A DNA stretch of 64,000 bases, from positions 1-64,000 of the forward strand of contig RWJK01000864.1 in the NCBI GenBank assembly GCA_004335835.1, in the 5' to 3' direction. A model generated the notes under the pieces. That model worked only from the letters and a program-made list of their open reading frames with translations, was not told the DNA's origin and made no database searches. Below, piece after piece: positions 1 to 64,000 of this stretch (positions within the stretch are counted from its first letter, which is position 1; each line of letters opens with the position of its first letter). Made by a program: the position numbers and the translations under genes. This DNA comes from Scenedesmus sp. ARA3 (Eukaryota; Chlorophyta; Chlorophyceae; Sphaeropleales; Scenedesmaceae).

Positions 1-281
1 CCAGCTGCAGCCAGAGCATCAGTGCAAACAAACACACCCTGAGTGGAATGGAACTGGACGCCCAAGTACCTGAACTGCTGTGACACCGGAACCTGCTGCC
101 CCTGGTACTGCCACACTGCTGCACCGCTGTAGCGCTTCCTGTCAAACACAACTACTTCTGTCTTGCCCACATTAACCTGCATGTCATACTCGCTACAAAA
201 TGATTGCAGGGCATCCAGCAGCTGCTGTAGTTTGCCGGCTGTTTCTGCTAGCAGCACCAGGTCATCAGCATACAGCAGCAG
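1..281 (-). mobile_element. Non-LTR retrotransposon reverse transcriptase fragment
   Basis: Read on the minus strand, positions 281 down to 1 stay open and translate to a reverse-transcriptase palm segment. The catalytic motif YADDLVLLAE is at 272-243, followed by a helix, a QVNVGKTEVVVF segment and FRYLGVQF, which together are the RT motif order C, D, E of LINE-type elements. The frame is cut by a TGA directly upstream of the catalytic motif (284-282) and runs off the window edge at position 1, so only about 90 residues are visible. This is a truncated, probably dead copy. Which LINE clade it belongs to cannot be told from this piece. Confidence 0.85.
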
Positions 282-348
282 TCACTAAGGTGGACACGGG
301 CACTCAGCCGTCTGGTGCTCCCCATGTCCGGCAATATGTATTACCAAT

Positions 349-550
349 TCAGTCGATTTCCATATCCGAATCACTGGCATCAACAGTCAACATCAAGGGC
401 GGTAATGGCACAGCCACAGTATGGTGTGTTGGATCCCATTCATCCGCACGCCCCAAAATAAAGTCATCACGCTGGCCAATGTAGTTGTAGTACCATCGAA
501 TAGAAGCAAGCAACTGCAAGTACGGCGTGTTATATGCGTCACGCGGGCAC
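349..550 (-). other. Possible terminal exon, unknown protein
   Basis: On the minus strand a tttctggctag acceptor at 551 is followed by an open frame of about 67 codons that ends at TGA 351-349. The translation has ordinary composition, with several aromatic residues (SIRWYYNYIGQRDDFILG) and an acidic tail (DASDSDMEID), unlike the surrounding CAG-rich junk frames. In-frame TAA codons lie just upstream of the acceptor, so it can only be a 3' exon. No upstream exon was found and I do not recognise the protein. It could belong to the neighbouring retroelement fragment or be chance. Confidence 0.25.
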
Positions 551-630
551 CTAGCCAGAAATTATTAGTGTGTGTGAAGCAACATTCACATGTCATGTAG
601 TGCCAGCTGCTGGCTGTGCTGCAGATATAC

Positions 631-1789
631 CTGTGACATGTCATCACCAAAGGTGACAAACAGTGTCAATGTTGAACTGCCTGCGACTGCTGCTGGTGGT
701 GGTGCTGCGTCGGCTGCTGCTGCGGCTGCTGCTGGTGGCGGCGGTGCTGCTTCCGCTGCTGCTGCTGCAGCAGCAGGTGGAGCTGCTTCCCCTGCTGCTG
801 CCAGCGCTGGTGGGTTGGTTGCTGGCACAGCCTGCAGCCACACGCTGAAGCTCCTGCCCTGCCATGCAGGGATGCTCCAGCGGTACGCCACAGCTTCATT
901 CAAGCGCGGCTGTGGTGCCCCTTCAGCCAGTGCTGCTGTCACTGCTGCTTCCAGCTGCCGCAAGGGCACTGCGCGCTCCAGGTCCAGCGGACCGCTAGAG
1001 GCAGATTGTGGCCTGTTGCGGATCAACAGCTGCTCAGCAGCAAGCCCTGTAAACATGCTAGTGCTAGAAGCAGTGAAGATAAGCGCCCGCCGAAGGTCTC
1101 CCAACGCTCTCCCACCAGCAGCTGATGCAGGTGCTGGCGGATGGTCCTTCGTGGCAATTTATGGCGCATACACTGGTGGCGCACACTGCAGCGCGAGCCA
1201 AGTCCTGCGGTGTGAAGCACTGCACGAGCAACGGCCAGGCAGCCAGCACTGACACGAGGTACAACGGGCTGCAGTTCGATAGGTAGATCGTGCTGCAGAG
1301 CTGCTTCATCTGCTGCTGCGTGGGCTGCTGCTGCTGCGCTGCAGCCCACGCCTGGATGACGTATATGACTGTTTCCTCGCTCGCAACACGAGTGTCAAGG
1401 TTGTACAGCAGGTGATACAGTGCCAGCTGCGGCAGCTGCAGCAGCCTTGGCCATAGCACTGCTGCGTCTTGACACACTGCTTCCAGGTCACCCGGGTCCT
1501 GCTGCACCCTCTTTGCTGCAGCGTGGTACAGAGGTTTGTATGCTGCCATCTCAGGGCAGGCGGGAGGCAGGCTGTAGATCTGCATGGCAGTCTCCCACTG
1601 CAGCTCTGCCGAGGGGTCTGCTGCAAACAGCTGCAGCTGCCGGCTGGCTGCCTCTGCCACCTAGTGCGCGTTGAGGCTGTCTGCCAGCGTGACCAGCTGC
1701 AGCAGCAGCGCCTGGCTGCACTGCTGCAGCTGCGGCTGCGCCTGGTACATGCAGCGGATGAGCAGCTCCCCCACCTCCAGCTGGGGCAC
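631..1789 (-). pseudogene. BTB/BACK-domain protein, broken inverted copy
   Basis: This is a single exon on the minus strand, paralogous to the main exon of the plus-strand gene at 2361-3533. It starts after a CAG acceptor (1792-1790) with VPQLEVGELLIRCMYQAQP, the end of a BTB fold, and continues into a BACK-like helical segment (ALYHLLYNLDTRVASEETVI) and a segment YRWSIPAWQGRSFSVW before an Ala/Pro-rich tail. It ends at a GT donor after GDDMSQ (631). It is broken: TAG at 1663-1661 replaces a Lys codon of the partner copy, and the frame changes between about 1220 and 1100. The BTB first exon and the C-terminal MATH-like exon of the partner are absent here. Confidence 0.75.
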
Positions 1790-3533
1790 CTGCGGGCATT
1801 TGAACACAAGTTATGCGATGTGGTTGCAGCAGAGTTGTGTGCAGGGTGTCAGCTCCTGCAAGCCGTTTAGTGCAGACAGCTTTGCTACATACGCTACATA
1901 CGCTGCAAACTCTGGTGGTGCAAACCATAGTAAAGCGTGATTCATGAAGTCATGCTCGTGAGCAGAGCAGTGGCTGCTTCAGAGACTGCAGCACCCGTGC
2001 AGCAGCAGGGAGGTATGCTGCAACATGAGCAGTGCCTGCGCCTGCCTGGGCACAACTTGGTGCTGAGTGCCAGCAGCAGCGTCATCAGCGCTCGAATCGA
2101 AAACTGGAGCGAGGGAGACGACAATGAGCTCGTCCTGCACGTAAGCATGCATCACAGCAGAGTGATGTCAGTAAGTGTGATGGATGGAGTGCCAATGCTG
2201 CACCTCAACACAGTGCCGCTCTGTCAAATGCAATTGCATGTTGAGGCAGAATGCGCTGTGTCCAGCAACATGAACGGTAGCACCATACACCAAATGCCTT
2301 GTGCCATCTGCACCAAACAAGATTCAGGACGCCTGTGTTGCATGCTGCAAACCCTCGCAGGTGCCCTCGCTGGAGGTGGGGGAGCTGCTCATCCGCTGCA
2401 TGTACCAGGCGCAGCCGCAGCTGCAGCAGTGCAGCCAGGTGCTGCTGCTGCAGCTGGTCACGCTGGCAGACAGCCTCGACGCGCACAAGGTGACGGAGGC
2501 AGCCAGCCGGCAGCTGCAGCTGTTTGCAGCAGACCCCGCGGCAGAGCTGCAGTGGGAAACCGCCATGCAGATCTACAGCCTGCCTCCCGCATGCCCTGAG
2601 ATGGCAGCATACAAGCCTCTGTACGAAGCCGCAGCACGGAGGGTGCAGCAGGACCTGGGTGACCTGGAGGCAGTGTGCCAGGACACAGCAGTGCTGTGGC
2701 CCAAGCTGCTGCAGCTGCCGCTGCCAGCACTGCTGCAGCTGCTGTCCAGCCGAGACACTCGGACTTCAAGTGAGGATACAGTGGTGTATGTCATCCAGGC
2801 CTGAGCCGCCGCACAACCCCAGCAGCCCACACAGCAGCAGATGAAGCAGCTCTGCACCACAATCACGATGTTCGCTTGCCGGCCGACGTACCTCGTGTCA
2901 GTGCTGTCTGCGTGGCCGCTGGTTGTGCAGTGCTTCACGCAGCAGGAGCTGGCGCTTGCTGCGCTCTTTAGCGGCAGCGCCCGCGCGCTGGGCGCCATGG
3001 CCGGCTTGCAGTTATCGCCTGCAGCAATGGCGGCAGCGACAGAGCTGGCAGAGCTCCAGCAAACAATGCAGTCGTTCATATCCTGCAACTCGGGCATTGG
3101 AGCGTGGTGGCAGTTGGGCAAGAATAGTCGAAGATCGGAGCTCGGCCGTGTGCTCGACCTGCAGCACGCAGTGCCCCTGCTGCAGCTGGAAGCAGCATTG
3201 ACAGCGGCAATGGCTGCTGGAGCAGCAGAGGCGGGCTTGCAGGAGCCTGCAGCGTACCGCTGGAACATCCCTGCATGGCAGGGCAGGAGCCTCAGCGTGT
3301 GGCTGCAGGCTGTGCCAGCAACTAACCCACCACCAGCAGCAGCAGCAGCAGCAGCGGCGGCGGCGGTAGAAGCAGCAGCAGCGGCGGAAGCACCAGCACC
3401 AGCAGAGGAGGAAGCACCAGCACCAGCAGCAGCACCAGCAGCAGCACCAGCAGCAGCAGCTGAAGTACCAGCAGCAGCAGCTGGCAGCTCGACATTGGCG
3501 TTGTCTCTTACCTTTGGTGACGATATGCCTCAG
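631..3533. repeat. Inverted repeat of a BTB/BACK exon
   Basis: The minus-strand exon 1789-631 and the plus-strand exon 2361-3533 are homologous along their length, giving arms of about 1.16 and 1.17 kb separated by about 570 bp. Both arms begin at a CAG acceptor followed by a GTGCCC codon pair and end at a CAG|GT donor. The first 500 bp are very similar; the middle is more diverged, and the Ala-rich part differs in length. Confidence 0.75.
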
Positions 3534-4237
3534 GTGCTTCTGCAACTGCACTGTAGCCAGCAGCATGCAGAACATCACATGTTGGTTGCGTTGCCATGCT
3601 GCTGTTGCACGGCGCTGTCTGCCACAGGTGACTGATCATGACTGTGCACACAGCAATCATGACTGTGCACACAGCAAAGCAGGCTTGACCCAACTTATGT
3701 CATCACCGAGCTGTGTCTTGAAAAGCAATCCCACGATTGGAGGGCGTGCTAGAGCCATGTGGTACCTCCAAAATGCTCTTTTTGCCCTGTTCAATAGGCC
3801 GTTACCGTCACTGTCACACCCCAGGTGGTGGCGATGCCTAACCAACCTCAACCACAGCAGCTACGCAACCAGCTTCAACTTAATACCCATGTATGCTGAT
3901 GACTCAGAGACTGCAGCTTTTGCTGCGGTTCCTGCTTGTGCTGCAATGCCTGCAGGGTGCCGTAGGCAGTGCTGAGCTGCGCATTCGCGTGCTGCCAGCG
4001 CCGGCAGGTGCCAACTTCGATGACGCAGCAGAGCCCCCTGCAGTGCTCGACACAGGGACCCACATGACGCAGATCAAGGGCAAAGAGCACCTGGGCGGGT
4101 GCTTGTGCTTTACAACCTTCTGCGGCGTCAGCTCTTTCAGCAGCTATGCAGAGTGTGAGCGGCAGCTGCGGCGGAAGGGGCTGGTGCACCCCGACAGCAC
4201 ACTGAAGCTGCAGCTGCAGCTGAAGGTTTTGCAGTGA
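1952..4237 (+). pseudogene. BTB-BACK-MATH-like protein with one nonsense codon
   Basis: Three exons fit: 1952-2140, 2361-3533 and 3956-4237, all in phase 0 (547 codons plus stop). Exon 1 carries the BTB signature LPGHNLVLSASSSVISARI. Exon 2 completes the BTB fold, carries a BACK-like helical region, then YRWNIPAWQGRSLSVW and an Ala/Pro-rich stretch. Exon 3 ends like a MATH domain (LVHPDSTLKLQLQLKVL). Such proteins usually act as substrate adaptors for Cullin-3 ubiquitin ligases. The frame is interrupted once: TGA at 2802-2804 sits where the inverted partner has TGG (Trp, codon 211). The gene is therefore either a very young pseudogene, a truncated BTB-only product, or carries a sequencing error. 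The start at 1952 is the first ATG of the open frame. Confidence 0.7.
3635..3677 (+). repeat. Short tandem repeat, two units
   Basis: A unit of about 23 bp containing atcatgactgtgcacacagca occurs twice head to tail, just inside the second intron of the BTB-BACK-MATH gene. Confidence 0.7.
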
Positions 4238-5568
4238 ATTTCAGACGCAGCTTTTGTGCGACAGGACGGAGCATGTTGCCGGGCTGCACGTTAGCTGGTT
4301 GAGTGCCACACGGCTATGCTGGGCATTGCTGGCCATGTCAGCTTCTTGCTAGGGTTTGCCAGGGTTTGTCAGCCACTCGTCATCGACAAACATGTTACCA
4401 ATTTCTGCCATAGCGACGTTGTCATCTGCCCTGCACCCCGCTGTTATCGACTGTCGCGTTGCATATCATCCTTTTGTGTGGGTCACAACTGGGCAAGCCC
4501 GCGTTTCAAGGCGCTGCGCTCAGGCATGAGCCCAGTCACTGTTACACCTGGCAGTGACAGCTTTGCTCAGCAAGTTGAGTCAACCACCACCACTTTTGTT
4601 ACACAGTGACACAGAGACACAGGCGTGCAGTGTAAGAACAAGTAACGGCTGGCTTGTCTGAAAGTTGTGACACTGTCTCGTGAGGTGTCAGCGGGGGCCT
4701 GCCTGTCAGGCTGCTCTGACATGCTCTGGCATCAACTTTAACATCATCGATTACAGAACAGTCGTTCAGACTCCAAAGCTGGGCGATGCATCAGAACCCA
4801 GGACTGCTGCACTCGGCAACCAATGGCCCTACTGTGTGCCAACTCTAGTGCGCTGTACTTGCAAAAACGCGCACGCGCATGGGCATGCTGTGAACCAACA
4901 AGCATGTGAGGTGCAGCCTCTTGTGCACTGCGCGCCTCAAACTCAGCAGCACAGCTAGCAACTCAACTCGTATCAACTCTTCACATGTCCCAGGCTGTTC
5001 CCTTGTCACTGAAGTTAGCAACGGCTGCTCCAGTTGCCTGCCCTGAACTCTCCACTGCACTGCCAGGTTGTGCATGTCCTGGTGTTTGCCAACACCACCA
5101 CCATGCACAACACCATGCACAACACCTGCCTACCAAAACTGTTTGCCGCAATGCAGCTGCAGCATCATGCCTGCCATACAACCAGCCGAGACCTCTTCTA
5201 GCAACAACTCCACAGATTGGCGGAAGGTACAACCGGCTACGCCTAGCCACCCAACGCACATTTCAGTCGAACGCTGACATTGGAAACACAAACACTCCCT
5301 TCACAGCATACTGACTCACTGGTGGGCTTAGTACAGCACCACAGGTTGCCCAAACACATGCAGCGTACTCAGCGGCATGCGGTTCAGCCCACATTGCGCC
5401 GCTAACAGCACAGCGTACTGACTGCACTGGTGCGCCTAGTACAGCACCACCGGCTGCCCAAACACATGCAGCGTACCCAGCAGCATGCGGTTCAGCACCA
5501 CAATTCACCGCTAAATCCCCTGCCGCTGACAGCACAACATACTGGTAGTTCTGACTGCACTGGTGGGC
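4238..5568. other. Intergenic region between convergent genes
   Basis: This is the 3' flank shared by the BTB gene (plus) and the ABC1 kinase (minus). Open frames here are short and show no protein character. Minus-strand TGTAA motifs, the usual algal polyadenylation signal, occur at 4603-4599 and near 4753 and could serve the kinase gene. The right end holds tandem copies of the kinase terminal exon, listed separately. Confidence 0.6.
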
Positions 5569-5640
5569 CTAGTACAGCACCACAGGCTGCCCAAACACGT
5601 GCAGCGTTGCCAGCAGTGTGCGGTTCAGCACCGCATTCAC
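5319..5640 (-). repeat. Three tandem copies of the ABC1K terminal exon end
   Basis: A block starting actggtgggcctagtacagc recurs at 5319, 5426 and 5559 (plus-strand coordinates). The rightmost copy is the genuine C-terminal coding end of the ABC1 kinase (GQPVVLY then TAG at 5571-5569). The two left copies lie beyond the stop codon, in what must be the 3' untranslated region, and carry several substitutions and small indels. Unit spacing is about 107 and 133 bp. Confidence 0.85.
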
Positions 5641-8600
5641 CGCCAGGTACCCCCGGATCACCAGCAGCCTTGCCTGGATGTTCACCCGGTATCCCATCTG
5701 CGCAAACTTCTTATCAGCCTCACTCAGGTCCCCATCAGGACCTAACCCGGCCCAGGCGCTGCCATAACTCGGCAGTCCGCGGAACGCCCAGGTGCCGTTG
5801 ATGCGCAGCCGGTCAGCCAGGCTGCAGCCGAGGCTTGCGGTGACGTTGCGCACAACAGCAGCAATGCGCAGCAGCTCCACGACATCACGAGGAGCGGTGG
5901 CGAGCAGCTGCGTGATGTCACCGAATGAGGCCACGCCAGCAGCCCGCTGCATCTCCTTCTGCTCCTCCCTGTAATCGGTGGCAGCAACGGGTGTTGAAGT
6001 ATGTCAGTAACACAGCATGGTGCAGACATGCATACGAGTTGGCTCACTCTCGCGCACACTTTGCTGCTGGCACACCTGCTCCATCGCCTATGTACCAAAG
6101 CTGCTGGACATGTCACTCTACTTGCGTGAATCACTGGCAGCATCTGCCCCGCGCGCTGCCATCCGTCAAGCACTAAATTACTAAGAAGCAGAAGCCAGTT
6201 CTGTTGTGTATGCAGCCGCAGCCGCTGCTCACTTATTGCGCCCGCGCTGCGTGAGGATGACCGGCAGAATCTGCCCCGCACGCTGCCCTCCCAGGTCAAT
6301 GGCCACAGCCGCAGCCCCAGCGCTGTCTCCCGCGAACAGGCTGCACCACAGCTGGCAGTACTGCTGCCGCAGCCTGTTGCTGATGGACAGGTAGCTGCCG
6401 TGGTCCAGCAGCACCACCTCAAAAGGCTGCCAGGTGCCACGCAGCAGCCACGACAGCAGCCCCCGGCGGCCTGCATGTGAAAAGTGATCGAAGCAACACG
6501 AGGCACAGAGCTTCAGCAGCAGCAGCAGTCGCATTTGGCATTTAACACCACTGTTTACTTTTGAGTCACATGGACTGCAGCACCACCTCGAAAGGCTGCC
6601 AGGTGCCGCACAGCAGCAATGACAACAGCCCGCGGCGGCCTGCGAGCGACAGATGATCGATACAGCACGATGCAAAGGTATGTGGGAAGGTCACTTGAGT
6701 GCAAGTCACAGAGACTAAGCACCACCTCAAAAGGCTGCCAAGTGCCGCGCAGCAGCCAGGACAGCAGCACGCGCCGGCCTGCAGCGCGCGACAACCAATG
6801 CAGCACAAAAGCATGGTCGTGGAGCACAAACACGCACCATTGCTGCGCCGCCCGTGCAGCAGCGCAAAAAACTTCAAGGTATGAGCGCAACTGCAGGCCG
6901 CACCATGATGTTGCCCGGGTGCGGGTCGCTGTGGATGTAGCCGTGCACAGACACGCACATTAGTATGTCAGCCCTAAAGTAACATACAGTTGAGAACGTG
7001 ATGCAGTACGTACCTGTGGGCCGCACCATGATGTTGCCCGGGTGCGGGTCGCTGTGGATGTAGCCGTGCACGAAGGTCATCTCCGCAAACGCCTCGTCCA
7101 TGGCGCGGCCCACAGCATGCGGGCTGATGCGCGCGGCACGCAGCGCAGCGCTGTCGTTGACCTGCAGTTGACGAGAGTGCCACGCAGTACTGCAGCGTGA
7201 GCAGATGCATCTTGGTGTACAGGCAGCGCCGGAAACACAACAACTGCCGGGCCAGTACCTCCGTGGTGCATCTGAAAGAAACTGTTTCTGCGAGTTGGCA
7301 GACTGTTGGCAATGGCTCTGCCAACCGCCCGTCACAACCCAAGCGTGCCTGCCAGAAAGTTCCTGCACAGTCACATGTTTCTCCCACACGATTAGTTGTA
7401 CGTCGAGACAAAGTAACAAAATCATAAACCACATTGAGGCGTCAATCCGCTCCATGGTCAGCACCTTGCTCGTATACCGCCCCCTCACAACCCAAGCGTG
7501 CTTGCCACTGAACCGCAGCATGCCTGCCTCATGACACAAGTGCACCTGCTGAAACCCACCTTGAGGCCATCAATCCACTCCATGGTCAGTATCTTGCTCG
7601 TGCACAGCCCTGCATGCGCTGTCGGCACAGTCACGCCGCAGCGTGAGTCAGCACTGCACCTGCTGCTGCAGCTGCCACTGCCGCCTCCGCCGCCGCTGCT
7701 GCTGCTGGGGTACATGCAGGACATGAGCTTCTGTGCATTGTGAATCTCCACATGGAAATCTGCAGGAGCCAGCAGCAGCAAGATCGCAGACATTTGGCTG
7801 TTAGAAAGGGATTGGGGTGCATACTAAGTGCTCGCATCTCAGCTGCCAAGCGTGCATGCAGCAACAGCAAACTCTTCTATGGCCTGAAAGGTCAGGGCTA
7901 AGCTTGCAGGACAGGCCTGCATAGCATAGTGCTACCATCAGACGCACGACAGCGTCACGAGCTGTGCGCACTGCACAGAGAAGCAGCATCAGCGCTAGCA
8001 GCAGTAAATCCAGTAACACGCGCCATAAAGCCAGCCCAACACACTCACCCGCCTCCTCTGCCAGCTGCAGCTGCAGCTAGGAAAAGGCAGCAATGTCATC
8101 ATTCAGCACCAATTGTCATCCAACAAGGTACCTGAAACTGGCCACTAAGGTAGTGGCACTCCTCAACACTCACCTCCTCAGTCAGCTTCAGCTGCAGCTC
8201 TCCTCAAACAGCCAGCCCAGCCGGAACTTTGAGGAACAGCACCCGACAACCCAACACACCACCTGCCCAACCCAACACAGCTGAGTAACTTTGAACCCTG
8301 AAAGTACTTACAAAGCAGACAAAATATGCAGCCAACACACACAAACACCCTGCAGCGCCACACAGCAACATCACCACCAGCAGCATACAGCCATGAAACC
8401 CCAGGCACACACACAATTCTCTACCTACCCAGCTCCCCAGTCAGCTTGAGCTGCAGCTTCTCAAATAGCCAGCCTCGCTGGAACTCCGGGAGCAGCAGCA
8501 TCAGCAGCAGTGAAACACTTATTTCTCCCATGAAGGCCAGCCTGTCACCTACCCAGCTCCTCAGTCAGTTTGAGCTGCAGCTCCTCGAACAGCCAGCCCA

Positions 8601-11600
8601 GCCGGAACTCCGGGAACAGCGCCTGCGCAGCCCGTGACAGGCAGCCCAGCGTGGTCAGGTCGGCATTGGCAGCACCCCTGAGCCCGGGGTACTGCACCTT
8701 CACCGCCACCTGCCGTCCGTCAGCCAGGCGCGCCTTGTGCACCTGCATATGCAAATTGAAAACGTGTCAGTTGATGTAGCACTGGCGGACGCCGCCCGCC
8801 CGGGGTACTGCACCTTGAGTGCCGTTAGCTCGGCGCGCCTTCTGCTGTCTCGAGACACATGTTGGTCAAGCCATGTCATGGTTGTGCATACCTGAGCCAG
8901 GGAAGCAGCCATCTACAGCAGCTGTGCCAGCATGTGCTGCTCTCACCTGTGCCAGGGATGCTGCTGCTGTCGCCTCCGCGCTGAACTCTGCGAATACCTC
9001 CTCTGCGCCCGCCCCCAGCTCCAGCCGCAGCACCCTGTCCACCACGTGAAAGGGCCGCGGCTTGGCCTTGTCCTGCAAGCAAGTGTTTTGATTTACAGCA
9101 GCAGCAGATGGTTTGTACGTGTGCGTGTGTGTGTCCTGCAAGCAGCCTAAGAAGCAGATGCTACGTCCACAACCTGGCTCTGTTACCTCAGGCTTTCGGC
9201 GTGTCATGCAAGCACTGTTGGCAGCAATGGCTGCTTTGAATTCACCATGATACAAAGCGCCTGCCACAACCATCCAAAGCCTGCCAGGCTGCTGGCAGCA
9301 CAGCAGCAGTGTTGATTCGCAGGGAATGCAGATTGGCTGTTTGCTGTCACAGCTGCGCACCTGCAGCAGCGCCAGGTGCTTGCGGTACTCGTTTGGCACG
9401 GCACCAAATGCAGCAGCAAACTGGCCGGCCTTGACGTAGACGCCTCCATTGGCTCGGCACACCTCGGTCAGCCGCTGCAAGCAAGTACGAGGCATCACCA
9501 AAGCAGATTCAGCTGATGCACATTGGATGGCTGTTGCCTCATCAAATTTGCTGTGCAGAAACGCACCTTCAGACAGCCCTACACCCATGCCCCACCCGCG
9601 CTGCCACCCGCGCTGCCACCTGCGCTGCCACTCTCTGCCAGAGGCAACGGATGAGCACGCTCAACAGCGGCCATCACCAGCACACCACCCACCTGCGCCC
9701 AGTAGTTGTGCAGGTTGCTGATGGCTGCATTGCACCCTTCCACATTAAGCATGATGTCTCCGTCAACAGAGCCCCACTACCCACGTGTGCCCAGTAGTTG
9801 TGCAGGTTGCTGATTGCCGCATTGTACCCTTCCGGGTCGAGGTCAGGCGCAAGGCTCATCATCAGCCGCTTGTACCAAGTGCTTACTTGTAACAAGTGCT
9901 CGCTTGCTAGTGCCGATGTTGCTTGCTGTACAACCTGCTCTGCAAACCTATTCCAGCACCTGTGCTGCGCTCAATATCCTAGACAATAGCCGAACTGTTG
10001 TGGCTGCACCCACAACAACTAGCACAACACGCCCCCTCACCCACCCACCTGTGCCCAGTAGTTGTGCAGGTTGCTGATTGCCGCATTGTACCCCTCTGGG
10101 TCCAGGTCAGGCGCAAGGCTCATCATCAGCCGCTTGTAACAATTGCTGACTTGTAACTAGTGCTCGCTTGCTAGTGCTGACGCTGCTTGCTTGTCAACCT
10201 GCTCTGCAGACCCACAGCACCTGCACTGCGCCCTCCGTCATAGGCAACAGCTGAGCTGTCGTAGCTGCACAACATGGCCCCTCACCACCCACCTGCGCCC
10301 AGTAGTTGTGCAGGTTGCTGATTGCCGCATTGTACCCTTCAGGGTCCAGGTCAGGCGCCAGGCTCATCATCAGCCGCTTGTACCAAGTGCTTACCTGAAC
10401 ATCAAATTCGCCTGCTTCTGCCAACATTGCTTCCTCTAAAATCTGTGCTGCAAACCCATCACAGCACCTGTGCTGCGCTCGACATCTTAGGCAATAGCTG
10501 ATCTTTCCAGATATCACTTAGCAACCAGCAAACAACGTGCCCCGTCACCCACCCACCTGCGCCCAGAAGTTGTGCAGGTTGCTGATGGCCGCATTGTACC
10601 CCTCTGGGTCCAGGTCAGGCGCCAGGCTCATCATCAGCCGCTTGTAGCCCACCGCAGCCTGCACCGCCCACTGCAGCGTGCGCAGCGTGCGAGGCAGCGA
10701 GCCAATGAGAGCGAGGATGTCGTCACCAGCCTTGACTGCTGCTGCTGCTGCGGGGCCCAGATACAGTGAGCTGCGCGCCTTCATGCCTGCAGCAACATGG
10801 TGATGACATGAGATGCCACGGGCCGAAATCATGCAGAGAGATGGAGACGGAGCGCAAATTGACAGCTGGAGAATGGTATTAAATGTAAAGCATAGGCATG
10901 CCCAGTGGGTACGGCACTTCATACACTCTGGTTGCTGCTGCTACTGCTGCTGCCGCTGCTGCTGCTGTGCATTAGGGGAATGCCGCGGTGCCGCATACTG
11001 TCACATACATCTGCAGCTGCTTGTCACTTGCAGAGCACAGTGACCTGCCAGCTTTCGGCAAGCATTGAACTGCATCTTGCATTGAATGCGCAGGCGCCAA
11101 GGGCGGAGCTAGCTGCACATACGTGCATCGCGTGCAGGCCAAGCCATGTCACTGTCTTCCGCACGCACTGCACACCCAAATAATCACCCACACACAGAGG
11201 CACTGCATGCGAGACAAACCTGCGGGCCTGCTCACCTTTTGCAACTGCCTGCACTGGCGCTGTTGCAGACGCTGCTGCAGCAGCGCTTGTGCTAATGCCT
11301 GCAGTCTGCTCTGCCTGCAAGGGCAGCGGGTGCGAAGCTGGAAACGCCTTGGTGGTGTAATGCGGCCCTATTGGCAGCACTGGCTTGGGATGACCTGGCG
11401 GCCCTACTGCTGCTGCTGCTGGTGCAGCAGCAGCTGCTGCTGCTGTAGTGGCTGCGGGAGTGTTGCTTGCTACTGGTGCTGCTGTTCCAACTGCTGCTTG
11501 GGCTTGCAGCTGCAAGCCCCTGCTGGCAGGGCTGCCTCGGCTGCTGCTTGACACTGCTGATGCTCGAGGGTATAGCATACCACCTAGCCCTATGTACCAC

Positions 11601-11863
11601 AGCAGTGATGTAGCTCTAGACAACAGCGGGCCTGCTGCTCTGCTTTGTGATGCACCGGGCCTGCTGCTGCTGCCTGTGCTGTTCAGCCATGAGCTGACTT
11701 TGCTGTAGCAGCTGCTGCCACCCTGCTGCTGCTGTTGGTGCTTCAGCACCGTTGACTGCAGCGGCTGCGGCTGCTGAGGCTGCTGCTGCTGTGGCTGCTG
11801 CGGTTCTATGCAGCCTGCAGGAGCAGCAGCCTGACCAGCCTGCTTCTGCTGCTTGAGGGGCAT
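5569..11863 (-). CDS. ADCK1-type ABC1 (UbiB-family) atypical kinase
   Basis: Nine exons: 11863-11236, 10786-10557, 9474-9361, 9072-8947, 8742-8553, 7759-7560, 7161-7014, 6470-6233, 5968-5569; 757 aa with all phases matching. The first 210 residues are Gln/Ala/Ser-rich with one hydrophobic segment (LLWYIGLGGMLY), probably organelle targeting or a membrane anchor. Family motifs are intact: KxGQ as VYVKAGQ (301-304), the Ala-rich loop ATAAASLAQ, the VAVK lysine (about 381), LTMEWIDGLK, catalytic HSDPHPGN (532-539) and VLLDHG (about 568) in place of DFG. The run LFPEFRLGWLFEEL...EELDF matches ADCK1 rather than the ADCK3/COQ8 branch. Members are membrane-associated ATP-binding proteins linked to mitochondrial or plastid lipid and quinone metabolism; the exact substrate is unknown. 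Introns hold many copies of exon edges (listed separately). Confidence 0.93.
6575..6785 (-). repeat. Two echoes of ABC1K exon 8 start
   Basis: Minus-strand copies of the exon 8 beginning (GRRGLLSWLLRGTWQPFEVV) lie upstream of the real exon (6470) at about 6575-6645 and 6712-6785. Both keep the reading frame for over 15 codons and a preceding CAG-like acceptor, then diverge. Together with the real exon there are three copies, spaced about 170 and 140 bp. Confidence 0.85.
6895..6950 (-). repeat. Identical second copy of ABC1K catalytic-loop segment
   Basis: A 53-nt stretch at about 6896-6948 is identical to 7017-7069 inside exon 7, encoding VHGYIHSDPHPGNIMVRP. It lies in intron 7, 121 bp downstream of the real copy. 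Flanks on both sides are unrelated to exon 7 beyond the repeat. Identity suggests a very recent duplication. Confidence 0.9.
7435..7480 (-). repeat. Echo of ABC1K exon 6 end
   Basis: Minus-strand sequence reading TSKVLTMERIDAS repeats the exon 6 end TSKILTMEWIDGLK. It sits in intron 6, about 110 bp beyond the genuine donor at 7560. Confidence 0.8.
8046..8497 (-). repeat. Three echoes of ABC1K exon 5 end
   Basis: Copies of the exon 5 3' edge (FEELQLKLTEELG plus donor region) are found at 8421-8497, 8171-8235 and 8046-8076, with increasing decay away from the genuine end at 8553. The first copy keeps the ctacctaccc donor context. Confidence 0.8.
8790..8845 (-). repeat. Echo of ABC1K exon 5 start
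   Basis: A degraded copy of the exon 5 segment around the VAVKVQYPGL codons and the CKARL codons occurs about 95 bp upstream of the genuine exon 5 in intron 4. The cggggtactgcacctt core is shared with the real exon. Confidence 0.7.
9597..9634. repeat. 12-bp minisatellite
   Basis: The unit cgcgctgccacc is repeated about three times in tandem inside intron 2 of the ABC1 kinase gene. Confidence 0.7.
9693..10388 (-). repeat. Four echoes of ABC1K exon 2 end
   Basis: The last 30 codons of exon 2 (YKRLMMSLAPDLDPEGYNAA onward) recur at 10293-10388, 10050-10140, 9785-9884 and 9693-9748 in intron 2. The first three keep the frame almost completely and are followed by the same gtgggtg-type donor (or a close variant). 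Spacing from the true donor (10557) is about 264, 243 and 264 bp, then 93 bp. None has a good acceptor before it, so they look like decoy donors rather than exons. Confidence 0.88.
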
Positions 11864-12005
11864 CTGGGGACTGTGCTACGATCCTGTGGTGACGCCTATG
11901 CGACTAAATAGGTTATTTCAGAAGTATTGGCGTGATAAATGCGCCCTGATCTTCTGGTCTGCTGTGCTCGTATGTTTACAGCAGTAGACAGCTGGGCTGC
12001 CAGGT

Positions 12006-12380
12006 ATGGAGAAGCGCCTGCTGGTCCGTGGAGGAACGCCACAGCAAACAGCAAGGATACTTCATATTAATCAAAGGCTCCTTTCGTTGGCTCTTCACAA
12101 ACTTGCTCCCTCGGACCGAGATCAAACACTATGCGAGGGAGTCTTGCTTTTATGGCAATGGTCACTCCAGGACTATGCTTTGACCATAGGCAATGCTAAC
12201 CTCTACGCCGAAACGGCCGAAAGGCCGGCTCAGCTCAGCCAGCTATGGAGCCGTGTGACTTGCCGTGTTTTCTCGTTCACCAAGCACTCGTTGCTTCGTC
12301 AGCAGAATGATAAACAGCACTGTATCCTTATACGATTGCTTGGGAAGATCGAGCATATGGCTGTGCAGGAGCTGCTGTGA
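12006..12380 (+). CDS. Hypothetical ORF, 124 codons
   Basis: An ATG-initiated frame without introns, starting MEKRLLVRGGTPQQ and ending HMAVQELL. Its composition is balanced and lacks the CAG-driven Ala/Gln runs that make most frames here open by default, which is the only argument for coding. No motif is recognised and no splice-consistent continuation was found. It may be spurious. Confidence 0.2.
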   Translation: MEKRLLVRGGTPQQTARILHINQRLLSLALHKLAPSDRDQTLCEGVLLLWQWSLQDYALTIGNANLYAETAERPAQLSQLWSRVTCRVFSFTKHSLLRQQNDKQHCILIRLLGKIEHMAVQELL

Positions 12381-13614
12381 CATACTGTGATAAGCAGCGG
12401 ACGCACACACCCAGGTCCTATGTTGCCCGATCCTCAACCGTGCATTGCGCTGTTGTGCGTGCAAAACGCATTTTACGTTGTTGTCGACAATTTCATGCAA
12501 AATCTTGAAAAGCAACTAACGGCGCCAACTCAGCCCGCCAAGACAGCTACAGCAGTCCTGGGCAGTGGGGATTGCCAGCCCACGTGTTACCAACATTTGG
12601 GTGGCCTAGCAAGCACCAGGATTCAACCGGAGGTACACAGCAGTGTAAACCAAATGAACCTCACCACAAACAGCAGCAGCAGCCAGTTCAATTCAGCCTG
12701 AATGCAGGCTGCAACCAGCAGGCGGCCATGTGGTGCCAAGTGGCCGGCGCTGCAGCGCAAGTCATAAAGATGCAAGGAGCACTCGAGGGCCCACACCACA
12801 CAAAACACATTGCACTACAACGTCTGTCAGCTCTCAAAAGCCTACAAAGCAAGGACGTATGCATGCAACATTTGCAGCTGAATGTCTACCTCCCAGCTTT
12901 GTCAGCTGGAACTGCACACTTGTGCACCCTTGCCTCAAACCACAGCTGCACACGCGCACTTGACCTCACGTGCTCAGGGGCGCAGCCAGTGGCTACTGCT
13001 GCAATTAAAACAAAAGGCAGCAGCATGGACTTGCAGCCAGAGCACCTTCGTTTACACTGCATGTTAGCATGGTTCAACTGGCAGATGCTGTGCAGCATGC
13101 ACTCAGCTTGCATCTGCATACAAGGCAACAATGCCCGCTGGTGGTGCAGATAAAGAGTAGCCACTCGGGTACCTTCTATCTGTTGCACATGGCAATGCTT
13201 TAGCATGCAGGACGCAACCTCCCACTCCTGCTCAAGCCCTGCTGCAGCAGTGCAATGACCCATTCGCTACTAATAGCATAAGAAATGCTACGCATCCACA
13301 GCCAAATTTCCAGCAGAGTCAGCAAACACCCAGACCAAGACCATACACAAACCGAAGGCACTTAGCCTAATGCTAACAACTCAGCTTGCCAGCGCAGAGC
13401 AGCCTGCAGCTGCAGCAACAATGAAGCTATGCTGAACCCACAGCAGGCTCCCAGCCAGCTGCAATAGCGTGTGTCTTGCACCTCAGCGGCGCGCAGCATA
13501 CCACACCAACTGGAGCAACGGCACATGCCACCAACAACACCAGCAGCAGCGGTGCTCACTGCACAATGACCACAATGTCTTAGCAGAACAGCAGCAGCTG
13601 CTGACAAATGTTCA

Positions 13615-13837
13615 GTGCAGGTCGGCCACGCAGAAGCCAGGCATGGGGACGCAGCAGGAGCTGCAGCAGCAGCAGCAGCTTCCTGCTTGCTTTGTGCGCA
13701 GCGGCGCTCACTGCAGGTCTGCCACGCCGAAGCCAGCCACGGCGCAGCTGCAGCCACAGCACCAGCGCCAGCTGCAGCAGCAGCCCACTGCTTCCGCAAG
13801 CTCACGTTTCACTGCAGGTCGCCCATGTCGAAGCGCC
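13615..13837 (-). repeat. Three echoes of the SHMT C-terminal codons in the 3' flank
   Basis: The genuine SHMT end (PGFNVADLQ, stop at 13879-13877) is followed downstream by degraded copies beginning gcaggtc at about 13811-13837, 13711-13745 and 13615-13656. The third still matches the coding end through the Pro-Gly codons. Spacing is about 70-100 bp. They lie beyond the stop codon. Confidence 0.75.
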
Positions 13838-13876
13838 AACGCCAGCGCCAGCAGCAAGGCTTGTGTTTACTTAGCC

Positions 13877-16158
13877 TTACTGCAGGTCAGCCACGTTGAA
13901 GCCGGGCATGGGGAAGCTGCTGGCGAAGGCCTCCACCCTGCCACGAATCTCCGCAAGCTCGCTGTTGCCGCTGATGCCCTTGACCCACTCCTTGAGCAGC
14001 TTGCCGTGGCTGTCCTGCACGGTCTTGGCCACCTGCAGCATCGCACAATCACACACAAGGGTTCAGTACGGTGTAACTAGTGACACTGATGCCCTTGACC
14101 CACTCCTTAAGCAGCTTGCCGTGGCTGTCCTGCACTCTCTTGACCACCTGCAGCAGTGCAGGCAGGAGTGCAAGACACAGCAGGGAAAAGAATGAGCTGA
14201 AGCAACACCGTGTTTCTTCCAAACAACAGCGCTTCTAGGCGTTGCAGAGTTCAAGTGTGCCGACACGATGAACCTTGAGCCTTCAAATCAATGTTTTGGG
14301 GGCTGTGTCTCACAGTCTGTCTGTATGGTGCTGATGTTGCACCGTGCTCACCTGCAGCACCTCATGCAGGAAGCCGGCTATCTGCTCGAAGTCAGACTCG
14401 ACCAGGCCGCGAGAGGTCATGGCGGGCGCGCCTGCAGGACAGCAACAAAGCAGACACAACAGGCAATACAAGTCAGCACTGAAAGTGTATGTACACGTGG
14501 CCTGACGTGCATAGCAGCATGCACAGGCAAGCGCATGGACACGTATGCGCACAGCAGCAGCACCAACCCTTCGCATGCGCTGCTGCCGCCAACTAACTCT
14601 GCACACCGCACGCATGCACAGCGTATAGGTGTGTAAGCAGAGATCTGCGCCCCAGTCAAGCATGCTGTGCTCACCGATGCGCACGCCGCCCGGGTTCATG
14701 GCGCTGACGTCGCCCACCACCGCGTTCTTGTTCAGCGTGATGTGCGCCTCGTCACACGCCTTCTCCATCTTGGCGCCGCTGATGCCCTGCGCACAGTGAA
14801 CAAAACAGCAAAACAGGCACGTACATTATCACTGACAGGTGTATAGTAAAGCAGCTAGCAGCTCAGCTGCAGTGCAGCTGCTGCACCATTGGCAGGTATA
14901 GTTGGAATTCCTGCACACAGTCCTGCTGCCATACCGCATGCAGGCCTAGCTAGACCATGCTGCAGCCTGCTGCTTCTGCCCTATCCCATCACCTCTAGGC
15001 ACTAGACACGCATCCATATTCAACACCCAGCCAACCCTGCTAAGCAACACACAACCCGCCTGGTATGACACACGCCCGCAGTTACACAGGCTGACCCTGA
15101 GTCACGTACCTCGCCGCGCAGGTCCCACAGCAGCAGGTGGTTGTCGGTGCCGTCAGTCACCAGCTTGTAGCCGCGCTTCTTCAGCGCCTCGCCTAGGGCC
15201 CGCGAGTTGGCCACCACCTGGCGCTGGTAGGCCACAAACTCAGGGCTGGCGGCGTGCTTCAGCGCCACTGCCAGCGCAGCAATCTGGTGGTTGTGTGGGC
15301 CGCCCTGCGGAAGTCAGAGAAAGATAGGCAGGAACCAAGACAGAAACGTGCTATCAGCGGTTCGCGTCTTTCAGTTCAGCTGCCAGCGCAGCGATCTGGT
15401 GGTTGTGCGGGCCACCCTGCAGGGACACACACGTGAACAGATGATGGTCATGTTGATGGTCAAGCAAGATAACAGTGTACAGGCTCAGTGCCGTGTGTAG
15501 CATGTTGTGGTTGCGGTAGCTCTCACAAGTAGGCTGCAGAGTGCAGACATTCCTGCAAAAAACAAGACACAAGCATGCCCATTAACCTAAAAACAGTGCT
15601 GGTCAAAGCATGGTCAAACATGGTCAAACTGCTGTGTGCCGCTTACCTGCAGCGAGGGGAAGACCGCGAAATCGATCTTTGACTCGTAGTCGTACTCGCT
15701 GCCCTCCGGCTCACCCTTGGCAAGGCGCTCAGCAGGCTTGGGGCCCTGCAGCATCAGCAGCAGCCGCAGCAGCAGTTGGGGCGGTGTCAGTGTATTGATA
15801 CATAAGGGGGCCTGACATTCAGTATCTGCACGCAGGCAATGAAGGACGACCAAATGACTTTTCAAAGTCGAAGCTCCTTTACAAGGAATCTGCGCTTGCT
15901 CATCCAAGCACACACTGCCTTCTGCATGCAGCACACATACAGCAACACACAGTGCCTCAACAGGCTGTTGACACCCCGAAATAGCTGCAGTGCAGCAGCA
16001 CACCTTGCGCATGAAGATCATGCCAGCACGGGGTCCCCTCAGGCTCTTGTGCGTGGTGGTGGTCACGACATCAGCGTACTCGAATGGGCTGTCCACCACA
16101 CCCGCTGCCACCAGGCCGCTGATGTGGGCCATGTCCACCAGCAGGTACGCGCCGACCT

Positions 16159-16192
<34 letters not shown>

Positions 16193-17942
16193 TGGTGAGC
16201 ATTGGCTTCAACACGACATCTGCATGAATGATGCGTGTCGAGACAAACCAGCACGTCCGCGCCACCATTGCTGCCGTTGCTTTTCAGCGGTTGCAGCCGC
16301 GCGCATCTTGCCAGCAACCGCGCTGCAGCGCCTTGCTTTCCATGCTACCCTAACCTGATTGTCCCCTTTTCATAATGTCCCTGTCCCCACCAGAACTGCC
16401 ACAAACAGCAAGGGACACCACTGGCTCTTTCAACCCGCGCACCTTGTCGGCGATCTCCCTGAAGCGCTTGTAGTCCCACTCGCGCGCGTACGCGCTGCCG
16501 CCTGCAATGATGAGCTTGGGACGGAACTCCAGCGCCTTCTCCTCCAGCTTCTCATAGTCCACCAGGCCGGTCTGTGGCAGCAGCAGCAGCAGCAGCAGCA
16601 GCACAACTATACCTTCAACAAACCACCCCTGCCAAGTCCACCCTCAATCTTGCATGGCTGTCTGCTGCAGCACCAGCACCTGCACTGCCGCCAAGGCGCT
16701 TTTCCCTGCAGTGCACACCGACCGCCTTACACACGCTGACCTGTGCCACTGCAATGCACGACACTCACAGGAGTGCAAACAAGCTGCAATATGCTAGGCA
16801 ACACCAATCACCGCAGCAGCACGCACCGCGGGGTTGAGCTTGTAAGGCAGGCTCTCAAAGTAGATGCTGGTCGCGGACACCTTCTTGTTGCCCGTGAAGT
16901 AGCCGTGCGTGAGGTGGCCGCCACTGGGCAGGTCCAGGCCCATGATGCGGTCGTGCGGCTGCAGCAGCGCGGTGTACGCCGCAAAATTGGCGGGGCTGCG
17001 GGGGCGAGGGGTGGCAGGTGGGTTGGAGTACAGGGCAGTGACACAGGTTAATATCAACATAAAAGGCAGCTTGAGGGAGCGTACAGCAAGCAATGCAATG
17101 GGGACAGCGCTGAACAAAACGCACCAAGCTGCTTGTTGGCTGACTATGCACAGGCGGTGCAGGCAGCTGCAGCACGGCCGTGCAAAAAATCTTGCTCCCG
17201 AGTTGCTCCCAACATCAACAAAACCTAGGAACTACTTGCTGGTAACAGTGATGTAAGCCATTGAACATCTTGTGCTGCTCCGCGCCACCATGCATGGTCA
17301 ACTGCCAGCAGGTGTCACTGCCACACAGATGCTCTTCCGCAACCGCTGCCAACCTACGCCTCAGCAACTGCGCCTGCTGCACATAACTGCACTTAATCAT
17401 CATAATCAACACAATCACCTGCCGGAGTAGGGCTGCACATTCACACCCCATGCTGCTGGGTCCAGCCTGAATGCCTCCAGTGCTCGCTTCTTGCACAGCA
17501 GCTCTGCCCTGTCGATGTGCTCATTGCCTCCATAGTACCGCGCGCCTGGCTGGCCCTCGCTGTACTTGTTTGTCATGGCTGAACCCAGGCATTCCAGCAC
17601 TGGGCGAGACGTGAAGTTCTCCGAGGCAATCAGCTCGATGCCCTTCCTGCAGCAGGACCAGTGTCCACAGCAGCAGCAGAGCAGCAGGCAGCATGATGGA
17701 TGCTAGATGCTCTGCTGGCGTAGCTCGCAGTGCACCGACCGACGTTTTAATCAAAACAATTGAAGAACAGCATGCGTCTGCGCTGAGGAGCATCCAGCCG
17801 CACTCGTCGTTGTGGTTGCTTACCATTGGCGGGCCTTCTCGTCCTGCACGATCGAGTACATCTCTGGATCCGCCTCTTTCAGGCTTTTGAGAGACTCAGG
17901 GAATACATGCGCGTTTGTTTTGTGTACACCGTTTGCTGCCAT
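13877..17942 (-). CDS. SHMT: Serine hydroxymethyltransferase
   Basis: Ten exons: 17942-17824, 17646-17419, 16995-16827, 16571-16443, 16156-16004, 15745-15647, 15304-15110, 14786-14675, 14431-14352, 14032-13877; 479 aa, phases consistent. The enzyme is PLP-dependent and interconverts serine plus tetrahydrofolate with glycine plus 5,10-methylene-tetrahydrofolate. Visible motifs are [48 protein letters not shown] and the PLP-lysine block [17 protein letters not shown] (Lys about 252). Length is usual for the family. The N-terminus ([18 protein letters not shown]) shows no long transit peptide, which suggests the cytosolic isoform. The start ATG (cacgATGG context) is the first in frame and lies about 85 bp below a TATA-like element. 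Introns contain echoes of exons 7 and 10. Confidence 0.97.
14088..14151 (-). repeat. Echo of SHMT exon 10 start
   Basis: A 64-nt copy of the exon 10 beginning, including its CAG acceptor and reading [20 protein letters not shown], lies in intron 9 about 115 bp upstream of the genuine exon. It differs at a few positions and then runs into unrelated sequence. Confidence 0.88.
15369..15422 (-). repeat. Echo of SHMT exon 7 start
   Basis: A 54-nt copy of the exon 7 beginning ([12 protein letters not shown]) with a CAG acceptor lies 112 bp upstream of the real exon 7, in intron 6. Confidence 0.88.
16157..16189 (-). repeat. (CTG)n tract before SHMT exon 5 acceptor
   Basis: About 11 CAG units on the plus strand read CTG in the sense of the gene and abut the 3' splice site of exon 5 (acceptor at 16157). 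The usual pyrimidine tract is replaced by the repeat. Confidence 0.9.
16572..16602 (-). repeat. (CTG)n tract before SHMT exon 4 acceptor
   Basis: About nine CTG units in the sense of the gene end at the ctgccacag acceptor of exon 4. Confidence 0.9.
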
Positions 17943-19919
17943 CGTGAATGTGCTTCTCTTACTGTGCAATATGAATTCGTGAGCGTGCGGGCGTCAAACA
18001 CAGTGCATGGTGCAGCTTGGTGTGATACTATATAGTGTTGGCTTCCTCGTTGGGGCTGACCCAAATCACAGGCACTCGACCAGAGACAACAGTGAGGCGC
18101 CCTTGAATGGGTCGATGCTTGAACGCGGACGAGGTTAAACATGATCTTTGTTAATTTCATGATGCAGAAACTATTTTTGGCATTATTGGCAAGTGTCCGC
18201 TTTCATTTGAGACGAACTGGCAACTTTCCGCTCCGGCACTTGTTTCTTCCGCTACGATGCATGCGCCGAGGCAAACAAGTTATATTCAAAGCTTTCACAC
18301 ATTATGTATTTGTGTTTTGGCTTTTGACCTGACACTACGCCTTGGTTGGAAAGTTCAGCGCGAAGCAAAACTTGCTGTGCACGGCTGGACCAACACGTGT
18401 GAGATTCTGTCGGGCGCTGATGACCACCAGTCTGACATAGGGATTCCACTGTTTTTGTTGCTGCCGGCTGCGGGATGTCAGCCTTGATTTCAACTCTCTC
18501 ATTTGAAATGGCTGCAGCACGGTACTGCCTGCAGGAATTCAACATGACCCTTGCAAGCGTGCACGGGCAACAAAGGGCACCGCATAAGGCGATAGCTTGT
18601 TCAAATAGTCCACAGCCACCACTTCAGCAGACATCGTGATCACAACTGTGTGGCAATGCTACTGTACTGTTCACACAGTCGGCATGTGCAGTTCCCAGCT
18701 TCACAAACAACAGCTAATGTTTGTCAGCATAGTGGTTTGCTAAGCTCTGCTCCAGTGTACCTGTATAGGGGAAAACCTCAGTCCAGGGGGGCCTCCCTCC
18801 TTGCAACCAGGTATACAGCCAGAACAGCAAAGGGCTTTAGGGTGTCCCCCTCAGGGGCCTCGGAGGCAAAGCTGTGGGGTTTCCCCTGCATGACCTGCTG
18901 CCGCAGTTGCCATTGCATCAGCAACCACCACCAGTGTTGTACCATGTTTGTAGCAGTCGCTGCTGCTGCACCTACCCACACCCTGTTTGGGCGTTGGGTA
19001 TGCCAAAACACAGCCGCTGTGGCCCACAGTCAGTGACCACTGTGGCAGCGCTGCTACAGCCATTTGACGCTGCTGCCTCAGGCAGGTCTGGCAAGCCTGC
19101 TGGCAAGCTCTGAAAGCTGTTGGACCAATTGCTGAAGTGGACGACAGGGAGATGGAGATTGACATACGTAGTTAGGACGCGTTGAGAATTTGGATGCCCA
19201 CAGCACTACAGTTGAAGAAGTCTTGGCCGCCTGCTGATGGGTGCCTCATGTAAGTTGTTTATGTTGTTTCATACATCAAGAGATTAAGTTCAAAAACATT
19301 GTGGTCACAGGCCTGTAGGCAGTGCTGGTTCTGCCCCAAACAGAGGCAGACTGGCAGGCAGACAGCATTGACTGCAGCAACATTGGAGGCATCTGAACCC
19401 TCAATGTGCCGGGGAAACTGAACCAGAAACAACAAATACAACTGAAAGATTTCAATACTGTAGGAAACCGCATTGGATGTCGGGTATGCCATCAGAATTC
19501 AAGGCCTGTCAGCTCTGTCACTTGGGGTTGGGGGTGGAGGTGAACGACAGAAGAGACGGCACGTGATCAGTGTCAGGGCTTCGCCCTACCGATCATTGCT
19601 GGGTAAGGGTTGGCTTATCGATACGTGCGGCGTGGTAAGAGGCTGCGTTCTGTGCTACTGCTGTCACACTCACCCGACCCAGTACCTGACGCTACTGAAG
19701 CCGAACCAGAGTTGGTTTGATAACAATAAGTGTCAACATCACATATACATTTTAGTATCATTGGCATCAGTGCGTGCATGCGTCGAGTTTGAGCAGCAGG
19801 GGCACAGCAGCAGCAGCACCCCCAGCAGCACCGGCCTGCCTCGCCTGCAGCCGTAGCCAGCGAGCGGGCTGGCGCCCGCAGCTCCCCGCGCGTAGCTCCG
19901 CGCAAGGGCTCGCTGCATC
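17943..19919. other. Divergent intergenic region between SHMT and RPB2
   Basis: About 2 kb separate the two divergent start codons. 18100-18400 is AT-richer than the surroundings and presumably promoter or 5' leader DNA. Around 18775-18895 is a patch of unusual composition with short C- and G-runs (listed among findings). No exon of either gene and no convincing additional gene was found. RPB2 may have an untranslated 5' exon here, which the sequence alone does not show. Confidence 0.55.
18026..18035 (-). promoter_or_regulatory. TATA-like element of SHMT
   Basis: On the minus strand the sequence cactatatagtatc lies about 85 bp upstream of the SHMT start codon, a suitable distance for a core promoter with a short leader. 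Position and sequence are the only evidence. Confidence 0.45.
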
Positions 19920-33757
<13,838 letters not shown>

Positions 33758-35825
33758 GCAGTGCCGCCTGATGCCGACACCGCTATATATAGCAGGGGCT
33801 GCGTCAGTGATGCTTTAAGTAGGCAGCAGCGCAGTGACAGCAGGCACGCGGGAGCAGCAGCGTACTTGCACGATCAGTTGCTGATTTGCCTGCAGTGCAG
33901 AAAGCTGTGCGTTTTTATGCCGGGGCGAGCTGCTGTGGCTGCAGCTGCACCTGGAAGCTTTCCAGCTGCCGGAGAGCGGCTGTCCAGGCTGGTGTGGCCG
34001 TAACTGCACCCAAAGCTTGGCCAGCTGAAGTGCCCAGCTGTGCAGGCTAGTGGGTGCAGTGGCTCTGACACCTCTTGCACAAGTTGTGCAGATGTGCATT
34101 GTTGCTTACGGGGGTAGGCAGAAGGACAGACGTGAAAAGAGGCATGGGGCCAGCCAGAAAGCGGGCAGAAGTCAGAAGGAGAAGGGCTGGCTAGGTGGTT
34201 GATTCTGTTCCTGTCTGTAGGGCGGAGTTTGTAGCTGGTCTGGCATGCTCATCCTTCTGAGTGGTGATGGCCGTTTCTGGCATCTTGGCACATAGTGCGG
34301 GCCACTGCCTCCCTATGCTGCCCCATGTGAGAGGCGTTTGTGTTTTCTTTGTTGTGTATTTCCTTCGGATCCTGCGCGCACATCGTGCGTGTGGGTTGTT
34401 GTGGGCTGCTGACAGCAGCACGTAGGCTGCAGTCAGCCCTGCATTGCATTGCTGTGGCGGCAGCCGCGGAGGCTGTCACCAAGCAGGTCTGCCTCCTGCT
34501 TGCGCAGAGGATGGTTTCGTGCATATGCAGAGGCTGCGCTTATATGTGTCACACATTGTGCACTGAGGTTGGCTGGCCGCGGCGGCAGGTCCTGCTGCCA
34601 GTGTAGGGCCTGCTGCAATGTGTGTCTCTTATGCTGTTGACGGCACCAGCTGTGGCACTGCAGCCACAGGGAGGGGCGCTGTGGGATTCGCCTCATGCTG
34701 TGACAAGCAGCGCTGAACCTGTTTTTCTTTTCGCGACTCTGCAGTTGCCACGCAGTTCATCTTGCACACCAGCTGCCTCATTGCGGTGTGCGTCAGCGGT
34801 GTGTTGGGGGGTTCTGCGCTGTTGATTTGCTGGCACTGTACGCGCGCTTTCTCTGCCATGTTGCTCTTCACACGACTGATGGCCGATGTCTAGACATATG
34901 TGCTTGGGCTCCACCCATCGCCACCTGGTTCCTGCAGGCTGCTGTGCCTGCATGCTGTGCAGTTGCCTCTATGTGCGCGCATGTGCCAGCTGCTGCGCAT
35001 GAGGGAGTTCTTGAAGGCGCAGGCAGCCATACCGTACTCTCCACCACCCATGTGTACGGGCTGGTGTGTGTGTGTATTGTTAACCCTGCGCACCACATGG
35101 TGGCCACCTACCCGTGGGTGGTTCGGAACGCTGGTGGTGGTTTGACCATGTTGGACATGCTCGGCATGCCACGCTACGTGGTGCAAGGGTTGCGCAGCCG
35201 CAGTGTGGCACGCTCTCTGCTGGTTTTGGCTTACAGGCTTGTGTGAGCCTCTCTTCACCTTGCTTGGTTACTACTTCAGGTTGCATTTTGAAGTTGATAC
35301 AGGAGTAATGCAAGCAAGTGTGACGTTGTCCACACACTTTGCTGGGCTGCCGTTCTTGGAGCCCGCAAGTCATGGCAGCTGATAAAGGTTTGCCTATAAC
35401 CGTCACCAACACACGCCTGTTGAGACAGATACCAAACCTTGGGTTACAGGTCGACATATCCTGTGTCGTGACGTCATTAGCGTCAGCCGCCAAACTGGCA
35501 GGCTGCCACGTGGCACAGAGGCTGGGTGGGATCTGGATGCAGCACATCGCACAGATCCCTGCAGCCTGATGGCATGCATGGTGTGAGTCATGGTAGAAAC
35601 TGAAAACCCAACAGGACCAGCTGGTCACGCCAACCAGCTGTTGTGGTGGCTGGATGCATGCACACCACGCACACCATGACGCTGCAGTCACAGAGTGGTC
35701 GCTTTCAAGGAGACCTGCTGCTCAGCGGCGCATGTTCATCTACCGCGCTTTTGTTGCGCGGATCAGCTTGTCATCGAGTTGTAGCCACTCCCTGCTGCTG
35801 TTGCTGCTGCTGCAGCCGATCTTTC
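33758..35825. other. Intergenic region between convergent RPB2 and GT71 genes
   Basis: This is the shared 3' flank, about 2.1 kb. Open frames (for example 34788-35246) have Cys/Ala-biased translations typical of non-coding GC-rich DNA and no motif. Nothing else was identified. Confidence 0.55.
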
Positions 35826-36210
35826 TCAGCAAGCCAGCTGCTGCCGCTTCGCCAGCAACGATTTGACCCTGTCAAACGCAACATACGATGCATACAGCAC
35901 CCTGTGCGCCTGACTGAATGCCTCCACAGGCACCACAGGAACTGGCTGAAGGTTGAGGCCCTCTTTCAGCTCCGGGCAGTGCTCGGGATCGTCGGGTCGA
36001 TCTGCACGTACGACCACCCCAGCGCTCCGCTGCTTTGTACGACATGCCTCGAAGGTCCTCGTATCTACCTGGCTGTACGTGTACGTGAAGTTGGGCTGGC
36101 TCATGGCCAGCATGGCTTGGCCCTCCGTGAGGGGTATGGTGAAGTACGACACCTGGCAGTCCGAGGTCGAGTTCTTGGCGCTGCAGTGCGGGAACAGCTT
36201 GCCTTTGTCT

Positions 36211-36250
<40 letters not shown>

Positions 36251-37410
36251 AGGCAGGCACTGAGATGATCGATTTGAACTGTTTGCGCTGTTCAAGCAAA
36301 GGGCGCTACTAGACACTGGTAGTGTCAGACCTGCTTGCTGCAAGCGGCTTTGTTGTGTGCCATGTTCCTCCAGGCTGCTGACGCAATAGCATGACATTCA
36401 TGGTGTGTTCCTTTCTGCACTCGTACATTGGCTGTGTCATGCCACCGATAGCACAGTATGGAAGCTGCCTCACCTGTCCTGTGCAGGAATGCTGGGCGCT
36501 CATCGGGCGTGTGCTGCACCATGCCCTGCAAGCAGCAAATGTACAGCAGATTTGTAATCGTAGGAGGACTAAAGTCTCGCACCGTAGTGCATCAGACAGC
36601 CGGCCGGTGCCACCCACACAGTGAAGCAACGCACCTGATACAAGATTGTGGTGAGAGCAAGCTTTTTAGCCAGACTCCCATCAAGCGCCAGCACCTGGCA
36701 GCTGCTGCACTTACCACAGCTGTAGCAACACATTCACGCAACTCCAGCTGCCCACCCCCCCTCCCCTTTCCTGCAGGCTCACCTGGTGCTGCACTGTTGC
36801 AAACTCTATCCTGGGTCTGCCAGTCGGTCTGATACTTTGTTGCCTTCCTCTGTACTAGCTCACCTGGTGCTGCAGGTAAGGCATCTCGCCTGGGGGCATC
36901 ACCACCGCCATGGCATCCCTCGGCTGCAGCGCCACCTGCCGGTGCTGCGCCAGCTTTCCTGCAAGCCCAAACGCCAGCCTGTAGGTATCCTTGTCGCCGT
37001 GCATGTGCTGGTATGTTTCATTGGAGCGGCTGTTGAGCCAGAAGAGCCACTCCAGCACATCATAGTGCCGCAGGCGGTCAAACAGTACCTGCATAGATAA
37101 CAAGACCCAGGACATCAGAAGCTTGTGTTGTGTTGTGTTTTGTATGTGTGACAAGTGCTTGGGTCCAAAGTGTCTGCAGTGAGTGCCAGGTGCAGGCTGC
37201 AGCAGCTTGCCATGGCAAGCATGCGCAAGCATCGCATGCATGTAACCCACAGATGCGTGTGCCGCAAGCTGCCCGCTCCACACACATGCATAGTGCCGCA
37301 CCTGCCCGCTCTCTGCGCTGTGGAACGTTGCGTCCTGCTCCCAAGGCACAGCCTGGCCCAGCTTCGAGAAGAAGGCCCCATCCATCCACAGGTGGCCCCA
37401 GAAGTCTGAC

Positions 37411-37446
<36 letters not shown>

Positions 37447-39289
37447 GCACAAATGACTGGCAACATCCAAAGCATGCAGGTCAAGGCCAGAATGGCAGAG
37501 GCGCCACCCACAAGTGGCCGTACGAGTTTGCAGCAGCGCAGCAGCAGAGCCAGATGCCGCCCGTTGTGCGATGTGGCCAGTATGCAACAGATGAGGATGA
37601 CGCCATGAGCACACCATGCAGCCCAGGCAAAATGGCAACGCAAGTGGTTAATACCATGCCAGGCTAAATGCAGCACTGCAAGGCATGGAGATTGCCGCGC
37701 CCACCTGGCCAGAACAGGTTTCCTGCAGCAGCAAAGGGCTCCGAGTGGAAGAGCTGCTCAGGGTTGAGCAGCGGCAGCGAGTCAGCATCCAGCATCAGCA
37801 CCTGCACAGGACAGCAACGTACAGACAAACACATCAGCATACAACAAAGTGCTGTCATTGATGTGCGTCGAATATGTGTTATATCACACAACTTGTCGGT
37901 CTTGAAGCTGCGGCTGTTTTGGCTGTTGCAGATGCTGTCTCTGCAGCACGTGCTGCCTTGCCTGCTCGACATGCTTGCACAACAGCAGCCCACCGCACTC
38001 ACAGCCTGCCTACAGCTGCATCCAACAGCTTACATTACGGTGCTCGCTGCAGCAACTGCTATGCAGAAGCTGGGAAGGCCCTACCCATACCTGCTGGAAG
38101 CTTGTCACGTAGGCCAGGGCATGCACCTTGGTGGCAAAGCCGGTGATGTTGGACACGCTGCCAGCATCGAAGCCCGCGTAGTGGTAGCTCAGGTCAACCT
38201 GCAGCGGCAAGCATGCGTTGATGCTCAGCTGTGTTGGTACTAGGCTTGAACACCCGCATGAGGTTCCAGGGAAGTCGCCAACTGCTACACGACACCCAAA
38301 AGCAGCTGCACGCCCCTGGCCCAACGCTCGTTGTGCGTGGGCGGCTGTGACAGCAGAGCTGATGCTTTCAGCTGTTGATGCTAGTGGTTATTGCGTGTGG
38401 TTGCTTGCTTCCTCTGCCATTACTGAAGCAGCGGCTGCTGAGACCACATCCACAGCAATCATCAAGCAACTCGCACCTGCTTGCGTGTGCCGTCAATCAG
38501 GCGGACCCTGCCCCCGCCGTTTGCTACACTGTACTGCTTGATGATTCTTGCTGTCAGCGGGTCATACTCCTTCATGCCATAAAACACTATCTCAATGGGC
38601 AAGGTGCACTTGAGCACCTGCTGCAACGTGATGATGCTAACAAGCGCATTGCTCATCTGATCGCGTGACCCAGCAACAATGAGGATGCCTCTGCTGGGGC
38701 TGCTGCTACTGCTGCTGCTACTGCTGCTGGTGCTACTGCTTATGCTGCTGTTATCACTGCTGCTACGAGCAGCAGCAGACTGCTGTTCTAGCTCGGCCTG
38801 CAGTGCTGCATACCGCTGCTGCATGCGCCCACGGGTGTACAACTCTTCCTGCATGCGCAGCCTGTCCAGCTGCATCTGCTGCATGCCGTCAAGCTGTACA
38901 CCTGCTGTGCTCAGCGTCTCTATTGCCTGCAGGAGTGCCTGACTAGGCAGCTTGCTGCTGATGCCTAGGGTGCCATCACTGCTGCTGCTACTGCTTGGGC
39001 TGCCAGCTGCAGACCATGTGTGCTCTGCTGAAACTGACGGCAGCAGCGTTCTTGGGTCCTGATAGCATCCCGATCCATGTTCAAATAACCGTCGAGCGTG
39101 CTGCACAGCTGAGGCTGTGGAGTGCAGCAGCGAGTCTCTCGTGGACAGGTGCATGGAGGCTGCTCGATGTGTGGTGGCGATGATGCCCATCACGGCAACA
39201 CACAAAATAATAAATGTGTATGGAACTGTCTTGTCGCGCCGACTGCTACCGCATCGGCTGGTTTTTGGCAACTCGCTGCTTCGCGCCAT
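35826..39289 (-). CDS. GT71 (MNN1-type) Golgi glycosyltransferase
   Basis: Seven exons: 39289-38477, 38198-38091, 37801-37705, 37405-37302, 37088-36864, 36525-36474, 36208-35826; 593 aa, phases consistent. Type II membrane topology is expected from a short basic cytosolic tail, one transmembrane segment (YTFIILCVAVMGIIATTH, about residues 24-41) and a Ser-rich stem. The catalytic domain starts with GILIVAGSR and LPIEIVFYGMKEYD. The metal-binding motif is LMLDADSLPLLNPEQLF (DxD, 312-314), followed by GNLFWPGDFWGH. This order is that of the MNN1/alpha-mannosyltransferase family, which adds sugars from nucleotide-sugar donors to glycoproteins in the Golgi. The exact sugar and acceptor are not predictable. 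CTG tracts precede the acceptors of exons 4 and 7. Confidence 0.9.
36211..36249 (-). repeat. (CTG)13 tract before GT71 exon 7 acceptor
   Basis: Thirteen CAG units on the plus strand, CTG in the sense of the gene, abut the acceptor of the last exon. Confidence 0.95.
37411..37444 (-). repeat. (CTG)11 tract before GT71 exon 4 acceptor
   Basis: Eleven CTG units in the sense of the gene end at the gcgtcag acceptor of exon 4. Confidence 0.95.
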
Positions 39290-39875
39290 TTTGCTGCTGT
39301 TGTACTGCTAGCGTCTCTTGAGAATACGCTTGAACTCGTAGCAACTCTCAGACGTGAAAGATAAAGAGAATTGACTTGGAAGCTGCCTCAAGAAGCTAAC
39401 AGCGTAGCTCATCTCTCACTCAACGGTGTGAAGGTCGAGTACTGATGACGGGACACAATGAAATGAGAGGCCGCGCTACTGAAGCCAGGTATAATTACTT
39501 ATACTGAGCTTGACCGACAAACAAAGCGTTCAGGAGAACTCCCCCAGTGGTGTGTCACAAACTTGTGCACGTGGTTGCAGTGCAGCACGTGGCAATCCAC
39601 TGCAGTGCAGTGTACGAGGCATCCTCGGCAATGCCGGGCATGCTTCTGCGTGGTAAGGCATGGCTCAGCGAGCTGTTAGCAGCATGGCAGGTACCTTCTG
39701 GCACAGCTGCTGGCGCTGAAGGTGATGCGGCCATGCATGCTGGTCAGCAGTGCTGCATGACTGCGTTGCTTGCTGTGCTCACAGGCATTCGCCAGAACGT
39801 GGCAGTTCCCCGCAGCAGCTGCTGCTGCTGGTGAAGCCACGTGCACGCCATGCAGCAACAGCCTTGCTGCGCGTT
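39290..39875. other. Spacer between HemK2 stop and GT71 start
   Basis: Both neighbours are on the minus strand, so this holds the HemK2 3' flank and the GT71 promoter. No TATA box, terminator-like signal or gene was recognised. Confidence 0.5.
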
Positions 39876-42800
39876 TCATCCTGTTGCTGTGTCGAGCACT
39901 GCTGCTGCTTCTGTGGTGTTGCCACAGACAGAAGCGCCAGCCACTGCTGCTGCTGCTGCTGCTGCAGGCCGGTGCACATGCAGGATGTGGAGGCTCTCCT
40001 CATCTGCCGCCCTTGACAGCGCAATCGAAGCTGCAAGCCAGGGACACCAGAAGGACATACAAGGTTGAAGCTTGGTTATTAGCAGCAGTGCCTGTTCAAG
40101 GTTGGCACTGACCAGGCAGTGCTAGCACTGCCCAGAGAGCAGCGCTGCTCTCCCTGCAAAGCCTGAGTACAGGCCATGCATGCAACGAGGTTGCTTGGCA
40201 CTAGGGCAAGCACTTGAGTAGTTTGCTTAAACGGCTTGCAAGTCTGTGGTTCACTGACACGCAAAAATGTTCTGCTTGGATGCAACATGCCATGTAAGAT
40301 AATGCAATGGCCGTGTGCTGGAGTAGCATGTCCAGCACGCACACTGCAGGCCTCACCTACAAAGCCTTGTGCTTCAAGGATACTGATTATCTCTGCAGCA
40401 GCAAAAACAGCAACCAAACTCGGCTTCAGTAACTACCAGTGCAATAAACTAGCTTGCATGCAAGCACGGTGGCAACAAAACAGCACCAGCAAGACTTGCA
40501 ATGCATCACAAACTGCTGCCAAGCATTCCTGCAAGCAGAGCCAGCCCAGCAGCTCACCCTGTGGCCTGTTCTCACTGACTGTCACAATGAAGGCGTGGCC
40601 TTGTGGTGACAACAAGTCAGGGAGCTGCAGCAGCGGCAGCAACAGCAGCAGCAGCAGCAGCGGCCGCACAGAACCACACCGCAGCATTGTGGCACAAGTC
40701 CTGTCAATTGTTGCCAGGGACAACCATTGCAGAGCCCAGCACGCGCCTGACACCAAGGTCGCTGGTGTTTCCTGCAAGTTCCTGCAGGCTCCTGCAGGCG
40801 CTGCATCACAACTGCCTCATCACAGCCTGGCAGCAGCTGGCCAGCGTGGCAAGCTGCACATCAGGTGCCATGCTGTGCAGCAGCATCACAGATAGCTCAA
40901 CAGATAGCTCAACATGCTTTACGCAGCACAGCTGATGCAGCACCATACCGAATGTACTGATGGAACTACACCAAAACTTCTGGTGGCAAAACCAGGGGCT
41001 ACAGGTGCAGACAATCCTGGCGGTGCTGCACGCACCTGCGCCAGCAGCCGATCCGTCACGCGGCGCCCATCTACGCCGCCGGCCCATGCCTGTGCAATGC
41101 CTTGCCGCTGCACCTCCTCATCAGGCGTGGGCACGTAGGGAGGGTTGAACAGCTGCAGGCATTGCAGGCATTGCAGGCATGTCATAACTGTTTCAAGGTA
41201 TGTCAGCAGTCGCTTCTCCTGCAGGCATGCCACCCCTTGTCACCCGAGGTGGGCACGTAGGGAGCTGTAGAAACATCAGCAGCATGCATGCACAGCAGCA
41301 TGTTGCATGATTGTTCTTTTAAACTCGACGCCTGGCTGCTTTTGTCATGTATTAATTCAACTTTCGGAGTCACCTAAGGTGGTTTGGGAGTGGCTCCCTC
41401 CTCTGGGTTCACCTCTTGCTAGAAAAACGTGTAATTGATTGATTGATTGCAGAAGCAGAGTTGTGCACTGCAGGCAGGCAGGTACATGCCAACATCCTGC
41501 AAGCAGAGCACAGATCTGCAGCTGGCACCGCTGCGATCCTACAGCTCCAACCCGCGTTGTGCCCTGGTCCTGGCGCTGGAACAAACGGTGCTGAACCCTG
41601 TGTTCAACCCACCAGCAGGTCTATAGCTCCAGCCAGGCGAGGTATCAGGCTGGCCACCAGATCAGTCTGCACCAGCTGCACGCCATGCACCTGCCAGCAG
41701 CAGCAGCAGTGAGGCAGCAGCAAGGCAGCATGGGCCAGCCTCAGATGTCAACCACCCACAGCATGCAGCAGCATGATGTGCCGTTGGAGAACATGGCCAC
41801 GGTGGTGCTAGCCCCACACCCCACAACCTTTGCACGTTTTTGCACAGAGAAGCTGCATAGGTTGGGGTAACGCTTGCTGATCAGCTCTGCTACAGGTGGC
41901 ACAAGTGTATCGCAAAGAGACAGAACATGTCCGCCTGCATGAATGTCCGGCTAGGTGCACCTGGTGGGATGCTAGCGTCTGTGCGGCAGCCTGCAGCGCT
42001 GCTGGGTTGATGTCTGTGGCAAAGAACTGACAGCCGCCGCCACATCCTGCGGCTGCGGCTGCTGGTGGTTGCGGAGAGCTGGCCTGCACCAACCGCTGCT
42101 GCTGCTGCTGCTGCTGCTCTAGGCACTGGATCGCCAGCGCCGCAGAGCATATCACATAGCCGCTGCCGCAGCCAACCTCCAAGCAGCTGCAGCATGAGCA
42201 CAGCAGGTTCAGGCAGCAAGACCTCATCAACAGCCAGGCTGCAGAAAAGGGTGTGAGACGAATGAGTACAGACACTTTGAACTTTTTTTGAAATCATCAC
42301 TGTGGAGTACTGAACGCATGCCATGATGTGGGCCACATGATGGTGCACAAATGGTGCATGGCAACAGCTGCGCATGTCAGTGTCTGCAGCTGTTTGCTGG
42401 CAGAGTGTGTTGGACCTGTGACAGCTTTCACTAACAACCAGGTTCAAAAACGAATGAACCGCAGCAGTGGTGTTCTGTACCACTGCACTGCAGTTGCCGC
42501 AGCTCACATTCTGGGCAGCTGCTGCAACAGACATTTGCTGTGCAACTGCAGCAGGTACTCCTTCACTGCATCCACAAGAGCAAAGCTATCCTGCAATACA
42601 ACAGCAGCAGCAGAAAACATTTCAGTAACCAAAGCAGGAGCGGCATCAGCAGACAGGGCAGCAGCAGTAGCAGCACACATGACAGCAGCAGCAGGAACAG
42701 CAGCAGTGTACAAAGGCACAGCACCACAGGCGCTCAGCCGGCAGCGCCTAGCCGAATTTAAACATGTCGATACACGATATGGTTGCTACTGCTGCCAGCT

Positions 42801-42893
42801 ATTGACAGCGTAACTCACGTCTGACGGCGCGTACACGTCCGAGCTCCAGTTGGTGTTCCTTATTTCGGCCTCTGGCAGCACCACGCTGCTCAT
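39876..42893 (-). CDS. HemK2/N6AMT1-type protein methyltransferase
   Basis: Eight exons: 42893-42819, 42590-42508, 42186-41961, 41690-41613, 41152-41036, 40624-40558, 40392-40357, 40030-39876; 278 aa, phases consistent. The family (yeast Mtq2, human N6AMT1) methylates the Gln of the GGQ motif of release factor eRF1 and can act on histone H4. Motifs in order: [15 protein letters not shown] at the N-terminus, the SAM-binding loop [11 protein letters not shown] (54-64), [11 protein letters not shown], and the catalytic [13 protein letters not shown] (NPPY about 157-160). It is longer than the usual 210-220 aa because of a Gln/Ala-rich insert after the SAM loop and an Ala-rich C-terminus. The start is the only ATG before the conserved N-terminal motif. 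Confidence 0.92.
41246..41263 (-). repeat. Echo of HemK2 exon 5 start
   Basis: gaggtgggcacgtagggagc repeats the antisense of the exon 5 codons for PYVPTP (about 41126-41146), lying roughly 115 bp upstream of the genuine segment in intron 4. Confidence 0.65.
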
Positions 42894-43246
42894 TTCGCAG
42901 CTTTTACAGTTACAGACTGACTATTCTGAGCTGTGATTGTGATTTGGAGACTTCAAGTCACGGCAAGCAGACTAGGGTTGCACTGGCATGGTCAGCAGCT
43001 ATGTGGTGACTGTGCTGCCTACTGGCATCCCAAAAAGCAGGCTGGAACGTGGCTGCCTGGTAGCAGAGGGAAGAGTGCAAGCTGGACAAGTGGGCTTGCA
43101 AGGAATCCACAAAAGGCATGAGAAGCACATCTTATTACACGGCGTTCTGACGATGGCGTGACAGGACATAACAACACCGTGTTGTCATGTGACACACAAC
43201 ACGAGGCCAGCGGGGTGCAGGCCTAGTAGCAGGCCTAGTAGCAGGC
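42894..43246. other. Spacer between SET gene stop and HemK2 start
   Basis: 353 bp holding the 3' flank of the SET-domain gene and the presumed HemK2 promoter; no gene or clear motif seen. Confidence 0.5.
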
Positions 43247-43355
43247 CTAACCCTCTGTATGCAGTCCCTCAGCAGTAGCGGCCAGTGCGCTGTCACCGTC
43301 CCAAGCAACAGACACAAGCTTCTCAAGTGGACACGAACTGGTGCTGCTGTCACCA

Positions 43356-43400
<45 letters not shown>

Positions 43401-44100
43401 GGTGCACTCGCACTGCCTAGCTGGCTTGCTGAGCAGCTGCCAGAATCTTGCTGTGCATCTGCTGCTGCTGCTGAAGTGGCACCAGCAGGGCAGCTCTCAG
43501 CCTGCCGCTGCTGCAGCTGCTGCTGTGCCGCCTCCAATGCCTCCCGCAGCTCCATTTGCCGCTGCTGCAGCACGCGCCGCAACACACACAGCGCCTCACA
43601 TGCACTGCTGCTGCTGCTTGTACTGCCGCTGCCATTGTCACCGCTGCTGCCTTCCTCACCCCGATCAATACCTGCTGCTGCACTGCATCCGCAGCCACAC
43701 AGAACTGACGTGCCTGCTGCTCCTGCTGCTGCAGGCTCTGCTGCTGCCTGCTGCACGTTGTCTCCTTGCTGTGCTGCTGCAGGCTCTGCTGCTGGCTGCT
43801 GCACTGAGTGTCCTTGCTGTGCTGCTGCCAGCACCTGCCCTACCCAGCTTGCCACACCTTGCGGCAGCTGCCCTGTCCCATCAAGCTCTAGCCACCAGCT
43901 GCTGTCTTCCAAACCTGCAAAGGCCAGCAGCTGCTGCCACTGCTGCTGCTTCCTGTTGCTGCGGCTGCTGTGCCCTAATCCAGGCTCACTCGCAGCTGCT
44001 GCTTCTGCTAGAGAAGCATCCTGGCAGTGATGCAGCAGCTCTCCAGCTGTCAAGTTGAACGCATAGCACTGCCTGCGAGGGTCCACGGAACCTCGCTGTC

Positions 44101-44141
<41 letters not shown>

Positions 44142-44171
44142 CCAGGCACAGCTGCAGCTGCTGCTTGGGCC

Positions 44172-44204
<33 letters not shown>

Positions 44205-45471
44205 ATGGTGAAGCCGTACTCCAGCAGCCAGCGCCAGGAGCAGTGGGGGCTCTCATCGTCTGATGGGTTGTAGGAGATGAAGATCTGGCAGCAGCAGCGG
44301 CAGCAGCAGAAGCAAGCAGCAGCAGAAGCAGCAGTGTTGTGGCCACCAATGAGTGCAGGTCTTGTGATTGGCTGATACTGTAGAAGCTCACAGTGTGCCG
44401 CTGCACTCGTGTTCCCCCTGCATGATGCCTTGGCAGAACAAACCACTGCAGCAGCTGTCACTAGCATGTGACTAACATAGCAGATGATGGTTCGTCTCAC
44501 CTGCTGTCCCTTCTCTATGTGCTGAGTTGCCAGCAGCCGGAAAGCACTGCCATCACCCAACACACGCGCATTCACCTGCAGGCAACAACAGGGCAGCAAC
44601 AGCAGCAGCAGCAGATTGTGTGTGAGGGTTAGGCACTTTTCAAGGAAAGCAACACAGACACGCATGCAGCCACGCAAGCCACACCACCATCTCCTGCATA
44701 GCCAACGTCCCTCTTCTCAACAACACAGCCGGCTTGTGACAACTGCCGTGGCTGTTGTACTACGGGCAAAGCAGCAGCCTCACCTGCTCCCCAGTGCCAT
44801 GATTAGCCATGTCAAGCAGGGGCACCAGCACCCCCACATCTTCCACCCCATGCTGTTGTAACGCTATTCTGACATCCCTGGGCAACTCTTCAACTTCCAG
44901 TGTAACGCTGCGCGTCTGGGCTACGCTGTAGGCCCACAGGAAGGCCTGCCAGGCTTCGCAGCGGTTTAGCCGAGCCAGGGCTTTGGCTGAGGGTTTAGGC
45001 AGGGCTTCGAGCAGGGCTTGAACCCTAGGCCAGGCTTGTCTGAGGCCGGTGTACCGCTTGGAGGTGAGGCGGCACAAATGTGGCAGTGCAGTGACGAGCT
45101 GCATGCACGGCGAGCTGCTGCTGCTGCTGCTGCTGCAATGCCGGTGTTGGGCAGAAAATGAGACACAGCAGGTTGGTGAAATGAGTTTGCAGGTGATGTT
45201 CACAAACAACACAATGTATAGGCAGTAGGCAGACCCATTACCATTGCTACTGGCTGGGATGTGTCACGTGGCAGCAGGAGGCATGCAGCTGTGCAATGCT
45301 CAGCTCACTCACCTGCCTCCTGCAAACACTGGCAGCGGCACACTGGCCGGCAGCGTTGCCAGGTAGCTTCCCACTCCTTGCTGCTCCGCAGCGATACTGC
45401 TGATGCTGCTGCTGTCGTCCCCATCATCCACATATTCAGCAGCAGCTTCTGCTGCTTCCTGTGCCACCTCA

Positions 45472-45525
<54 letters not shown>

Positions 45526-46510
45526 CTTTGCTGACCTCCTGCTGCTGCTGCTGCTGCTGCCGGCTGCGCCTGGCTGTAGCCATACAGCAGGGCCTCATGC
45601 AGCAGTGCTACTGCTTCCAAGTAGGTGTCTCCATCCGGCAGAGCCAGCAGCTGCTGCAGGCGAGGGTGCTGCACTGCTGCATGCCTGCAGGCAACCAGGG
45701 CGCAGGGCAACAACAATACTAAGCATGCAGACATAAAGCAGGCACCAACGAGTTTGTATAGCAGATGATAGCACTTGCCTTGTACTGCACAGATCTCACC
45801 TTGGGATAGTGGCATCACCATATTTCCTGTACACATCCGCATGCGTCTAAATTGCGCATCTTGAATAGCTGCTTCTGCAACAGCTGGCACCTGTAGCCAG
45901 CAGGTTATTATAGATTTCAAGCTTCTGCATGATGCTGGCTGACAATACAACTGTGGACACTCACGCGGCTGAGAAGGTGCCAAAACTGACTGTCAGGTTG
46001 GTGGGCACTGCAAGGATGACGTCGTGGCGGTTGAAGGCGCGCAGCACCTGCGAAACCCAGCAAGCTGTCAGTATGACACGGCTTTTGAAGCTGTATAAGG
46101 AGCAGACAGTACGGGATTGCAGCACCGATGTATGATGCGGAGCAGAAGCTGTTCAGACGGCAGCCTGAGCAAATGCTGATGTGGCATGCGTGACTTGCAC
46201 ATGACGAATGGGCATTCACCTGCAGGCCTCTTAAACCATCAAATTCGCCTACAGTCACGTGCTGGATGTCAGCACCGTTGAGCTTCAGCCAATGCGTGAC
46301 TTGCAGCAGGCTACTGCTCCTGCTGCTGCTGTCAGAGCTGGCATCTGAGGTTTTTGCTGCATACGGCGGGAATGGGCCGCTGTTCAAGCATGAGGGAGAT
46401 GTTCTACGAGCAGAAGGTTTGGGCACGACACCAAACAGTTGAAGCACTTGCAGCCCACGCAGCGCAATGATGAAACTGGCAATCACAACCAGCACGTGCA
46501 GCCGATTCAT
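43247..46510 (-). CDS. SET-domain protein lysine methyltransferase (LSMT/SETD-like)
   Basis: Seven exons: 46510-46220, 46047-45991, 45890-45800, 45676-45313, 45132-44784, 44575-44501, 44284-43247; 754 aa. The second donor (ACA|GTCAGT) was chosen because the stronger GTGAGT site 22 nt later breaks the phase. A hydrophobic N-terminus (VLVVIASFIIAL) looks like a signal anchor or organelle leader. The split SET domain follows: THWLKLNGA, VILAVPTNLT, an insert with Ser/Gln runs, then VLVPLLDMANHG and IFISYNPSDDES...WLLEYGF. This is the RuBisCO-LSMT/SETD3/SETD6 arrangement, which methylates lysine on non-histone proteins. A long C-terminal part with poly-Gln and poly-Ser follows, including FNLTAGELLHHC, the probable start of the substrate-binding domain. 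The target is unknown. Confidence 0.88.
43358..43399 (-). repeat. Poly-Ser coding (AGC)14 tract
   Basis: GCT repeats on the plus strand read AGC in the sense of the SET gene and encode a serine run in its C-terminal tail. Confidence 0.9.
44102..44203 (-). repeat. Two poly-Gln coding CAG tracts
   Basis: Tracts at 44102-44139 and 44173-44203 read CAG in the sense of the SET gene and encode glutamine runs just after the YGF motif. Confidence 0.9.
45475..45522 (-). repeat. Poly-Ser coding (AGC)16 tract
   Basis: Sixteen CTG units on the plus strand; in the SET gene frame they encode serines inside the SET insert. Confidence 0.9.
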
Positions 46511-47461
46511 CTTCTGCTCCGCTTTCTTACATGTACATTAACCTTGACCACAAAGTTTGACCATTCCTTGACATGAATTGCAGCGGAGAAACCGGGAAAC
46601 GTGTTACAGTGTCATGTTATTTGAGGTGCGGATTTTCAAAAATCTCTGCGGCCCTTTCCCAAAAAAGCTTCTGAAACTTCATCAGTTTAGTGCTCGCTGT
46701 TTGTTTCGCGAATGTTTGCAGATGCTGTTGAAGTCTGGGTACAAGTGCATTCAGAAACACAGCAGCAGCATCACTGTGGCCTGGTGCACTGTCCAAACAC
46801 TCGTTCTGCCACACGTCACCTCTTACAAGCAGCTAATAGCGTCAGGTGTGTATTATGTGCCACCTGGTGGCAACCTAGGAGTGAGAAGGACATGCAGGCC
46901 AGGCAGCCTTCCTGCAAGACCCCAGCAGGTACGATGTGGCTAGATGAGCACGTCAAACAAACTAATTCAACTAAAAGAATTTTCTTGCACTTTGTGCGAT
47001 AAACTCAAACAGCTGCTTGTTCAGCACGCGACATTCGAACCAGCTCCGTTGAATAAGCCCGCTTTTCGCAGCGAATGAGGCGTTGTATCAGCCCGTGCCC
47101 ATACCTACCAAAAAATGCACGTGGTTGTAGTAAACTGAGCAGAGCTCCTTGCAGCAATCGTCTGCTGCCAGGCTGATGCATTGTCTTGAAATGTTGTCAA
47201 TCTTACACTTGCTGACTGCCAATCCCTTGATATCACTGAAGTCCTAGGTCCTGACAATGTTGTTGCATCCCTGTTCTTGTGTCAGCATTGATGCATGTGT
47301 GACTTCATCTGCCATGCTTCTCTTTGCTGCTCATTGCTGCTGCTGCTTTGCAGGCCCTGATGGCATCATTCGACAAGCTGCGGCGGCGGCATTATTAAGC
47401 AGCCTGAGGCGCACCTGAAGCGACTGCCCAAAGCGTATGCAGACACCTTCCCCTTTCATCA
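46511..47461. other. Intergenic region with weak two-exon candidate
   Basis: This is the 5' flank of the SET gene and of the Gln-rich frame. A plus-strand frame from ATG 46614 to a CAG|GTACGA donor (about 46928) could splice to 47354-47399 (ttgcag acceptor, MASFDKLRRRHY then TAA), giving about 120 aa. The codons look ordinary but no family is recognised. Support is weak. Confidence 0.3.
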
Positions 47462-47572
47462 GTGCTTGCTTGCGGCAGCTGCTGGCCCTCCAGCAGGAAC
47501 TGCCCAAGCAGCAACAGCTATAGTTGCTGCTCCCTTGAAGCGAAAGGTACTAGTGTCAGCAGCGTATCAGGC

Positions 47573-50500
47573 ATGTCAGTATGGCATCAACAGCCTGATT
47601 GCGGGCATCACCGTCAACAGTCAAAGCAGGCACACGTCGTCAACATGCCGTGCTCCATGCACATGTCAGAACAGATGTGTGACAACAAGCAGCAGCAATC
47701 TGGCCGCAATGCTGCTGACATCCTGCCCCAGGATGATGGCAGCTTTGCAGCTCCTGCAAGAGTTGCCGATGGCACTGGCCACCTGCAGTGGGAGCAGGAG
47801 CAGCATAGTGCAGCATACACTGCAGAGCCACCAGCAGTGGCAACTGCACATGCAGCTGCCAGTGCAGCCTTGGGCAGGAGTGAGGCAGGCATAGCAGCTG
47901 CAGCTCAGACTGCCACAGCACAGCAAACCTACGCGGACCACAGTGGTCAGCAGCAGGCCCAACAGCATCCACACCAGCTGGTGCTGTGTGGACAGCAACT
48001 TGCAGGAGACTTGATCAGTGAGCAGCAGCAGCAGCAGGTGGCAGCTGTGCAGCAGGCGCACAAGCAGCAGCACGGTGCTCAGGCAGCCCATGCTGGTTGG
48101 CCGGCCACTGCTGCAAACAGCAGTTTTCTGGAAGATTGCGCTGCTGCCGCCTCTTGCGAGGGTGGTTGCAGTTCAGAAGTTGATGCAGCAGCTGCGTTGG
48201 TGATGCTCTGCCGTGGAAAGGCAGGCCTGCCACCAGCGGTGCCAGCAGCAGCAGCTGCAGCAGCACAGAGAGGACAAAGGGGCAAACCACCCCGGCGCTC
48301 TCAGCAGCAGCAGCACCAGAGCAAGAACAAAAAGCCACGAGCACAGCCCCTGTCGCAGATGGCTGCAGCACCAGGAGCACCAGTGGCAGCAGCAGTAGCA
48401 GCAGCTGCTGCTGCTGCTGCTGCTTGGGACGCTTGGAGCCCTGATGCAGTGTGTTGGTCAGATGCGGCTGGTGACGCTGCTGCTGCTGGCAGCACAGGCT
48501 GGGCCCTGCCTGGTGGTGCATCTTTGTCAGGGCTGAGCAGTTCAAAGGTTTGGGGGTCTGTGTCAGGGCTCAGTGGATATCAGCTGCAGCACCACGAAGC
48601 AGCTGGTGTGGCACCTTCACCCAGCAGTGCAGCACAGGCAGCCATAGCAGCTGCGCAGGCAGCTGCTGCTGAGCCTTTGAGTGCTGCGTTGCTGCTGCAG
48701 AAGGTGCGGCAGGTGCTGGAGAGGCCCAGCCATGGCTGCTTGCAGGACGCTGTGACAGCTGCAGCTGCGCCAGCACCGCTTGATGCAGCAGAAGAAGAAG
48801 CGGGGCCAGAGCTCACATGGGAACATGCAGCAGCAGGGCAGGGCATGCTGCAGACCAGCCCCTGCCAGCTGCTGGCTGCTGCAGCAGCGCCATGGTACCC
48901 GTACCAGGGCAAGCGGGGCGGGCTGATGCTGCTGAAGGGAAACAGGCTGGTGGCGCGTAAGCTGTATGCGCTGCCATCTGGTGAGAGTGAAGACAGCGGA
49001 GGGGCAGCAGCACATGATGGTGGCGGCGGTGACGATATCGGTGTAGCTCATTTAATAGTGGTAGAGAGGCAAAGTGATGGCAGTGGTCACCAGCAGCAGC
49101 ACTGGCAGCAGCAGCAGCAGGAGCAGCAGCAACAGCCTATTAGAGGGTTGGCAGTAGGTGGAGCAGCAGCACCAACAGCAGCAGCAGCAGTGGGAAACCT
49201 AGCAGGCACAGCAGCAGGTGGGAGTGCAGATGCAACTCCTGCTTCAGGAGCACAGGGGCCAGCCCAGCAGCCTGCCAAGCTGTCTGTTGCTTGTGTTGCG
49301 GCTGGTAGCACACCTGCAGGAGTACCCAGCAGGGCTCCTGCAACTGAGCGTAGCATGACAACGAGCCAAAAGGCAGGTGCTGCTGGCATGACAGCAGCAG
49401 TAGCAGCAGCAGATGCAGCAGCTGCTAGCACAGAGTATTACGTGGACAGCCAGCCAGCAAAGAAGCCACGGCACAGTGTGCAACTGGATGATGACAGCAG
49501 TCGGCTGCAGGCACAGCAGCAGCAGCAGCACAACTGGCAGGCACAACAGGAGCACTGCAAGAGGCTGCAGCAGCCTGCACAGCAGCAGGGTCAACAGCAG
49601 CACGGCCAGCAGCAGGGGCAGGGTGTAACACAGGGGCACCTGCAGCGAGTGCAGCAGCTGCAGCGGCAGCTACAGGAACGGCAGCAGCAGCAGCAGCCAT
49701 TGCAGCAGCAGACTGAAGCTGAGATGGAAGCATGCACACCTGTCCACCAAGAGCAGCAGCAGCAAGCTCCAGCAGTCACTCTGCCGAGGCAGAAGCTAAA
49801 CTGGATCACGGCTGCCCCGTCACAGAGCAGAAAAGTCTCTAAGCCTGGCAGCCCCAAGCGCACATGGATGAAAATTTCCCTGGCTCAGAGCAGCGGGGCC
49901 GCTGCTGGCAGCAATGCAGGGTCTGCAGCTGTGGCCCTGCCTGCAGTGCTGCCGGCAGTAGCTGGGCTGCATGCTGGCTCCAGTCAGTCTCATGCTTCGT
50001 CTGCAGGACATGCAAAAGCACCTGATGCAGCAGCTCTGGCAGCAGCAGCGACAGCAGCTGCTGCAGCTACAGCCCCTGCAGCTACAGCTCCTGGGACTTT
50101 GCTAGGTGTTGCGAGCAGCTTGAAAACATCATCGCCACAGGGGCAAACACGCCAGGCAGCAGCAGCAGCAACAGCAGTAACCATTGCGGCAGGTACGCTT
50201 CCAGCGGGAAAGCAGCAGGCAGCTGCCCCTGTGCATGCGCCTGGCCAGCACAGCACCTGCAGCTCTCAGCAGCCACTGCAGCAGCAGCGCGCAGGCGCCG
50301 CCAGCATCAGCAATGGCAGCACCATTGGGCCTGTCAGTGTGAGCCAGAACGTGTCTGGCAGCAGCAGCATAGCTGGGGCCTGCAGCAAGCACAGCAACGC
50401 AGGGCCAGTGGTGAGCTCTGCTTCAGCAGCTGTGGCAGCGAGCAGGGCAAGGCTGTTAGCTGCACTGGGAGCTGATGGTGGCGACGATGTGGCGCCTGCA

Positions 50501-51025
50501 GCAGCACCTCAGGCAGCAGCAGCAGCAACAGCGGCAACACCAGCTAGAGCTGCAGGCGCTACAACGATAGGCGCAGCACCGCTGCTAGGACCAGGTGCAG
50601 GCAGTTGCCGGAGCTCTGCAGGCGTTCCTGGGATGGCAACTGTATGCAAAGCCGCAACAGCAGCAGGCGCATCAGCAGCAGTAGCAGCAACGAACACAGC
50701 AGCAGGTGCTCGCAACGACACCCAGGCAGCAGTGCACCGGCTAGCACCTTCCAGCCTGCCGATATACTTGCAGGCTGGTAATGGTTCAGGTGGTGCTGTG
50801 CTGCTGCCAGTGATGCAAGTGGGGTCAATGAGCATGATGCACAGCGCAAGCATACCTGGCTTCACGCAAGCAGCAGTGCTGCAGCGGCTACTTGCGCAGC
50901 AGCAGCTGCAGCAGCGCCTGCAGCAGCAGCAGCTGGCGGCTGTGACGGGTGCAGGCTTGAGCCGCAGCAATGTTGCAGGCAGTAATGGTAGCGGTGGTCA
51001 GCAGCAACTTCGCCAGCAACAGTAG
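47573..51025 (+). CDS. Gln/Ala-rich low-complexity protein, unrecognised
   Basis: The frame is open from 47462 to the TAG at 51023-51025; the first in-frame ATG is 47573, giving about 1150 aa. Composition is dominated by Gln, Ala, Ser and Gly. CAG-rich DNA is stop-poor, so openness alone is weak evidence. Islands of normal composition support coding: WYPYQGKRGGLMLLKGNRLV, KLNWITAAPSQSRKVSKPGS followed by PKRTWMKISLAQ, and a basic stretch with RGKPPRRS and KNKKPR near residue 240 that could act as a nuclear signal. The overall look is of a disordered nuclear or RNA-related regulator; no domain was identified. An upstream exon with codons PEAHLKRLPKAYADTFPFHQ (47410-47469) in another frame could be joined. 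Confidence 0.55.
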   Translation: MSVWHQQPDCGHHRQQSKQAHVVNMPCSMHMSEQMCDNKQQQSGRNAADILPQDDGSFAAPARVADGTGHLQWEQEQHSAAYTAEPPAVATAHAAASAALGRSEAGIAAAAQTATAQQTYADHSGQQQAQQHPHQLVLCGQQLAGDLISEQQQQQVAAVQQAHKQQHGAQAAHAGWPATAANSSFLEDCAAAASCEGGCSSEVDAAAALVMLCRGKAGLPPAVPAAAAAAAQRGQRGKPPRRSQQQQHQSKNKKPRAQPLSQMAAAPGAPVAAAVAAAAAAAAAWDAWSPDAVCWSDAAGDAAAAGSTGWALPGGASLSGLSSSKVWGSVSGLSGYQLQHHEAAGVAPSPSSAAQAAIAAAQAAAAEPLSAALLLQKVRQVLERPSHGCLQDAVTAAAAPAPLDAAEEEAGPELTWEHAAAGQGMLQTSPCQLLAAAAAPWYPYQGKRGGLMLLKGNRLVARKLYALPSGESEDSGGAAAHDGGGGDDIGVAHLIVVERQSDGSGHQQQHWQQQQQEQQQQPIRGLAVGGAAAPTAAAAVGNLAGTAAGGSADATPASGAQGPAQQPAKLSVACVAAGSTPAGVPSRAPATERSMTTSQKAGAAGMTAAVAAADAAAASTEYYVDSQPAKKPRHSVQLDDDSSRLQAQQQQQHNWQAQQEHCKRLQQPAQQQGQQQHGQQQGQGVTQGHLQRVQQLQRQLQERQQQQQPLQQQTEAEMEACTPVHQEQQQQAPAVTLPRQKLNWITAAPSQSRKVSKPGSPKRTWMKISLAQSSGAAAGSNAGSAAVALPAVLPAVAGLHAGSSQSHASSAGHAKAPDAAALAAAATAAAAATAPAATAPGTLLGVASSLKTSSPQGQTRQAAAAATAVTIAAGTLPAGKQQAAAPVHAPGQHSTCSSQQPLQQQRAGAASISNGSTIGPVSVSQNVSGSSSIAGACSKHSNAGPVVSSASAAVAASRARLLAALGADGGDDVAPAAAPQAAAAATAATPARAAGATTIGAAPLLGPGAGSCRSSAGVPGMATVCKAATAAGASAAVAATNTAAGARNDTQAAVHRLAPSSLPIYLQAGNGSGGAVLLPVMQVGSMSMMHSASIPGFTQAAVLQRLLAQQQLQQRLQQQQLAAVTGAGLSRSNVAGSNGSGGQQQLRQQQ

Positions 51026-51961
51026 CACCAGGCATCCAGGAAGGCGGCTGTAGTGAGCAAAGTCGTCCATCCACGTCTAGCATGTGTATGCGTAGGATTA
51101 GCGTCACCGTGTTACGGATCAACTCGGCTTGCTATGGCACCATAGCTGTGCATTCTGCCTTGTGTGCAATCGCCACCCACTGTCTTTCTGATGGGATACC
51201 ATCCAGGAGTGCTACTTTGGATGGTTGAGGTGTGCATGGCGCAGTTGAAGCAGGTTGTTCTGTATGGTGCATTGCTCAGCATTGGCCCAACCCGAGCAGC
51301 AGTCGAGTACTCCCATTGCTCAGCATTGGCCCAGGCTGGTGGGCAGTGCCACTGTGGCAGTGCTGTTGATGGATGTCGATTTGCAGAATGCTGAGAGTGC
51401 TGCCACCAAGATTGATTACTTGGTAGGATGAACAATGTGCAGATTCTGGCACCAACTTTCAGCTCAATAGGCGAAGGCACTGTGTTTACATGCCAATGCA
51501 AGCTTTTTACTTAGGCACTTGATCACTCCCAGAGCTCAACAAGCACGTACGGTACTGCCTGGTGTACTGCCCAACAGCACCACCGCCTTGTCCCACCTCA
51601 AGCACGCCTTACGGTGCTACCTCGTGGCCTTGAGGTAAATAAAGATGTATTGTATTGCTCGTTTTGCACAGCGTGTGCCCCGCAGACCTCCTTAAAACTT
51701 TGAAACATATTCAAGAGTCTGCGTTAGGTCTTGTTGGTAACACGAAATGAGCTCCCTGCTGACAGTTCAGGTAAACAACACATAAATGCAACTTGATCAA
51801 CTTTCGTTGTGCTGCAACAACTCAGAAAACTGAAACTGACAGTGGCCTTGACCCTGTTTGGGTGCTTCAAGCTCACGGCCGCTTCGTTTCGCACTTCCGG
51901 TCTTGTTGGTAGACACAAGAGTAGTATAGACGATTTACACACTTGTCTATCAGCGAATGCG
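51026..51961. other. Intergenic region with possible LINE 3' tail
   Basis: No gene was recognised. At 51610-51665 the sequence gaggtaaataaagatgtatt followed by gtattgctcg has the look of a non-LTR retrotransposon 3' end with a short TATTG-type tail, and the preceding 80 bp read like a retroelement C-terminus. This is tentative. 51800-51961 is presumed promoter and leader of the THP3-like gene. Confidence 0.35.
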
Positions 51962-54900
51962 ATGGCAACTCAGGCACTTCAAGCCGTGAATCATTTACTC
52001 GGGGACGAAGACCTGCTGAACAGGAGCCCAGGAGAAACAACACCGAAGCTTCAGCAGGTGCAGAGCAAGGCTGGTGCCGCAGCGGCCCCGACCCATACCC
52101 AGGCAGTCGCGCACCGAAAGCTTGCAAGTCCCAAGAAGCAGCCCTACGCAGTGAGAAGCAGCTCTACTGCAAGGCGCAGGCACACGCATATCGCGGTAGG
52201 CGTGCTGGAAGACGACAGCAAGCCCTGCAACTTCACAGACATCGGATACGGCCTGCTGGCCCCCAACGTGCTGCTCCGGCCTCCATTCAGTCACTTTTAG
52301 AGGTGAATAACCGGTGTATCGCAGGCAGAGAGTTGTGGTGTCCGTGCCCAAGTTCCATTGTTGAGCAGCAGTGGCACAGCAGTACGTATGTCTGCTTGCA
52401 GCTGGCAGTCTCTGGATGGTGTGCATAAGCAAGCATGTAGCATCAGGCGGCGAATTATTCTGTCTTCATGCGCCGCAGGCACAGAATTGGTTGCCGCGAA
52501 TGGCAGTCATCATCTTGTGCTCCTGCTGCTGCCTTCACCTGGTCTCTGCAACGCAGGCTTGGCTTACTTCAGCACCACATCTGTACTATCATTGATTTAT
52601 TTGGCACCCTACAACAGCAGCAAATGAAAGTGAAGGCAACAAAACGCAAAGCTGAGGCTGCAGACAGCCTGCATGGGGATGGACACAGCATCAAGGTCAG
52701 CAAGGTGCGTGCCCCCGCTGCTGCTGCTGCTGCCGCCTGCCTGTTCATGCAGCAACATGCAGGAACGTTGTGTGATCCTCATACACACGCGTCTTGCCGC
52801 ATTGGACAGCGGTGCAAACAGCCCACCACAGCAAGTGCGTGATTAGCAGCCTTGGCTCTGTATGTGCATGTGCTGACACCCAAGCCGCCGTGGGCAGCAG
52901 CTGTGCCGGCTGAGCTTGTCTGCCTGAATTCAAGTGGTCTCACATGGCTGACATGTCATGCTTGTGTGTGGCACCGCAGATCAATGCAGCAGCTGCGGGT
53001 GTTGCCAGCGCACACCATGCCGCAGCAGCAGCCAGCCCACCGGCGGCTAGCAAGGCAGCCAGGCAGCTGCTGGCGCTGCAGATAGAGGCCAAGGAGAGGG
53101 CTGTCAAGCTGATGAAGAAGCTTGCAGCACAAAATGATCCTGCAAAGAAGGCTGTGCTGCAGCAGAAGCTGGACAAACTGCTGTCAAAGGCAGCACCACC
53201 GTCAGCAGCAGCAGTTGCCGCAGCAGCACCAGGTGGTGGCATCGGCAGTGCAGCAGCAGCAGCAGGTACAGCCAGTGCTGTGCCAGCAATGCGCAAGCAC
53301 AGGCCGCAGCCGCTTGCAGGCATAACATCCGTCCTGGCCAACACACCAGCAGAGCAGGTGCGCTGGCAGCAACATTTTATCTGACTGCTGCACTGGGATG
53401 TGCAGTTCAGTCAGGTACAGCTTGACCAGCAGCAACTTTGCCTCCTGCAAGCAGCTTTTAAACAGCACGCCTCATGCTCTGCATGCCATGCGTCATCAAC
53501 TGCCTCTCAGGGCTCCCTCTTCTGCACCTGCAGGCTCGCCGCGCGGAGCGCCAGCAGCGCTTCGCAGCGGACCTCGCAGCCATGAAGCAGCCAGGCGGCA
53601 GCAGCAGCAGCAGCGCGCAGCAGCAGCAGGACGAGGGCATCGGCGCAGCCGGCGGCTGGCTGGCGCTTGGCGGCGGCTACGGCAGCAGCAGGTCGCTTGA
53701 GAAGGAGTACCTGCGGCTCACCTCTGTGCCCAAAGCGGAGGATGTGCGGCCGCCCGAGGTGCTGGCGCAGTCGCTGGCGCTGATCAAGCGGCGCTGGCGG
53801 GGCGGCTGCAGCTACGCGTGGGCCTGCAGCCAGCTCAAGTCGGTGCGGCAGGACCTGACCGTGCAGGTGGGTGGAGGATGGCGCGGCTGCTGGTGGTGAA
53901 GATGCGCCTGTTCTGTGTGCAGGTGCTTTGCGGATGGCGGATGGAGCAGCTTGCCACTGCGCAGAGCAAGTGGACGTGCAGGCAGTAATGCATAGAAAGC
54001 TTGCTGGGCAGGCTGCTGTTGCATGCACAAGTTGTTGCACGGGTGTCTCACATGGTCGTTGCACGTGCAGCAGGTGGCATGTGGTGCTTGCAGCTGCTGA
54101 TCAATGCTGGTTGTGTCACCGCTCTGTGTCGTAAGCATGATGATGTGCACGCTGCAGGGTGTCGCTGACGGCATGGCGGGTGACGCGTCTGAGACGCATG
54201 CGAGCGTGGCGCTGGAGAATTCTGTACTCTGTCTGAGAGCTGCGTGTGTGCATTATTCTGCATGCGTGTTGCAGGGTGTCGCTGACGGCTTGGCCGTTGA
54301 TGCGTACGAGACGCATGCGCGTGTGGCGCTGGAGTCCAACGACCTGCCTGAGTTCAGGCAATGCCTGGCGCGGCTGAAGCAGCTGTACAGGGCAGGGGTG
54401 AGTGACGCAGTTAGGCCAGCAGCTGGGTGGTGGCAGCTTCAGTGCTAGCGCTGCAGTGCACAGCAGCCATCAGATATGGTAGTGTGTAGCAGCGTGTGTA
54501 GCAGCGTGCAGCACCTGCCTGGATCGTGTGATGCGGCAGATGCGGCAGATGTAAGCCTACGCCTTTGGAAGTGCGGCGCAGCTGTCCTGCAGAGAGTCGT
54601 GGCGGTGTGTGTCAGTTAAGCAAGCTTCTCATTTATACTTGCCAGCACGCTGGTCCCTGTAGTTTTACACACCTGCTGCTGCATGTCCCGCGTGCGTGCA
54701 GGTGCCTGGCTGCGCGCCCGAGTTCTACTCGTACGCGGTGCTGCACGCGGCTGCGCTGGGCCCGCTGCTGCTGAACCAGGAGCTGGGGCAGCTGCCGCGG
54801 CACCACCTGGAGCACCCAGCCATTGTGCATGCACTGGCGACAGCAAGGACGGTCAGGTGGGTGGCAGGTACAGCAGCGTCACGCTGCTATGGGCAGGGTC

Positions 54901-56066
54901 CTGCCACCAAGAAACAATCGCAACACATGGCAGCAAGGTCGCGCCAGCCTCACTGGCTGCGCTTGCATGCAGAGGTAGTTAGACTAGACATTGTGAAAAA
55001 CATTATCAGACATTGCTGAAGCAACCAGTCGGTTTGAAAGACAAGCAATGCAAGTGCTGACTTGCTCTCACTGGTTTACGATATGCGTCACAATGTTGTG
55101 CCTGTGTGAAGCGAGTACATGCGCCATGTCCCCGCTTGCAACAGGCATGGCATTGTCCAGCGTATTGCAGCTCACCGAGAACAAGTCAGCACATGTTTGG
55201 CTTGTCAGCTAGCTAGCTTTGGCAATGTCTGTAGCTCAGTTTCTGTGTGCGGCCGCACAACTGCCTGATGTGCTTCATACCAACCCATGTACTGCCTACG
55301 TCCTGCACTTGTTTCGCCTGCGTGCATCACGTCTGCCGTCTCTCTGGTGCTGCTGCTTCTGCACCACCGCCTATCCACCACAGGTCTGGCGCCTACGTCA
55401 GCTTCATGCGGCTGTACACCTCCGCGCCGCGCATGGCGCCGTACCTGATGGACGCGCTGCTGCCTCGCGTGCGGGGCCAGGGCCTGGCGGCGCTGCTGGC
55501 AGCGCACCGCCCGGCGCGGCTGCCGCTGGGCTGGGCACTGTTGCAGCTTGGCTGGGAGGAGGACCAGGAGGGTGAGGTGAGATTTGAGTGGGGTTGATTT
55601 TGGTGGTGGACGCTGGTGCAGCTGTTTAATAGGGCAGTGGAGGACCATCAGCTGGGCTGGGAGGAGGTTTGGCAGGGCAGGCCAGCAATGCTGGGGGCAA
55701 GACGGCTGAGCTGTCTATAGGTTGATAAGATAGAGGTTGCAAGGGTGCCTGCCCATGTCCTGCGCAGTGCCTGCCTGATGATGTGCTGCGAGCTGCTGTT
55801 GCATTGCGGCAAGGCAAGTCTGCTGCCGCGGCTGGCGCTGGCGCACGATTGCATGTTGCCGCAGGTGTGCTTGAGCTGGGATGCGCCCGTGTGCAGCTGC
55901 AGTGTGTGCTGGTGCCGTGCTGCTGGCTGCACCTCTGACTGCGGTGTGTTTTGGCTGTTTGCTGCAGGCGCTGCAGTACCTGGCGCAGCATGGCGTTGTG
56001 GTGGATGAAGCCGCGCGTGAGATTGACACGCGCGCGTCGCTCGCTGCAGCAGCCGGCAGGAGCTGA
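51962..56066 (+). CDS. THP3/LENG8-type SAC3/GANP-domain protein
   Basis: Nine exons: 51962-52195, 52621-52704, 52980-53357, 53534-53866, 54275-54397, 54702-54856, 55384-55576, 55736-55864, 55968-56066; about 575 aa. The core block EKEYLRLTSVPKAEDVRPPE, YAWACSQLKSVRQDLTVQ, YETHARVALESNDLPEFRQC and LARLKQLY is diagnostic for the THP3/LENG8 branch of SAC3/GANP proteins, which couple transcription elongation, mRNP assembly and splicing. The end (HGVVVDEAAREIDTRAS) matches the close of the PCI-like region. The N-terminal half is Ala-rich with a basic patch (KVKATKRKAEA). Less certain parts are the first exon and its donor, and the exon 7/8 junction, where an alternative pair (55571 with 55734) gives almost the same protein. 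Confidence 0.88.
54159..54222 (+). repeat. Echo of THP3-like exon 5 start
   Basis: A CAG acceptor followed by a copy of the exon 5 beginning (GVADGMAGDASETHASVALE), 116 bp upstream of the genuine exon. The frame is open, with about ten substitutions. Confidence 0.9.
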
Positions 56067-57634
56067 GGCGGCAGCAGCAAGCAGCAGCAGGAGCAGGCCT
56101 GTGCCCATGTGCTGGTGCTGCTGCAGCAGAGGCAGCCGCGCTAATGGCGCGCAGCTGCAGGCAGTATGCGGTGTGTCTGTAGCTGCACACAGCGACCGTT
56201 ACTGGCCGACTGTGCTGTGGGGTCGCATGCACCAGCTTTTCAGGACATGTCGTATGCCACAATCCTGGCGAGCTGCTTAGAAGCGGTTCCTGGGTTTGGT
56301 GCCTGCATGCAGCATCTGGTGCGCTGGCTCTCGACATCAGCTGCTTTTCTCCCCAGCTTTATATAGAGCTTAGTAGTGCACCACGCATGCAGTATCGCAT
56401 GGTTCTGGCTGGGAGTGTTCTTGTATAACCAACAACAATCGCAGCGGCAGTGGCAAATGCACTTTGCCCGACACTCACTGACTGACTGGTGCCTGTACTT
56501 GTACCTCACTGAAGTTTGACTGATTGACTGGGAGTGGGAGTGAGGAGTTGATGTCTTATGCCTCTTTGGGTAGTAGCACTGCTGCCCAATAGGCATCGCA
56601 GCGTGCACGTTTGATATTGGTTCATGTAGGAAGCAGCTAGTAATTTGATTTGAGTGGCAGCTGCATGCAGCTTTGCAGCCTTGTGGTGCACTGCACTTCG
56701 TCGCTTGCTGTGATGGCAAGCGGCATGCAGCAGGCGCTGCACTTTAGCATGCCTGCTCTGCTTCGTTTAGTAGTGCATGCATGAAGATATGCTAGGCAGG
56801 CTAAGGCCAGTTTTAGATGCAGCCTGTATTATGATGCAGAGCTGGGTAGAGCAGAGTGGTGCTCGCCAGTGCGGACTGCTTGCATGGCAGCTGGCGTATG
56901 TTGTGATGACACAGTCTTCGTTGTTGCGGTGGCAACCCAAAGTCAACGACGTATGCTGGACACATGTGCATCCACCGTAGTCCTCAGGACTTGGTGTATC
57001 AAAGTTCGTTCTTATACATGTCCACCACAGTCTGGGAGTGTATCACAAGCTTGGTGATTTACAAGCAGGTTACTGTAAACAATGTGGGCAGATGGATCAT
57101 CATCTGGTGTAACTCTATTTGACTGGAAAATCATCTGAATGGTCTTGCTTCGCCTCTGCGGTGAAGGCGTGTAGCACAGCTGGCTAGCATACAACATCAG
57201 TTCAACTGGGAGTGGGAGTCCCACACCATCACTGAGGTGACCTCAGCATGATGGCAGCCAGCTTCTGGAGCATACGGGCCGGCCTGGAGAGGCAACTGGT
57301 GAAGCTTAATGAGGAACTTGCCATTCACAGAGGAAATGGTCAGCTGTGATGTCTGGGCACATAACTGTTTCGGCGCGTGACCCCAGCTGCTGGGACAACT
57401 CTGTTCTGCTGCTGCAGCAGGGCTGTAGCAGTGTCACTGTCACATCGGGCAGCTATCTGTACGCACCAAAAACTTGTCCCCTTTTTCAATGACAATGATA
57501 TGGTTTACAAACAGTGTAGAAGCGTGAGATAAGCAAGTAGGGTTTGAAAGCGTCGAGTTGACAGTTCGCGCGAAACCAAGTCACAGCTGCAAAATCACCA
57601 GCATCTTGTCAGCTTGCGTATCAATTTTTCAAAC
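56067..57634. other. Intergenic region between THP3-like and TPH genes
   Basis: About 1.6 kb between two plus-strand genes. Holds the 3' flank of the first and the presumed promoter of the second. Open frames are short and lack protein character. No repeat echo of the flanking exons was noticed. Confidence 0.5.
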
Positions 57635-60600
57635 ATGAAGCTGGACGGGGCTGACAAGGAGGCGCTACGGCAGCAATACCAGCAGCAGCTGCAGCAATGT
57701 GGCAAGGTACGCATTTGCAGGCAGTGTCGTCAAATGCGCAGCATGATGCAGGATAGCGCTGAATTCACAGAGACACATCTTCAAACAGCATAACCTCAGC
57801 ATCAGCCAGTGTCCGGCAGCGCAGTGACGATGCAGGGGTGCTGCAGGGCCAACGCCAGCAGCAGAGCAGCACCTGTGACACGTGTCCAGCATGAGAGCAC
57901 CTCAAGAATATGCAGAACATGTTTGATGCCAGCAGACTGAGCAGCAGCGACGAATAAGACAGGCATAACTTGTTGTTGCTGCCCGGCCACTGCCCTGCAA
58001 GTACAGGTCCCTATCTCCTGGGCACCTGCCAAGCACAGGAGCACGCAGATAGACACAGAGCGCGTGCTGCCTGGCACATCAGACTCACACAGCGTGCTTG
58101 CAGCAGTTACAGCCTTGCACTCACCCAAGAAGTCCACTCATGCAAACAGCAAAGCCACGCGGGCGCACAGCAGCAAGCGCGGCGCAGCAGGAAGCAAGCA
58201 GGCAGCTACCATCAAAGCAGCTGAGCTAGAGCCGCAGCCAGCAAGCGTTTACAGGACAGAGTTCTGCAAAGATGGTGCAGAGCAGCAGCGGCTGTCGCAG
58301 CTGACAACAACGCGCCGAGTCCTGCAAGGGAGCAGCGAATGGGCGCTGCTGGACCAACTGGAGCACAGCATTGCTGAGCAGGAGGTGCGTGCTTGTGGGA
58401 GCTTTCAAAGCAGCTTGGGCCGTGGCAGAGCACACAGCGGCTGAGCAAGGATACAATGAGGCCATTGATGTATGTAACTATAGCTGCAGCCCTTGAGCTG
58501 AATGCCAGAGGCACAAGGTTGACCTGCTGCACAGCAGAGCAATGATGCATTGCACTGCCACAAGATATACATGCTGGCTCGCTTGCTTGCTTGCTGCGCT
58601 ATGCTCTGCAGGTAGCAGTACGCCAAGCGCTGCGGCAGCAGGTGCAGCAGCAGCAGAAGCAGCAGCTCGATGCGCAGGTACAGGAGCACGAGCGCGCGCG
58701 GCAGGCGGCAGCGGCAGCCAAGGCTGCTGACCTCGCTGCAGCGGCAGCTGATGTTGCTGCTCACCAGGCGGAGGAGGCAGCAAAGGAAGAGGCGGCGCGG
58801 ACAGCAGCTGCAAAGCTGAAGGCAGACAGGGAGCAGCAGGTGAGAAGCAGGCAGCTGGGTTTGCGTGGCAGGCATTGACTGTAGTGGCTGGTGGCAAACA
58901 GGTCAACTCTGGTCAACGGTCTTGAGGTGGATACTTGCAGGAAGCCGCTCTTTAGTATGAGCTGTCTGAGGTGCTGCAGGTGTGCCACCAACTGTACTGC
59001 TGCAGGGGTGGGGCACAGCTGTGCCTGTATGGCACGGCACTACACTGCAACTGCTGAATCGCCTACAGCACTTGCAGCTGCTTACCACTGCCGCTGCTGC
59101 TGCGCTTGCCCCTGTATAGAGTGCCGCCGCAGAGGCTGCGCGCAGGCGCGCAGCAACCAAGAAGGCGCGTGAGGAGGCTGCGCTGCTGGCCTCGATTGAA
59201 AAGCAGATGGCCGCAGCAAAGGAGGCGGCGGCAGCCAATGCCGCTGATGCCAAAGCAGCAATGGAGGCAGCGCGCAAGGCAAATGAGGAGGCCCTGGCGG
59301 CCAAGCAGCGGGCAGCCAAGGAGCAGCAGGCGAATGATGAGCGGCTCATGGTTGAAACCATCAGGTGAGCTGTTGTTTGTAAACCAGCTGCTGTATGTGG
59401 CCGATATGATACTGCTCCTTGACTCCGAAGAACTAAGGCACCTGCATAGCTGCGCACCTTTAAGCAATGCTGGGCCAGGGCAGCCCCATACTTTCCTGTA
59501 CACTGGGGCCTGCCAGGAGCTTGTCCGATTAATTGTGTGGAATATGAAGGCGGCCAAGGTAGCAAGTGACATACATGCGAACAATATTCCTGCGCAGACG
59601 CTCACACGGCTGGCTCACTGCTGCTGCTGCTGCTGCTGCTGCCACAGGACGCTGCAGTGCCAGGAGGAGGCGCGCGAGGCGGCCCTAAAAGCGTTCCACG
59701 ACAACATCGCGGCGCGTGCGGTGCAGGCTGGCGCTGCTGCTGTGGCTGAGAACCGCGGCCGCGCGGAGCGTCAGGAGCGGCTGGTGGCGGCCAGCGAGGC
59801 GCGGGCCAAGGCAGAGGCGGAGGTGCGCAATTAGCAAAGCTGCCTTTCGTTGTGTTGCATCACGCTGAGTTTGGATGGGGTCTGAGGGCAAAGAAGAAGG
59901 GTTGGGGAGGCGGCGGATGGAGGCACACGGGGTGGCTTGGGCGGTGTACTCTTCACAATGGTGAGTGGGCATGATGCCTTGGGCTTTGCACGTGCCTTGC
60001 ATGGTGCAAACAAGAGGAGCGGCTGGTGGCGGCCAGCGAGGCGCGGGCCAAGGCAGAGGCGGAGGTGAATGACATGTAATATTGTGATATTTGTAGGGAT
60101 GCCGTGTACAGTTGTCAGGGGTGAGGCTGAGTCAGCATCTTGAGGAAGGAGCGTCTGGGAGCGGGGAGGGAGGGTGAGGGGATCAGAAGCGCACCGTGGA
60201 TGGAGCTGCCACACCTGCAGGTGTTTATGTCTTGCTGCTGGCACTGCTAGCCTCTGCTGCTGTGTACACAGCTGCTGCCACTGCCGCTGCCACTGCTGCT
60301 GCTGCTGCAGGCCAAGCATGCAGCAGAGGTGGCCAAGCGAGCTGCCATGGCAGCCGACATGAAGGCAGCTGCTGCTGCCGCCGCTGCTGCCAAGGCGGCT
60401 GCGCAGCAGGTGGCGCTGCAGGAGCAGACACAGACGCGGCTGGAGATGGAGGTAAGGGCAGTGGTTCGTGCTGCTGCTGCTGCTGCTGCTGCTGCTTCTG
60501 CTTCTGCTGCATGTTACACGGCTGAGCCCTACCAGTCAGAATGCCTGGCTCATCAACCTCAAGATGTAACGCGTACATTGAGGCCTTGCAGCTGCACAGC

Positions 60601-60897
60601 TCATGCAGCATGATGCAGGGGATGCCTTCACGTCTGTCCTGCACGACAATCTGCACCGTGCTGCGGCTGCCGCTGCAGGCCCAGCTGCAGCAGTTCAGGC
60701 TGAGCGAGAGCCTGACAGCAGCGCAGCGCAGGCAGCGCAATGCGCAGTACAAGGCGGCGCTGGAGGCGCAGATCGCGGAGGCGGAGGCGCGCGCGGTGCT
60801 TGATGACGTGTTCATGGCGGAGCGGGAGCGCGCGCTGAACCGGCGGCTGATCGTGACGGCGCGCGGCATGATGGCCGGCATGGGGCAGGGGCCTTGA
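57635..60897 (+). CDS. TPH-like coiled-coil protein, probable axonemal component
   Basis: Seven exons: 57635-57706, 58007-58384, 58612-58839, 59120-59364, 59648-59822, 60311-60451, 60679-60897; 485 aa, phases consistent. From about residue 130 the protein is one long Arg/Glu/Ala-rich helix (EHERARQAAAAAKAADLAAA, KKAREEAALLASIEKQM, AERQERLVAASEARAKAEAE) ending QYKAALEAQIAEAEARAV and LNRRLIVTARGMM. This resembles trichohyalin-plectin-homology proteins such as CFAP53, CFAP45 and MNS1, which line the inside of ciliary doublet microtubules. Assignment to one of these is not possible by eye; another Ala-rich coiled-coil protein is the alternative. Start ATG at 57635 is the first in exon 1. Confidence 0.7.
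60015..60067 (+). repeat. Identical echo of TPH gene exon 5 end
   Basis: 53 nt identical to 59773-59825, covering the exon 5 end (ERLVAASEARAKAEAE) and the first donor bases, located 242 bp downstream in intron 5. The donor differs after gtg. Confidence 0.93.
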
Positions 60898-61284
60898 GCG
60901 TGTGTTTTAACCGTCAAGACAGTGTCGGGGACGTACACTGGGTTCGTGCGGAAGACGCCTGCTTCGGCGCAAGCTGATTTTGATCATGCAGTCGACAGTT
61001 GCCGACTCTGCTATGTGGCGGGCAGAGCAGCAGCTGCGCCGTGAGCTCATTTGGGCTGCTAGTAGCAGGCGGCTGTCGTGCAGCTTGGCCGTGTTTGAAC
61101 TTTTTCCATACGCACAGCTGAGCTCGAACTTCTGAGCAGTCACTGTGGAACAGACAAGTTGCCACAGGTGCACATCTGTTGCCTTTTTGTTATCGGAAGG
61201 TACTGTACTGCAGCCCTATGGCATGACTGCACTGCAAGGCAGGTGCAAGGCCAAAGCGCCTGGGCTTTAGATGTCCGGTATGCA

Positions 61285-61289
61285 TGTAA
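61285..61289 (+). terminator. Candidate polyadenylation signal TGTAA
   Basis: TGTAA, the common chlorophyte polyadenylation signal, about 390 bp after the TPH gene stop codon. Motif and position only. Confidence 0.35.
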
Positions 61290-62024
61290 TGTTACAAATG
61301 ACCGGCCTGTTTAGAGCAGTCACTGTGGTGTGACCATGGCAAGCTCAGACCCACAACCACGCCTGCGGCTATGCGAGCACACAGCACAACGCCGACAGAG
61401 CAGAATACAGCAACAGCAGGGTGCTGTAAACCAACAACTACAGCTTATTCTCTCAACAGCTGGAAAAGCTGATCAATGATCGCGAGCTCAGGTAATGACC
61501 TTACGACCCCCTGCACATGCAACCTTGCACACTGTGCGCCTGAGGGCAGCAAAGTATGCTGCAAGGCCCAACAAAAAAAATAAAACCTGCCTGCCGCACT
61601 CACAATGAGCAGCACTGAAAACAGGGACTCACGCCACAATACGGCGGGTGTAGTAGACAGGCAATTGACAATTGAACACCTGTGTAGTACGCTTGCAAAA
61701 GCTCTCATATAATCATGGGCATGTGCTACATGCTACTCAACCCTAAACTTACTCACTTGCTTGGAACAGCCAAAAACAGGACTCTCAATGTACACGTGTA
61801 CGCCCTCACTCTCACTGCATACCAACTACACAATCACCTCCACCTTTTTTGTACAGTGCTGCCCTGTAATGTGGGCAAACCGTTCGGGCCATAGTGTACT
61901 GCTGTCACTGCGCCTGAGCAGCAACAACATCTTTTGAACAGTACAAGCGGCTGAACTGTGCACCATGCAGAAGCATACAACGTGATGCCATGCATTGACA
62001 TTTCCTGCAGCTAAGCTGCATACT

Positions 62025-62029
62025 TTACA
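62025..62029 (-). terminator. Candidate polyadenylation signal TGTAA
   Basis: TGTAA on the minus strand about 32 bp beyond the stop codon of the gene ending at 62061. This is close for a signal in these algae, so a more distal one may be used. Confidence 0.3.
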
Positions 62030-62060
62030 CATCAATGTGCGTTGCCCTCCACGTATGCTA

Positions 62061-63893
62061 TCACACTGCAGCCACTGCCACTGGAACCGCTGCGCTCTCG
62101 AAAAACTCTTTGGCCTCCTTCATTGCAGCAAACTCTGACGCAGGCTCATTGCGAACCACCGCAGGTGTTGCCCTCCACGAGCTCCCATCCTTCTCACTCT
62201 TCTCTTGTGCACTGCTGCGCAGCTCAGCAGCCGCCAGCCCTGCTGCTGCTGCTGCAGCTCCCACAGCCTCAAATGCTGCTGCACACTGCCTAGGGCTCAG
62301 ATCCAAGCCCTGCATTGCTGCCGCCAGCACAACAAATGCCGCGCTGCTCACATCCCTGCCCAGCACCTCCGTTGTGATGCAAATGCTCGCCCTGCCATCC
62401 ACCCACCCAGCCGCCGCTGCGGCTGCCGCAGCGCCAGCAGCAACTGCGCGGCGGCTGGCTGCTGCTGCCAGTGCTGCCGCAGCCGGCACGTTTGACCGCA
62501 CCCTGCTGCTGCTGAACTCTGCTGAGTCAGCTGCAGGCAGCTGCTTGACCATCAGGCTTGGCTTGTATGGCAGCAGGGCCAGCACACCTGTCAGGACCAG
62601 CCTGACCTGGTCCTGAGAAGCTGTCAGGCCCTCAGGCCCTCCCTCAGGACCTCCTTCAGGCCCAGCCTGAGCTTCAGGCAGCTCCAGCAGCCATGCCAGC
62701 AGCAGCTTGCGTGCTGAGCTTGGTGTGTCGTGTGGGAAGGCCACTGGGATGCTGTGCAGCTCCTTGCCAAAGCAGGCGCTGAGGGTCTGCAGCTGGGATG
62801 CAGCCTCTGCTGCTGCAGGGCTGTCCTGCTGCACGAGCAGGAACCTGCGTGGGGACAGAGGCAGCGGAGAGCTTAATCAGATGCTGGTTGTAGGATTCCT
62901 GCAGTGGGCAGCCTGTACTGCGCTAGGGATGTTGGTGAATAGGACACTATGCTGGAAGCACCTGGTCATTCAAGTGGCAGTTGCTGTGTCATTCACCTTT
63001 GCTGCACACCCCTGAGGTGGAAAAGATGCATTAAACCTCTGGCAAAATAATGCAGGCAGCACTGCAATGCAGGGACTGCATGCGTGTCTGCTTTTCAACA
63101 CCCTTGCAGTGCTAGACAAACAAGATCCATGCTTTGCTCACCCGTCCCTCCCAAAGCGCTGCTCTGCCAGCTGCACCAGCCACGCCTTCAGCTCAGGGTG
63201 CGCCTCAAACACTGCCGCTGCCTCGGGCTGCAGCGCAGCCTCCAGCAGCCAGCTGCCCACGTGGCGGCGCTGCAGCTTGCCAAAGACTGTGGACAGCAGC
63301 GCAGCGTAGAAATGGCCCTTGCCTAGCACGATGGGGCCGGCCTCGCAGCTGATGCCCTGCAGGGCAGCGGCAGAAGCAGCAGCAGCGGCAGCAGCAGTTT
63401 GTAGGGTTGCACAGGGTGCTTTTTGTCCAACAATCATGTACACAGCTGCTCGAAGCTGCTCGCTGAAAGGCGTTGCTGCCACAACTGTCCCTTTCAGCAA
63501 AGACAGCATCTTTCTTGTGTTGGGCATGCAGTGGCCAGGTGTTGTGTGGAGCTGCAACTGAAAGGCAAGCACAGCAGAGAAGCATGAAACCCTAAAGATG
63601 CTTGACCAACAGCTGATTTAGCCGCTCACCAGGTGCTTCAAGGCATCCAGATCGCAAACGTGCTCGCCCTGCGACAGCAGCCTGCCGGCAGGCGTGCCGC
63701 AGGACTGAGGGATGATGCCCAACCCTTCCACCTCAGACTCTTCTGCGTCATGCAGGTCAAGGCTCTGCAGAACCTTTGGCCGGCATGTGGCCACGTTGAT
63801 GCGTGTGTTAGCACGAAGAGGGGGAGCAGGGCGCTGCAGAGCGACGCACGGAGTGCGGAGCATGGTGCAGGCGTTTGGCGCGAGAGTGTGCAT
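62061..63893 (-). CDS. Unrecognised protein, possibly organelle-targeted
   Basis: Three exons: 63893-63630, 63557-63142, 62844-62061; 487 aa, phases consistent. The N-terminus (MHTLAPNACTMLRTPCVALQ) is rich in Ala, Arg, Pro and Thr without acids for about 45 residues, as in plastid or mitochondrial transit peptides. The rest is mostly helical and Ala-rich, with recurrent Leu patterns (LRAAVYMIVGQKAP, HFYAALLSTVFGKLQRRHVG, LLAWLLELPEAQ). An imperfect GPEGG triplet repeat lies in exon 3. I recognise no domain. Good phase agreement and normal codon composition outside the Ala runs make it a real gene. A second in-frame ATG at 63863 is an alternative start. Confidence 0.75.
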
Positions 63894-64000
63894 GGTGAAG
63901 TGACAGGTGCGAATTGCGCTGCAAGCAGCATCAAGAGAGATACTTTATGACCTTTGAAATGGTCCCTGACGATCATATGCAAATGGATCCAGGCTTGGGC

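What the first reader, a model, noticed from the sequence alone, without database searches (positions are those of the whole stretch)
5319..60067. Introns carry serial decaying copies of neighbouring exon edges ('exon echoes')
In at least six unrelated genes here (ABC1K, SHMT, RPB2, HemK2, THP3-like, TPH) introns or 3' flanks hold one to five partial copies of the adjoining exon edge. The copies usually include the splice site, are always local, in the same orientation, and spaced about 70-265 bp. Identity ranges from 100% over 53 nt to marginal. The simplest reading is a continuing process that tandemly duplicates exon-intron junctions, enlarging introns and leaving decoy splice sites. It resembles the AGGT tandem-duplication model of intron gain but acts on existing introns. 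I know of no description of it as a genome-wide habit in algae.
Basis: partly seen in the sequence, partly recalled or inferred. Interest (0 to 1): 0.88.

Follow-up and report, generated by a model that had tools for sequence, protein, structure and literature searches.

The report
Exon edges copied into neighbouring introns
In parts of this green alga's genome, short stretches running across the ends of protein-coding exons have been duplicated again and again into the neighbouring introns, which appears to make the introns longer and leaves behind fading copies that can be mistaken for real exons.

Summary
The window is Tetradesmus obliquus or very close: RPB2 matches a T. obliquus protein at 1198/1198 residues, ABC1K at 569/570. 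Over four echo-rich genes the adjoining exon edge is the best match to its own intron in 50 of 98 tests, against 5 of 98 on the reverse strand. In 308 kb, repeat pairs under 600 bp apart are 127 direct and 2 inverted. In three modelled genes 43 of 53 steps between copies are 83-139 nt, and similarity fades with distance from the exon (37 v 8 comparisons). Stop-codon ends echo too. The habit is patchy: the 80 kb sampled from C200 and C300 have almost none. Copies decay roughly neutrally, yet exonic parts outlast intron parts of the same units. My reading: recurrent tandem duplication across coding edges, with the constrained exon keeping its array alive (that last step is inferred). Removing echo units takes mean intron length from 450 to 273 nt in 41 introns; published means are 462 for T. 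obliquus and 230-302 for four other algae.

The parts
19920..33754 (+). RPB2 gene (RNA polymerase II subunit 2), 27 exons / 26 introns
   Evidence: spliced alignment to P0001, T. obliquus, 1198/1198 residues
21894..22092 (+). acceptor echoes of exon 22169-22293 (copies at 21894-21918 and 22068-22092, both preceded by CAG)
23323..23372 (+). donor echo of exon 23117-23260 (45/50)
24035..24163 (+). two acceptor echoes of exon 24249-24362 (30/31 and 30/33)
24426..24564 (+). two donor echoes of exon 24249-24362 (33/34 and 35/49)
26055..26101 (+). acceptor echo of exon 26167-26346
27204..27288 (+). donor echo of exon 26945-27104 (93% over 85 nt; intron side not recognisable)
28910..28948 (+). donor echo of exon 28735-28846 (35/39)
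29141..29177 (+). acceptor echo of exon 29255-29334 (35/37)
29779..29907 (+). two donor echoes of exon 29605-29699
29954..30014 (+). acceptor echo of exon 30109-30276
30355..30530 (+). two donor echoes of exon 30109-30276 (24/24 and 21/23)
31717..31772 (+). acceptor echo of exon 31837-32054 (55/56; intron side not recognisable)
32130..32417 (+). three decaying donor echoes of exon 31837-32054 (49/53, 50/56, 32/41)
32587..32640 (+). acceptor echo of exon 32723-32870 (46/54)
32948..33451 (+). five donor echoes of exon 32723-32870; the first units, 116-117 nt, repeat the intron part as well
5572..10784 (-). ABC1K gene (ABC1 atypical kinase)
   Evidence: P0121 T. obliquus, 569/570 residues
9693..10382 (-). 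four donor echoes of ABC1K exon 10784-10557
8171..8513 (-). two donor echoes of ABC1K exon 8742-8553 (a third, weak, at 8091-8053)
6891..6948 (-). donor echo of ABC1K exon 7161-7014 (56/58)
6577..6778 (-). two acceptor echoes of ABC1K exon 6470-6233; the farther one (6778-6710) is annotated as a 23-aa exon in the published protein
5307..5502 (-). two echoes of the ABC1K 3' end, including the stop codon and downstream sequence
15364..15420 (-). SHMT acceptor echo of 15252-15308 (84%, offset 112)
13560..14160 (-). SHMT last exon with one copy of its start upstream and three copies of the CDS end plus a stop codon downstream
   Evidence: read by eye from the sequence
60015..60067 (+). 53/53 copy of 59773-59825; flanks dissimilar; no gene model, so the block's end cannot be called a donor

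Best explanation
Step 1 (well supported): stretches of about 120 nt running across the boundary between coding and non-coding sequence are tandemly duplicated. A duplicate that leaves the outermost splice site (or the first stop codon) in place should be harmless, so it persists inside the intron or 3' flank. Step 2 (supported): similarity falls with distance from the exon, as if new units are added next to the exon and older ones are pushed inward. Step 3 (inferred): the parent exon is held constant by selection, so it remains a lasting template; homology between exon and echo outlives homology between intron parts, and short-range mispairing or gene conversion can re-seed or re-homogenise the exonic part. 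Arrays anchored on an exon would persist and re-amplify while duplications confined to intron sequence fade. The outcome is intron growth, decoy splice sites and occasional false or real new exons. What sets the unit length and why whole regions are free of it are unknown; repair of staggered opposite-strand breaks is one candidate source, untested here.
For: Direct orientation: 127 v 2. Own-edge matches 50/98 v 5/98 reverse strand (reverse counts for ABC1K and RPT6 read from printed scores). Units that repeat intron sequence too: RPB2 intron 26 (89-98%), RPT6 introns 5 and 7, ABC1K intron 1. Steps 83-139 in 43 of 53, median 121; 12-mer offsets in all samples peak at 100-140 and 220-280 with a flat inverted background. 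Polarity 37 concordant v 8 discordant, permutation p 1e-4. Roughly neutral decay: C>T at 29/460 synonymous and 16/288 nonsynonymous sites; silent changes observed/predicted 2.41 against up to 2 for a neutral copy beside a parent free only at silent sites. Splicing not needed: stop-codon echoes. Anchoring: of 9 arrays detectable from intron sequence alone, 8 lie in register with an exon-edge array; random placement predicts 0.44 each, P(8 or more of 9) 0.008. Echo-echo divergence 0.129 exonic v 0.241 spacer. A 53/53 block with dissimilar flanks. Introns with echoes average 538 nt (n=25), without 312 (n=16), p 1e-4; residual mean 273.
Against: Step 3 is indirect. Echoes were found by similarity to the exon, which lowers their measured divergence, and spacer gaps are inflated where spacers were forced to align. 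RPB2 intron 26 runs the other way (exonic 0.03-0.10, spacer 0.00-0.02 among echoes 1-3). The ninth array (ABC1K intron 5, 23 nt at offset 153 where the echo step is 127) may be a repeat internal to the intron. The placement test is crude and its three genes were chosen after echoes had been seen. Nonsynonymous/synonymous ratio was 0.52 for RPB2, 0.36 for ABC1K (61/731 v 54/232) and 0.25 with stricter trimming of three genes; apart from C>T, most substitution types are more frequent at silent sites (T>C 20/47 v 6/359, A>G 10/20 v 11/485, G>C 10/214 v 3/597, C>G 8/140 v 6/608), which changes in the parent may explain but constraint on echoes could too. The nearest echo is the best in only 9 of 15 arrays. 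Longer introns offer more room for echoes, so length and echoes could be linked the other way. Patchiness is unexplained.
Confidence: 0.56

Rival explanations
1. Ordinary tandem duplication plus a selection sieve only: duplications fall at random, those inside exons are removed, those at edges and in introns survive and decay neutrally. Exonic parts look better preserved only because the parent exon is constrained and because echoes were found by exon similarity.
For: Direct orientation, units with intron sequence in young arrays, roughly neutral decay, no frame preference of step length (18/19/16 mod 3), stop-codon echoes, one array possibly internal to an intron (ABC1K intron 5).
Against: At most 1 of 9 intron-detectable arrays is off an exon edge, where 0.56 of placements would be intron-only or nearly so; recognisable intron parts in only 9 of 22 nearest RPB2 echoes although exonic identity averages 0.885 over 33; 53/53 and 55/56 exonic blocks beside dissimilar flanks.
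Confidence: 0.29
2. Edge-bounded copying: the copied unit is the exon edge itself with a few bases of splice signal, inserted some tens of bases or more into the intron by a templated-insertion or RNA-linked process, not a duplication of the whole unit.
For: Blocks that stop within a few bases of the splice site with intron sides not recognisable: RPB2 24A, 15D, ABC1K 6D; also the 53/53 block at 59.8 kb, though there without a gene model.
Against: Several arrays carry the intron part too; GT or AG stands at the mapped junction of 24 of 33 RPB2 echoes (16 of 21 donors, 8 of 12 acceptors, counted by eye); stop-codon echoes carry downstream sequence.
Confidence: 0.1
3. Functional echoes: copies are kept as alternative or poison exons or as decoy splice sites.
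For: One echo is an annotated exon in P0121; ABC1K intron 1 echoes show 8 synonymous v 2 nonsynonymous distinct changes, and silent changes exceed replacement ones overall.
Against: None of 14 aligned homologues has that exon (13 cover the region, P0133 lacks it), and the only strain difference in 570 residues lies inside it; nonsynonymous C>T about as frequent as synonymous and new stops in echoes; copies are exon edges, not whole exons.
Confidence: 0.05

Closest known systems
[quoted passage not shown] abstract and passages seen)
   Same: Tandem duplication crossing an intron-exon boundary and inheriting the acceptor signals; the same raw event as one acceptor echo here.
   Different: A single event that created a new intron; here dozens of copies in a few genes, serial and polar, staying inside existing introns.
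AGGT (Rogers) model (review PMC3443670; passages seen)
   Same: Tandem duplication near splice sites.
   Different: Duplicates an exonic AGGT so that a new intron equal to one unit is spliced; here an existing intron holds the copies.
Small tandem duplications from repair of staggered breaks (PMC8355091; abstract and passages seen)
   Same: Produces direct tandem copies of a short segment at the site of damage.
   Different: Described there as short (<100 bp) insertions, with no mention of exon edges in the passages seen; involvement here is untested.
Minisatellite / tandem repeat arrays (recalled)
   Same: Head-to-tail units, up to five copies besides the exon.
   Different: Each array is anchored on, and tends to fade away from, a coding edge; unit length is similar across unrelated genes.
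Introners / introner-like elements (PMC9860276; search listing and start of abstract only)
   Same: Add sequence to or as introns.
   Different: Copies of one element in many genes; the one array tested matched only its own locus.

Membership tests
Intron gain by AGGT tandem duplication | A new intron equal to about one duplicated unit | tested here: not met
   RPB2 echoes lie inside introns of 149-800 nt whose outer splice sites give the known protein exactly
Intron gain by AGGT tandem duplication | Intron absent in relatives | not tested
   no genomic DNA of relatives was available
Tandem duplication | Copies direct and close together | tested here: met
   127 direct v 2 inverted; steps 83-264
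Tandem duplication | Whole unit, intron part included, is repeated | tested here: inconclusive
   met in RPB2 26, RPT6 5-7, ABC1K 1; 9 of 22 nearest RPB2 echoes p<0.05; not seen in 24A, 15D, ABC1K 6D
Introner-like elements | Similar sequence dispersed in many genes | tested here: not met
   RPB2 26D array: only its own locus in 87 Mb (one array tested, and the tool warns that a missing match does not prove rarity)
Mutually exclusive / alternative exons | Whole exon duplicated with both splice sites | tested here: not met
Mutually exclusive / alternative exons | Coding constraint on the copies | tested here: inconclusive
   C>T neutral-like, other types mostly commoner at silent sites
Mutually exclusive / alternative exons | Transcript evidence | not testable with these tools
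   no RNA data

The most novel reading that the evidence does not exclude
Exon-anchored concerted evolution: a coding edge, held constant by selection, acts as a permanent seed that keeps generating and re-homogenising tandem copies of itself in the adjoining non-coding sequence, with a characteristic step of about 120 nt, in particular chromosomal regions, and this is a main cause of the unusually long introns of T. obliquus.
Probability: 0.37. Interest if true: 0.84.

Novelty: new variant of a known kind. Interest (0 to 1): 0.72.

Why it matters
It would give a concrete route for intron lengthening: in the 41 introns of three modelled echo-rich genes, subtracting echo units takes mean length from 450 to 273 nt, while published means are 462 nt for T. 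obliquus and 230-302 nt for four other green algae (PMC5966456, passages seen). It leaves a stock of near-functional splice sites, so it supplies raw material for exon creation, and it can put false repeats into annotated proteins. Echoes may also preserve past states of an exon. It makes testable whether selection on an exon can drive repeat evolution in the non-coding DNA beside it.

Tried and rejected
Assembly artefact: unlikely, because most copies differ from the exon (up to 0.29 of sites), and the ABC1K echo is present in a protein from a 6.18 Mb contig whereas this contig has 80,852 bases, so from another assembly. Dispersed mobile element: the RPB2 26D array has no match elsewhere (one array). 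Chance or low complexity: reverse-strand and non-adjacent-edge controls; triplet-periodic hits were dropped before all BLAST counts. Strong coding constraint on echoes: not needed by C>T, left open by other substitution types. Echo-free contigs from another organism: C200 and C300 blocks partly overlap echo-rich ones in tetranucleotide composition, while C700, C800 and C1300 lie apart, and N runs distort C900, C1100 and C1300. The best listed hit for the C200 P4-ATPase was a 72% transcriptome protein, no T. obliquus protein among the 120 listed; proteins over about 1305 aa were outside that search. So this stays open, and a search for a second RPB2 did not complete. Codon-model segments served only to find genes. 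Profile searches are insensitive: echo-like overlapping matches stand out in one ABC1 gene (C403) and one CCT gene (C1492). Eight paper searches listed no description of serial exon-edge copies in algae; subscription journals are mostly not held. On re-check I lowered two odds: the best explanation from 0.58 to 0.56 and the novel case from 0.40 to 0.37, because one of nine arrays is out of register and the 59.8 kb block has no verified donor; the simple sieve rose from 0.27 to 0.29.
Full report
What was checked. The window is the first 64 kb of contig C589 (80,852 bases) of an 87.3 Mb, 1567-contig assembly. A hand-spliced RPB2 query found a Tetradesmus obliquus protein at 99%; spliced alignment to it gave 27 exons and 26 introns, all GT-AG, and a product identical at 1198 of 1198 residues. 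ABC1K gave 569 of 570 residues identical to a T. obliquus protein. A 26S proteasome ATPase on C50, called RPT6 here by recall, was modelled from its own translation.

Is it there, beyond chance? In RPB2 the 60 nt of exon next to each intron were scored against that intron and compared with all other edges of the same kind. The own edge was best in 12 of 26 donor and 12 of 26 acceptor tests, in 17 of 26 introns at either side; against the reverse strand 0 and 2. Other echo-rich genes: ABC1K 7 of 14, RPT6 8 of 16, a gene on C120 that looks like proteasome subunit RPN2 (recalled) 11 of 16. Together 50 of 98, reverse strand 5 of 98. The RPT6 and RPN2 genes were chosen because local repeats had been seen there, RPB2 and ABC1K because the finding named them. 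Genes from echo-free contigs gave 0 of 20 (P4-ATPase, approximate model), 2 of 14 and 2 of 8 (PDS5-like and PP2C-like by recall, approximate models). Over 308 kb, local repeats closer than 600 bp at E 1e-3, triplet-periodic hits dropped, were 127 direct and 2 inverted, covering 11.5% of bases (14 kb of that sample is N).

Anatomy. By design the edge test looks inside introns: donor echoes lie downstream of their exon, acceptor echoes upstream. Of 53 steps between neighbouring copies in three genes 43 are 83-139 nt, median 121, with no frame preference. Over all samples shared 12-mers peak at offsets 100-140 and again at 220-280 while inverted ones are flat. Similarity falls with distance from the exon: 37 concordant and 8 discordant comparisons in 15 arrays, permutation p 1e-4, though the nearest copy is the best in only 9 of 15. 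Copies also occur where no splicing is involved: the last codons, stop codon and downstream sequence of ABC1K appear twice more, and those of SHMT three times more (by eye; SHMT by Pfam).

Tandem duplication. Several arrays repeat the whole unit with its intron part: RPB2 intron 26 (first units 116-117 nt), RPT6 introns 5 and 7, ABC1K intron 1. With exons and echo-exonic parts masked, 9 arrays in 41 introns are still detectable. Eight are in register with exon-edge arrays; the ninth, 23 nt in ABC1K intron 5, is out of register and may be internal to the intron. A simple placement model puts 24 nt or more of exon in 0.44 of harmless duplications, so 8 or more of 9 has p 0.008; the model is crude and the genes were not chosen at random. 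In RPB2, BLAST of the gene against itself gave 18 direct and 0 inverted local hits; 17 touch an exon, and the eighteenth links echo units of intron 22.

Decay. In a first pass RPB2 echoes differed from the exon at 57 of 303 synonymous and 102 of 1032 nonsynonymous sites, 5 of them new stops, ABC1K at 54 of 232 and 61 of 731. With stricter trimming, three genes gave 105 of 571 and 86 of 1899. C to T changes were about equally frequent at synonymous (29/460) and nonsynonymous (16/288) sites, but most other types were commoner at silent sites, above all T to C (20/47 v 6/359) and A to G (10/20 v 11/485), which fits silent changes in the parent with the echo keeping the older base. Predicting silent changes from nonsynonymous rates by type gave 43.6, observed 105, ratio 2.41; a neutral copy beside a parent that changes only silently predicts up to 2. 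Echoes are thus roughly neutral; some constraint is not excluded, and ABC1K intron 1 (8 silent, 2 replacement distinct changes) is the clearest case for it.

The puzzle. Intron parts of the units are worse preserved than exonic parts. Of 22 nearest RPB2 echoes 9 have a recognisable intron part (p<0.05), with exonic identity averaging 0.885 over all 33 echoes. Between echoes, neither of which is the functional exon, exonic divergence is 0.129 and spacer divergence 0.241; RPB2 intron 26 goes the other way. Examples with intron sides not recognisable are RPB2 24A (55/56 exonic), 15D and ABC1K 6D. At 59773-59825 / 60015-60067, 53 of 53 bases are identical and the flanks dissimilar (one non-collinear match at p 0.04); no gene model exists there, and the block may end at a donor or just short of a stop codon. 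Detection by exon similarity explains part of this. What is left suggests that the constrained exon keeps re-supplying sequence to its echoes. That step is inferred.

Consequences. Introns with echoes average 538 nt (n=25), those without 312 (n=16; p 1e-4). Subtracting echo units leaves 273 on average, from 450. Longer introns also have more room for echoes, so cause is not proved. The Raphidocelis genome paper (PMC5966456, passages seen) lists mean introns of 462 in T. obliquus and 230, 302, 284 and 270 in R. subcapitata, M. neglectum, C. zofingiensis and C. reinhardtii. In the published T. obliquus ABC1K protein one echo is translated as 23 extra residues; none of 14 aligned homologues has them (13 cover the region), and the single difference between that strain and the window falls inside them.

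Patchiness. Of 60 five-kb blocks, 26 have no local repeat and 23 exceed 10% coverage; the 40 kb sampled from each of C200 and C300 are almost empty while C50, C120, C403, C900 and 5-35 kb of the window are rich. I have no explanation.

Known relatives. Tandem duplication across a splice boundary is published as a single event in potato (PMC4974935, abstract and passages) and as a route to new introns (PMC3443670, passages). Short tandem duplications can arise from repair of staggered breaks (PMC8355091, abstract and passages). The eight paper searches listed in Tried and rejected showed no description of serial, polar exon-edge arrays as a habit of a genome.

Noticed in passing
588-1802 and 2348-3582: A 1.2 kb inverted repeat, 77% identical, about 0.5 kb apart; nature not studied.
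   Followed up: no
6778-6710 (minus strand): An echo annotated as a 23-aa exon in the published T. obliquus ABC1K protein; other echo-rich genes may carry similar false or real exons.
   Followed up: yes
C200, C300 (L013-L020), C700 (L027) v C50, C120, C403, C900: Echo-free and echo-rich contigs in one assembly, and both states within the window (5-35 kb v 35-64 kb).
   Followed up: partly
21727-21756, 23089-23114, 24778-24823: CTG runs lie just upstream of RPB2 acceptors and may serve as pyrimidine-rich tracts.
   Followed up: no
L021 (C403:10001-20000): A second ABC1 family gene with echoes visible even by protein profile: positions 15-46 three extra times, 129-156 twice; local direct repeats cover 29% of these 10 kb.
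   Followed up: partly
C50:21429-21468 / 21673-21712: One of only two local inverted repeats in the sample, 95% over 40 nt.
   Followed up: no
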